Shown piece after piece: positions 1-64,000 of a DNA stretch of 64,000 nucleotides. The stretch comes from Megalonaias nervosa. Lineage: Eukaryota > Mollusca > Bivalvia > Unionida > Unionidae. The stretch lies in assembly GCA_016617855.1 (NCBI GenBank), contig JAECUM010003293.1:1-64000 (forward strand), given 5' to 3'. Each line of letters opens with the position of its first letter. The first letter of the stretch is position 1. Both the position numbers and the translations under genes were made by a program. The notes under the pieces are model-generated. The model was not told where the DNA came from. It worked only from the letters and a program-made list of their open reading frames with translations, and ran no database searches.

Positions 1-1000
1 TCAATCCACAATCATCTATTTGCCAGTAGGTAATTGATCCACTGTTCCAAATGGAAATCTACATAAATCTGCTGATCTACCAGAACTGACTGAAGCTGTG
101 AAATTAATCTAACTGCTGCCGAGTGGCAAAGCACCTTGAACAGATGATACACTAATAGACAATTTGCAACGCACATGACACAAAAACCAAATGAACCCTT
201 TTAATCATTGTGGACTCAAAAAGTTCTATCCAGGAGTACAATGATGCATCTGTCGTAAACTTGTGCAAGTAGAACGGCTCCAGACAATACTGCGGCAAAC
301 ATTCAGTTATCTCCTTGCTGTAAAAATCCCGGCCAAATCATTGCCAACATTTCGCTGAATCGTCTTGTGTATCACATCAATGAAGGGCTCCTATGAGAGA
401 ACCAGTATGGCTACATTAAAGGGCGAGGACAAGAGATATGAAGTTTTCAACTCGCCAGCTCCAGGAGAAATGCCATGAACAAAACTCCATCCTCTTAACG
501 AAATTCATCGACCCGACAGAAGCACTTGACACACTTAGAAGTTGAAACCTTTGACGTTCTCAGACATGGGGTCCTTTGGTAGATATTGGCACAATTAAGT
601 TGCCAGGAGAAATTCATCACGATGGGTCAGCAATACCATTATGGTATGCTTGCTAGTGTTGTGGATGGCGGCCAGTCATCTATTTCATTTCCAGTCACCA
701 CTGAAGTCAACCAAGACTGCTATTGGCCACAGTCCTCTTCTGTTGGATGTTCCACACTATTCTTACTGATACCTTCTTTGACTATAACTCGGGGATAGAC
801 ATTAGATTCCAGACCGACTACAAGCTGTTCAGTCCGAGAAAACTACGGGCGATGACTATATCAGAGGTGATAACTATTCGTAATCTGCTATATTCTGACG
901 ACTGCTCCATGACTGTTAATGTCAACTCTGAGTCTGATATTAACCGATCAGAAGATGTCGATAATTCATTCTCCTAGATGATTGACTAAACATAAGTTAT
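1..1000 (+). mobile_element. LINE reverse-transcriptase relic, plus strand
   Basis: Broken reading frames read as the fingers and palm of a non-LTR retrotransposon RT. Around 390-470 there is a YIKGRGQE-like segment (family pattern GFRKGRGT). At 586-800 comes a stretch matching the region before the QGC motif, and at 723-977 an LTDTFFDYNSGIDIRFQTD segment followed by YSDDC, the catalytic YxDD-type box, at about 890-905. Several stops and frame changes make it non-functional. The same unit recurs at 45,900-46,600 and shares its downstream DNA, so both are copies of one retrotransposon. The endonuclease part lies off the window or is lost. The clade (RTE, CR1 or Jockey-like) cannot be fixed by eye. 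Confidence 0.7.
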
Positions 1001-2400
1001 TTTGTGGAATTCAAAGTGATAATTCAAACGACATATAAAATGCCGTGAATTAAATCCCAAATAAGCCTAAGTGTCCTATCATAGGTCTAAACGAATGCTC
1101 CAAATAAATTACAACAGTCTTGAATATCTTGATATAATCAAGAATTTTTTTGAATAAAATCTCCGTAACACATAGTGTTTCCGTCAAGGAGTCATAGAGT
1201 CATTTGCAATTCCAATGAATAATTTAAATATATGATTTCTCTTAAATTATATTTGAACACAACTAAAATGATTACGAAGCCTCGTCTTATGATAGCAATA
1301 AAGACTTTGTTTACACAATCTCTAATTAAATACAAACTACGACCTGATCTATAGCGCAAAGTAATGTCCTAGACGTAATTAAATGAGGGTCAGTTCTAGT
1401 TGAGCATTCCATCAAGTTGTCAACAAGTTCCCTTCAAGATCATGATAGACTCGCAAATACATTTAGGCCTTAAATTCTAAAAGCTATGGCAATATTTTGT
1501 TTACAAAAGACCATAAACTTAAAGTACAATGTACAATCATGGAAAAAAGTTAGTTGCAAAATATAGATATACATAACACTATAATCACTGGAGAGAACTT
1601 GTTGACTAAATAAGTTTGACCTCAACTCAAACAATGATACAATTTTGCCTCCTTTATGCTTTGATAAACCATTCATGTGCCTATTTTATATATTAACTGG
1701 CATCTTTCCATGTTCTATGTATGCATGATATCCCCACCCCCTTATTCTGGTGGGATAATCTCATATTTTAATGCTCCATATAAGCATGACAGGACTCACT
1801 CAAAATTTAAACAGAAAACAAATATTAGATTAAAAATAACTTTGTCAAACATCTCCCCTAGAAAACATACATTTGAATCTGTTCATACAAACACATAATC
1901 CAAGAAGAATTCTCATTATAAACATTGCATGTCATATATAAATGAAGTAACAGCGCCTGGTATCGACCCTCGTATTTGATCAGGAAACAAGCCATAACTA
2001 AATGATCTTGCTTTCTTTCAACACATTCCTAATAAAATACACTGCTACTACCACAGAAATATAATTTCACTGCCAATGATTGTGTTTGTAATTACAAAGT
2101 TTTTCTTGTTAGCACATATTACTCCTGCATCTTTGCGTCTTTTATCTGTTATAAAATGAGTAAATAAAGGGTGAATGTGAATCCCTTAACGTCCAGGGTC
2201 TCTTTCAAAGCCCAACATATATGCAACCAATACCCACTCACTAGCACTTCCCATATCACTCGCAAAAGCCTACCGTCACAAACTAAGAGACAGTTTGACA
2301 CCTACCAAATATTTAACTATCTCACTAGTGTAACGTCTTCAGGGTATCATTGTATCATTTTGTATTGTCTCCTTTGATGCGTTTACCTTGTTCAATCTAG
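1000..2400 (+). repeat. Dispersed repeat downstream of the LINE RT, copy A
   Basis: Noncoding stretch that lines up with 46,600-47,970 over its whole length at an estimated 85-90 percent identity. Shared landmarks are GTGAATTAAATCCCAAATAA at about 1,045 and 46,635, the GATATCCCC/GGTGGGATA segment at about 1,725-1,760 and 47,335-47,370, and TCAACGTCCAGGGTCTCTTT-like sequence at about 2,185 and 47,795. A third, weaker copy starts at about 37,575. Most simply it is the 3' untranslated part of the retrotransposon or DNA carried with it. No convincing gene is present. Confidence 0.7.
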
Positions 2401-4960
2401 CTATAAAAGAGTTTCTTTGGAAGCCGGTGGTCTGGCAATGATAACTACATGGCCTGCTCATCGCAACAGTGAACGCATCAAGATGGTGTAGATACTGAGA
2501 AGGCTTGCTTGGGCAAGGAATTCAGTATCCGGAATCCTGTCTTGCCTTTTGATGTTTACAAGTCTTCTGAGGCAGGTAGTGTGGAGGTGGTTCAATGGTG
2601 CTGGTACACTGACCAGGTTTTGCATTCATATAATAACACAAGGAGAACTATCGTTCTGTACACTGTCAAGTTTGTCTGAAGACTAATGCCTCTTCTGGGC
2701 CAGAACGTAACTTGTATTTTGCCGAAGGCTGTACTGGCCTTTGCAATCGTGGCATTAATTTGGCCATCGATTACGACGTTCTGGGACAGAGTGCTGCCAA
2801 GATAAGTAAACCTGTTGACTGCGCTCAGTTTGAGGCCGCTGACTGTGATTTTTGACTCAGCATACGGTTTTCGTGGGACTGGCTGATACATTATTTCACT
2901 CTTCTTTGTGCTTGTTATAAGGCCGATATTTGTGCAAGCATCAGAGAACTTGTCGACGCTGCGTGACAGTTGAGGACGCAGTCATCAGCAAATATAAAGC
3001 CTCTGATGATGTATGTTGTGACCTTAGTTTTTCCTTAGTTTGAACAGTTTGTTATCTAATGCTGACTCCCACGGTACAATCTCTGAAGGCATCGAAAAAC
3101 ATGGCTGAGAACATGAGACTAAAAAGTGTTGGCTCCCGTACAAAGCCCTGCTTTACTTCGTTTGAGACAGGAACGGGATCTGATGTCTCACCGTTGTTCC
3201 GGACTCTTTCTTCCATACCGTCGTGGAATTTCCGCACCATGTTATACATTTCCTTGGGCATCCATACTTGGCCATGACCTTTCACAGGCCATTTCTGCTA
3301 ACAGTGTCGAAGGCCTTGGTCAGGTTGACATAGGTAGAGCAATGGTCGGTATTCTGGTCTTGGCTTTTGAGTTGCAACTGGCTTGCAGCGAACACAATGT
3401 CGATGGTTCCACGCTCGTTTCGGAATCCACACTGGCTTTCTGGCAGCATTCCATCATCAAGGTGTGATTTGAGACGGATAAAGATAATCCTGGCTTGCCT
3501 GCCATGGAGAACAAATATATATCTATGTAGTTGTCATAAGCCGGCATATTTCCTTTGCGTTTATACAGCTGTATAACAGCATCATCCTTAAATTTTTGTA
3601 AGATAGTCTCTTTGCGCCACATGAGATGAAACACATGCGAGAAATTTACTTCGTCTAACACACAAACGGTCTCACACTAAATGCTGAGTATAGCAATGAA
3701 GCCAAAAATAGTAGTATTATCACACTGTTCATTGGCGTATTTCTTTTTTAAATGGGGTTAAAACAAACATCTTCCTTATTGACTGAGTGTTCTTGTTCAT
3801 TTGTTTATAACTGATGGAGGTTTTGAGTCAGAGCTGCATCGCCTTCATTGTATATCTTTGCTGGGATTGAGTTGAAGCAAGGAGCCTTGCCACTAGCATA
3901 CGTATTGCTTGCATGTACTTGTACTTTGGCAGCCGATCAATAGCTTCAGCACTGATGGATGTTGGGCGGTTCAGGACACAGTTGAAGTGCTCAGCCCACC
4001 TTTCGAGGAGCTTCTCTTTGTCTGTGATCAGCGTGTTCCCATCAGAACTAAGGAGAGCGGATGATCCTAATCATGATGGGCCACAGACTCAGCGTATGAC
4101 AAAGCCTCTTCATATCATGCTTGACAGCGTGGCGTTGCATATCATCAGCTTTTTTACTCAGCCAGTAGTCCTTCATCTGCCGGAGGTTCCGTTGAAAAGT
4201 CCTACGGATGTCATTTAAAGTATCTTTCCTTGAGGTGGATTTTGGATCATTTAGGTATGCATTGTGGAGGCGATGATTTTCATCCAACTGCTGTCTAGTG
4301 TTTGCGCAATTCCCATCAAACCAGTCATTGTACTTTCTGGGGGAAGGCTCTAAGATCTCTGTAGCGATCTTGTAGACAAACTCAAGGAGTCTCTCAGGCT
4401 GCCTCCACATTCTGAGTGCCAAGAGCGACGGATTGAAGATGTGTTTCTACAGTGCTGATAAAGGTCGTTTTGGCGTTCGAGGTCTTCGGCTTGGCGATGT
4501 TCAGCCGTTGTGGAATCTTCTTGCCTTGCGGGCGTCTTTTAGGTTGGATACGGAAGTTTGGCTTGGAGACTACAAGGCGGTGGTCAGTCCAGCATTCTGC
4601 ACTGCTCATGGACGTGGTCACCCGTACATCCTGCCTATTCCTCTTCCTGACTATCACGTAGTCAATGAGATGTCAGTGCTTAGATCGGGGATGCATCCAT
4701 GTTGTCCACGTATGGAGGCGAAAGACGGTGTTGGTGATGAGCAGTTCTGCGGAGGTCTGAAGCAATAGAAGACTATTGCTGTTGCAGTGACCGAAGTTAT
4801 ACTTTCCAATGACCACTTCATAGGAGATGTTATCAGTTCCGACTCTTGCATTGAGCTCACCAAGGATGATGATCTTGTTTGATTTGGGAATAGAGGTTCT
4901 GACAGAGTGGAGTTCTTCATAAAGTGTGTCCTTGGTTTCATCTGGATTGGTCATGAGTAT
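2400..4960 (-). mobile_element. 5'-truncated LINE (APE endonuclease + RT), minus strand
   Basis: Read from 4,960 down to 2,400. At 4,954-4,673 is the end of an AP-endonuclease domain with IILGELNARVG and the WMHPRSKH box. At 4,657-4,394 follow WTDHRLVVSK and RRPQGKK, the SDH-type end of APE. A linker runs to about 4,050. RT fingers with KDDAVIQLYKRKGN lie at about 3,600, the palm with KQGFVREPTLFSLMFSAM at 3,150, the catalytic FADDC box at about 2,975-2,990, and the thumb with FTYLGSTLS at 2,820. Frames change several times, so it is a dead copy. The endonuclease resembles the RTE/BovB type found in craniofacial-development-protein-2-like genes. There is no ORF1 and the 5' end is missing. Confidence 0.85.
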
Positions 4961-5819
4961 GTTCGTTCAAACACAGAACAATCACATGCACCAGAATTCA
5001 AATTTCAAACACGTGGTGGCTAATCGGAAAATCACGTGGCAAATATACACCAGGCAATGGCGCTATAACAGCTATTTAAAAATATGATTCCTGGAATCGT
5101 ACCAGTGTTATAAAGCTTTGCACACACTGGCGTTAAAGGATACATTGCCCTTAGTACGCATCTGATTATGCCACGTAGTCGTGCATGGATTTGGAACTAC
5201 TACACAGTGGATTCACAGTGGTGCCATGAACTGCACAGACAGCAGCGCCATCAATGATGAAGTTCAGAGGGGCATTGACAATGTTCTTGAAACGCTGGAG
5301 AACTACACTAATACAGGATCGGGTTGAACTTTAGAAAGATGTGCGTCAGTCGAGGTCATCTCTAGCCGTATCGTCCTTTTTGTTGATTCTGCTACATAGC
5401 AACACCGAAGTGGGTTCTGTTAATGTCAGTTATGCAGGCAAAATACTTTGAAAACAAATGTTTTGAATATATTTTCTTCGGTGCTATATCCAGTCAACGA
5501 CAATCAAGACCTCCCCCAAAAAGCTTGCAACACCTGGGTAAACTAAACTTTGGTGATATTAAATCTCCCGAGCAGGTAACCAAAGCTACAACGACAAAAT
5601 ACGAAAGACCTATCTCAAGTATCAATGTTAATATGTTCAGTTAATATGTTCAGTTATAACAAAACGCTTTTATCCGCTGGCATTATCTCCACACGGACAA
5701 CACGGGTCATCTCAGTTTGAGTTGTTGCTGATGAGTGAAATGAAATAATCAGAATCATTATCAAAATAAGAATCGATATAGAATACGTAAAGAATATTGC
5801 TCGACTACTAAACGGACAC
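4961..5819. other. Intergenic, no supported gene
   Basis: A 73-codon frame at 5,423-5,644 has no recognisable motif and is likely chance. No TIR marking a left end for Polinton 1 was seen here. Confidence 0.5.
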
Positions 5820-7870
5820 ATGAATCACAGGGGTAACAATATCCATGTTGACATAGCATGCATGTGTTTAACACCCCGAAACTGCACACCTGTCATGATT
5901 TTGACTGCAGTGGTATTGGTGAAAAACCACAGCGCATAATTAAGAGCCTGGAAAAAACCCTATTTACTGCAGTATAACGAAAGATGATAGTCCCGTATAT
6001 TATCTACACAGATTTTGAATGCCTATATGTTTCATTAGAAAGCTGTTTTCATAGAAGATAATTTGGGCAGCTCTGTTAGCAAAGACACAAATGCGATGTT
6101 ATCGATCAACCAGTGCAAGCTGCTGAACAAATTCCTCGCGGGTTCCGTTACGTAGTCGTATGAAGCGATGGCATAACAAAGCCACCAATACTTTATCATG
6201 TCCAGAGCGCTAGTGCTCTGAACACAGTTGCGATATTTCTCAGATAGATAGAAGTTGCAGCAAAATGAATCCGGTAGCAGCTCTACTCACCAGCTGTCAC
6301 AATTATAACAGATGATAATATATATGAATTTTCGACAGCCACTCACTGCTGCATTTGTAACAAAGGTTTCACTGAAGGGCAAAGTCCTTCCATCGATAAA
6401 GAGCAAGGTCCTACGACTAGTGAAACTGTTGCTCCCGGTTTCAAATTTCGTGATCACTGTCACATCACTGCAGTCTCGCACACAACTCATGTAAATTTGC
6501 AGTTAAGAATTTACCTCAACGAAACAACAATCCCTGTGGTGCATAACTTGCGTGGATATGATGGCCATTTAATAATGCAAGTAGTAGACACGGTATCAAA
6601 ACCTCATATAAGCGTGATTGCCAACACCATGGAAAAATACATGACGTTCAGGCTGGGAGAATTGCAGCTTATCGATTAGATACAGTTTATGAATATGTCC
6701 TGGGCACGTTAGCGATCACTCTGTTGGCCGAAATAATCAAAATCACTCGTTGATACTGATCAACCGATTCAGACGTGCTGACGCAAATAAAATGTGTGTA
6801 TCCATAAGAGTACGTGAACAACTGGAACAGATTTGCAGAAACTCAAGCGTTTAATTCATTACTGTCAAGTAAAGGTATTTCAGAAGAAAATTAAGAACAT
6901 GTAAATCAAGTTTGGTCTGCATTTTGTTACAAAGAACCTCGGTGACTATCACGATCTGTATCTTCACACTGATGGGCTCTTTCTCGATGATGTGTTTGAG
7001 AAATATTTGTGATACTGCCATGCATGTGTACATTACTTCTCGTAACCTGCTATGGGCTGGAATGCATTATTGTCCAAAACCAAAATCAAGCTTGAATTGC
7101 TCACTGACATTGATTAGCGTCTGATTATCGAGCAATATCCATTTGAAATCACAGATACGCTAAGAGGAACACCCCAAACGTGGAAGTGTATGACCAAGCT
7201 ATTGGTGGGTGATGATTCAGCCAGTTTCCTTGGTGGATTTCAGTAAATCGATATGGCATACACTGATCTACAAAAACACATGCATGATCAACGTCAACGG
7301 TGACCACGAACAGTTCTTTGATGTTGAACTGAAATATCTCGAGTATTAACATGAGACACACAACAATTATCCACTGGCTCCAGAAGTGTTGTCGGTGTCC
7401 TGTTCATGGTTGTCCCCGTATCAGTGCGCGATAGTCGAAGAGTGAGGCCGCAAATACAGTCAATGCACCATGCTGATACATTGTCCTCGGACTAAATACA
7501 ATTATTTAATTACATGTGCGAAATATGCAGTTGTATCTGCGATTCGGTATGCCTGTAACTAAGATGCATCGAATGCTTGAATTTCTTCAGCAAGCATGAT
7601 TGATGTATACATTCAGTTGAATACGGGCCTACGCACAAAGGTCACCAATGAAGTTGAAGAGGACTTTTTTAAGCTCATTAATAATGTCGTATTTGGCAAA
7701 CCATGGAGGATCTGCGTAAACAAAATCTAGTCTGTCTAGTCCGTGATTGTGAGCAATACATATGCTCACTGCCGGCTCAGTCATTGATCGAGACAAATCT
7801 TTGAGGATGGATTTACAGTCGTTAACAGCAAAACATTTAAGACTAATTCTGACAAAACTAGTCATCTGTA
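5820..7870 (+). pseudogene. Protein-primed DNA polymerase B, decayed (Polinton 1)
   Basis: Replicative polymerase of Polintons. Visible blocks in order are: a CHDFDC-like cysteine/histidine segment at about 5,890; Exo I as IIYTDFECLY at 5,994-6,025 (catalytic DxE kept); Exo II as VVHNLRGYDGHLIM at 6,536-6,577 (catalytic Asp kept); a WNRFAETQAFNS...SKGISEEN segment at about 6,820-6,890; a CDTAMHVY segment at about 7,010; and a palm motif-B block FFKLINNVVFGKPW at about 7,665-7,710. Motif C was not found. At least ten stops or frame changes break the gene. It is followed directly by the packaging ATPase, a normal Polinton neighbourhood. Family assignment is secure; the exact ends are not. Confidence 0.8.
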
Positions 7871-8150
7871 TTGCTATGCTATTAATTGTAGCCAGGAGGG
7901 TTCTCTTCGCTAGATATCTACTCCATTGTCCCCTGTGGCTTTGTTAACGCAGCCGCGATATCACCGTCGCCGACATTTATTTATCAGCCGTTTTAGATTT
8001 GTCTCATTATGGTCAAATTGTTTGCTCCACATGGAACAATAGCTTCAGTAATGCTGGTTGTCCTTTCTGGTCTAAACTCGAGTTGGACTTAAGTAATTCT
8101 TTTGGGTGACATCGAACATAATATCGTATAAATAAGTACTGTATTATTCA

Positions 8151-8780
8151 ATGGCGTCACTCAAAAGAAAATTGGAAGACGTTCTTGATAAAATCATGGT
8201 TTTTCCGCCACTGATTTTTCCCGTATTGGAACCGTCTTGTCAAATTCAGTTTCTGCGCTGTCAATTCTTCATGCTGGATCAAGAAAAACAACTGGTACAA
8301 AATATAGTCGTACAATGGTTAACATCGAACCGATTGTACGTGATTGCACCATCGGCTGGTGATCAACCATGTTATAATGTTTCAAAAGGTGTTCATGTTC
8401 AAAACGCGCAGTGAAAGATCATTGAGAAATGGTGACGTATTCGTCGATTTCGTTTCCATCACTGACGAAGCCCCTACCGAAAATAATTTGGATGCAAATA
8501 AAAACAATATTGTGGTGTTCGATTAGATATGCTTGAAATGAACGATAATCAAGCACAAATATTTTCATGAGGCTGGCACAAAAATACGGACGTTATTTAT
8601 TTGGCTCAACGGCATGTGCATGTGCCGAAAGTAATTCGTGACAACTGTATCATGTTGAAGATATTTCGTGGTATTGATGCACATAAACGTGGAAGTATTC
8701 ATTGGATTTGGTGCACCGCCGAATACGCCGAGATAAATTTGGTGACATGGTTGCGCGAGTCACAAAGGGCATGATAGTTT
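8151..8780 (+). pseudogene. FtsK/HerA-type packaging ATPase, decayed (Polinton 1)
   Basis: Begins with ATG at 8,151 (MASLKRKLEDVLDKI). It matches the ATPase of Polinton 3 (53,843-53,152, minus) block by block: LYVIAPSAGDQPCYNV, then VDFVSITDEAPTENNLDANK and NIVVFD (Walker B region), then a frame-shifted tail with VIRDNCIMLKIFRGIDAH and IHWIWC. The Walker A region is replaced by unrelated-looking sequence, so the P-loop is gone. In intact elements this enzyme pumps DNA into capsids. Homology to the 53 kb copy places Polinton 1 and Polinton 3 in one lineage, separate from Polinton 2. Confidence 0.75.
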
Positions 8781-8879
8781 TTCACCATTGATTTAACTAT
8801 TAAAAATTGTCCTGCAGTGATACCATATAAAAACACCAATGGCGACGCCGTGAAGCTGTCAGCAAGACCTACAACTGTT

Positions 8880-10300
8880 TCAGGTTGTGGTAGAAGGCCA
8901 CGAGTAAGTCAAAGATATGTTACAGTCGCAACAAACTGTTCGAGAAGATCTCACATCAGGAACTGAATAAACATTTGCCCCACTGATTAAGCCCACAACA
9001 TAATTAGGCGAACTTGCCGAGGATATTATAATGGACATCAAAAGCTACAGAGGAAGAGGTGGCCGAGCTAACTGGGACAGAATATGAATAGCGACCAGGC
9101 AGTAAAATAGTTAAATGCACCAAAGGTACTAAAAAAGCAACAAGAGCAACTTCAGAGACTATCACACAGCCGGGGGAAATGAATGAAGTCAAAGATGAGG
9201 CGCTTATGCATCATCCAAAGGAAAATAAATCACCCGAATATAAATTAATCTTAAAAGAATAAAATATAACATATTTAAAGGACCAGCACGGACAATAAAT
9301 CTATTGCGATCCTACACGATTACCAAACGAAAGGCAACTAACTGAGCATATGCTGGAAAACGAACTGCCAACGAATAATCATCGTTGTTACATTTAACAA
9401 CTCTCGCCCGAGTGGGCATACAAAAAGTGGATTGGACAAAGCAATTTTGTCAGTGCCGTATAATCACAAACGTATCCTGTTGACATTGCACGGTCGTCAC
9501 TGAAATTAGTGTTAGGTTTTTTCTGACAGATTTAAGATCAAAACGAGTTTTACGTGTGGGATATCGTATCACACCTGATAATGCTAGAATTACCTCAACG
9601 ACCCAGGTTAATTTAACTTGTAATGTACCAGTGGCAGTTATGAAAGCTGGTATGAAACGACAGTCGTAATTGTACAAAGTTACATACTGTTTGAGTTCTC
9701 ACCAACTGTGGAACCACGTGACTAACTATCGATTACACCGCAGCACCTGTGTATCTTAAATGCCACCATCATCGGCTGATCAATATTCATTTTTCTGTTG
9801 TGGACCAAGACTGGCACGTTGTTGGTCAGCGCGGTGCAATATTGAATAACCAACTGAATACAACTGTACATTATAGATCTACCTAACATTTAATAACAAA
9901 AAGAATGGTATTCTGCCTGGACATGTGAAACCTATTCGCATAGTTGAATACGAAAACCTGTGTATATGCAATATTATGAAAATGAGCTCGGTGATGTTGT
10001 TCATGGATTATTTACATCAAAAGCACTCACGGCAGTATCATCGCCAGCTTAACCCATCGCTAAGCAAGTTACAATACAAGCTGTAGACAGTATTAACAGT
10101 GCCGTTGTAGATGGAATAGAACAACTGGGCTGGCTGGCTGCTCTGTCGCTTCGAGACTGAATGGAGCGATTGCTAGAACGAGCACCATCATCAAAAGCTC
10201 CAGTTATGTTACCATCGATAGTATCAATGCCGCCTGCAGTTCGTAAAGTGATTAACGAAGCCGCTCAACAATGATTGTCAGATTAAGCGATATTCTGTAT
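8880..10300 (+). pseudogene. Decayed Polinton 1 genes, not identified
   Basis: Coding-like fragments in changing frames, for example SQQTVREDLTSGT near 8,920, GELAEDIIMDIKSYRGRGG near 9,010, YRITPDNARI near 9,565, and NELGDVVHGLFTSKALTAV near 9,980 followed by VDSINSAVVDGIEQLGWL near 10,085. Position between ATPase and capsid suggests minor capsid or core proteins. No motif allows a firmer call. Confidence 0.4.
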
Positions 10301-10539
10301 GGTAATAGGGGTGAATTTGGACGTAGTTGGTAAAAAGAAAATCAATAATGTATAAGCGAAAACTAGATGTTTTCGCAATGACTCAGTTAAAGGATATGTT
10401 TGATCCATCATTTTATAAGGGAGCATCTGTATTAGTGGATGGAAACAAAAGAGATTTCTAGTACTACTCATATCCAGCCAGGGATCCTAATCAATTAAAA
10501 ATAAAATTGCAAGTATAATATACGTCTAGTGTTTTCCTT

Positions 10540-11230
10540 CTATGTTGGACATTTTTGAAAGTTGGGGGAAACCTTTTATGGGAGAACAATGCAAACTGCG
10601 ATGCAAATACCATAGTAAGACTTGTTAACAACGGTATCATGGTATTGTTTAAACCTGTACGTTATTATATCAATGGAACCAAAATCGAATCCATTCTGGA
10701 CAAAGTTAATGAAGCCACGACGATTCTCGGACTCGCCAAACACAGTGACAATTACACGAGAACAGCTGACCAAACAATGGTGTTTGTTAAGGATTGTTAC
10801 TGATCATTCAGATCATGGACAGCACATACGTAGACGACCTCAAAATGCTGCTGTAGAAAAAATACCGTTTTCTAATCCCGATTTTAATTATGAATTTACA
10901 ACTAATTGGTACTTCACTGGGGTTTTCGTTTTCTATTCCCTTCAGTCATATTTTTAGATTCTGCAGAGATGTTACCAAGAAGATTTGTTAATCTAAACAT
11001 ACAGTCACTTTGTTTCCGAAATAAAAACAACTCCAGCTTGGATTTTGGCTTAACGCGGATGCAGGCAAAGTTATATTAGAAGCGTTAACATTGTGGATGC
11101 CTGTGTTATCTCTAACGTTTGCTATCATTTATGCAGTGTTCAAGATTGTAATTTCTCGCACATACAACAGACACCCACACACCAACTGCTATTTATTGCA
11201 GGACAATTTAGTTGGAAATAAGTAACCAAC
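10540..11230 (+). pseudogene. Major capsid protein fragment, decayed (Polinton 1)
   Basis: At 10,555-10,800 one frame reads NNGIMVLFKPVRYYINGTKI, then VNEATTILGLAKHSDNYTRT. After a frameshift come TTNWYFTGV at about 10,895 and PFSHIFRFCRDVTKK at about 10,940-10,985, then KHTVTLF and NADAGKVILEALTLWMPVL at about 11,045-11,105. The PLSHIFGFCRDVD-type block and the WMP segment are what I associate with one lineage of Polinton hexon-like (double jelly-roll) capsid proteins. It differs from the capsid of Polinton 2. Several stops are present. Confidence 0.6.
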
Positions 11231-12120
11231 ATGGCCTTACGGCACCAAAATACATCTTTTGGCGTTTCAATATACAGTGCGAGATAAGGACTAGGCACAC
11301 AGTACAATGATATTTGACAACTTAGAAATTACCGAATGTGCACGATTCCGGATGACACATGTCTATCATAAGTGGAAATAAAAATACGTGAGATAAAATA
11401 GAAGTGTAGAAACATGATAGGAAACATATTGGTCTTTGTTTTGGTTTTCTTTTTTGTTTTACAAAGGATTATTATATATGAATTCCAATACGGACAGTGA
11501 AGCTACAAATCTTTTCAAAGTTGCATTTTCAGCATCATTAGTTGCCTGAGATGAAATTGATTTCAAAGGAATACACGTTTACCCAAAGGGGTATTTAAGA
11601 GTCTTTGCTTTTGGGGTTTAAGATCAGATATTTTGATTACTATATACGTGATGGAATCTGACCGCGGTGGTGAGGACGCAGAATCTACCAATGGGGTATT
11701 GGATCAACAGCAGCGGATGATAAGATGGATAACAAGTTCGTTCCTTTCGTAGATGAATATGTGCGTCAAAACGGCGTTACCATATCCTCGTACACACTAC
11801 AAGATAACCTTATTAAGAGTCAGATATAAATTGATAGATGGTGGCATACACCCCAGTTACATTCTCTGTTAATTATGTTAAGCCAACATTGACTCGGCTT
11901 GCAGCAAAAGACTAATCTGGTTGTCTAAAATTCAACAAAAATGCACTTGTTAGGGTAACAGTCATTGGGCAAAGACTATCGATAGATGCAAAACGCGCTG
12001 GTAGGTGAAAAGGGTGCTAGACGAGTATATAACACAATCGCAGGAAATATCAATATTCCAGTGTGTTTATTAATCGCTACCATATGCTTGCCTGAATAAG
12101 TACACTTGCAAGATTTCGTT
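11231..12120 (+). other. Possible right part of Polinton 1
   Basis: Short coding-like fragments such as TAADDKMDNKFVPFVDEYVR at about 11,708-11,765 and NALVGEKGARRVYNTIAG near 11,995-12,050, separated by stops. No family recognised. No terminal inverted repeat was seen, so the end of Polinton 1 is undefined. Confidence 0.3.
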
Positions 12121-13167
12121 TCTACAATCACAGGAGAGTAGTAGGAAGTATGAAATGGCGGGTTTCGTTCTTTTTGGAGCCATTTCCATCGTGACGAGAC
12201 TCTACAGCCCCCCCCCATTATTGGTTCATATACGTCACGTCACGTGTAAGGGGTGTGCTTTCACCCCGCTGATAAAATTAAAAGCGATTAACAGGCGACG
12301 CTCGTTTGTGTGCTATATTGCCTTGTGGAGCAGATGCGAGGACGGGTGGACAAAAAGGCAAATACTCCACTTTTATACTACTTCCCTTGATTTTGCTCTA
12401 TGTCAACATTGTATTTGATTTCTTGAACGAAATTTCAAACTCATAAACACACATGTATATCATTTCTAATGGAAGGAACACGCTTTCAAAGCTTATTGTG
12501 TTTATCAAAAGTCAGAACATCGTAGGTTAGTCTGACTTTCTATCGCCATTCAAAAGCAGCTTGAGTGAAATCCATGAAATTTATTTTAGTATCTCCTAAT
12601 TTCATGGAATTGGAAATTATAATATAGGACCTCACGACACAAAACTAATTTTCAGTTAGCCAACACATATAACCCACAATAAGAACTTGTTCACACACTA
12701 TGCTACCCTACTCAGCCAAAAATAATCTTATTGTCATTAAAATATGCACAATCCCCTCCTGCAAGACAAAGTTAATAACAACGCTAAATTATTACTTAAA
12801 CTCCCCACTCAGAGATTTTTTTTCCCAGACAGAGACCTACGATTTTGTGCGTCGCGAACTAAGTGAGCGAGGTAGAGTGACGCCCAGAATGCAAATACTT
12901 TATTACATACGACATATAACTCGACCAAGAATTATCAAGGTAAAAATATATAGTATCCTAATTGTTCTGATGACATAGACTGGCAAACACATTAATAACA
13001 ACAAACGAATAAAGAAACAAACAAGCTGAAAAACAAATATAAATGTATTTGATATAAATTCAGCTGTTATTGAATATAAACATTCATTCTCATTCATGAA
13101 GCATTATGTGTAGAAACACAGCTTTATATTTTATTACCATTTTCTACATAAAAATATAAAATGTCTC
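12121..13167. other. Intergenic between Polinton 1 and Polinton 2
   Basis: AT-rich DNA with a C8 run at about 12,210. Frames of 60-90 codons occur but have no motif or homology that I recognise. I see no gene here. Confidence 0.5.
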
Positions 13168-13625
13168 AGTTGTTTATGGGGGCGCTCTACGGACAATGGG
13201 AAAATACATTACAGACACCCCTGGGCACGTTTACAGACAAGATTTATACGGACAAAATCAAAACCCTGGGCACGTTTACGGACAATGGGAATTTTGTATA
13301 GGAATAATAAGAATGGAACAGGTGGGATGACGTCATGTTACTGGACACTTGCAACCATGTGGCAAGTGGCTGACCTGAATACACGCGGCAACCACTCTAG
13401 GTAGGGATAAATACAAAATAGACTGAGACATATACAACACAACCATAGATTGATGAACATCAATCTATCATACCCAAATTATAGAACCAACTAAAAAAAT
13501 TTAGGTAAGAGAATAATGCTTTTGAGAGTCAAGCATGAAATATACAATCGACTAAATGTTTTTAGGCAAGAAAGAATAACTATCTTTTCGAGGCATACGA
13601 AAGTGGCCCTGAAAAGGGCCTTTGG
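13168..13625 (+). repeat. Left terminal inverted repeat of Polinton 2
   Basis: Outer part contains short internal repeats of the pattern GGGCACGTTTACGGACAATGG at about 13,181, 13,227 and 13,271. Then come a TGACGTCA palindrome at 13,328, a block ACTGGACACTTGCAACCATG, the CCACTCTAGGTAGGG block at about 13,390, a spacer, and a histone-type stem-loop at 13,605-13,620 on the minus strand. The same order occurs inverted at 33,600-33,952, where the spacer is about 100 bp shorter. Confidence 0.85.
13605..13620 (-). terminator. Histone-type mRNA 3' stem-loop (minus strand), in left TIR
   Basis: Reads GGCCCTTTTCAGGGCC on the minus strand: a 6-bp perfect stem with a TTTC loop, fully matching the metazoan histone consensus GGYYCTTHTNAGRRCC. 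The flanks are CAAA and ACTTTC. A purine box CTCGAAAAGATA follows at 13,592-13,581, at the distance of a histone downstream element. It lies 29 nt after the stop of the minus-strand frame 13,876-13,649. Confidence 0.8.
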
Positions 13626-13648
13626 ATTTTTTCATTAGCACCATTCCG

Positions 13649-13876
13649 TTAAAATAGAGGACATCTCAATGATCTTCTTCTCTTTCTCAAACTTTGTCTA
13701 ACCTCTGGACCGTAGATGAGGACACGCTTCAGACAGCTCTCCACATAGCATCTTCTTTTCCAAACAGTCGTATCAGTGATCCGGATCATGCTCCATGATG
13801 ATTTAACATACATGGGTAAGTCCATACGTAACTGCATCGACGATACGATAGTAGAGGATTCAACATTTGTCCACAT
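13649..13876 (-). CDS. Small basic protein upstream of the left stem-loop, unknown function
   Basis: 75 codons from ATG at 13,876 to a stop at 13,649, with an Arg/Lys-rich end (SLRKRRRSLRCPLF). A minus-strand TATAAATA lies at 13,925-13,918, about 45 nt upstream of the start, and the histone-type stem-loop begins 29 nt downstream, so it is a compact gene with its own promoter and 3' end, transcribed toward the left tip. It is divergent from the gene at 14,150. No family recognised. The frame is intact, unlike most genes here. Function unknown. Confidence 0.55.
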   Translation of the reverse strand: MWTNVESSTIVSSMQLRMDLPMYVKSSWSMIRITDTTVWKRRCYVESCLKRVLIYGPEVRQSLRKRRRSLRCPLF

Positions 13877-14034
13877 CTTGTGACTAGAACAGATGAAGAG
13901 AATGAAGTGAACCGCATTTATTTATAGTGAAAGACCGGATCGAAACCGATTGAAATTGTTGAAAAATCCCAACACGCGTTACAAAATTCAGTCACTTCGC
14001 GGAGTCTGTCTTCCAATCCGAAGAAAGCTACTTG

Positions 14035-14056
14035 TGACGTCACATTCCCTATATAG
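14035..14056 (+). promoter_or_regulatory. CRE palindrome plus TATA box for the 14,150 gene
   Basis: TGACGTCA at 14,035-14,042 is followed 7 nt later by TATATA at 14,050-14,055. The same octamer recurs in the TIRs. This is a plausible promoter for the plus-strand gene that follows. Confidence 0.5.
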
Positions 14057-14149
14057 GTGCGCTAGCGTCTGTGCGCAGTGAATCGATGCGACAATGTTTT
14101 TTGAAACCTAATGGAAACAAAGAAGACAATGAATTGAGGTGCACCGTTC

Positions 14150-14737
14150 GTGCAGACGAGAAGCGATGGCATAGCAGCGGCTACCAAAGTTAGCACAGGG
14201 CTACTTCCAGAAGAGGTCGATTTTAATTGGGATTTAGTAGGTTTTCTCTCTTCGCAAGAATTTGTTCCGGTACCAGTACCTTCACCACCTTCTCCTACTT
14301 TACCACAGGTCGAGGATTTTAAGCAAAGACAGAAAGAAGAATTGGATAAATTTTTACAACAGCAGAAAGAAGCAGAACGAGCTTTTCTCCTTCAACAGCA
14401 ACAGCGAGAAGAAGAAGAGGAAAGAAGGAAACGACAGGAGGAAGAAGCAGAGAAGAAACAAGGTATAGGAGAGAAGGAGAACAGTGAACCTCAAACGGTA
14501 ACGGTACTATTAGACATTTTGGCAGAGTTAAGAAGTCTGAAACAAATGTATCAGACTTCTTTGTTACGACCCAAGAGAAAAAGACCTTCCCGAGGAAAAC
14601 AGTCCCACTCGGTTACTACACCTGAGATACCACCCCTAGTGATTTCTACCAAATCGTCGACAGGAGCAAGTCCAGAAGTAGGCCTTGGCTGTGGCAAAGA
14701 CTTATGGCAGTTAAAGCTGATTGCTTCTCGTTCCTGA
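14150..14737 (+). CDS. Glu/Gln-rich coiled-coil protein with histone-type 3' end
   Basis: 195 codons. The N-terminal third has a Pro-rich patch (PVPVPSPPSPTLP). The middle, about residues 55-105, is a charged Glu/Gln/Lys coiled coil with QQQ runs. A conserved-looking LLDILAELRSLKQMY helix follows, then a basic KRKRPSRGK patch. No in-frame ATG opens it: the frame begins after a stop at 14,135-14,137, with GTG at 14,150 only the first possible codon, so a spliced or lost start is likely. A perfect histone-type stem-loop begins 33 nt after the stop. Related low-complexity coiled-coil frames occur at the right end of the element. Possibly a scaffold or DNA-packaging helper; no real evidence. Confidence 0.6.
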   Translation: MQTRSDGIAAATKVSTGLLPEEVDFNWDLVGFLSSQEFVPVPVPSPPSPTLPQVEDFKQRQKEELDKFLQQQKEAERAFLLQQQQREEEEERRKRQEEEAEKKQGIGEKENSEPQTVTVLLDILAELRSLKQMYQTSLLRPKRKRPSRGKQSHSVTTPEIPPLVISTKSSTGASPEVGLGCGKDLWQLKLIASRS

Positions 14738-14769
14738 GTGTGTTCTTTGAAAGAAAACAAACACCCAAC

Positions 14770-14785
14770 GGCCCTTTTCAGGGCC
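14770..14785 (+). terminator. Histone-type mRNA 3' stem-loop
   Basis: GGCCCTTTTCAGGGCC with flanks CCCAAC before and ACCCA after, the canonical animal histone arrangement. The purine box TTCGAAAAGAG follows at 14,796-14,806. It lies 33 nt after the stop of the 14,150-14,737 frame. No AATAAA is seen between the stop and the loop. Confidence 0.85.
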
Positions 14786-14829
14786 ACCCACTTCTTTCGA
14801 AAAGAGTTATTATTCATTTTGGTAAAAAC

Positions 14830-15330
14830 CAATTAAAACTCAAAATCCCTTTTTTAACCCCATGATGTAAGTGTGTGAGTGCATGAGTGTAGGCCCTTAT
14901 TCTAAACAATCAAAACCAGGGGACACTTACGTTTTTCAGTCTGGTCTATTCTGGTACAAAGTTTACAATCCAAAGTCACAACACAACAGAACACTTTTTT
15001 AAAAAGTACAAAGACTTCTTCTGTATCTTCTTCTCTTGTCTCTCTCTGTTTTTTGAATTTCTTCACTTTCACAGTTTTTTCCTCCTCTTGTTCCTGACTT
15101 TTTTCTCGTGTTCTTTTCTATTCTGTCTTCTCTCTCTGGACGTGTCGGGGTTCTTCTTTTGCCGAGGGCACCTCTTCTTCTTCCTCCTCCTGCTCCTGTT
15201 GTTTCTTAGGGCAGTCTGAAGACCAATGTCCTTTCTCTTGACAATGATAACAGGTATCCTGACTTTTGTCTCATTTGACACTGGTCTTGCTTTTTTGACG
15301 GACAGATATTGAAAGTATCTTGACTTATCT
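14830..15330. repeat. Segment shared with Polinton 3
   Basis: Matches 51,650-52,110 and, inverted, 57,930-58,400: AAAACTCAAAATCCCTTTTT at 14,836, GAGTGTAGGCCCTT at about 14,884, CTGGTCTATTCTGGTACAAA at about 14,940, then the zinc-knuckle coding region. It shows that Polinton 2 and the arms of Polinton 3 share ancestry although their core genes differ. Confidence 0.8.
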
Positions 15331-15431
15331 CGAAAGGAGGGGGAGTAGTCCGTCGGCTTGTCTGAAGAAAACTTTCGTATGACTCCTTGCAACGCTCTGA
15401 TCAGAAGTTCGATCTGTGTATGGTCTTCCAT
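15100..15431 (-). pseudogene. CCHC zinc-knuckle protein, broken
   Basis: On the minus strand one frame reads SQDTCYHCQEKGHWSSDCPK at about 15,260-15,200, a perfect CX2CX4HX4C zinc knuckle. It is followed by a Glu-rich run and VPSAKEE..RHVQREK. A TGA sits shortly before the knuckle where the Polinton 3 copies have AGA. An upstream part in another frame begins MEDHTQIELLIRALQG at 15,431, so the gene needs a frameshift or intron. Zinc knuckles bind single-stranded nucleic acid. Their best-known home is retroviral Gag, but no Gag or RT lies near, and the same protein is present in both arms of Polinton 3. Confidence 0.7.
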
Positions 15432-15483
15432 CTTGCTGGTCGGCTTGATGGTGAAATGAATACTGAGAGGGAAGGCACCAGCG

Positions 15484-15606
<123 letters not shown>

Positions 15607-15673
15607 TGGTCTGACATGGATATATAGGGATCCATAGCGTTTCGAATGTAGTCATTTGACTTTTGCAGTCAAG

Positions 15674-18600
15674 ATGAAACGATCGCATCATTTTGTAAAG
15701 AAAGGAGAAGAAAGTAAGAGTAAGAAACGTGATTTATCGCCTCGCGTAGCTGAAGTCTTGGCTCAAACTCATGCGAGCGATTTTGAAGATGAGATGAGTG
15801 TGCCAGAATCCAGACCCAGAGAGTTTACACCCAACCAAAGTACGACATCACCACCAGTAAACCCTGAAACGTACTTTCACATTCGAGAGACCGACAAATG
15901 CTCCTCTACAAATCTTAGAACCACGGCCTACACGTACACGGTGAAGTTTAAAGATCTCAAGTCCGACGTACCGTTGGAGAAAGCAGAAGCGTTCGTCACC
16001 GATTTGTTAGATTCTTTGATAACCACATTGAAACGGCAATGTGGTGCCAAATAATATGATCTCTTGAGACTTTCCATTCATCACGACAGTTTGAAGTCCC
16101 CAGTTTGGATCGAGTTTAGCAGCCCGGCAGAAGTGACACTTCCAAAGTCATGGACACGATTCATCACGTCCAGCGATCCAACGACAAGTTGCACATCACC
16201 GACTGAAACAAGACACTGTTCATGACCACGTTTCTCTTTCCCAAGGGAGAGGACGCAAAAAGGTGTTATTAGTAGACGACCTTCACAGCACCAAAAAGAG
16301 CCTCGTCCGAATTGACAACCCTCAAGAGCAGATGCGTTTAGCCCGTGCCATCGTGGTGGGACGAACGTATGCCGACAAGAACGACACGGCAGAATGGAAA
16401 AGAGCCTTGGAAACTATTAAAAAATCTAGCCGAGCCAAACAATGAATAGAATCAGAACTCCTGTTATAGCAAGCGGGGCTATCCAAACATACCGCTTGTG
16501 GCATTCCTGAAATGCAAAAATTGCAAGACGTATTGGCTCCACGCTACACCTTGAAAGTGCACCCTCAAGAAGTGCGCGGGCCGCTCTTGTTTCGAGGCAA
16601 AAATTTCAAAGACGAAAAACACATTCACGTCTATCATCACGATGAACATTTCGATGCCATCACCAGTATCATTGCATTCCTGGGATACAATCATTACTGT
16701 GAGAAATGTGACTATGGCTATAACAATCGAGAGCAACAAAAGGATTGTGCATCGAAATGCTCAGGGTGTTTAGCCTAAAAAATCTGGACGAAGGACAAGA
16801 ACGAGTGCATTGACTAGCTTGTCAGCGCACGTTTGTCAGCCCTACCTGTTACTAACAACATCTAAATACGCAACATTCACAGCAGAAATGTGCTTGCCAG
16901 CTCCTGAGATTGTGCCCTACTTGTGGACAAGGCATACGTACCAACAGTGCCAAGGCGCACGTATGTCCAGGAAAGACGCGATGTCACATTTGTCGCCAAA
17001 TCGTGGACTTGGAACAAGAATGCTACATTCAAAAATACCATTCCAAACATGAAGAGGAAGAAGATGACCAGAAAAAGGCAATTTCATCTCTTTCCAGTTT
17101 GAATGCATGCAAGAGACTGGCATTCACATTCCTAATTTCTGCGTGGCTCACCGAGCGTGCGAGAAGTGCATCCAAGAGCCTATCTTTACTCATTGCCCTC
17201 ACTGTAGCACGATTCCTGGAGGATGTGAAAAAATCTTTCGGGGACCAAACACTCTGACCTATTTCGCCCAATGGATCTTAAACCCTATCGACGAGATGTG
17301 GAGTCAAGAGGACATCGAACGTTACGGAGATTGTTATCGCTATGCCACGGTGATGGCTCACAATTTCTCGGGATACAAAGGACAATTTCTTCTCAGGTAC
17401 TATACGGAACAAAGTACCAAACGTCCTAAAGTGACTTTGAACGGAGCCAAAATCATTTCCATTTAAGTGGGCCAAGTGCAGGTTAAAACTTCGATGAGTT
17501 ACTTGACCATGACTTTGAGCCTAATGCCTAAAACGTTTGGAATGACGGAAATGGCCAAAGGCTATTTTCCGCACTTTTTCAATACAAAAGCCAATCAACA
17601 CGTCGTTCTACCCCATTTTCCTGAGGCTCACTACTACGACCCCGACAACATGCTTACCGAACAATGAGAAGCTTTCTACGCTTGGTACCACGCTCACGTC
17701 TCGGAACTTTTCGAATTTCAGGAAGAAATGTTAAAATATTGTTCCGACGTGGACATTTTACGGCATTGCTTTGGAAAATTTCGAGAACTGTTCATGGAGC
17801 ACGGAGGGATCGACCCTTTGAAAGAAGCCTGCACCATTGCCAAAGCGTGTTCCTTAGTGTACCGCAAACGAATCATGCCCGAAAACACCTTGGCTGTCAT
17901 AAGTCCTCAAACGACGAATTTTGTCAAACGTCAGTACTCGGTCAAAGTTCTACGCTGGCTGCATTACTTGTGCGACAAGGAAGACAAATGGATCCAACAC
18001 GCTCGCAAAGGAGGAAGCGAAAAGACCATCGGAAAGTATTCGGTGGATGGCTGGGACTTAGGAAATCAAAAGATCGTGTACGAGTTTAACGGTTGCTTAT
18101 TTCACGGATGTCCCATCTGTTATCCTCAACGTGACACGACAAATCAGTTTTTACAACGGACCATGGAAGACTTATACCAGGTTGCTTGTCAGAGGCGATT
18201 GAAGTTAGAAGAGCAAGGATACTAAGTGGTGGAAATGTGGGAACACGAGTACAATCACCGCTTAAAAACCGATCCCGAGTTTAAGCGCATCGTGGAAAGT
18301 TACAAGCTGGTGGACTCTCTGAACCCAAGGGGCAGTTTGTACAACGGACGGACGAATGCCACCTGTTTGCTGTACCAAGCAGACGAGGAGAAAGGAGAAG
18401 AAATAAAATAATTGGATGTGTTTTCTCTGTATCCGTACGTGGGCAAATATTGTCACTTTCCTGCAGGGCACCATCAATTGCTGACGGAACACATTGACGT
18501 GGTAAACATTCGACAATACGAAGGATTGATCAAGTGTAAAATCTTGCCTCCCACGAACTTGTACCATTACGTTTAACCACACCATTGCAAGGGAAAACTG

Positions 18601-19679
18601 ATGTTTCCCTTGTGTCGTACTTGTGCTGAAACGTGGAACCAAGACCGACCTTGTCAGCATACACATGAAGAACGCGCCTTGACGGGAACGTGGAATTATT
18701 CAAATCTCCGGACCTAGGATACCAACTGTTAGAAGTGTACGAAATTTATCACGTTCCCAAGACAGAAACATACCGCAGAGGCGACGAGAATCAAAACGCC
18801 ACTTTCGCAGACTACGTGAATGCCTTTTTAAAACTGAAACAAGAAGAAATACTGGGAGCAACAATGCATCACTTTGGACCAGGTAGAGAAAAACGAACAA
18901 AGGCGATCGTTTGCCAAAGTGATGTTAAATTGTTTGTTGGGGAAAATGGCAAAACGACCGTGTTTACCCAAGACGGAGAACTTGACAGAACCTTCTCGCT
19001 ACTTCCAGATGAATCACGAAAAAACCAAACGCATGAAACACGTGGACGTCGTTTATGAGGACTTAATCCTGGTCAATTATGAAGAAGAACTGGACTTTGT
19101 AGAAGCCGACGAATTTGGAAATGTAATCATTGCGGCTTACATGACAGCCCATGCTCGCTTAAAACTGTACGAAACTTTGCAACTGTTAGGAGATCGTGTG
19201 CTGTATTTTGACACGGGCAGTTGCATCTACATCGATCGTCTGGGTCAACACAGCACCCTAAAATAGAAGGAGACCATTTAGGAGCCTGGACAGACGAGCA
19301 TCCCGACGACAAGATTCTAAGTTTTGCAAGTGGCGGTCCCAAAAATTACGGCTACGAATACCGAGACCCACAAGGAGAAGTGCAAACCGAGTGTAAAGTG
19401 AAAGGATTGACTCTCAATTATCGCACCAGTCGAGTGCTGAACTTTGGCGTATTGAAAGAAGCCTTGCAGTCTGGACAGGATGGACATTTTAAAGTGACCA
19501 CCCACGAACCGCATAAGATTGTACGTTTACCCACACACAAAATCGTTAGTCGTCCCTTGGAAAAAGTCTATCAGATCGTGTACCAGAAGCGAGTAAGGCT
19601 TCCCAATCACTTCACTTTACCGTACGGTCACGCCGATATTGGTCAGCATATAAAAAGGGACAACGTCCAAGACCGATAG
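15674..19679 (+). pseudogene. DNA polymerase B of Polinton 2, broken
   Basis: About 1,300 codons from ATG at 15,674, after a TATATA at 15,620. Blocks in order: N-terminal domain with KSPVWIEFSSPAEV at about 16,097; RTYADKNDTAEWKRAL at 16,366; YHHDEHFDAITSIIAFLGYN at about 16,632; Cys-rich zinc clusters at 16,700-17,030; Exo I region FQFEC at about 17,098; Exo II HNFSGYKGQFLL at 17,359; KTFGMTEMAKGYFPHFFNTK at 17,530; an endonuclease-like VDGWDLGN..VYEFNGCLFHGC at 18,040; motif A DVFSLYP at 18,415; motif B KVMLNCLLGKM at about 18,916; and motif C YFDTGS at about 19,205. In-frame stops (TAA and TGA) and several frameshifts break it. Acidic residues are changed in Exo I (D to Q), Exo II (D to K) and motif C (DTDS to DTGS). 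Confidence 0.85.
19649..19656 (+). promoter_or_regulatory. TATA box for the 19,712 gene
   Basis: TATAAAAA inside the end of the polymerase gene, 63 nt before the next ATG. This position fits a core promoter with a start site near 19,680. Confidence 0.45.
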
Positions 19680-19711
19680 TTCATTGTAACTACCAACACC
19701 AAGCGAGAAAG

Positions 19712-20107
19712 ATGAATCCTTTAAGAGAAGCACAATTCAAGTTCAATGATGCTCAAGTGCAGCGCGATGATGTGCCTTGTGATGGCTGGGATGCCATACG
19801 CTGTGCCCTCAGCGATTCAGTACCACATCATGGAAAGTTTGCTATGACTGTACTTACCATGGAAAGTGATGCTGTGCGTGTCAAACCTGGCGGATGCGAA
19901 AGCGATACCAATCATTATCGTACACCTTTTCACTTTACTGGTTTTCATGGTGGATGTCATCATTATGAAGCCATCCAGCTACCACCCTATGGATGTCATC
20001 CAAAACTGAGCAAACTCCTGCGGATTACACCTTACCCTCATCGAAATGATCCAGTGAAAGACGAATATTCTTTCCCTGTGCGATTGCCTGAAATACTGCA
20101 AATTTGA
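19712..20107 (+). CDS. OTU-like protein (tentative)
   Basis: 131 codons from ATG to stop, undisturbed. DVPCDGWDAIRCALSDSV at about residues 20-37 resembles the D-G-N-C-L-F-R-A box of OTU cysteine proteases, and GGCHHYEAIQL at about residues 82-92 resembles the C-terminal H-Y-x-x-V/I box with catalytic His. The catalytic Cys position appears to be Asp, so either the enzyme is inactive or the resemblance is misleading. Cellular and viral OTU enzymes remove ubiquitin. Preceded by its own TATA box; followed by the BIR frame. Alternative: an unrelated Polinton protein of unknown function. Confidence 0.4.
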   Translation: MNPLREAQFKFNDAQVQRDDVPCDGWDAIRCALSDSVPHHGKFAMTVLTMESDAVRVKPGGCESDTNHYRTPFHFTGFHGGCHHYEAIQLPPYGCHPKLSKLLRITPYPHRNDPVKDEYSFPVRLPEILQI

Positions 20108-20156
20108 AAGTCTGTTCCAAATTTTCCAAGGAAACTGACCAAAATATCCGTGAGGA

Positions 20157-20336
20157 CGTACCCCGGAAGAATTAGCTAGAGCCGGATTTATCTACTTGGG
20201 CGAAGGGGATAAAGTCAAGTGCTTCAGTTGCGGTGTGTCACTTCACAAGTGGAAGAAAAAAGATTCCTCTGACCTGGAACGAGCTCGATGGTCTCCGGAT
20301 TGCCACTACTTACCTTTAGTGGGACCTCGTCATTGA
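20157..20336 (+). pseudogene. BIR (IAP-repeat) domain fragment
   Basis: 59 codons ending at TGA 20,334-20,336. The sequence shows the BIR fold signature: ARAGFIYLGEGDKVKCFSCG, then LHKWKKKD, then ARWSPDCHYL. The zinc ligands are C-x2-C and the distal Cys, but the expected His of the E-H-A-R-W box is Arg here. A stop lies just upstream of RTPEELARAG, so the start is lost or spliced. BIR proteins block caspases and are greatly expanded in molluscs; baculoviruses also carry them. Here it sits between polymerase and ATPase genes of a Polinton, as acquired cargo. No RING is seen after it. Confidence 0.8.
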
Positions 20337-20360
20337 AGTTGCATACCATGCTGTTTTAGA

Positions 20361-20737
20361 AACCAGCTTGGCTAGGAGTCGAACGTTGGACAACACCTAG
20401 ACAAGTATTTAAACCCCATTTAAAAAATAATATTCAAAGATTACCAAACGAATTGCAAGAGAAGATCTACAAGGACATTTGGCAAGGACGTGTCAGAGCA
20501 AAATTTCAATGGGTGACTGAAGAACCTTTATGTCGAGAAATTCACTAAAGGAAATTGACAAAAGTCAAAAAACAAATCAGATTGTTCTGGATCAAGTGTG
20601 CGTTCTTCCGAATATTAGCTTTAGACCATTTATATTGGAAGATTTTAACGATATTCTTGACCGTTTCCTGGAATGGCAGTGGTCAGAAATTACTTTCTAC
20701 ATCCGTTGCTTTCGCTCTAGGAGAAGTGTTTGACTGA
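20361..20737 (+). pseudogene. Paralogue A of the 20,739 gene, broken
   Basis: First frame reads NNIQRLPNELQEKIYKDIW, closely parallel to NIRGLPVEMRECIYRELV in the next gene, then stops at about 20,546. A second frame at 20,555-20,737 continues with hydrophobic residues. The LP-x-E-x5-I core resembles the start of F-box or SOCS-type helices, but it is too short to claim. Tandem duplication with the next gene is the firm observation. Confidence 0.5.
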
Positions 20738-20738
20738 C

Positions 20739-21170
20739 ATGGTCATGGATACATTACAAGAGAACATTCGTGGTTTGCCTGTGGAGATGAGAGAATGCAT
20801 TTACCGAGAGTTGGTGAAAATACAAATGAAACGCAAAGAACAATTGCATCCGTTACGTCGCCGATGTTGGAATCACTGGTACCTGAATGGTATAAGAGGT
20901 CTGGTCCATTTCAAAGCGTTCCATTGGTCAGACATTGATGAATCGCGTGTTATTCATAAAGTTTTGGATGCCACTCATTCAACTTACAATGTGTTTCTAA
21001 TACACCGAATTCCGACGGACGAGTTAGAGGATTACCAAAATATTTTACACAGTGTTAACTTAGTTCAAAAGGAAACTTCTGTGCGACGTGTGGTGTGTGA
21101 GTTAGTGACTAAACATTTTTGGTGCGGTACTGAAATAAAACCGATGCTGTTCAAAAAGTACAGTTATTAA
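20739..21170 (+). CDS. Conserved tandem paralogue B, F-box-like start (tentative)
   Basis: 143 codons from the first in-frame ATG at 20,739 to TAA. The N-terminus reads LQENIRGLPVEMRECIYREL, an F-box-like helix pair also present in the broken copy just upstream. The rest (RRRCWNHWYLNGIRGLVHF, then TKHFWCGTEIKPMLFKKY) has no motif I know. The frame is intact. If it is an F-box protein it would recruit SCF ubiquitin ligases, which would fit the neighbouring BIR and OTU-like frames, but this is inference. Confidence 0.45.
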   Translation: MVMDTLQENIRGLPVEMRECIYRELVKIQMKRKEQLHPLRRRCWNHWYLNGIRGLVHFKAFHWSDIDESRVIHKVLDATHSTYNVFLIHRIPTDELEDYQNILHSVNLVQKETSVRRVVCELVTKHFWCGTEIKPMLFKKYSY

Positions 21171-21203
21171 CTTACACCAAGGAGGGTATTAAAACTGACT
21201 ACC

Positions 21204-21640
21204 ATGCCACAACCTCTACAGGAAAGAAAGATTCGTCAACTTTTAGGTACTGAAGATGTGTACGAGATGATGTGTGTGTACCTTGTGACTTACACCCTCA
21301 CTGGAAAGATATACATGACTGGTAAAGTTGGGGTTTCGAAGCTTGGACAAAAGAAGTGGCACGCTATGCCGAAGATTTGTCAACCTAAAAAATTAAAATG
21401 TTCAGTGAAAAAAAAAAAAAAAAAATTTTAAACCTATGTTAGTGACAGTATCAGAAGAAGAAGAAGAACCACTCTCTTCAGGACAGGACGGGACCGTCAT
21501 CGACATCCCTGAAAGACCATTCCAGGAGGACTCCTGTGTGACTGTGCCAAGGAGTGTAGAGACTCTAAGAACATTATACATTGTCCATACGATACTTCAT
21601 CTTGATCACCAAAAATGTTGTATAAAGACTTGTTTATATT
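21204..21640 (+). pseudogene. Unknown gene split at a poly(A) tract
   Basis: A frame from ATG at 21,204 (MPQPLQERKIRQLLGTEDVY) runs 75 codons into a run of 17 A at 21,409-21,425 and ends. Another frame continues from 21,436 with EEEEEPLSSGQDGTV. Slippage at the A run probably split one gene. No family recognised. Confidence 0.35.
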
Positions 21641-21815
21641 CCACTATGATCGTTTTGATGCCTTTTATTCATGTACTTAGCCATTTGGCCTTTATGTATT
21701 TTTGTCTTTCGTGTTGTTCACAATTAAAGATAGATATAAACGTGTCCTGAAAAAAAAGTATAAAAACTCTTGCCTTGTGTATTTTCGTGTCAAAAGTGAC
21801 ATTCCTTTCAGTAGT

Positions 21816-22544
21816 ATGGCTACCTCTATTGTCTCTGCTCCCTCTTCCTCCACTTTCAAACTTATTGACGAACACTTAGATCGAACCAGTTGGAAGGCCT
21901 TGTATCTTCGCCATCCCTTCAACATGCTCATTGCTGGAACCTGCGGTTCAGGCAAACCCGAATTTGGTAAACGTTTGATCAAACATAAACATCATTTGAT
22001 CGATCGTCCACGTCAACGAATCGTGTGGTGTTACAAACAGTGACAATCGGCGTACAGCCTTCTGTGAGAAAGTCAAGGCGATTCCATCGTCTTTGTGGAA
22101 GGCATTCCTGGCGAAGACTACGGGATCGTGCCTGATTCCAGTCAAACCCATCTGGTCATCTTCGACGACATGATAGGAGAAGAAGAAGAAGAAATTGAAC
22201 TCTGGTTTACGTGCAAAGGGCATCATCGTAATGCCAGTGTCATTTACATCACTCAAAATTTGTTTCAACAAAGTAAATCCCATCGCACCATCAGTCTCAA
22301 TGCTCATTACGTGGTCTTGTTTAAAAGCCCTAGAGATAAATCGCAAGTGCAAGCGTTAGCCAAACAGTTAGGAATTCCTTGGCTGACTCATGCGTACGAC
22401 GATGTCACTCAAACCCCACAAGCCTATTTACTCGTGGATTTAAAACCCACCACCCCCGATTATTTGCGATTTCGTACCCATCTGTTTCACCACTGGTGCC
22501 TTGACGGAGAGCCTGTCGTGTACACGTCCCCGTCGTCGACTTAA
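21816..22544 (+). pseudogene. FtsK/HerA-type DNA-packaging ATPase (Polinton 2)
   Basis: Starts at ATG 21,816. P-loop LIAGTCGSGKPEFGKRL at about residues 38-54 has the Walker A Thr/Ser replaced by Pro. Walker B is HLVIFDDMIGE at about 22,150. A sensor-like VIYITQNLF follows at 22,240. One stop and frame change lie at about 22,040-22,090; otherwise the 230-residue protein is whole. Intact homologues translocate genomic DNA into capsids. The protein is clearly different from the ATPases of Polintons 1 and 3 (GPCGSGKTQLL type). Confidence 0.85.
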
Positions 22545-22613
22545 CAACAACAACAACCAAACAAAGTCTACATAAAGCTCTGTCGCTTTGGGTCTGTCTC
22601 ACACATCGTCAAC

Positions 22614-22994
22614 ATGACGTCCCTTCAGTCTCATCTTCCCGTCAAATTGATTCGTGCCTTGTACGGCATCATTCGCGAGAAAAATCCACAAATACGTGCT
22701 CGTGTCTTAGAAGCTAGTCTCAAAGAAGTCTAACGATGGTTTGCGGTGACAACACTTCAATTACTGCAAGGCATCATTCAGATTCCACATCAAACCAAAC
22801 ATTTTTTGAGAGAAACAAAGTAGCCTGGACGCAATTATCCTTGCATCGACACTCAAACCGAAAAGCAAATCATTTTGAAACCTGGAGGTAGCGGTTCTCT
22901 AGGAGGTGTCATCATTCGTTTCCTCTTAAAATGGAATCCCAATGCTCCCAAAGTCCTACCCGAAAAAAAAACTCTCAACAACGTACCCAGATGA
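22614..22994 (+). pseudogene. pX-like minor virion protein, copy A
   Basis: ATG at 22,614. MTSLQSHLPVKLIRALYGII, then VTTLQLLQGIIQIPHQTKHF, then LKPGGSGSLGGVIIRFLLKW, with stops at about 22,731 and 22,820. The layout is a helical N-terminus, a basic middle, and a Gly-Gly junction before a hydrophobic tail. It matches the small adenovirus-pX/VI-like proteins of Polintons, whose GG sites are cut by the element's adenain-like protease. A second copy lies at 24,249-24,511. Confidence 0.55.
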
Positions 22995-23439
22995 AAAAAA
23001 AAAAATAAAAAGCAGCAGTGTCAAGACCAGGTCACAGCCTCAGAAAAAGAAAAGGAAAAGCCCACAGAAAACAGCTTCTACCCGCAAAAGAGGTACTGCC
23101 GACAGGACGCAACCTTACATTCGCAAACCACGATCTGCCACAACGGTGACTGCGTATCCAGTAGGCTCAGGTTCTTCCACTTCTCCGTTGTTAGTGATGC
23201 CAGCCAAACCAGATTTGACACGTGTCTTTCCTAATTTGACGAAACATTGGAAACCTGCGTCTCCAAAGATTTCTCCTCCATCGGTGACACCAACTTCCTC
23301 TTTAGCGGCACTAGCCACTACTCACAAAGTACCTGCCGCCAAAATCAAAGTCCAAGAGAGATCGGGCGAGTTAAAGAGTTTACTCGGTTTGTCCAAGCAA
23401 GAACTGTCCCGACTGAATCCGTTGCGAACCCCTCCATGA
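22942..23439 (+). CDS. Lys/Arg/Pro-rich core-like protein
   Basis: 165 codons from ATG to TGA without a break, overlapping the end of the previous frame. The first 60 residues are extremely basic (KKKRKSPQKTASTRKRG), the rest Pro/Thr/Ser-rich, with a final helix LKSLLGLSKQELSRL. The composition fits a DNA-condensing core protein of a virion, like adenovirus VII. No defined domain. The intact frame among broken neighbours is notable, though low-complexity frames stay open easily. Confidence 0.5.
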   Translation: MLPKSYPKKKLSTTYPDEKKKIKSSSVKTRSQPQKKKRKSPQKTASTRKRGTADRTQPYIRKPRSATTVTAYPVGSGSSTSPLLVMPAKPDLTRVFPNLTKHWKPASPKISPPSVTPTSSLAALATTHKVPAAKIKVQERSGELKSLLGLSKQELSRLNPLRTPP

Positions 23440-23512
23440 CGTGTGATTCCCGAGATGTAAATGATACGACGAGCCGACAATCAGTATACAAAAGACCCGA
23501 GGAACGCACAAA

Positions 23513-23707
23513 ATGTCCCCTCAAAGACGTGCAGACAGTCACCATCGTCGTTCTTCTGTCCAAAAAGGAAAAGGAAAAAGAAAAGGACAGTCACATCATC
23601 CGAATAACCGCTTAGCCAAACATCAACGTCTGTCCCTGAAAAAACACCCTCGTCCAAAGAAAAGGAGACGTCACCAAAGAGGAGGATTTTTTTTTATCAA
23701 TGGATAA
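23513..23707 (+). CDS. Small basic GG-site protein, copy 1
   Basis: 64 codons from ATG: MSPQRRADSHHRRSSVQ, a KGKGKRKGQS stretch, NRLAKHQRLSLKKHPRPKKR, then HQRGGFFFING. The basic head, RLAKH box and RGGFF end repeat in the next frame. It resembles the pX-like basic peptides of Polintons and adenoviruses. The tail is short, perhaps truncated by a stop in the T-run at about 23,688-23,695. Confidence 0.5.
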   Translation: MSPQRRADSHHRRSSVQKGKGKRKGQSHHPNNRLAKHQRLSLKKHPRPKKRRRHQRGGFFFING

Positions 23708-23802
23708 GTTAGTAAATAATTTCGCCAAAAAGATAGAGAACAAGCTCCATAAAAAATAAGATAAAAGGACGCATGGACTTCAGTGTATTTTGTGCCCAAA
23801 AG

Positions 23803-24051
23803 ATGTCCCCTCATCGTCGTTCTCGTGTCCAAGAAGGAAAAGAAAAAAGAAAAGGACAGTCACGTCATCCGATAAAACGCTTAGCAAAACATCTACGTCT
23901 GTCCCTGAAAAGACACACTCGTCCAAAGGAAAGGAAAAGCCACCAAAGAGGAGGATTCTTTGGCGATTTTGGAAAACAAATTGTCACCTTTATAACGAAG
24001 CGATTGTCCCAAACAAGAATAAAAGGCCGTGTGACAAGTCATCAACGTTAA
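23803..24051 (+). CDS. Small basic GG-site protein, copy 2
   Basis: 83 codons from ATG at 23,803. It is parallel to copy 1 through the RLAKH and LSLKRHTRPK boxes and RGGFFG, then continues with DFGKQIVTFITKRLSQTRIK, an amphipathic tail that copy 1 lacks. Duplication of copy 1 is clear also at DNA level (TGTCCCCTCA start, RGGFF codons). A virion core or membrane-lytic peptide is the likely role, by analogy only. Confidence 0.5.
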   Translation: MSPHRRSRVQEGKEKRKGQSRHPIKRLAKHLRLSLKRHTRPKERKSHQRGGFFGDFGKQIVTFITKRLSQTRIKGRVTSHQR

Positions 24052-24098
24052 TGTATTTTTAGGAGTGTTCCCCGGAACCAACGAACCAACCAAGAGAG

Positions 24099-24266
24099 AT
24101 GTCAACCGCCAAAAGACATCCTTCTTCTACCCCCAAGGGAAAGAAAAGGAAAGGACTGCCTCCTCGTTTAGTCAAACATTGGGACATGTCCTTCCTGTCC
24201 AAAGCTTCTCCACCCATGCCAAAAAACTCATTTAAACCGCATGCAAAGACGTCATCGATACCTTGA
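24099..24266 (+). CDS. Small basic protein, partial copy 3
   Basis: 55 codons: MSTAKRHPSSTPKGKKRKG, then PPRLVKHWDMSFLSKASPP. The RLVKH box and basic head echo copies 1 and 2; the GG tail is missing. Likely a diverged third member of the tandem family. Confidence 0.4.
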   Translation: MSTAKRHPSSTPKGKKRKGLPPRLVKHWDMSFLSKASPPMPKNSFKPHAKTSSIP

Positions 24267-24511
24267 GCGAATGTTGTCTGAATGTCTTGAAAGGCACAAT
24301 ACCTTTATCTAAACACCAGAAAGAATGCTTAGCCAAACATCGACACGTTCTTTGCCAAATTGTCCAAAACAAAATACGCATTCGTCAAAAGAAAAAAATG
24401 TTGGTTTAACCCGGCGGATTTTTACCCCTAATGGGGCTTCTTGCCAATGTAATAGCGAGACCTATATTGGGTATGTTGGGAAAAATTTTACCCGCCATAG
24501 CTCCAAGGTAG
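24249..24511 (+). pseudogene. pX-like minor virion protein, copy B
   Basis: The frame reads DTLSECCLNVLKGTIPLSKH, then KECLAKHRHVLC and RIRQKKKMLV, a stop, then GGFLPLMGLLANVIARPIL and a Lys/Pro end at 24,509. A conserved hydrophobic tail after a basic GG junction is typical of Polinton pX-like proteins. No ATG opens the frame and one stop interrupts it just before GG. Confidence 0.6.
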
Positions 24512-24575
24512 AAGGGTCAAGAAGACAAAGGGACCCCTGGAGTTAAAAGATCTCAGACGTGATCCTTGAAATCCA

Positions 24576-25243
24576 ATGGAAGGACGAAAACTGGCTTTAG
24601 TGCCTTACAAACGATGGATGGAATACCATCGTTGGCAAGAACAACGCACCAAACATTGACCTCATTTGACCGAGATGTCCCAGTTACAACACGAATTGCA
24701 ATCATTGATGGATCGCGGCGATTTGTCAGAAACGGAAAAATCGCAACGGTACGGTCAATTGTTGCAACGACTGCAACTCTTTCACCAGAAGGCTTTAGAC
24801 GAAACAGATGTATCCACTCTGAAAGATTTTAAGACACTGATGAGAAGTTCACCACCACCACTATCGCCAGCGGTCAAGACAGATGCAGCCCCACGGATGT
24901 CTAAGGAAGAAGAGGCAAGAGAAGTCTTCAAACACCGTCAGAAGCTCCCATCCCTAGTAAGACAGCATGTTCTTGTTGACCACTTTCCCTACTCCCCAAC
25001 GAGAAGAACTTAAAGCTTGGGTTAAAAAGATGATGTCCACTCCACCTTCCACAGAAGTCAGAAAAAAAGAAGGTATACCAGAAGTTTAAAAAAAGGAAGA
25101 CTAAAGCCATTCCAGTACCGCCACCACCACCACCATTACCTTCGACTTCTACTCCCGTGGCACATCGGACACGTAAAGCCGTTTCTAAACCACACCCTGG
25201 TCCCATTCAGAGTAACATCAGAGAAGATTGGATCACTTATTAA
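24576..25243 (+). pseudogene. Conserved Polinton protein upstream of integrase, broken
   Basis: ATG at 24,576: MEGRKLALVPYKRWMEYHRW, then a stop, then MSQLQHELQSLMDRGDLSET and a LLQRLQLFHQK helix, then an acidic/basic linker. After a frame change come RTRKAVSKPHPGPIQSNI and EDWITY with a TAA at 25,241. Proteins of this plan (a KLVLVP-type start, then a short coiled coil) commonly precede the integrase in invertebrate Polintons; function unknown. A Pro run (PVPPPPPPLP) lies near 25,113. Confidence 0.55.
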
Positions 25244-25244
25244 A

Positions 25245-26163
25245 AAAATCAAGAAAGTGTTAGCCAGCATTTACTACGATCCATACCAACCTGCAGGTTA
25301 CGGAGGAGTTCAGAAATTGTATCGTGATGCCAAAACTCGACTGAAAAGTGTCCGTTTACCTCAAGTGCAACGCTGGTTACAAGAACAATCCACGTACACC
25401 TTACACAAACCCATTCGGCGAAAAGTTTCCAGAAGTCGCACCCAAGTGGAGGGTATCGATCATCAATGGCAAGGCGATTTAGCTAATGTCTCTCATTTGG
25501 CCACCTACAATCGTGACTACAAATATTTGTTTTGTGTCATCGAAGTCTTTTGCAAATTTGATTGGGTCCGGCCATTGACTTCCAAATCGAGCAGTGAGTT
25601 AGTGCGAGCCCTCAAACTGGTGTTGAAACAAAGCGGGTGTCACCCTCTTCGATGGCAAACCGACAATGGCACCGAATGTCTGAACCAAGCTTTCCAGAAA
25701 GAATTGAAGAAACGTGACATTCATTTTTTCACCACCGAGAATACCAAAACCAAAGCCAGCATCGTGGAACGTATTCAAAGCACCTTGAAAGAACGTATGT
25801 GGAAATATTTTTACGCATCAACACACTCTCAAGTACATCGACGTCTTGCCACACCTAGTCCAATCGTACAACCAATCTTACCATCGAAGCATCGGACGTG
25901 CCCCCCAAGAAGTGACTCCCGACAACGAAGTGACCGTCCTCGAGCGCCTGTTTGGTACGTCCCCGACAGTGACTGTCCCAAAGAAAGGTGGAGTGTTGGC
26001 AGAAGGATATTGGGTGCGCATTGGCAAACCAAACACACTTTCGACAAAGGTTACTTACCCAACTGGACCACATAATTGTTTCGTGTCACTAAACGTGTGC
26101 ATGGCTCGGACACTAGAACTCTGGAATTATGAACAACCAATTTTACTTAACGTTCCCCAGTAA
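25245..26163 (+). pseudogene. Retroviral-type integrase of Polinton 2
   Basis: The rve core is nearly whole: first catalytic Asp in HQWQGDLANVSH at about 25,470, second in WQTDNGTECLNQ at about 25,660, Glu in KASIVERIQSTLKERM at about 25,770, the D,D-35-E spacing. The N-terminal part reads YYDPYQPAGYGGVQKLYRDA. At about 25,825 the frame shifts, after which YNQSYHRSIGRAPQEV continues the core end and a chromo-like tail reaches 26,163. There is no ATG at the front. The catalytic triad is kept, so loss of function comes from the frameshift. Confidence 0.85.
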
Positions 26164-26993
26164 CAGGTCCATGGAGGTGTTTCCCAATAACACCTTATGC
26201 TGTTACACGGTCAAATTACCTCAGGCCATCCAATTGGATCACGAAGCCCATTGTAAAGTGGCTTTAGTGGAAATGGTTCACCCTACACAAATGAAAAACA
26301 TCATCGAAAATCAAAACATTTTTACGCTAGAGGTTCATTACAAGCAGGTGCAACTACACTTGGATGAACACACCAGTGTAGGTGACTCTATGAAAACACA
26401 AGACCCCAAAACTAAACGGACCACTTATCGGTTTAAAATTCCCCCAGGCTATTATTTTAGTGGTCAACATTTGGTGAACACCATTGCTGACAGGTTCAAT
26501 ACCGTGTTTGGCAAAGTCTTGGAGAAAACCAGAAAAAGTGTCACAATCTAATACCACAAAATAGCTCGTCGCCTACTAATAAAATTTTCAGAGGACAAAG
26601 TATTGGCCATTACATTTTGTCCTGAATTGTATGACGTTTTGGGTGGAGACCAAAAGTTAATCAAGATTAGAAACGAAATTACAGCCGTTACCGGCAATTC
26701 GGATTTTGCGAAATATTTTCGATTCCCTGTAGAAGTGAACCAAAGACTGAATTTGATCTTTGTGTACTCCGATGTGGTGGAGTACAACGTGGTGGGACAC
26801 TCTTCCGTACCGTTGCTGCGTGTCATTCCTTTCAAAGTGGGTTCTGCCACGAACACTGATTAGGAAAGTGGAAACACCTATCACGTATTTCGACACAGTC
26901 AACATTACTATAAAAGGAGATCTAGGACAAAATATTCCATTCACCAAAGGGAAAATCACAGTGAAACTGCATTTTCGAAAACGATTACTCTAA
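26129..26993 (+). pseudogene. Capsid-associated protein, penton-like candidate
   Basis: ATG at 26,129, overlapping the integrase tail. MNNQFYLTFPSNRSMEVFPN, then QLDHEAHCKVALVEMVHPTQ is a conserved Polinton protein start. A stop at 26,549 and a frameshift at about 26,860 break it. The middle has NSDFAKYFRFPVEVNQRLN and YNVVGHSSVPLLRVIPF, and the end ITYFDTVNITIKGDLGQNIP, a beta-rich make-up suited to a jelly-roll. It lies between integrase and major capsid. The penton role is my inference from size, position and beta content; the family itself is widespread but poorly named. Confidence 0.55.
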
Positions 26994-27006
26994 CCCCTTG
27001 TCAGTC

Positions 27007-27379
27007 ATGTATCCTGTGTACCAAGGAATCGCTCAACAGAGAGGACATGCTAAAATCGGCCTTTCGTTCGGTGGCTCCCGTTTTGAAACCGATGGTGACT
27101 CGGGGATTGCACGCCAAGAAAGATACCGCCTTGAAGCAAGGTAAAGAATTTCTCGAAAATGTCATCATTGACAAACAAAATCATACAGAAACTTTCTTCA
27201 GAGCAAGCAAAAAGGTCTTGCTTCAAACGGGAAAAGACATTTTAGGACGACGAGAAACTCCTATAAATGCCCTGGAGCTGCCGAGTCAGGCATTCATGCT
27301 CCCTGACACCACAGCAAGGACAAGGCAGAAAAAGATGACGAAAACACCCGTTCAGAGGACTTCACACCACCAGAGCTAG
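27007..27379 (+). pseudogene. pVI/pX-like small virion protein
   Basis: ATG at 27,007 (MYPVYQGIAQQRGH), then the frame shifts at about 27,047 to AFRSVAPVLKPMVTRGLHAK, ALKQGKEFLENVIIDKQN and DILGRRETPINAL. The layout of repeated amphipathic helices with GK/G spacing before a basic end is the usual small protein just before the hexon-like gene in Polintons. One frameshift. Confidence 0.55.
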
Positions 27380-27456
27380 AAAGACTAATAAAAGAAAAAT
27401 CGTCCGAGAATTAGACTTTTTTGATTATTAAAAGATCAAAGAGAGAGAGAAAGAAA

Positions 27457-28569
27457 ATGATGCACCGAGAGTCATGTGCCTGTTCCAAGTCGGAACTGGA
27501 TCTGTTTGCCATGCCACCCACCATGATGATGATGCAAGAATCCCAATGGGGCGAATTTCGTCCCGTCTCCTCTTTGACGGATTCAGGTCCCATCGAGTTT
27601 GAAATCAAAGAACAGCCCGAAGATTACATCGATCTGAATAGCAGTTACTTTATCTGAAACTCAAAGTGATCAAAACGGACAACACCATTCCGAGAGCCGA
27701 TACTACAGTAGCTCCCGTCAACAATTTCATGCATTCTTTGTTCAGATTTGTACTTGAATAACAAACAGTCAGCAGTAGCATGGATACTTACCCTTACCGA
27801 GCGTGCCTGGAAAATCTCTTGACGTACGGAAAAGAGGCCAAGAACACTCATCTGGATGCTTGTGTGGTATGGAAACCTGACACCCCAGGTGAGGACACTT
27901 TTAACGACTCAGCCTTGACAGCAGATGACAATCCTTACAATTTGGGCTTTAACGACCGTCAAAAGAAAATCCTGCAAGGCCGTAGTTTAGAACTGATGGA
28001 TCGTTTGCATTTGGAAATGTGGTTGAAAGATAAGAATTTGCTCAACGGAGTGGATATTCGCCTGAGACTAAATCGCAGCAGTGTCGCTTTCCATTTGATG
28101 GCTCGTGCCAACGAGTACAAAACCATCGTACAAGAAGGCAGACTGCGCCATGTAGAAGTGTTACCTAAAGCAGGAAACGACATCATTCACACATTGAGCA
28201 GAACGACCGCCAAGTAACCGATACGACACGTAGAAGTACAAACGTTCACCATTGCTGCTGGACTCTGCCCAGAAGAATTACTTGAGATCGTCCTTGTCCC
28301 TGTACGAAGCTACCGGGCAATTAGGAACCAACACCAGTCACGGCATTTCGTACGAAGCTTATGTAGGAGGTTGCACTTTGTGGGCCTTTGATTTCACTCC
28401 AGACCAAGGCAGCGACGAGGGACATTTCCACCCTATAAAATGCGGTCAACTACGTGCGGAACTTCATTTTTCAGAAGCTCTCGCCGAGCCGGTGAACGTC
28501 ATCCTCTATGCCGAATTCGATAATACCACAGAAATCAACAGTTTGAGAGAAGTCATTCTAGACTATTAG
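27457..28569 (+). pseudogene. Hexon-like major capsid protein (F54H12.2-like)
   Basis: About 370 codons from ATG at 27,457. The N-terminus has SCACSKSELDLFAMPPT and QWGEFRPVSSLTDSGPIEFE. After stops at about 27,655 and 27,760 come MDTYPYRACLENLLTYGKEA and LMDRLHLEMWLKDKNLLNGV, then, after a stop at 28,216, GGCTLWAFDFTPDQGSDEGH and EPVNVILYAEFDNTTEI. This is the animal family named after C. elegans F54H12.2, regarded as the double jelly-roll major capsid of Polintons and adintoviruses. It is preceded by the pVI-like gene and followed by the protease region, standard order. Three breaks make it non-functional; most of the protein is still recognisable. Confidence 0.85.
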
Positions 28570-28574
28570 AAACT

Positions 28575-29053
28575 ATGGCAGATTCTTATCCCTCTTTGAA
28601 CGGTAGAGAATCTTTGGAAATGCAACGGGAGGATACCGTGAAAGCAGAACACCAAGACAAAGACGAAGAGGACATAGTGGTCATGTCAGAAGGCCAGAAC
28701 AACAACAACATTTAGTGTCCTGTTTAGCCAAACACTTGTCGGATAAAATTACGGAATTGACCAAGAAAGATTGCTATGGATGTCAAAACGATTATCCTAG
28801 TCAAATTCACCACGAGAAATGTCTGACGATGAGTCAAGAAGAAAAATTGGACGAGTGACTGGACGATGCTTGGAGTCTCTTCTCGGAAGAATCAGTGTTG
28901 CATGAGTGGTATAAAGGCTTGCGTGGTCATTCCTGCCCTCCATTGACTACTCTGGAGATCTATCGCATCAACGCTCTCTTAGCCCAAAAGTACGGAGACG
29001 AAGCAAAGAAAGGGTTACTTGACAGATATTTTCAAACAAAAGGTCAGAATTGA
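28575..29053 (+). pseudogene. Cys/His protein preceding the protease, broken
   Basis: ATG at 28,575 (MADSYPSLNGRESLEMQRED). After a frame change near 28,700 it reads KITELTKKDCYGCQNDYPSQ, then HHEKC, a C-x2-C...H-x2-C cluster likely binding zinc, then LDDAWSLFSEESVLHEWYKG and IYRINALLAQKYGDEAKKGL. Similar Cys/His proteins sit before the protease in other invertebrate Polintons; role unknown. At least two stops. Confidence 0.5.
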
Positions 29054-29054
29054 A

Positions 29055-29598
29055 TTGATGACTTACCATTACTAGTGAACAAAACAACAAAAGAAAAAAT
29101 GGATACCTGAGAACTGTATTACCTTTTCACCAACAGTTCTTACACTGCTTATTGGAACCCTGTCGTGTGCGATAAAGATGAACTACCTCATCGCAAACCT
29201 CAATACCATCAAGTTTATGTCATCAACTGGGACGACAGTCATCTCCCAAGAACCCACTGGGTCACCGTGTATTTCCCTAAAGTGGATTGTATGGAGTATT
29301 TTGATTCGTATGGATTACCCCCTTTGGAGGACAACATCATCTACTTGATGAGAAGAAATGCCCAGACGACACGATACAATAATGTGAAATTACAAGGCAC
29401 AGATTCCATGGTGTGTGGACAATATTGTGTTTAGTTTCTTCATCAACGTAGTCTTAGATATATTTTAGAACATTTAGTGACTTATTTTGATAGTAATTCA
29501 TCTAGAAACGATGAGGAAGTAGATCGATGGTTTTGTGACCAGTATGGTTATCTTTTGTCTTTAGCTAGGAAACGTAGTACATCAATGTCCTCATGACT
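29055..29598 (+). pseudogene. Adenain-like cysteine protease (maturation protease)
   Basis: The frame reads YHQVYVINWDDSHLPRTHWV with the catalytic His in THW, MEYFDSYGLPP with the acidic residue, and LQGTDSMVCGQYCV with the catalytic Cys, the C5/Ulp1-like order His-Asp-Gln-Cys. A TAG at 29,432 right after CGQYCV cuts the protein; the family's remaining helices (LRYILEHLVTYF) follow in frame. In adenoviruses and Polintons this enzyme cleaves GG-type sites in core and capsid proteins, and the nearby small proteins carry GG junctions. The single late stop suggests recent decay. Confidence 0.8.
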
Positions 29599-29681
29599 TC
29601 CATCAGTGGAAATCTCACATGATTTCACAACGTTGTCAACTTTGTCATAAAAGTTTGTATGATGTTATTGTTTATTGTTAG
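29586..29681 (+). other. Cys/His-rich tail after the protease
   Basis: In a different frame from the protease: CPHDFHQWKSHMISQRCQLC, then HKSLYDVIVYC and stop. The C-x2-H...C-x2-C spacing suggests a zinc ribbon, perhaps a separate small protein or a frame-shifted protease tail. Confidence 0.35.
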
Positions 29682-29698
29682 TGGTTAATTGTTTGTTG

Positions 29699-29704
29699 AA
29701 TAAA
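29699..29704 (+). terminator. Polyadenylation signal after the protease region
   Basis: AATAAA about 20 nt after the last stop, followed by T/G-rich sequence at 29,720-29,745. It contrasts with the stem-loop 3' ends of the accessory genes on either side. Confidence 0.6.
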
Positions 29705-29872
29705 AAAGTTGTGTTTTGAAAAAATGTGTCTGTCGTTTGTTTTCAAAAAAAGACTGTGAATATGTGTTCTTTGACTTCTCTCTATCCCTCACCATGACAT
29801 TAGCTATCATAACGTGTCGACTCAACAAAAACCCTAGTAGGGATGTTTTCTATCTCGTCCGCGTTTAAACCA

Positions 29873-29906
29873 TATAAAGCGGGTCGGTCTCCAGTCTGGC
29901 CATCCA
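29873..29906 (+). promoter_or_regulatory. Shared core promoter, module 1
   Basis: TATAAA at 29,873, then exactly 19 nt from its first base to CAGTCTGGCCATCCA at 29,892-29,906. The same pair with the same spacing recurs at 30,613 and 32,955. The second box probably covers or follows the transcription start. Confidence 0.65.
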
Positions 29907-29908
29907 TG

Positions 29909-30326
29909 GTTCACTCGTCTACCTATGAACATGCCTCCAGACAAGCCAATCTGAACGAATCTTAAGTGAATTTACATCGTGTCAGGATAAACCTGATACC
30001 AAAGCCTGAAGAGATAGAGAATGTTAGGATGTTAACAATAACCCAAGACCTGGTAGAAGAGGTCTTCAGAGAAGAAATCAAGAAAGAACAAGAAGAATGA
30101 ACAGAGAAGTACGGACTTCAGAGATAACAGCAACAGCAGCAGCAGCAACAGCAGCACGAACCAGACAGAGGTTTTATTGACTGCCTTGTGGACACCAAGG
30201 AGTTCTCCTTCTCTTTCCGAAGAAGCAGACCGTATCGTGTAGGAAAGCTTGTCGTCAGACGGGGACGCAATCTTAGACAGTAAAAAAATTGCCATCACTC
30301 CCCGTCAACTCCCCGTCAACAAAAAC
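29909..30326 (+). pseudogene. Accessory gene, module 1 (Glu/Gln-rich), broken
   Basis: After the promoter, short frames read MVHSSTYEHASRQANLNES, then after stops IPKPEEIENVRMLTITQDLV, EEVFREEIKKEQEE, and a CAG run at about 30,128-30,156 coding nine Gln. The end reads KEFSFSFRRSRPYRVGKLVV. At least three stops. The acidic/basic coiled-coil style matches modules 2 and 4. It ends at a variant histone-type stem-loop. Function unknown. Confidence 0.5.
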
Positions 30327-30342
30327 AGTCCTTTTCAGGTCT
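30327..30342 (+). terminator. Variant histone-type stem-loop, module 1
   Basis: AGTCCTTTTCAGGTCT: six-position stem with one T-T mismatch at the third pair and the usual TTTC loop. Flanks are AAAAAC before and ATCACCA after; CTCGAAAAGACA follows at 30,355-30,366. It keeps loop, position and purine box, so it looks like a decayed or variant histone 3' end. Confidence 0.6.
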
Positions 30343-30588
30343 ATCACCAATAATCTCGAAAAGACATACTAATTCAATTGCCAAAACAAATTTTTCTGTT
30401 TATGTTTTAAAAACTCGAAGTGTGTCTATAAGTACTTCGTTTATTTTGTCAGTAAAAATCCATACATCGTTTCTCTGTCTTGTTGGATAATGCATGTTTG
30501 TGTTTGTAAGTAAGAAAAGTCAATGTGATTGCTTCTTTTAGGTCCGCGCGCTTGATGTGATGGTAAGTTTTGGTGCCAGGGGATGTTT

Positions 30589-30646
30589 ACCTTCACGTCC
30601 GTGCTCCACGGATATAAAGAGAAACGCTCGTCAGTCTGGCTATCCA
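30589..30646 (+). promoter_or_regulatory. Shared promoter, module 2
   Basis: CTTCACGTCCGTGCTCCACG at 30,591-30,610 runs directly into TATAAA at 30,613, then 19 nt to CAGTCTGGCTATCCA at 30,632-30,646, followed by CGTTGACTCGTCGACA. The upstream CACGTCCGTG element recurs at module 3. Confidence 0.7.
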
Positions 30647-30667
30647 CGTTGACTCGTCGACATTGAA

Positions 30668-31177
30668 CATGAGTAAGAGAATCACAAAACTTTTAGAACT
30701 TCAAATGCACCTGGACTATGCCTCCTGGACGAGCTGGATATGGAGTCCTTTGCAGAAGAAGCCAGGATAGAGGAGGAGAAAGAGAAGAAAAAGAAAGAAG
30801 AGGAGAAGGAAAAGAAGCGAGGGAACCTGCCTCACCTCATCCTAAGACCTGTGTGCGAGGTCAAACCTGAGGTGAGGACGCCTCCACAGCCAGTACGAGT
30901 TCAGCTACAGCATCAAGCAGTACCGCCACCTCAACCACAGCCACAGCCACAACAACAACGTCAGCCACAACCTCTGCCACCAATACCAAGAGCCTCTGTC
31001 CTCCAGACAGAAAACTGGGAGGAGGAGTCAATGGTGGAATTGGAGAGACAACGTCAGAGTGGGAGCCACTTCTGTGGCGTAGAAGACAGAGGGAACAAGT
31101 TTTCACTATCCCTCAAAGCGAAGATTGGGAGAATGAAGCCAGTCAACCACCTTCTGCTTTACCAACAACTAATGTGA
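30668..31177 (+). pseudogene. Accessory gene, module 2 (charged, Pro/Gln-rich)
   Basis: ATG at 30,668 opens MSKRITKLLELQMHLDYASW, which runs into a stop; the main frame is 30,740-31,177, one frameshift away. It has an acidic/basic coiled coil (EEEKEKKKKEEEKEKKR), a Pro/Gln run (PPPQPQPQPQQQRQPQPLPP), then an ENWEEESMVELERQ helix. The style matches the protein at 14,150. It lies between the shared promoter and a stem-loop, as one of four similar modules. Unknown function. Confidence 0.55.
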
Positions 31178-31268
31178 ATTGGGTCAATGATTGGAGCAGG
31201 AGATGTGTCTGTGGTGCCAGGCCTGGAAGGTGCCAGCATTAACCAGGTGCATCTGAAGTTCGAAAAAC

Positions 31269-31284
31269 AGCCCTTCTCAGGACT
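31269..31284 (+). terminator. Variant histone-type stem-loop, module 2
   Basis: AGCCCTTCTCAGGACT, stem with one C-A mismatch at the third pair and a TCTC loop (allowed by the H in the consensus). Flanks are AAAAAC before and AACCAG after, with TCTAGAAAAGAGAGA at 31,293-31,307. Same arrangement as module 1. Confidence 0.6.
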
Positions 31285-31371
31285 AACCAGATCTCTAGAA
31301 AAGAGAGACTAATCAAGTTGCCAATTTGTGTGAATGTAGAGTAGTGTGAGTACAAACACTTAATCCTTTAC

Positions 31372-31380
31372 AGGTGTGTG

Positions 31381-31412
<32 letters not shown>

Positions 31413-31760
31413 CGTGTGTGTGTGTGCGTGTGTCTGTCTGTCTGTCTCTCTGTGTGTCTGTGTGTGTGTGTTTTGCGTTCGCGTACGTTTGTGTGGTTAA
31501 TAGATATGGTATGTTTGTGTGGATAGTCTAGTGTGTGTGTGTTTTATGCGTTCTCGTACGTTTGTGTGGATAATATAATGTGTGCTTTTTATTCGTTCTC
31601 GTAAGTTTGTGTGGATAGTAGATTTGGTGTGTTTTATGCGTTCTCGTACGTTTGTGTGGATAGTAGATATGGTGTGCTTTATGCGTTCCCGTCCGCTTGT
31701 GTGGATAGTAAATATGGTGTGTTTTATGCATTTTTGTTCGTTTGTATGGATAGTACATAA
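31372..31760. repeat. (TG)n plus 42-46 bp minisatellite
   Basis: TG-rich tract at 31,372-31,470, then about six repeats of a unit with core CGTTTGTGTGGATAGTA and TTTTATGCGTTC. The same minisatellite occurs at 51,040-51,600 (inverted), 58,450-59,110 and 61,930-62,600 in Polinton 3. It lies between modules 2 and 3. Confidence 0.85.
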
Positions 31761-31788
31761 TATGTGAAGTCAGTGCAAAGAATGTTTT

Positions 31789-31832
31789 CCTTCACGTCCG
31801 TGCTTCACGTATATATCAGTCTACAAACATTC
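31789..31832 (+). promoter_or_regulatory. Shared promoter, module 3 (diverged)
   Basis: CTTCACGTCCGTGCTTCACG at 31,790-31,809, then ATATATCAGTCTAC. The upstream element is almost identical to module 2, while the TATA to CAGTCT spacing is shorter, so this copy may be weakened. Confidence 0.5.
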
Positions 31833-31854
31833 ATTCCATTCATCAGTCAGGCAG

Positions 31855-32402
31855 AGGACACCAACCAGGCAACATCGGCATATCGGGGGCGCAGAGAGGG
31901 GGGAGTAGGCCGAAAAAGGGGGGAAACTGCACAACAGGACCACTGAACAGAAAAGTAAACAACGTGGCCATTAAGCGGTGGAAAACCTCTGGAATCAAAC
32001 GACCCTACACTATACAAGCGCTGCAGATATGAAGATTTCACACAACAGCCCCAAACAAGGAAAAAAAGAAGGTAGCACGACTAGGCGGCCACTTGAATAA
32101 AGGAGGTAGCCAGTATGGGCGAATACTTCTGGACTCCGTGGGGCAGTTACATTGTGGAAATGAAATCCATGGATGTCTTGAAGAATGATGCTGCAGACGT
32201 AGGAAGTTTTTTTGGACTGAGTGTCAGCCACTAGGCGGTTTCTTCAAGCAAGGGAGGCAGAAGACCGGTGCAGCCACTAGGAAAACAGATACAACGCCGT
32301 CATATACCATAACATCCACAAACCGAATGCAGCCTGTACTCCAACAAGCAATCGAAGATAAGAAGACAGAGTAGAACGATTGTCAAATTTGCCTGACTAA
32401 AT
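31855..32402 (+). pseudogene. Accessory region, module 3, decayed
   Basis: No long frame remains. Short pieces such as TSAYRGRREGGVGRKRGETA at about 31,883-31,940 end at stops. By position between a shared promoter and a hairpin it should be the third accessory gene. Confidence 0.3.
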
Positions 32403-32428
32403 AGGTTTTCAATTTGGCTTGAAAACCT
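32403..32428. terminator. Perfect 10-bp hairpin, possible 3' end of module 3
   Basis: AGGTTTTCAA, a TTTGGC loop, TTGAAAACCT, then TTTTGATAAA. It is not a histone-type loop by sequence, but sits where a module 3 transcript should end. AATAAA is not seen nearby. Confidence 0.35.
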
Positions 32429-32954
32429 TTTTGATAAAATCTCTGTTGGAAATACCGACTTTGACCCTTTTGGTTTACCGCCCAGAAAAAAAAATTATTT
32501 ACATTTACTAAGCGTGATGCAAAACATGTATAAGTCATTTTTACTTAACTGATTGGTATAATTTTGAAAATGTTATGTACACTTTGTACACAAATTTACA
32601 ATTTCAACGAAACTAACAACGAAATTTACAGACTTATTTTATTAGGTTAATTACACAGGTGGCTTACACACTATTGGATTCTTTTTATTGTCCACTAGTA
32701 CAACTGGACTGAATTTGATATATTGACAGTTCGGACTGGCGTTTCGGGGCGTGTACAGCATCCATAACGGTCGCGCTGGCGCCCTACTGGGACCTTTTCC
32801 TCTTTTTCCTCAGCCAGACATAACTGAAAAGTACGACCATCGTACATAAACGCTGGATTGTAGAGGGGCTCCATCATTGCTATAATCCAGAACTATTTAA
32901 TAGCTCACGATCGAGCATTAACAAGTTGCGCAAGCACAGAGGTGCATATGCGAC
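32429..32954. other. Intergenic within Polinton 2
   Basis: AT-rich DNA with no supported gene. A 60-codon minus-strand frame at 32,695-32,877 has no known motif. Confidence 0.4.
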
Positions 32955-32988
32955 TATAATCAATTCAGTCAGTCAGTCTGGCTATCCA
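32955..32988 (+). promoter_or_regulatory. Shared promoter, module 4
   Basis: TATAAT at 32,955, then 19 nt to CAGTCTGGCTATCCA at 32,974-32,988, followed by ACGTTGACTAGTCAACA. The CAGTCTGG box is preceded by two extra CAGT repeats. The upstream CACGTCCGTG element is not obvious here. Confidence 0.6.
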
Positions 32989-33014
32989 ACGTTGACTAGT
33001 CAACACCTTCAAAA

Positions 33015-33609
33015 AATGAATTTGTTTATCTAATTGAAAGACAGTTAGTACTGGATGGTTGATGCAGCCTACGTGGTGGAAACCTTGAAAAAGAATGGAA
33101 ATATTCAGTTACGAAAGACTTTGTGGCCAGTCAAGTCAACAGCCTGAAAGTAGCCAGGGATCTGTTGTAAGGTATGATAGAGGAGGAAGTAGAGAAATTA
33201 AGAGGCTTCATACGTCCTAAATATGTACGAGTGGGGACATTGAAGGAGGCCCTTGATAATGCCATCTAGGTGAGGAACATTTTGCAAGATATAGTCAATT
33301 TAACCGAGTGGTCTTTTGTCCAGTGGGTATTAGAGAAGTTAAGGAAATCTGAAGACATGATGAGAAAAGTGATGAAAGAAGAAGAAAAGAAAATCAAAGA
33401 CACATGAACAAGAGAGAAGGAGAAGGAAAACAGAAAGAGAAAAGAAGAGTTTGACAGACTGAACAACAACTGGATCAAGTACAGGACACATTCAGAGCAA
33501 TGGGACATCCAGATTGGATGCCAGAGAAGGAAAAGAAGAAGTAGAAAGGAATTATTGGAAAAGTGAAGAACTGGTGGAAGAAGTGGAGACAATAGAAGAA
33601 GAACCCAAA
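33015..33609 (+). pseudogene. Accessory gene, module 4 (coiled coil), broken
   Basis: ATG at 33,015 soon meets a stop. Later frames read AAYVVETLKKNGNIQ, then EEEVEKLRGFIRPKYVRVGT, LQDIVNLTEWSFVQWVLEKL and a Lys/Glu run KVMKEEEKKIKD. At least three stops. It ends at a perfect histone-type stem-loop inside the right TIR. Charged coiled-coil style like modules 1 and 2; no domain recognised. Confidence 0.5.
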
Positions 33610-33952
33610 GGCCCTTTTCAGGGCCACTTTCATATGCCTCGAAAAGATATTTATTCTTTCTTGCCTATTTGTGGTATTTATGTGTTTATATATGTATATG
33701 TCTCTCTTGTATTTCTCCCTACCTAGAATGGTAGCCGCGCGTATTCAGGTCAGCCACTTGCCACATTGTTGCAAGTGTCCAGTAGCATGACGTCATCCCA
33801 CCTGTTCTATTCCTATTATCCCTATACAAAATTCCCATTGTCTGTAAACGTGCCTAGGGTTTTCATTTTGTCCGTATAAATTTTGTCCGTAAACGTGCCC
33901 AGGGGTGTCTGTAATGTATTTTCCCATTGTCCGTAAAGTGCCCCCATATACT
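33595..33952 (-). repeat. Right terminal inverted repeat of Polinton 2
   Basis: Inverted counterpart of 13,168-13,625. It keeps the stem-loop and purine box (33,610-33,648), the CTACCTAGAATGGTAGCCGC block at 33,719, the TGACGTCA palindrome at 33,788, and the outer GGACAATGGG/GGGCACGTTTACGG repeats. It ends inward-reading AGTATATGGGGGC at 33,952. Confidence 0.85.
33610..33625 (+). terminator. Histone-type mRNA 3' stem-loop in right TIR
   Basis: GGCCCTTTTCAGGGCC, perfect 6-bp stem with TTTC loop. Flanks are CCCAAA and ACTTTC; CTCGAAAAGATA follows at 33,639-33,650. It is the inverted partner of the loop at 13,605-13,620, so both outermost genes are read toward the tips and end in the TIR. Confidence 0.85.
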
Positions 33953-35757
33953 ACTTGCCTAGAATCTACAAGATACCCTTGTGCTGCGCAGATGTCAGTT
34001 TTCTGTGATAAAGGGAAATCTGATCCAGTATCAAATAAGTCTTTCATTTTTTATGTTGTCATCAAAACTTTTAATTGGAGAAAAAGTCTTAGATAAAATA
34101 TATTAAGAAAAGTTAGGATTGGTAGATAGTCTCCTATTAATTTGCAAACTTGCTGGTGTGTAAACTGATTGACATAGCAAGGATTATGACATTTATATCA
34201 ATACATTTACATTGTATTGATTAAATGCAAGGCAACTGTACTTTGCAGTTATAAACCGTCACAACAAAACTTGTCATTCAGCAATGTAAAACAAGGCTGA
34301 TGTGTGACTCGTAGTTACTAACCTTGTGCCCATTACACACCAATCTCAACTGTTCACACGTGATTGACAAAATGTGTGGAATATTGCCACTTGTTGTCAA
34401 ATGCTATCATGTATTGAATCATAATGTAATTTACTTCGTTTCATAAATATTGTAAAACAACATTTTACTTGTGTGTGTGTATGTGTGTGTGTGTGTTACA
34501 TTTATCTTAATGGTCGGAAGCATCAACACCGGCAATATTATCATTATGACAGTAATTATACATAATAAACCATTCTACTATTGGAGTTGTTCAAAACAGT
34601 TGTAGATCACCCATCTCGCTCAGTTCACACAGTGCGATATGAATCAATCCGTCTTACTATCTTGCATTGTGAATAATCAAGTCCTGAATAACAGAACTTG
34701 AAACTAGGGACATCTAATACTTTAGTTGAGGGGAAAAGTAATTCTTAACCCTTAACAGCCCTGATGAAAGCAGGACAAATAGGTTGATTTAGACAGGAAA
34801 GGAACTCTTCGTTGCCGAGACACTCCATAAGTTGCCTTCACATCGCTATTAAATGTATTTATTCCTCCATCTACGACACAACAGGGATAAGGCAGAAGAG
34901 CCGTCAAAACCATTCCGAACCAAGAAAAATAGATAAGAAAAGAAGAGCTGTCAAAGATGTAGATGAAAATGATTACTAAAAATAGGCAAAAGTGATGGAT
35001 CAAGGTAATTAAAAGTGTTTCAAGACAGAACGCGATATATTTGCCATGCCGGCGAAGATGATGACGATGCAATAATTATATACAATTCGATTCAAATTTT
35101 GGCATCTATGTTTATCTATATTTTCCTGATTTATATAAACTAATTAATGGTTTGGCAATATCAAAATGTATTTAACTTTTCTGTTCTCTTCAAATCTATC
35201 TTGGGCCCCGAAGAAAGACTCTTTTATAAACTATAACATGTTACACATTTGTTATATAGTTTAAAATGATACAATAGAAATTAACAGTGAGAGGTAAGGA
35301 GATATCGCCACGATGTAGCGATTAAAGGGGTCTCGCTACTGTGGTCATATCTAGAACTACTTTCTTTTCCCATTAGGAAATTATACCTGCCCTATTGTAT
35401 GCTATATTTCCGTATTTAGACTAATTATCATTTTTCACTCTCTCCCTCTCTTTGTATGTCTCTCCATCAGAATGAACAGGTCTAAGAACTTTACATTTTT
35501 GGAAGTAATGAGGACGCGGTTCATAAATGATTAGTAAACAATTCCATCCCAACCCGCAACAAGCAGATATTAAGAAAGAGATTAATTCAGATACATTTAT
35601 TTATGAATTATACAAATTATCATTGACGGCACTTAAAGTTACTTTATCGATTCGATATCAAGTGTCACCGATATCGGTACTTGATACACTCTTCAACAAA
35701 CTGCAAGACTGTTAAGGGCAATACCCTGGATAAAATATAGATCGAACCGTTGTTTAA

Positions 35758-35915
35758 TTAGCTTTTATCACACTCGTTGTTTTTGTTGTTGTAGCGTTTA
35801 ACGTCATTTTCAGCACAAGATACGCTATACATGGCGACCAGTATAAATGGCGGAGGAAGAACCCTGTAAAACCCCGGAAAGAACCACCGCCCCACGAGAT
35901 ATCACTCTCGTACGT
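35758..35915 (-). mobile_element. V-domain-like SINE fragment, minus strand
   Basis: Reversed, it reads GGGGTTTTACAGGGTTCTTC, TCCGCCATTTATACTGGTCG, then a GTTAAACGCTACAAC tail. This is the body and ACAAC tail of the SINE at 41,305; its tRNA head is missing. Confidence 0.7.
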
Positions 35916-37574
35916 ATGTGTAAAACGATTGATCAAATTGGGGATGGTTGAATGTAGATTGCAAATCAAAATTAAATGACTGAGAAAAAATTTAGGTGAA
36001 GAGTCTGTAATTGAACAGACTGCGATGTTTCCTCGGCCACGAAATGCATTCTTGAAGGCAGTAGTACACAAAGTAAATAGGGTAAATCCAAATTGGTAAA
36101 CGCGCTGGCATTGATATCGTAAGTTTAAAAGTGTTACGCTAAAAAGTTTGTCCATCTAGCCCATATTCGTTGATTCTATTCCCACCCCAACAATGCTAAC
36201 TGTATTAATTTGTTTAAAAGAATCCAAATTTCATTCTGTGTCTTTAAAAGCGCATGCTCTTTGATGGAACATTATTAAATTTAAGGATTTTACTCCTAAG
36301 GAACCTTCTTTAATCTTCCACTTATATTTTGCCAACATTTTGCCTATCTCTCGTATTAATGTGTGCCTCCAAATCGCAAGATATACAACACTACATAATT
36401 GTAGCTGCTAATTGGAATAAATTGTTCGTAACCGTAAGTCAATATGAGGGTCATTGTTTTTCGTGAGCGTCATTTCCGGTAAAACACGTGCCAGATGATT
36501 AGTATTTGTTTGGTATAAAACGTAAATGTCTTTATTTTGAACTCACAGTTTATTAGCGTCATTACTGTACTTGTAAACGTGATTACTGTAGTTGTAAATG
36601 TGATTTCTGTGCCTGTAAACGGTATAATGAACACCAAGTTACCCATTTTATCTGTATGTATTTTGGTGAGGTATCTGAAACGTTCCTTGTAAGCTAATTT
36701 AAGAATGAAGAAATAACATTACATTTATCGCAGAAAGGTCTGTTTTGCACAGAAAATTCTCTTATTACATACATATTATTCTTATTTTATTCTTACATAA
36801 TACAAGTGAGGATTGAAATTTTTGAGTTCGTAGTAGATGTAGCGCACATAAATTACTATAATAAACTATGTTGGTTTTAATAATTGTGTCTTGCCTTTAG
36901 AGAAAAAGGATGGCATCATGATAAGGAGATGTTCCTATTTGGAAAAAAAAACAAATGTTTCCATGAAAGACAACTTGTGGAAAAATAATCCACTTAATTA
37001 TAAAGCGTCTTTAAAATCAAGATGGAATTGTGTAGCGATATCCCAAATTCGAGAGTGGAAAAACTTAGGCATGACGAATTGCAAAGTTTGTCAAAATACC
37101 ATTGTTTTTGTTCGGATCACCATGAATGGAATGATTTACCTCCTTTAGGTTAAAATTAAAACGTAACCGTTGAGGCAAATGGAATAAACAATTTAGGTCA
37201 AACCGTTGAAAATGCAAGCGAAAACCACCATAAGAAGCTAAACAAAGCTTTAACACAACTGCATACGATAAAAAGACTAATTTAGACTCTAACGTATGTA
37301 TCCCACTTACAAACAAACGAAAAAGCCTTTAATATAGAATTTATTCGGGATACAAACTTAGAACTATTACAATGTATGAATATGCGATGCCTATAATCGT
37401 TATATAACATAAATATAATTAGCGAATCACGAATGCTGTGTGAGAGTAAGATATAACTGTTACGATTATTTTGTCTTAAACCATGTTACGGAATCAAAGT
37501 GAGACCAACAACCTTAGTAACATGAATATAAATGTATTTCTTTAAGTTACAAAGTAAAACGTTAATAACAACTT

Positions 37575-38050
37575 ACAGTATTGTGAATTAAATCCCAAAT
37601 AATGCTAAATGTTCTAACACAAGTCAGAACGTATAGAGTGATCTGAATGAATTCAAATATCGAATGTGCTGATGTGCCAATAGTCTTGAATGTGGTGACG
37701 TACCAATAAGCTTGAATAGTCTGATGCACCAATGCCTTGATAATAGTCTGCATGAATCATAATGATAAATCCAGAATGTATTTTAATGAGTTCACTATGA
37801 TCACAAAATAGTGTCCCATATGATCGATGGTCACTTTGCAATTTCAAATAATAATTTAAATAAATGATTTATCTCAAGTTATGACTGAACACATTAGTAA
37901 ATGATTCTTCAGACTGAAATTAAAAGAAGAATGAATAAGTTTATTTACCATATCCTTAAACGCCATTTTTTTCTACAAGTAAGACACAATAAAATGCCCA
38001 GGAAGCTAACTTCCAGAACATTCTTTGTTTGTAAATAACATAAGGCCTTG
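37575..38050 (+). repeat. LINE-linked dispersed repeat, copy C (partial)
   Basis: GTGAATTAAATCCCAAATAA at 37,584 and the following 300 bp parallel 1,045-1,350 and 46,635-46,940, with more differences. No RT part is attached. Confidence 0.6.
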
Positions 38051-39782
38051 AACTCAAACCGAAGCGAACATCTTTTTAAAAATGACAAAAGTCACATAAG
38101 CACAACCTTCAGGCAAGACAAATTCAGGTAGGTAAGAACTTTACCAGCAGCCATTTGCAAAGGTCAAGCACACAACATATATTAAATATAACACTAATAA
38201 GTAAATAAATAAATAAATAAATAAATTAAAAAAAATTGAAATCAGAACATCATTTACTCAATTACTGGCATCGCTATGGCCATGTCATACTTCTTCAAAC
38301 TCTCTAAACAATTCATGAAATTATATTAATATCCTAAAAGGTCGGAAAATCTGTACGCACGTGTACCTCATTATGACATGATTGTCTTTATAGCAACATT
38401 CATGGGCTAAGTCTTTGCTCGGATTAACATAAGTTGTTTTCCTGTTGACAAATTATACGAGACGAGCAGAAAAAAAGAAGTAAGGTTTAAGAAAATAATT
38501 AAGAACCGGTAAGAGCATTACAAATAATACGTCAGAATTGACACTTACCTTTTCAACCTGTTTCAGAAGAATTTTCTTTCTTATTTATTGCACCTGGTCG
38601 GAATCAGAGAAACTATCGTCTCTCCAACGACTTTCGATGACCGTAGAATGCAATTGATAAGTACTGTTGACAAAGATGTTTGTGCTTAGGTTATTCTACC
38701 CGGGCCATTATTGTTCAGTTCTCGGAATTATAGACCCGCTGTCTTCTATCAACTTGATAATGAAAGTAGTGTTCGAAATATATTTTCTTATGTTTTTTAA
38801 CGGTCCTTTAGATAGGCTTGGCAATCATGTTGTTATATAACCATATATATTTATCTCTTGTAGAGTATTTATTCCAATTACATAATAGAAAATAACGAAA
38901 AGTCATTTAATATGTTAGAACCTGGTGACCTCTGTAGACGATAGTGTGGCACGTTTAATATTGCAAACATTTTAGAGGAAATCGAGATATACGTTTGCGT
39001 AGATAGAAGAAAGAATCGTTGCAGGTAATTTAAATTCGAAGAGAATAAACTGTTTCCTTACCTAGGATGAATACATATTAAGGCGCAGAGTCAAGTAATG
39101 GTCTCAGTGCCACAAGTTATGTATCAGATATATGGAATAGATTCAACATTTGAACCATGTACTTAGTTTCCTTCTCTTAGCATTACAAACTGCAAGGTCT
39201 GCCCTCCTTCCATGTATATCATCAGGGATATATGAACTTTAATAAACATGCAATCATGCGACTATAACATTTCAGTCAATGCTTCTTGTATAATCCACAC
39301 TCGCATTGAAGACCAGCAGGGTTGTACAAAGTAAACGTCAGGGATATAAAATAAATAGGATATAAAATAATGCTTTATATTCAAATAAGAATTGAAGTCA
39401 GAATGGCGATTGCTCTCTCTTTCATACATGCCAGTATTGCTGTGAGTTATTAATACTCTTGCACGCAGCAGTATTTACTCGGTTGATTGACTCTATGTAG
39501 TTTATACCCAGTGACAAGATATTGTTAAAATGGTATGTCCGTTGATCTAAAGATAGTTGCCAAGGAGTGTATTATCACAGTCGATTTTATTAGCGACAAC
39601 TATAATTTTACACAACTGTTCGCTTCAACAATTGCCATGGTGCTCAAACCTATTCGTCTTGTTTGGTTTATTTCTTTACATGGACATGTTCAAACATTGA
39701 TGTCATTAAGATTGTCACGAAACAGCAAGCAATGAAAGCTTAAAATGAAACTATGCTTAGTTCCTTTTCTTTCCATTCTATG

Positions 39783-39785
<3 letters not shown>

Positions 39786-39859
<74 letters not shown>

Positions 39860-39860
39860 T
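39786..39860. repeat. (TA)n/(TG)n microsatellite
   Basis: About 50 bp of TA, then TATG and about 20 bp of TG. Confidence 0.95.
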
Positions 39861-39899
39861 TTAGATTTATAACATAGCTTTAGCAATGTTTCATTCATA

Positions 39900-40166
39900 T
39901 AGCTACGATGTGTGCATTGTGACAGTGTATAGTGATGTCTAGAAATGAGGCATCATACCGCAGACATGTTGCATCATGTCCTACCCAGTCATTTCATCTT
40001 GACACCAGGCCGACCAGTCCAAACACTAACCTCTTAATGCTGATCCCCAAGCGAGGCAGCTGCTAGTACCGTTTTTTATCAATCATAGGAATGACTCGGC
40101 CGGGGTTCGAACCCTCGGCCTACCGCATCCGAGGCTGACGCTTTTACCACTAGGTCGCCGGAGAGG
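39900..40166 (-). mobile_element. tRNA-derived SINE, minus strand
   Basis: Reversed from 40,166: GGCGACCTAGTGGTAAAAGC carries a Pol III A box, and GGGTTCGAACCCCGGCC at about 40,105-40,089 a perfect B box, spaced as in a tRNA. The body continues to about 39,900. The tRNA-like head lacks a paired tRNA fold at its 3' end and is fused to unrelated sequence, so it is a SINE, not a tRNA gene. Confidence 0.75.
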
Positions 40167-40283
40167 TCTCCATTGTATGTAAATGTTCTCTTATGACCAC
40201 ACCCGTAATGGACAGTACATGATCAATTTCCATACACGAATGCCATTGACCAGTGCAATTACATTACCGTTTACGGCTTAAAA

Positions 40284-40310
40284 TGAAAAAAAAAAAAAAA
40301 AAAAAAAAAA
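40284..40310. repeat. Poly(A) run of about 27 bp
   Basis: Uninterrupted A tract followed by TG; could be the tail of a retroposed sequence, but none is recognised upstream. Confidence 0.9.
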
Positions 40311-40575
40311 ATGAATTTACCATTGTTTCCAATTAATCATGTGGAAACACATGAGCAATTGCACAGGCAAAACCACGGGTACTTCAATGCCGCAATGCCG
40401 TCGTTATTCATAAATTTCACCATTCTTCCATTATAACTAAAGTGTAAAATTAGGGGTAATGATTTAAGAAAGCTATAGGATATAAATCGTTAATTGAAAT
40501 AATCAAGATGTTAGGTTTAACCGACGTTCAGATATTCAGTTTAGAATTAGGCGGTGCCACGCCTTATTTCAGGCT

Positions 40576-41051
40576 TTGAAGTCACTCGTAATTCCTATCT
40601 TTTTTCCGGAGTGCTCCAAAATTGGTGATGTGATAAATTGGACAAATTCCGTTAATGACGAAAGTAGTAACAACTGCATTCGCACGTGGCGCACACATTT
40701 AGTCGAGAGCAAATACAGAGAGCCATGCCCGCTGTTTTTAATCGGATCTGAGAAGAAAAAGCTTACATTACAGAAAAATAACATTCGAACTAATATTGGT
40801 GATCAGCTGGGTCGCTGGAATATAAACTGAAGTGCGAACTTGGGCTGAAGGCAATCCGACATAGTGTGGTGTTTGCTTCTTACGTTTACAACAGTGACGT
40901 TATTAATGCTTGCTTTGCAGCTTTCGACAGAAATCCGCTCATCAACGATGAAAATTGGCCGTGTTTATCAGTTCGAGAGAGAAACTATGTGGCTCATAAT
41001 GTGATGAAACGTCGATTTTATCTGTTTTTAATGGACCTCTATGATGTTTAG
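40576..41051 (+). pseudogene. Coding-like host segment, unknown
   Basis: Two frames separated by stops near 40,830: 40,576-40,830 (ending NIGDQLGRWNIN) and 40,866-41,051 (VFASYVYNSDVINACFAAFD, then CLSVRERNYVAHNVMKRRFY). Composition is protein-like, unlike the AT-rich surroundings, and the frames abut, so this may be a decayed host exon or gene copy. I do not recognise the family. Confidence 0.3.
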
Positions 41052-41304
41052 GACCAATATCTTTCAAGATTAAGTATTGCTCAGATGATTTCGCATATAC
41101 TACTTTTTGCACCTAACGGAGGCATTGGGGTTTTAATTCAACCCGGGTAAGGTAGTTATTGGCCGTTATTTACGCACAGATTGATATTCATTCAACGTAT
41201 GTTTAGATACTATAATCTGCACCAGCTATACGTATAGGTGCGTCCTGGTTTAATGATATCGTATTTTAGGCAAATGATGTCGGGCTACAAGTTTTCGTAT
41301 CAGA

Positions 41305-41575
41305 CAAAAGGCCTTCTGGCCGAGTGGTCTAAAGCGCTGACCGTTACGGATCATTGCCATCTCACCTCTGTCTGCGTAAGTTCGAGTCCAGTCTCGGCTA
41401 ACGTAGGTACGTGAGAAAGCCTGCCAGTAGCTTCTCGTGGGTCGGTGGTTCTTCCCGGGATTTTCCAGGGTTCTTCCTCCACCATTAATACTGGCCGCCA
41501 TGTATAGCCTATCTTGTGCTGAAAAAATGGCGTTAAACCCTATAACAACAACAACAACAACAAAAGGCCTTCCCC
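41305..41575 (+). mobile_element. tRNA-derived SINE with V-domain-like body
   Basis: The head TCTGGCCGAGTGGTCTAAAG (A box) and GTTCGAGTCC (B box) are tRNA-like. The body GGGATTTTCCAGGGTTCTTC, then TACTGGCCGCCATG and AATGGCGTTAAACCCTATAA, ends in (ACA)n. The body and tail are of the V-SINE type common in invertebrates and fish. A headless relative lies at 35,758-35,915. Confidence 0.85.
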
Positions 41576-41639
41576 AGAAAATACATATTTATTCAAGGGT
41601 ATAATTTACTGAATTCTATGGATTTAGAGGTGATACGGT

Positions 41640-41735
41640 AATAATCATAATAATAATAATAATAATAATGAAATAATCATAACGACAATACTGCTAGTAC
41701 TACTGCTACTACTACTACAGATACAACAACTTCCT
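41640..41735. repeat. (AAT)n and (ACT)n microsatellites
   Basis: Runs of TAA at about 41,640-41,672 and of TAC/ACT at about 41,696-41,722. Confidence 0.9.
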
Positions 41736-41899
41736 ACGTTCTCAGTATAAAACTCAACATCAAATGAAGAATTATATTAAACAATTTCAATCGATTACGT
41801 TTCCACTTTTCCACTTTGAAACAAATGATAACACCCAAATAAATGTGCATAAATGTTTTTATAATCATGTTTGCTGTTTGTATGAATTTGTATTTTGAC

Positions 41900-42670
41900 A
41901 ACTTAAGATATTACCATATACATGCACACATATCTCATCAACCGATATAAGAAAATGTTTCGTTCTTAACAACTACAATCAAAACGAAAATGGACGCATT
42001 TATCAACATATGATATAAGTTTATTATTTGTCGATGTGTCCTTGGAAAGGGCATTTAGCTCACGTGACATTATGGACTATACTGTGGTAAAAGTGCCGTT
42101 AAAAGCAACAATACAAACAAAAAATAATCAAAATCGTAAAAATGTGGTTCATAATGTACAGAGTAATATAATGTATTGATCATTTTAGTGAGCTTTCACG
42201 CGGTAGAACATGTTGCAACAAAACAGAACAAGTCATTATTATGTACCAAAACGCCTTGATTTGTTGAAGTCCAAAAGGAGCAGATGTATACTATAAATGT
42301 GTGCTTTCTATTTTTAAATCGAGACTCACGTGGTGAGGTAGACAAGAAACACTTGATCTTAATAAGCTACGAGGTCAAATACAGTTGATGACAGATATGT
42401 TTAAAGTGGTATTTGAAGAACAGACTCAAAATAACACGTATCAGACATGTTGAAACCAGCAGAATTATCACGGTTAGAGTAATGTGTTTGATGGTCAAAT
42501 GCTGCTTGAGTCAACAGAGTGATGTATTGCAATTGTACTAACAGTTTGAACCGCTAGCTACAATAGAAAATATATTTTGCGTAACTAAAAGTAGGGAAAT
42601 AAACGTTATTAGGCACATGCAGCAATTCATATTTAGCAGTCATGCTATAGAAACCACGCTGATTTTTTTT
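41900..42670 (+). repeat. Dispersed noncoding repeat, copy A
   Basis: Parallels 48,030-48,860 in order: a GTCGATGTGTCCTTGGAAAG-like block at about 42,035 and 48,195, GGGCTTTCTATTTTTAAATC-like at about 42,300 and 48,495, and GGTCAAATGCTGCTTGAGT at about 42,495 and 48,690. No coding signs. Family unknown. Confidence 0.65.
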
Positions 42671-42778
42671 TTCTAGAAAAATCAGGCCCAAACCATGCTA
42701 TACATGCCATTGTTGTGTTTTTGTGCCTGTACGCTTATACAAAAAAGGGTCAGAACTAATGATGGATAAGATTGATAG

Positions 42779-42781
<3 letters not shown>

Positions 42782-42828
<47 letters not shown>

Positions 42829-42829
42829 C

Positions 42830-42860
<31 letters not shown>

Positions 42861-43180
42861 AAGGTGAGCAAAGAAAGTTACCACTAAAATCCATTTTGTA
42901 TTTACTTACATCTCATAATTTAAATTTGTGAAGAAATAGCAGGTTCAGGAAAATGATAATAGTAAGAAAATTAGTTTCTGTAATATAAGGTAGTGATCAC
43001 AGTATTAAAAGTAAAATATAGTATTACAGGTACACACACAGATAGATAGATAGATACATTGATATATAGATAGATATGGGAAAGTTATCACTAAATTCCA
43101 CATTACATTTACTCACATCTCATAATTTAAATGTGTGCATTGTTAGCAGGTGCAGCAGAATGATAATAGTACCCAAAAAA
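42782..43180. repeat. (AT)n, GATA tract and a local 95-bp duplication
   Basis: (AT)n at 42,782-42,860. Then a block with TTTACTTACATCTCATAATT at about 42,900 repeats at about 43,110 (same start GTTAYCACTAAA, same end AATGATAATAGTA). GATA units at 43,040-43,065 lie between the copies. Confidence 0.75.
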
Positions 43181-45890
43181 ATGTGTGTAATAATCTGTGG
43201 AGGTCAGTATTTTGTCTACACGTTAAAATCACTCTAACTTGTGCCAGGACGGTCCTATGTGTGTGATTGAATCAGACCTAGAGCACACTTTGGTCTTCTG
43301 TGCGCCTCACATGGATGTGATTGAATCGGACCTGTGGCACAATTTGTTCTTCCGTGCGCCTCAAATGTGAACAAATTGAACCTAATAAACTACATTTCCT
43401 GCGTGTAGGGATTATACTGTTGAGGCAAATTTTAAATTTAACCTGTTACATAGGCAAAAATTTAAAGATGTTTAACCGCTTGGTTCCTGTTCAATGTGGC
43501 AAACTGTCTCATTAATGCAGATCATAGCACACTGTATTAGCGTCCAAGTAGACATGTATTTGCTAATTTTTGTTTTGGAGCAAGTCATGCATATGGAGTG
43601 AGCAAAAGTATTATTTAATGCCAACATAACGTATTTCTCAGAAAGTACATGTAACTGCCGCCCTTACTTTCAGTTTCATGCTACATCTTTCCAACGCGGT
43701 TTAAAATTGTTGGAATCTTGTGAGACATTTTCGTAGCCTTATGTTCAGCGGCATTATGAAATAAATCATTAAGGTTCTCTAGAAAGATTAACTTATTGAA
43801 AAGGCCTTTTGTATATTACTACTATGCAAATTTACAGAGAAAGTACATGCATACACCGTTTAATGGCTTACAAACAAACATACATACATTACCTTTACGC
43901 CTCACTAACGGTGAATATATTGAAAGGATACAAAAGTTGTGATATATTGCGTACAAAATGTTTTTCAACATAAATGAAATCTAGAAGCATCTTATTTATC
44001 CCAGATAGTAACAATGTCTTGTTCCTATCTCCAAGAAGGCCAAGATATGTATTGGCCTTGGCAAATTAAGACAGTTCACACGTATGCAAATTAAACCGTC
44101 AATTATTGTATCTCTACAAATATCTTCGCGTAAAGCATTGAATTACCTTTAAAGGCAACGTATCAATAGAACATTAATTAAACACATTCTATGGATTACA
44201 GAACAAGTGTAAATACATTTGAAGGAGTCAAGAACAAAACTAACATAACATAACAATCTATTTTGATTATGGTGTTTGTAACATTTAATAAATGCAAGCT
44301 ACGCAGGTCTGTCGGAAATCATTTCATAGACTGAACTGATCAACTGACATTGCGAATGAACGAATAATACAGACAACTACTGGAATAGGAAAAAAAAATG
44401 TTTGCCTGCTTTCTTGGCACGCAGAAAGAGTTGCAGAAAATTTTGAGACTTGAACAAAAATAAAGTTGTTGAGGTTCAATGGGTGTTTCGGGAACTGCAA
44501 GCTATTAACTGCTGAATGTTTCTCATATATGACTTACAGAAATACATTGTACCAGTAAGAAGTAATAAAACATGTGCTTAACTATGTAATATGCACAAAC
44601 AACAAACTAAAGCATATTAACTTTGTTTTAGTTGATATGTGTAAATATTTAACGAATGAAGTGGAAACACTGTATTGTCACGAATGGCGAGGTCAAGAGT
44701 GACAAAGAAAAGAGTTTCTACTTCACAATCACTACAACGCTTCGCAGGTCTCTCTGGAATCATTTCATATACGCGTGAAGTAGTTTCTTATATTTGCTTA
44801 AAACGCAATTTTCTTTTTATGTAGTTTTAAAAATACAAACCTTCGATTTGCATGGATTCTTTTCTCATTCGTTGTGATTGATGGCTGCATTACTACATCA
44901 AACATATGAAGTTCAGACATTTTACGATACGTTCATGACAGCTACTTTTTCGCAAAGTTGGACTGTATATATATATAATGCTTCAAATTATGTATTTTGT
45001 CACATTAATTAATATTTATACGGGAAAATGAAAATATATTTTTGCTTGTCAACGTTGCGGGTGGGGTGTGGGTGGGTATATTGCAGAAGTATTGACCAAC
45101 TGTCCAACATACTTACAAGTGTAATATAATTAAACAGCATATTTTAATTACTGTGAGATTATCTGTAAGGATCAGGTGTGCTAGTTTTATTTATATATGC
45201 ATTCAGGCATGAATTGTGAGTATTCCCTGGCATGCATTCTATTTCCGTAACAGACCCAAATTTACTATGTCGTTTAATAGCTATTTGCAATTGACGTTGA
45301 TTATTGTCTGATTTCCCCATCATTTTTGACGTGTTTATAATTATGGTAGCATGTAAATTGGCTCTTACTTTTTATTACTATATATAAGCAGGTGGTTTCA
45401 TAACAATGTGTATTATTTGCCACTGAATGTAGTTGAAGCCTGGTTTTTTGTTTGCAGTTCATTTTGATGGGTTCTTAACTGGGCCATCAATCTTTACAGA
45501 TTTTAAGATTCATTCATCCTGATGTAAGGAGCGACGGCGTGGATGAAGGGTGGGAGAGACAGATTGAAAAAAAGGAAGTTTATAATTTACAATTGGTTGA
45601 AGTTCTGACTATCCTTCGCTATGTGAAAAACATTTAACCTTAAAAGAGATAAACAACATTTCATATAAAAACTGTTACAATATCGCCGCACTTTTTAACA
45701 CAACCATTCTGTGACTCATGATAAAAAAATTATTGGATTGCGTAGTAAATTTAGTGCCAGATAAAGTCTCCGTTGTGTTCACGTCTGTTTGCCTCTCGAG
45801 TGAATTATTTGGAAATTCAACGTCAGAATTGCTACTCATTTGTCAGACCAAGGAATGTAGTACTTCGCTACATGTATGGTTAATATTTCG
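43181..45890. other. Host intergenic, no gene seen
   Basis: A small local repeat of GTGTGATTGAATCRGACCT lies at about 43,260 and 43,315. Frames are short and without motifs. Nothing else is supported. Confidence 0.5.
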
Positions 45891-45894
45891 CACC

Positions 45895-46600
45895 TACAGA
45901 TGCATCCATCGTAAACTTGTGCAAGTGGAAAGGCAGCAGACAATACAGCAGAAACCATACAGGTATCTCCTTGTAAAAGCCGGCAAAGTTATTTCCAGCA
46001 TTCTGCGGAATCGTCTTGTGTGTCTCATCAATCAAAGACTCCTATGAGAGAGCCATTATAGCTACATTGACGGGCGAGGGTAAGAGATATGAAGTTTTCA
46101 ACTCGCCAGCTCCAGGAGAAATGCCATGAACAGAACTCACAACCTGTAGACGAAATTCATCGACCCGACAAAAGCCTTTGACGCAGTCAGACGTGGAAAC
46201 TGTTGACGCAGTCAGACGTGGAGTCCTTTGGTGGATATTGGCACAATTCATGTTTGCTCCTGTTGTGGATGGCGGTGAGTCATCTGTTTCATTTACAGTC
46301 ACCAATGAAGTCAAACAAGGCTGTTATTGGCCAAAGTCCACTTCTGTTGCAAGTTCCCCGCCATTCTTACTCATACCTTCTTTGACTATAACTCTGGGAT
46401 AGACATTAGAATCCAGACCGACTGCAGACTGTTCAATCTGAGAAGACTACTGGCGATGACAATTTTACATGAAGTGACTGTTCGTAATCTGATATATGCC
46501 GACGACCGTTCCATGAATGTCAACTCTGAGTCTGACCAGAAGCTGTTACTAGTTCACTCTCCTGTAGGAGTGACTCGACATAATGTATTTTGTGGAATTT
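45895..46600 (+). mobile_element. LINE reverse-transcriptase relic, second copy
   Basis: Matches 240-1,000 of this window. It carries AGKVISSILRNRL at about 45,985, a frame-shifted KGRG-like block at about 46,070, GVLWWILAQF at about 46,220, and YADDRSMNVNSES at about 46,495 (the YxDD box). A 13-bp block is duplicated near 46,180-46,215. Several stops. Confidence 0.75.
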
Positions 46601-47970
46601 AAAGTGATAATTCAAAAGACACATACAATGTCGTGAATTAAATCCCAAATAATCCTAAATGTCATATCATAGGTCCAAAATAATGCTCTGAATGAATTAC
46701 AATAGTCTTGAATATCTTGATATGATCAAGAATTTCTTTGAATGAAATCTCCATAACACAAAGTAGTGTTTGCGTCGAAGAGTAATTAAGCCATTTGTAA
46801 TGCCAATGAATAATTTAAATAAATGATTTCTCTTAAATTATATTTGAACACAACTAAAACGATTAAACAGCCTCCTCTTACGATACCAATAAAGACTTTG
46901 TTTACAAAATCTCTAATTAATTACAAACTGTCACCTGATCTATAGCGCAAAATAATGCCCTGGAAGTATTTAAATGTGGGTCATTTCTAGTTGAACATTC
47001 CATCAAATTGTCACCAAGTTCCCTTGCAGATTAATATAAAGTCGCAAACAAGTTTAGGCCATAAAATCCTGAAAGCTATGGTAATATTTTGTTTACGAAA
47101 GACCGTAAACTTAAAGTACAATGTGCAATCATGGACAAAAATTAATCACACAATAAGATATACATGACACTGTAACCACTGGAGAGAACTTGTTGGCTAA
47201 ATAAGTTTGAACTCAACTCAAGCAATGATACTATTTTACTTCTATGCTTTATGATTGCATCGTATCAGTAATAACCCATCCATATGTCTATATTATACAT
47301 TTACAGGCATCTTTCTATGTTCACTATATGCATGATATCCCCCTACCCTCGTGCTGGTGGGATAGTCTCATATTTTAATGCTGCATAGAAGCATGACATG
47401 ACAAACTCAAACTTTAAACAGAAAATACATATCATATTAAAAATTACTTTGTCAAACATAACCCCTAGGAAGCATACATCATAATCTGTTCATACCAACA
47501 CATGCCAACAGAGAATTCTCATTACAAACATTGCATGTCAAATGTAAATGAAGTAACCGGGCCTGGCATGGACCTTAGTATTTGACCAGGATACAAGCCA
47601 TATAACTAATTAATCTGCCTTTCTTTTAGCACATTCTTAATAAAAACACACTGCTACTACCACAGCAATATCATTTCACTGCCAATAATTGTGTTTGTAA
47701 TTACAAGGTTTTTCTTGATAGCACATATATCCCCTGAATGGTTGTGTCTTTTATCTGTTATAAAACGAGTAGAAAATACTGAATGTGAATCCCTCAACGT
47801 CCAGGGTCTCTTTCAAAGCCCAACATGTATGCAACCACTACGCACCCACTAACACTTCCCATACCACTCGAAAAAGCCTTCTGTCACAAAATAAGAGACA
47901 GTTTGACACCTACCAAATATTTAACTATCTCACTAGTATAATATTGATGGCAATGCATAATATTTAGTTG
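46600..47970 (+). repeat. Dispersed repeat downstream of LINE RT, copy B
   Basis: Homologous to 1,000-2,400 over its full length, with small indels. It ends near 47,950 shortly after CTCACTAGTATAA. Noncoding. Confidence 0.7.
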
Positions 47971-48029
47971 CCGTACACCTTTTCATATTTCACGACTTTT
48001 TCCTTCACTAACAAACTGAATTAAAACAA

Positions 48030-48860
48030 CTTAAAACACCACCCTAGACATGCGTACAGAGCTCACCAACTGATATATGAAATTGTTTCGTTCTTAAACA
48101 AACACGATGAAAGGCGCAGACATTGTATAACCAGAAATCACCAATGGATGCATTTGTCAACGTATGCCATCAGTTTAACGAGTCATGATATGTCGAGGTG
48201 TCCTTGGAGAGGGCACTTAGCCCGTATTACCTAGATAATGCCTTTGACGTGCCTCTAAAATCGACTAAAGGAGCAAACTTACACATGTGAATCATTATGC
48301 TATTGAATAATGCAGCTTACTGTATTGCACTTGCATGCATCATTATGCTAATGTATAATGTAGATTATGTTATTGAGCTTGCATGGGCTAGAACACGTAG
48401 TAACAAAAACAAAAGTACATTTCTAAAGTTATCTAGGACAGTGCCTTGACATGTTTAAATCCATACAAAGAAACTGAATGATATTCAGGTGGGCTTTCTA
48501 TTTTTAAATCAAGATTAAAGCGGTTAATAAAAGTTGAAAAAAATCACAAGATCTGAATGATCTAGGAGACAAAATAAAATTGATCGTAAAATATGTTTGA
48601 AGTGGCACCTCAAGTGAGCACTCAAAATCATACGTCTCAAACATGTTGAAATCGGCAGAATTATCACGGTTAGATAAATGCGTTTGAAGGTCAAATGCAG
48701 CTTGAGTGAAACGAGTGATGTATGTAAATGCACGAAACGTTTGAACGGATTAAATAGCTCGAGAAAATATATTTACCATAATTGAAGTTAAGAACTGAAC
48801 CTTTACTAGACGAATGGAGCAGGGTCTTGCTGTAAAACACTCGTAGATTTGTTTTCCTAG
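48030..48860 (+). repeat. Dispersed noncoding repeat, copy B
   Basis: Second copy of 41,900-42,670. It ends just before the left arm of the Polinton 3 palindrome at 48,872. Confidence 0.6.
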
Positions 48861-49519
48861 AAATTTCAGAATAACACTATGCAAATAAAGTCGCATTTGA
48901 TAATTTCCTTCTGATGTAGCCTTTCAAGATCTTGGGAGTAGTATTAGCTATTATAAACTATTTGGCTTCAAAATTATAGATTAAACAAGCTTAAACAACA
49001 TCTTGTTGGATTTAAGGTTCCGTCCTACCACACTCTACCACATTCAAGTATATGCAAAATTGCCTATAGAGAATAGGCTAAGGGGTTAAGTTGTAGACAA
49101 ATACATTTCGCTTAATACCAACTTATTTCGATGTTTTGAAAACCCTGTTTATTTCACTATGAACAAAAAGTTTTCTAATGATAGATTGCGTTATGTGGTC
49201 CGCACTGCTCAGATAGTGACGTAATATGGTCAATGAATTAATCGCAAAACTGAAAGTGACATCAGTCCTCTTATCTGTGAGTAGGTACGCACTGGAATAT
49301 GGAATAGTGTCCAAACGCCTTAACAATCATATATGCCTCTCATATGTCCCTTCATGCTACGCACGTAATTTCTAGGTCTTTTGTGCCTGTTCGAGTAGTA
49401 TATGGGGCCACTTTAGCGACAAATGGGACTTTAACATGGGGAAAATTGGGCCTGTATAGCGTCAAAAAATATTGGGTCTTTATAGCGTCAAAAAATAGTG
49501 GGTCTGTTGAGCTACAAGG

Positions 49520-50350
49520 GAAATGGAACAGGTAGGGTGAAGTCACGGTACTGGACACTTATAACAATGTGGCAAGTGGCTGACCTGAATACGTGCGGCT
49601 ACCTAGGCAGGGACAAATACAATAGAGACATACACATAGAACCATGGTTAGAGACAGGGACTTATACAACATTACATATATAGCCTCACGTAGACTTCTA
49701 TGTTAAATTTGGTAATTTGCACTATAGCCTCAAAATTTATAGCCTCACGTAGACTTCTATGTTAAATTTGGTCTTTTTCACTATAGCCTCAAGATATATT
49801 GCCTCACGTAGACCGTAAAGTTAATTTTGGTCAGTTGTACAGTAGCCTCAAAATGTATAGCCTCACGTAGACTTCTATGTTAAATTTGGTCGTTTGCACT
49901 ATAGCCTCAAGATTTATAGAACACGTAGACTTCTATGTTAAATTTGGTCTTTTTCACTATAGCCTCAAGATTTATAGCCTCACGTAGACTTCTATCTTAA
50001 ATTTGGTTGTTGCACTATAGCCTCAAAATTTATAGCCTCACGTAGACCGTAATTTTAATTTTGGTCAGTTGTACAGTAGCCTCAAAATTTATAGCCTCAT
50101 GTAGACCGTAATGTTAAATTTGGTCGTTTGCACTATAGCCTCAAATTTTATAGACCGTATACGTATTATAGATTAAGATTGGGGCGATATAGCCTCACAT
50201 TTTATAGAACACTATATATAAGATTGGGACTGTAGAGTGACAATAGGAATGGAACAGGTAGGGTGACGTCACGGTACTGGACACTTGTAACAATGTAGCA
50301 AGTGGCTGATCTGAATACGCGTGGCTACCACTCTAGGTAGAGACAAACAC
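49520..50350 (+). repeat. TIR of Polinton 3 with about 62-bp satellite (left)
   Basis: A block GTCACGGTACTGGACACTT occurs at about 49,542 and 50,267. Between the copies lie about eight units of roughly 62 bp with TATAGCCTCACGTAGACTTC and a GGTC(GTTTGC/TTTTTC/AGTTGT)AC variable part. Unit types alternate (ACTTCTATG versus ACCGTAATG), a higher-order pattern. The block is homologous to 13,325-13,410 in Polinton 2. Confidence 0.85.
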
Positions 50351-50897
50351 AATAGACAGAGAGAGAGACATATGCTAATACAAGCCCGAGATTTATATAT
50401 AAAGCATTACCTAGACCTGCAATTATGTTGGCGATGTTCATAAATTTGCATAACTGTAATGGTGCTATAAATAGCTATAATGAAGGAAAAGACCAATGCC
50501 AAAAGGATGTGACTAAAAGTAATGCTAAAATTACTAAATTGTCCCAGAATTTAACGGAGACTAAACATGTCCCTGAACATTAGGTTACAATGGTTTAGAC
50601 TAAAATGGATAAACCTAGTAACTATTTATAGTCTCAACTTGTGTGACGATCGTGAATAAACACTCATGTATCTATTTATAATTACAACCTGTGGAAAACC
50701 CAGGTCTATATCTATAGTCTCAAACTTTCCAGCTTCAATGACGTCACTTTACTCAACACTAGAGGAATAATGGCAACAGCCGAACAAGAAAGCGAATCAC
50801 ATTTTTCATTTAGACCTAGTATCTATTTATATCTACAACCTGTGGAAAACCCCAGTCTATTCTTATACCCTGAAAATTTCTAGCTTCAGTGACGTCA
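50264..50897. promoter_or_regulatory. CRE-type TGACGTCA palindromes in the Polinton 3 end
   Basis: Exact TGACGTCA at 50,264-50,271, 50,739-50,746 and 50,890-50,897, mirrored in the right arm. The same octamer lies in both TIRs of Polinton 2 and before the 14,150 gene. It could be an ATF/CREB-type enhancer or a binding site for an element protein. Confidence 0.5.
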
Positions 50898-51030
50898 CTG
50901 AACTGGCCGACCTGAATACGCGATACTATAGGTAGGTAGGTAAGTAGGTAGGTGAAATGAATTTGATATGGATAAAGGCAGTTTGATAGGGACAAAGACC
51001 AATACACACACAGAAGAAAGGGAGAAAAAA
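50351..51030 (+). repeat. Sub-terminal region of Polinton 3, left
   Basis: Noncoding. A block with CTGTGGAAAACCCAGGTCTA and TATAGTCTCAAACT-type lines is repeated two or three times (50,690-50,890). It is mirrored at 59,150-59,930. No gene seen. Confidence 0.7.
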
Positions 51031-51039
51031 AAAATCAAT

Positions 51040-51212
51040 ATATACTATCCAAGCAAACAAATGAGAACGCATAAAACACTTATACGTATACTATCCAAAC
51101 AAGTGAACATGAACGCATAAAACATACCCATATATACTATCCACACAAACGAATGAGAATGCATAAAATATAACATATTTACTATCCACACAAACGAACG
51201 CGTATGCATAAA

Positions 51213-51243
<31 letters not shown>

Positions 51244-51600
51244 CTATCCACACAAACGGGAAGAGAAGAAAACACATACCATATTTACGATCTACACAAA
51301 CGGACGCGAACGCATAAAACACACACACATTATACTATCCACACAAAAAGGAAGAGAAGAAAAACACACACACTATACTATCCACACAAATGAACGTGAA
51401 TGCATACAACACACTATACTATCCACACAAACGTACGCGAACGCATACAAAACACACACCATATATACTATCCACACAAACGGAAGTGAACGCATAAAAC
51501 ACGCACTCTACTATTCACACAAATGAAGGAAGAGAAGACAAAACACCATATCAACTATCCACACAAACGTACGTGGATGCATTCAAACACACACATACGC
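51040..51600 (-). repeat. Minisatellite (GTTTGTGTGGATAGTA unit), left arm
   Basis: About ten to twelve units of 42-58 bp. On the minus strand each has CGTTTGTGTGGATAGTATA and TTTTATGCGTTC with variable spacers. Mirrored at 58,450-59,110 and related to 31,490-31,755. Confidence 0.9.
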
Positions 51601-51927
51601 ACACACACACATCAGTAAATGAGTGAAGGGTTAATATTCATTTTGCCTCAATTAATGAAAACTCAAAATCCCTTTTTTAACTCATGACATACGTGTGTAA
51701 GTGCGTGAGTGTAGGCCCTTTATCGTTCTAAAAAATCAAAACTAGCAAACACTTATGTTTTTTTCTGTCTGGTCTATTCTGGTACAAATTTTTCAATCCA
51801 ATGTCACAACACAACACAACTTTAAAACGTTCATAGATTTATTCTGTCTTTTTTGTTCACTCTCTCTGTTTTCTGAATTTCTTCACTGTCACAGTGTTTT
51901 CTCCTCCTCTTCTTTCTCACCTTTTTC

Positions 51928-53150
<1,223 letters not shown>

Positions 53151-53151
53151 T

Positions 53152-53843
53152 TCAGTCAAAAATTTTATCGAGACCTATACGATATCGCGAACGAGGTTCA
53201 TGTAAATTTATCGTGATAAATCCGTGTGTGGAAGCTTGAACTTTTGAGAAGAAAGTTTTGAATTTAATCATATCCATATCCCCTGAACACCAAGTCTGAT
53301 GAATATTTCGCAGAGTATGTGTATCGACTCCATTAAACACAACCAGAGGATTGCAGTTATCTCTGATCACTTTAGGTATTTGTGTTTATCGCTGAGTAAC
53401 ATTTATAATATCAGTGTTTTGTGTCTAACTCGTGAGAATATCCTAGCTGGGTTTGTTTGTCTGTCCAGCATAACATCATCGTATACTACGAGCTTATTAA
53501 TACATACATCGAGATCATCCACAGATGGAGCTTCATCAATATCGGTGATAAAATCAACAATATCATTATCATCATCCAATGACTCCGTCGTCGCCAACGA
53601 CTTCGCTTCTTCATTAAAATCTTTAAGCACATCGTAGCATCGCTGATCATCTACGGATGGCGCAAACAAATACAACTTACCCCACTTTAGCCATCTCATT
53701 ATCAGATCAAGCAATAATTGCGTCTTACCTGACCCACATGGACCTATTATAATTGCTCTGATAGAATTTGGTAATCCTGCATGATGCTTGATTGGCTCTT
53801 GCTTTCGTGTCGCTGAGAAATCAATGACATAATTGTTGTACAA
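53152..53843 (-). pseudogene. Packaging ATPase of Polinton 3
   Basis: From 53,843 down. Walker A IIIGPCGSGKTQLLLDLIMR is intact at about 53,755-53,700. LYLFAPSVDDQRCYDVLKDF, acidic DDDNDIVDFITDIDEAP, Walker B LVVYDDVMLDRQ at about 53,480, then a frameshift at about 53,400, then VIRDNCNPLVVFNGVDTHTL and a stop at 53,152. About 220 residues, normal for the family. The sole break is one frameshift, so the copy is younger than Polinton 1. The start codon is not ATG in the visible frame (TTG); a start further upstream is possible. Confidence 0.85.
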
Positions 53844-53998
53844 ATATAATCAATGATATGAATTTATATTGTGTTCGATGCAGAGCATCCACCCCACCAG
53901 TAGATTAACGACAACGATAATAAAAAGAAAATAGCAAGCGTGCACTTACAGGCAAGTGTGTGAAATGTGGTACAAGCAAATACAAATTTATTTCGTAG

Positions 53999-54379
53999 AT
54001 GACGAAGTCATCGTCGAAGACAGGTGGTGATATCGTTACTTCGCTGGGAAAATTACCAGGAACTTCGTGGGCCAAATACCCAGGAGAAAAACATCTTTTT
54101 GGATATAATTATTGTGGTCCTGGAACCTGACTTGATATCCGACTTGACGAATGAGAGCAACCAAGACCTGGAGAGTATCCAATAAACGCAATAGATCAAG
54201 CGTGTCACGTTCATGATGTTGCGTATAAAAACAAAGATTTACAACAACGTCACCTCGCAGATGTGACGTTGATTCAAGCGCTGAATTCTACAAAAAGTAA
54301 ATCTCTCAGGGATAAACTTGCTAGCTTCCTAGTAAAATCTGCGATGAAAGGTAAACTAGTGTTACGGGCAGGTAATTAA
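53999..54379 (+). pseudogene. Phospholipase-A2-like protein (parvovirus VP1-type domain)
   Basis: ATG at 53,999. A YNYCGPGT calcium-loop-like segment is followed, after two in-frame TGA codons, by NAIDQACHVHDVAYKNKDLQ, the His-Asp catalytic motif (HD-x2-Y), then a helix HLADVTLIQALNSTKS. Domains of this type in parvovirus capsids and in several invertebrate Polintons open endosomal membranes during entry. Here it is next to the integrase, divergent from the ATPase. Both stops are TGA. Confidence 0.75.
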
Positions 54380-54397
54380 TCACAGATAACTATAATA

Positions 54398-55378
54398 ATG
54401 GAATCGGTTTATTATAGTCCAAGAGGATATTGGAGGGGCAGAGCAGCTATTAATAAACTTGCTGAAGCAGCAAAATTTTCACGTGCTGTTGCTGCACCGT
54501 GGTTAGCACGACAGGCAATATGGCAAATCTATCTACATCCGCCTAAAAAAATTCAACACGCACATTTTGATGTCAGTACTCCCAATGAAGTTCATCAAAC
54601 AGATATTTTGTTTTTACGACACGATACTATTAAAACACGTAGACGTCGTTCACGCACATACAAATGCGCATTAACGGTTGTTCACGTTGCAAGTAGGTAT
54701 AAAGAAGCAGAACCACTATCAACTAAAACAGCATCTGAAGTTGCATCCGCGTTTGAATGAATTTATCAACGCGGACCCTTGCAATGGCCACAACAATTAC
54801 AGGTTAATCCTGGCAAAGAATTTCTTCGTGCAGTATCGTCGTTGATGAAGCAACATAATGTCAAAATCAGACGAGGACATACCGCAATTCATCGCAATCA
54901 GGCAATCGTTGAACGATTTAATCGAACACTTGCTGAGAGATTATTTGGATACCAGTACGGGAAGGAAATAATTCAGGCAGATACGAGATCTCGAGATAGG
55001 GTTGCAAGATTACTAGGTGTGATAGCTGCGTTAAATAATGATATTACTCGTGGAACTTCCATGACGCCCACAGTCGCGATTACAAAAAAAAAAAAAAAAA
55101 TTATACCTGTACAATGACGTGATTTTTCGAAACAACCAGTGTTTGGTAATGTGACTGTCAGATATTTATATGAACCCTTTGAACTTGAAGGGGGTAGAAA
55201 AAGAGCAACTGATCCTATCTGGAGTGTAACCACACATACAATTTCCAGCGTAGTAAGATCAATGGGTAGACCTGCAATCTACATACTAGATTCAACTGCT
55301 CCTCAACGTGGATTTGTACGTGAACAATTGCAAGTAATTCATGAAGACACACAATTACCACCGCGTTCACTTCTGTGA
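54398..55378 (+). pseudogene. Retroviral-type integrase of Polinton 3
   Basis: One frame from ATG at 54,398 to TGA at 55,376, broken only by two in-frame TGA codons (54,758 and 55,115). MESVYYSPRGYWRGRAAINK, then the rve core: first Asp in VHQTDILFL, then LQVNPGKEFLRAV, where Asn stands where the second catalytic Asp is expected, and Glu in QAIVERFNRTLAERL. A run of 17 A at 55,083-55,099 encodes KKKKK. The C-terminal half has PVFGNVTVRYLYEPFEL, an SH3/chromo-like tail. Of a different lineage from the Polinton 2 integrase. Confidence 0.85.
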
Positions 55379-56671
55379 ACTGGCGCCCCTACGTCGATTG
55401 CATTCAAGACAGGTCAGCATCACATTTTCGCGTGTGTGATCAAGACTACTATTAATTCTGTCCACGGTAAATTGTATTGAATTATTATTCGAATACTGCC
55501 ACAACATATTACAGTTACAACTTGTACAGTGATTATTCTGTCGTTGTTTCAGTGTCATTATAAATTCAACGTCGAGATCAAAATCGCGGTTATATCTTTT
55601 TTTTTGTCAGATTGTCGATAGCCAAATAATTTTTTTTCTTGATGACAATGACGTTGTTATTTACATCATCAGTGATTTCTTTGGTTATTGCGCAATCCAT
55701 AATAACCCTGTGCAACTGAGATATTTTTTTAACTCGAGATACTGCGAGAATAACTAAATTTGACCATTCGATCCGATCATCAATAATCCAAATATTTGTA
55801 TCAGAAATAGTTAATCCTTGTGATGAATGAATCGTTATAGCGTATCCTAACGTCCATGGAGATTTATCCATCGTTAACGCGCTCGTAACAACACTGACAG
55901 ATACGGCGACAATATCATTACCTACAAGTTTTTGTTTCCCATTAGTTCCTGGAATTTCAACTTCGATATTTTGTTTTCGTGTATCTCCTAGGCGATAACA
56001 CAGTGGTACAGGTACATTTGAAAACCTTCATTTGTGTTTAGATAATAATTGTTCTTGCAGTGTATCTCTGACTATCTTTCTACTTGCAACTATCAAATCA
56101 ACTGGGTTCCATAAATTCCAGAAATCATTCACGGGACTTTCTGGAATTACCCCACGCATTATTTCGCACTGTATTCTGTCTGGCTGCAGTCTGCTGAACT
56201 GTTTTAATTCTTTCAGAGGTTCATCAATAGCTCTATGATCATCATCTATTTCTTCGTAATAATCTACAAACGTGCATAAGCATTCGTGTGGAAATTGTCC
56301 AACAAATGGTGGTGGTTGACCATGATCGCCACACTTTATCACAACCGTATTCTTTGATAACAGCCACGTAAGAAACATTTTAAATGCTTCCAATGACACC
56401 GTATTAATGTCATCGCAGATAATATTTACAAGAACATATTTCTCACCCATCCGCGATGGAGTCCATGCGTCTCCGCACCATGGGGAAAAACATTATGATA
56501 CGTCTGTGATTTTACCCCTCGTTCGTTCACTTCTCTGGTGAGTGTGTGTGTGGGCGTCAGCACAATCATATCTGTGTTTCTAAATAATTCAATCGCTCGT
56601 GTTGTTTTACCAGAACCACCACACCCATTAAGATAAACGGTTTTATGCCTAGTTATGTTTTTTTGCGCCAT
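55367..56671 (-). pseudogene. SF1 helicase with C-terminal HNH domain, 5'-truncated
   Basis: From 56,671 down. Walker A LNGCGGSGKTTRAIELF at about 56,632; VLTPTHTLTREVN; Walker B NIICDDIN at about 56,425; motif III VIKCGDHGQPPP at about 56,340; then, after breaks, YAITIHSSQGLTI at about 55,845 and AVSRVKK at about 55,745 (motifs V-VI), typical of Pif1/RecD-like helicases. After an A-rich slip at 55,600 the HNH/zinc part follows: HCTSCNCNMLW, then FTVDRINSSLDHTRENV and CLECNRRRG, ending 55,367. The N-terminus is cut by the palindrome junction at 56,662-56,671; the apparent start MAQKN uses junction bases. Confidence 0.8.
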
Positions 56672-57003
56672 CCGTAGATGATCAGCGATGCTACGATGTG
56701 CTTAAAGATTTTAATGAAGAAGCGAAGTCGTTGGCGACGACGGAGTCATTGGATGATGATAATGATATTGTTGATTTTATCACCGATATTGATGAAGCTC
56801 CATCTGTGGATGATCTCGATGCATGTATTAATAAGCTCGTAGTATACGATGATGTTATGCTGGACAGACAAAGAAACCCAGCTAGGATATTCTCACGAGG
56901 TAGACACAAAATCACTGATATTATATATGTTACCCAGCGATATACACAAATACCTAAAGTGAACCACAACGAGTGTGTGTACGACGCGCAAACGAATATA
57001 TGA
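56662..57003 (+). pseudogene. Packaging ATPase fragment in right arm
   Basis: Mirror copy of 53,669-53,370: CYDVLKDF through LDACINKLVVYDDVMLDRQR and IIYVTQRYTQIPKV, in one open frame without the frameshift of the left copy. It lacks the Walker A half (unique to the centre) and the last 70 codons, removed by a deletion of about 265 bp after CCTAAAGTG. Confidence 0.85.
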
Positions 57004-57721
57004 GCCTGAAAACTTAAACTTGTAACTCCACAATTTATTAAAGGTAGATGACACCCACACATATTACATACTTGCAGGGTGGTATGTATGTATGTATGTA
57101 TGTATGTATGTATGTATGTATGTATGTATGTATGTAGGTGTGCTGGGTTTAAAGGCAGGTCAGCAGACAACTGGCTATATGTGTCAAATATAACATGCTG
57201 AACTGACTACCCATCAACGCTGAGAGATCGTATCATTGGTAGAGATCGTATCATCGGTATACACATGAAGACGAGATATTTGATTTCAATAGTTAACTTG
57301 TTTATACACCAACATTGCGAGGACTTATCGTGCTACATGTTTACACACCAACGTTGAGAGGACTGCACAAATTAGGTGTGTATTCTCTCATTTGTAAAGC
57401 AATTAGCATTAATCTTAGAAAATTATTAATTACATACTTTTGCTATTAGGGATATATTTAACACAGGGCGTTTGGATAGTGAGAATGATATAATGGATGG
57501 TATATTGGGTGTAATGGATAGTATTTTGGGGGTGTTTGGGATATATATTTTGTGAGCTTCTCTTACATTCTAAGCGAGCACAAGACATTTTGGATAGTGA
57601 GTATGATATGTTGGATAGCATAGTGGTGTGATGGATAATATTTTTTGTGGTGTAAAGGATAGATTATTTTGGGAAATTTCATCTTCTTCTCTTACATTCT
57701 AAGCTAACGCACAACGTTAGG

Positions 57722-58130
<409 letters not shown>

Positions 58131-58444
58131 GAAAAAGGTGAGAAAGAAGAGGAGGAGAAAACACTGTGACAGTGAAGAAATTCAGAAAACAGAGAGAGTG
58201 AACAAAAAAGACAGAATAAATCTATGAACGTTTTAAAGTTGTGTTGTGTTGTGACATTGGATTGAAAAATTTGTACCAGAATAGACCAGACAGAAAAAAA
58301 AACATAAGTGTTTGCTAGTTTTGATTTTTTAGAACGATAAAGGGCCTACACTCACGCACTTACACACGTATGTCATGAGTTAAAAAAGGGATTTTGAGTT
58401 TTCATTAATTGAGGCAAAATGAATATTAACCCTTCACTCCTTCA

Positions 58445-58822
58445 CTGATGTGTGTGTGTGTGTGTGCGTATGTGTGTGTTTGAATGCATCCACGTACGTT
58501 TGTGTGGATAGTTGATATGGTGTTTTGTCTTCTCTTCCTTCATTTGTGTGAATAGTAGAGTGCGTGTTTTATGCGTTCGCTTCCGTTTGTGTGGATAGTA
58601 TATATGGTGTGTGTTTTGTATGCGTTCGCGTACGTTTGTGTGGATAGTATAGTGTGTTGTATGCATTCACGTTCATTTGTGTGGATAGTATAGTGTGTGT
58701 GGTTTTCTTCTCTTCCCTTTTTGTGTGGATAGTATAATGTGTGTGTGTTTTATGCGTTCGCGTCCGTTTGTGTAGATCGTAAATATGGTATGTGTTTTCT
58801 TCTCTTCCCGTTTGTGTGGATA

Positions 58823-58917
<95 letters not shown>

Positions 58918-59115
58918 GTGTGTGTGTGTGTGTGTTTTATGCATACGCGTTCGTTTGTGTGGATAGTAAATATGTTATATTTTATGCATTCTCATTCGTT
59001 TGTGTGGATAGTATATATGGGTATGTTTTATGCGCTCATGTTCATTTGTTTGGATAGTATATGTATAAGTGTTTTATGCGTTCTCATTTGTTTGTGTGGA
59101 TAGAATATATTGATT
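58445..59115 (+). repeat. Minisatellite and (TG)n, right arm copy
   Basis: Units with CGTTTGTGTGGATAGTATA and TTTTATGCGTTCG; the TG tract is at 58,828-58,936. Mirror of 51,040-51,600, repeated again at 61,925-62,595. Confidence 0.9.
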
Positions 59116-59935
59116 TTTTTTTCTCCCTTTCTTCTGTGTGAGCATTGGTCTTTGTCCCTATAAAACTGCCTTTATCCATATCAAATTCATTTCACCTACC
59201 TACTTACCTACCTACCTATAGTATCGCGTATTCAGGTCGTCCAGTTCAGCGACGTCACTGAAGCTAGAAATGTTCAGGGTATAAATATAGACTTGGGTTT
59301 TCCACAGGTTGTAGATATAAATAGATACTAGGTCTAAATGAAAAATGTGATTCGCTTTCTTGTTCGGCTGTTGCCATTATTCCTCTAGTGTTGAGTAAAG
59401 TGACGTCATTGAAGCTGGAAAGTTTGAGACTATAAATATAGACTTGGGTTTTCCACAGGTTGTAGCTATAAATAGATACTAGGTCTAATTGAAAAATGTG
59501 ATTCTCGTTCGTGTTCGGCTCTTGCCATTATTCCCCTAGTGTGGAGTAAAGTGACGTCATTGAAGCTGGAAAGTTTGAGACTATAGATATAGACCTGGGT
59601 TTTCCACAGGTTGTCATTATAAAAAGATACATGAGTGTTTATTCACGATCGTCACACAAGTTGAGACTATAAATAGTTACTAGGTTTATCCATTTTAGTC
59701 TAAACCATTGTAACCTAATGTTCAGGGACATGTTTAGTCTCCGTTAAATTCTGGGACAATTTAGTAATTTTAGCATTACTTTTAGTCACATCCTTTTGGC
59801 ATTGGTCTTTTCCTTCATTATAGCTATTTATAGCACCATTACAGTTATGCAAATTTATGAACATCGCCAACATAATTGCAGGTCTAGGTAATGCTTTATA
59901 TATAAATCTCGGGCTTGTATTAGCATATGTCTCTC
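59116..59935 (-). repeat. Sub-terminal region of Polinton 3, right
   Basis: Mirror of 50,351-51,030, with a GGGTTTTCCACAGGTTGTA block present three times (about 59,290, 59,450 and 59,592) and CRE-type octamers. No gene seen. Confidence 0.7.
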
Positions 59936-61195
59936 TCTCTGTCTATTGTGTTTGTCTCTACCTAGAGTGGTAGCCACGCGTATTCAGATCAGCCACTTGC
60001 TACATTGTTACAAGTGTCCAGTACCGTGACGTCACCCTACCTGTTCCATTCCTATTGTCGCTCTACAGTCCCAATCTTATATATAGTGTTCTATAAAATG
60101 TGAGGCTATATCGCCCCAATCTTAATTTATAATACGTATACGGTCTATAAAATTTGAGGCTATAGTGCAAACGACCAAATTTAACATTACGGTCTACGTG
60201 AGCCTGTAAATTTTGAGGCTACTGTACAACTGACCAAAATTAAAATTACGGTCTACGTGAGGCTATAAATTTTGAGGCTATAGTGCAACTACCAAATTTA
60301 AGATAGAAGTCTACGTGAGGCTATAAATCTTGAGGCCATAGTGAAAAAAAACTAAATTGAACATAGAAGTCTACGTGTTCTATAAATCTTGAGGCTATAG
60401 TGCAAACAACCATATTTAACATAGAAGTCTACGTGAGGCTATAAATTTTGAGGCTACTGTACAACTGACCAAAATTAACATTACGGTCTACGTGAGGCTA
60501 TAAATCTTGAGGCTATAGTGCAACCACTAAATTTAAAATAGAAGTCTACGTGAGGCTATAAATCGTGAGGCTATAGTGAAAAAGACCAAATTTATGATAG
60601 AAGTCTAGGTGAGGCTATACATTTTGAGGCTACTGTACAACTGACCATAATTAACATTACGGTCTGCGTGAGGCTATAAATCTTGAGGCTATAGTGCAAA
60701 TTACCAAATTTAACATAGAAGTCTACGTGAGGCTATATATCTTGAGGCCATAGTGAAAAAGATCAAATTTAACAGAGAAGTCTACGTGAGCCTATAAATC
60801 TTGAGGCTATAATGCAACGACCAAATTTAATATAGAAGTCTACTTGAGGCTATAAATCTTGAGGCTATAGAGAAAAAGACCAAATTTAACATAGAAGTCT
60901 ACGTGAGGCTATACATTTTGAGGCTACTGTACAAGTGACCAAAATTAACATTTCGGTCTGCGTGAGGCTATAAATCTTGAGGCTATAGTGCAAATTACCA
61001 AATTTAACACAGAAGTCTACGTGAGGCTATATATGTAATGTTGTATAAGTCCCTGTCTCTAACCATGTTTCTATGTGTATATCACTATTGTATATGTCCC
61101 AACCTAGGTAGCCGCACGTATTCAGGTCAGCCACTTGCCACATTGTTATAAGTGTCCAGTACCGTGACTTCACCCTACCTGTTCCATTTCCCTTG
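59936..61195 (-). repeat. TIR of Polinton 3 with about 62-bp satellite (right)
   Basis: About fifteen units between the two TGGACACTTRTAACAATGT-type blocks (minus-strand reading), roughly twice the left-arm count. Unit variants are the same as on the left. Confidence 0.85.
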
Positions 61196-61840
61196 TCGCT
61201 CAACAGACCCACTATTTTCTGACGCTATACAGGCCCAATATTTTTTGACGCTATACAGGCCCAATTTTCCCCATGTTAAAGTCCCATTTGTCGCTAAAGT
61301 GGCCCCATATACTACTCGAACAGGCACAAAAGACCTCGAAATTACGTGCGTAGCATGAAGGGACATATGAGAGGCATATATGATTGTTAAGGCGTTTGGA
61401 CACTATTCCATATTCCAGTGCGTACCTACTCACAGATAAGAGGACTGATGTCACTTTCAGTTTTGCGATTAATTCATTGACCATATTACGTCACTATCTG
61501 AGCAGTGCGGACCACATAACGCAATATATCATTAGAATATTTTTGTTCATAGTGAAATAAACAGGGTTTTTAAAATATCGAAATAAGTTGGTATTGAGCG
61601 AAATGTATTTGTCTACAACTTAACCCCTTAGCAGATTCTCTATAAGCAATTTCCGTATACTTGAATGTGGTAGAGTGTGGTAGGACGGAACTTTAAATCC
61701 AACAAGATGTTGTTTAAGCTTGTTTAATCTATAATTTTGAAGCCAAATAGTTTATAACAGCTAATACTACTTCCAAGATTCTGAAAGGCTACATCAGAAG
61801 GAAATTATCAAATGCGACTTTATTTGCATAGTGTTATTCA

Positions 61841-64000
<2,160 letters not shown>

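What the first reader, a model, noticed from the sequence alone, without database searches (positions are those of the whole stretch)
13605..33648. Histone-type mRNA 3' ends on Polinton accessory genes
Five stem-loops at 13,605 (minus), 14,770, 30,327, 31,269 and 33,610 sit just after accessory reading frames. Three are perfect GGCCCTTTTCAGGGCC, matching the histone consensus in all positions, with the flanks CAAC and ACCCA at 14,770. Each is followed 12-20 nt later by a purine box with GAAAAGA, the position of the histone downstream element bound by U7 snRNP. Known: in animals this pair makes non-polyadenylated, S-phase-limited histone mRNAs through SLBP and U7. Inferred: the element has captured this pathway for accessory genes, perhaps to time expression with host replication. 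I know of no description in Polintons.
Basis: partly seen in the sequence, partly recalled or inferred. Interest (0 to 1): 0.92.

Follow-up and report, generated by a model that had tools for sequence, protein, structure and literature searches.

The report
Polinton genes with histone-type ends
A large virus-like jumping DNA family in what is apparently an animal genome carries, after several of its own genes, the same stem-loop and downstream signal found after a histone gene of its host, so these genes likely bypass the usual poly(A) tail and are predicted to be active mainly while the host copies its DNA.

Summary
Confirmed and extended. The window holds a decayed 20.8-kb Polinton-type element. 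Five stem-loops, each with GAAAAGA 13-15 nt after the stem, start 14-44 nt after accessory frames. Rfam's histone stem-loop model reports two above its cut-off and one 0.3 bit below; the other two have one mismatch here and intact stems in some sister copies. Two of the five are mirror copies in the inverted repeats. Shuffled windows give 0.07 such sites. In the host assembly, 69 of the 74 other scored hits of that model (a capped list) lie in copies of this element, none beside a core histone gene. In diverged copies chosen independently of it, the main stem-loop and its box are kept about as well as coding sequence, while the adjacent noncoding sequence differs two to four times more. A host H2A gene ends in the same 25 letters, then GAAAAGA at 12 nt. 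Best reading: host SLBP and U7 make these mRNAs without poly(A), probably in S phase. Not shown: transcripts, U7 pairing (no U7 found), SLBP binding, timing. Two full-text searches pairing Polinton with histone stem-loop or SLBP returned nothing.

The parts
13168..13441 (.). left terminal inverted repeat, outer part
   Evidence: 91% complementary to 33681-33955
13563..13631 (.). left terminal inverted repeat, inner part holding stem-loop and box
   Evidence: 94% complementary to 33599-33667
13605..13620 (-). histone-type stem-loop of gene g1, GGCCCTTTTCAGGGCC
   Evidence: RF00032 33.7 bits over 13625-13580, cut-off 34
13583..13589 (-). GAAAAGA purine box (histone downstream element type), 15 nt after the stem
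13649..13921 (-). g1, short accessory frame; its stem-loop starts 29 nt after the stop; third codon position varies most among copies
13919..13926 (-). TATA-type box of g1
14050..14057 (+). TATA-type box of g2
14138..14737 (+). g2, accessory gene; 19 relatives in the protein database (122-230 aa, no Pfam domain), basic RPKRKRPSR stretch; the start of the frame is interrupted in this copy
14770..14785 (+). histone-type stem-loop of g2
   Evidence: RF00032 41.2 bits over 14765-14810
14799..14805 (+). GAAAAGA purine box, 13 nt after the stem
   Evidence: pairwise difference 0.104 for 14798-14806, against 0.28-0.49 further downstream
29873..29880 (+). TATA-type box of g4
30327..30342 (+). stem-loop of g4 (decayed frame; stop read by eye at 30281-30283), AGTCCT/AGGTCT with one mismatch
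30358..30364 (+). GAAAAGA purine box, 15 nt after the stem
30613..30620 (+). TATA-type box of g5
30677..31242 (+). g5, accessory gene, frame broken in this copy (pieces 30677-31177 and 30871-31242)
   Evidence: three weak relatives
31269..31284 (+). stem-loop of g5, AGCCCT/AGGACT, one mismatch here; six Watson-Crick pairs in 5 of 10 sister copies
31298..31304 (+). GAAAAGA purine box, 13 nt after the stem
32955..32960 (+). TATA-type box of g6 (TATAAT)
33610..33625 (+). histone-type stem-loop of g6 (decayed frame; stop read by eye at 33594-33596), inside the right TIR
   Evidence: RF00032 38.0 bits over 33605-33650
33641..33647 (+). GAAAAGA purine box, 15 nt after the stem
33599..33955 (.). right terminal inverted repeat; 40 scored places in the host assembly match it, the window's own included
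25026..26075 (+). integrase (rve core); many relatives also carry a chromodomain
   Evidence: Pfam rve E 4.7e-9; 55 relatives
18838..19266 (+). piece of a type B DNA polymerase (weak match)
   Evidence: DNA_pol_B_2 E 0.0079, below cut-off

Best explanation
Several accessory genes of this Polinton family end in a histone-type signal, a stem-loop followed 13-15 nt later by GAAAAGA as after a host H2A gene, so their mRNAs are predicted to be bound by SLBP, cut just after the stem by U7 snRNP, left without poly(A), and likely made mainly in S phase. Each such gene is a compact unit: TATA-type box, a short frame, a stop codon, then within 14-44 nt the stem-loop and after it the box. Shown here: the signal, its place and strand, its spread through the family, its conservation, and its match to the end of a host H2A gene. 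Inferred: SLBP and U7 act on it, no poly(A) is added, and expression follows host replication. The probable benefit is that short intronless mRNAs of a DNA-replicating element are made, exported and translated when nucleotides and replication factors are at hand, and are destroyed when replication stops.
For: RF00032 above cut-off at two sites and 0.3 bit below at a third. Five stem-loop plus box sites, against 0.067 in random windows. All five start 14-44 nt after a frame, on its strand, with a TATA-type box upstream; 0 of 14 other frame ends of the element has one within 200 nt (some of the 14 are pieces of broken genes, two of the five stops were read by eye, and the TATA scan had no control). 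69 of 74 other scored RF00032 hits of the host assembly align with the element beyond the stem-loop. Footprint: in 13 copies retrieved through a different stem-loop, plus the window, pairwise difference is 0.116 in the 14770 stem-loop and 0.104 in its box, against 0.147 in coding sequence, 0.218 in the spacer between them, 0.287 in the 3' UTR before and 0.28-0.49 after; 0 of 168 downstream 16-nt windows is as conserved. At the 31269 kind (10 copies plus window) stem-loop and box differ by 0.093 and 0.091, against 0.225 in the frame and 0.252 in the UTR before. Stem-to-box distance (to the first A of the box) is 13-16 nt in 107 of 108 boxed sites. A host H2A gene shares 25 letters across the stem-loop, then GAAAAGA at 12 nt.
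Against: No transcript data. No U7 snRNA above the Rfam cut-off in the assembly (65 of 657865 candidates scored). The SLBP search did not complete. In the closest TIR copies the stem-loop (0.94 column identity) is no better conserved than the TIR around it (0.93-0.95). Over all scored windows, coding included, 80 of 424 are as conserved as the stem-loop and 72 of 413 as the box. At the 31269 kind the spacer (0.045) is more conserved than stem-loop and box, and the 39 nt downstream (0.112) nearly as much, so there the footprint is one block and not two peaks. 21 of 129 motif sites in fetched loci lack the box. Only 3 of 14 other frame ends have AATAAA or ATTAAA within 200 nt, so its rarity after the five does not set them apart; an ATTAAA lies 95 nt after the g2 stop, so a poly(A) form is possible. 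Covariation rests on one pair. The second Polinton-like fragment of the window (49.2-64 kb) has no stem-loop; its similarity to the g2 end begins inside the box. Five of seven fetched host histone places have no stem-loop in the short stretch read.
Confidence: 0.8

Rival explanations
1. The signal is a passenger: a host histone 3' end was captured once, copied within the element, and no longer matters for expression.
For: The first 25 letters equal the host H2A end; young TIR copies show no extra constraint at the stem-loop.
Against: At the 14770 kind stem-loop and box are kept while the spacer and both flanks diverge more; the signal recurs in three contexts of the element, always after a frame on its strand.
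Confidence: 0.08
2. Mixed use: the genes carry the histone signal but are mostly cleaved at a downstream poly(A) site, as described for human H2AC18, so they are not strictly S-phase limited. This overlaps with the best explanation and is counted apart.
For: ATTAAA 95 nt after the g2 stop; human H2AC18 pre-mRNA can be processed either way (PMC9756948, abstract and passages seen).
Against: No AATAAA within 200 nt of any of the five ends; the footprint is at stem-loop and box.
Confidence: 0.2
3. The hairpins act as DNA or as a generic transcription stop, for instance in replication or packaging from the termini.
For: Two of the five lie symmetrically in the TIRs.
Against: Three are internal; loop, flanks and box follow the histone model and the host H2A end; the strand always follows the gene.
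Confidence: 0.04
4. The stem-loops belong to host histone genes or pseudogenes next to the element.
For: Stem-loop and box also occur at a host H2A gene and, damaged, at an H2B pseudogene.
Against: No core histone coding sequence was found within about 1.5 kb of 70 loci or 0.6 kb of 4; the frame before the 14770 site is a conserved protein of another kind.
Confidence: 0.01

Closest known systems
Replication-dependent histone mRNA 3' end of animals (Rfam RF00032; SLBP and U7 snRNP)
   Same: Stem, UUUC loop, flanking letters, purine box and spacing; g2 is identical over 25 letters to a host H2A end.
   Different: The genes are not histones but accessory genes of a mobile, virus-like element; two sites use an A-U first pair and one kind uses a UCUC loop.
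Polinton/Maverick elements
   Same: TIRs, size of about 20 kb, rve integrase with chromodomain relatives, weak piece of type B polymerase.
   Different: Histone-type 3' ends on accessory genes; not found in print by the searches, nor among the 20 of 217 papers listed.
Dual-fate histone pre-mRNAs such as human H2AC18 (PMC9756948, abstract and passages seen)
   Same: Stem-loop plus downstream element, possible poly(A) signal nearby.
   Different: A histone gene of the host, not a mobile element; there the poly(A) signal overlaps the downstream element.

Membership tests
Histone-type (SLBP/U7) mRNA 3' end | Conserved stem-loop scoring above RF00032 cut-off | tested here: met
   2 of 5 sites above, 1 at 33.7 of 34, 2 not reported in this copy
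Histone-type (SLBP/U7) mRNA 3' end | Purine-rich downstream element at fixed distance, as in the host's histone genes | tested here: met
   GAAAAGA at 13-15 nt at all five, host H2A at 12 nt; 107 of 108 boxed family sites at 13-16 nt to the first A, 21 further sites without box. Only one intact host gene was available
Histone-type (SLBP/U7) mRNA 3' end | Downstream element pairs with the species' U7 snRNA | tested here: inconclusive
   No U7 above cut-off; the pattern search for U7 did not complete
Histone-type (SLBP/U7) mRNA 3' end | mRNA ends 4-5 nt after the stem and lacks poly(A) | not testable with these tools
   No RNA data held
Histone-type (SLBP/U7) mRNA 3' end | Bound by SLBP; levels follow S phase | not testable with these tools
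   The search for the host's SLBP gene did not complete either
Polinton/Maverick | rve-type integrase | tested here: met
   Pfam rve 36.9 bits, cut-off 32.6
Polinton/Maverick | Terminal inverted repeats bounding roughly 15-20 kb (range recalled) | tested here: met
   13168-13441 and 33681-33955, 91%; 20.8 kb end to end
Polinton/Maverick | Protein-primed type B DNA polymerase | tested here: inconclusive
   DNA_pol_B_2 E 0.0079, 15.6 bits, cut-off 25.8, on one piece of a broken gene
Polinton/Maverick | Capsid proteins, packaging ATPase, protease | tested here: inconclusive
   No Pfam match on the pieces tried; a Walker-A-like GTCGSGK is seen by eye in frame 21681-22043
Polinton/Maverick | Target-site duplication | tested here: inconclusive
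   None seen by eye next to the TIR ends; the copy is old and the exact ends are not certain

The most novel reading that the evidence does not exclude
A whole lineage of virus-like Polintons runs its accessory gene programme through the host's histone mRNA pathway, with SLBP, U7 and perhaps the histone locus body, so that these mRNAs exist only during host DNA replication: capture of the histone 3'-end machinery by a selfish DNA.
Probability: 0.6. Interest if true: 0.93.

Novelty: new variant of a known kind. Interest (0 to 1): 0.86.

Why it matters
[quoted passage not shown] A mobile element that uses their 3' end on unrelated genes would break that rule, give a natural set of non-histone SLBP/U7 substrates, and suggest a direct way for a Polinton to tie its genes to host replication. 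It also warns genome annotators that histone stem-loop hits can be transposon sequence: 69 of the 74 examined here were.

Tried and rejected
IMG/VR contigs: the stem-loop pattern gave 7 matches, none an RF00032 hit, so they are treated as chance. Relatives of the integrase and of the g2 protein were not found there, and the g2 protein was not found in the prokaryote genome collection. The AlphaFold2 model of the g2 protein (mean pLDDT 66, pTM 0.24) shows long helices only, and I did not search with it. RF00066 candidates L106-L110 are far below the cut-off and are rejected as U7. One PDB sequence search on a putative capsid piece gave nothing useful. Covariation was tested and does not exceed shuffles. 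The first idea that family-wide presence alone shows selection was dropped, because young copies conserve the whole TIR; the footprint on independently chosen diverged copies (and more weakly) replaced it. In one search the left-TIR set (18 rows) and the 33610 set (47 rows) include copies found through that very stem-loop, so they lean towards intact loops and are not used as evidence. The RF00032 list is a lower bound (75 of 423121 first-look candidates scored): it missed the window's own 33610 site (38.0 bits) and the host H2A end (37.8 bits), so no claim is made about the share of all histone stem-loops in the genome. The 108 sites may count a few places twice, because some fetched loci overlap (L027 and L089). 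Canonical histone arrays seem to be missing from this assembly (11 PF00125 matches). Seven of those 11 places were fetched in short stretches: one intact H2A gene with the signal (37.8 bits), one H2B pseudogene with a damaged one (24.5 bits), five without (one H2B-like frame, three H3 pieces, one place without a match to the typed histones). The host comparison thus rests on one intact gene; calling it H2A.X rests on its SQEY tail (recalled motif).


Full report
WHAT IS THERE. The window lies in an assembly of 2.19 Gb (species not named; apparently an animal, since the named relatives of the integrase are oysters and a mite). A decayed Polinton-type element runs from about 13168 to 33955 between terminal inverted repeats. 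It has an rve integrase (25026-26075) and a weak type B polymerase piece, with many frames broken. Around the core, at both ends, lie short accessory frames.

THE SIGNALS. Five stem-loops sit after such frames. Three read GGCCCTTTTCAGGGCC. Rfam RF00032 reports two above its cut-off (41.2 and 38.0 bits) and the third at 33.7 of 34. The other two (30327, 31269) have one mismatch each here; of ten sister copies of 31269, five have six Watson-Crick pairs (AGCCCT/AGGGCT) and a sixth has them with a U-G, and the one clear sister of 30327 is perfect. GAAAAGA starts 13-15 nt after every stem. The scan with box that finds these five finds no other in 64 kb, and 0.067 per random window; without the box it finds seven, against 3.4. 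The 13605 and 33610 sites are mirror copies in the TIRs.

GENE UNITS. Every stem-loop has the same arrangement: TATA-type box (13926 minus, 14050, 29873, 30613, 32955), frame, stop, stem-loop starting 14-44 nt later, then the box, with no AATAAA within 200 nt (one ATTAAA 95 nt after g2). None of 14 other frame ends in the element has a stem-loop within 200 nt; 3 of the 14 have AATAAA or ATTAAA. Limits: two stops (g4, g6) were read by eye in decayed frames, some of the 14 are pieces of broken genes, and the TATA scan had no control. g2 is a real gene: 19 relatives, 12 of which I aligned at 67-83% identity, with a basic RPKRKRPSR stretch. g1 shows most change at the third codon position (0.223 against 0.125 and 0.149).

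THE FAMILY. The right TIR with its stem-loop has 40 scored matches in the assembly, the window's own included, out of 4706 candidates. Of these, 28 were fetched; the 27 others all carry a recognisable site, 10 letter-perfect by my reading. RF00032 gave 75 scored places, 66 above cut-off. I fetched all 74 that are not the window: 69 align with the element beyond the stem-loop, and five (L034, L037, L052, L082, L083) do so only at or close around the stem-loop or, for L034, not at all; three of these five carry GAAAAGA and two a near form. No core histone gene was found beside any of them, within about 1.5 kb for 70 and 0.6 kb for 4.

SELECTION. Young TIR copies do not show special constraint. 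More diverged copies do. In 13 copies retrieved through another stem-loop more than 150 nt away, plus the window, mean pairwise difference is 0.116 in the 14770 stem-loop and 0.104 in its box, against 0.218 in the spacer, 0.287 in the 3' UTR before, 0.28-0.49 after, and 0.147 in coding sequence. None of 168 downstream 16-nt windows is as low; counting coding sequence, 80 of 424 are. L024 and L025 look like the same copy. At the 31269 kind, stem-loop (0.093) and box (0.091) are also far below the frame (0.225) and the UTR before (0.252), but the spacer (0.045) is lower still and the 39 nt after are at 0.112, so there it is one conserved block. Over the fetched loci L009-L105, 129 motif sites were found, 108 with a box, 107 of these with a distance of 13-16 nt to the first A of the box.

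THE HOST'S OWN SIGNAL. The assembly has few histone matches (11). Seven places were fetched. An intact H2A gene (L113; H2A.X by its SQEY tail) has, starting 42 nt after its stop, the stem-loop within CCCAACGGCCCTTTTCAGGGCCACC, then GAAAAGATG at 12 nt. The g2 end of the element reads the same 25 letters, then GAAAAGAGT at 13 nt. An H2B pseudogene carries a damaged version (24.5 bits); the other five have none in the stretch read. The element's purine box thus equals the downstream element of this host gene. U7 was not found and the SLBP search did not complete, so pairing and binding are untested.

MECHANISM. Shown: a histone-type 3' signal, matching a host histone gene, on accessory genes, family-wide and conserved. 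Inferred from established knowledge of the pathway (S-phase activity of the U7 machinery: PMC9756948, passages seen; stem-loop plus purine element as marks of replication-dependent histones: PMC5011920, passages seen): SLBP binding, U7-guided cleavage, no poly(A), S-phase restriction. Origin by capture of a histone gene end is likely but not shown.

LITERATURE. 'Polinton' with 'histone stem-loop' and with 'SLBP' returned no paper. One search asked for any two of four terms; of 217 papers 20 were listed, none of those with both a Polinton and a histone term; the other 197 were not seen. The library lacks most subscription journals and preprints. A bivalve paper (PMC6210712, passages seen) reports stem-loops on all Lucina histone mRNAs and purine elements near some.

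Noticed in passing
window 49200-64000: A second, strongly rearranged Polinton-type fragment with long inverted arms, 45- and 59-bp tandem repeats and an rve piece at 54398-54760 (E 0.0058, below cut-off); it has TIR pieces but no stem-loop with box, and its similarity to the g2 end starts inside the purine box.
   Followed up: partly
window 13874-14111: g1 and g2 are divergent with TATA-type boxes about 125 bp apart; a GACGTCA motif, seen by eye, lies between them and also in both TIRs.
   Followed up: no
window 29840-29933, 30580-30671, 32972-33005: The right-hand accessory genes share promoter and leader sequence (73-91% identity), as if they were duplicated units.
   Followed up: no
L113: A host H2A gene (H2A.X by its SQEY tail) carries a full replication-type stem-loop and box.
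   Followed up: yes
proteins P0056-P0074: Relatives of the g2 protein occur on short contigs from metagenome-type sources, so environmental DNA may hold other copies of the family.
   Followed up: no
L034, L037, L052, L082, L083: Histone stem-loops, three with GAAAAGA and two with a near form, whose surroundings do not match the window's element; possibly more distant Polintons or other genes.
   Followed up: partly
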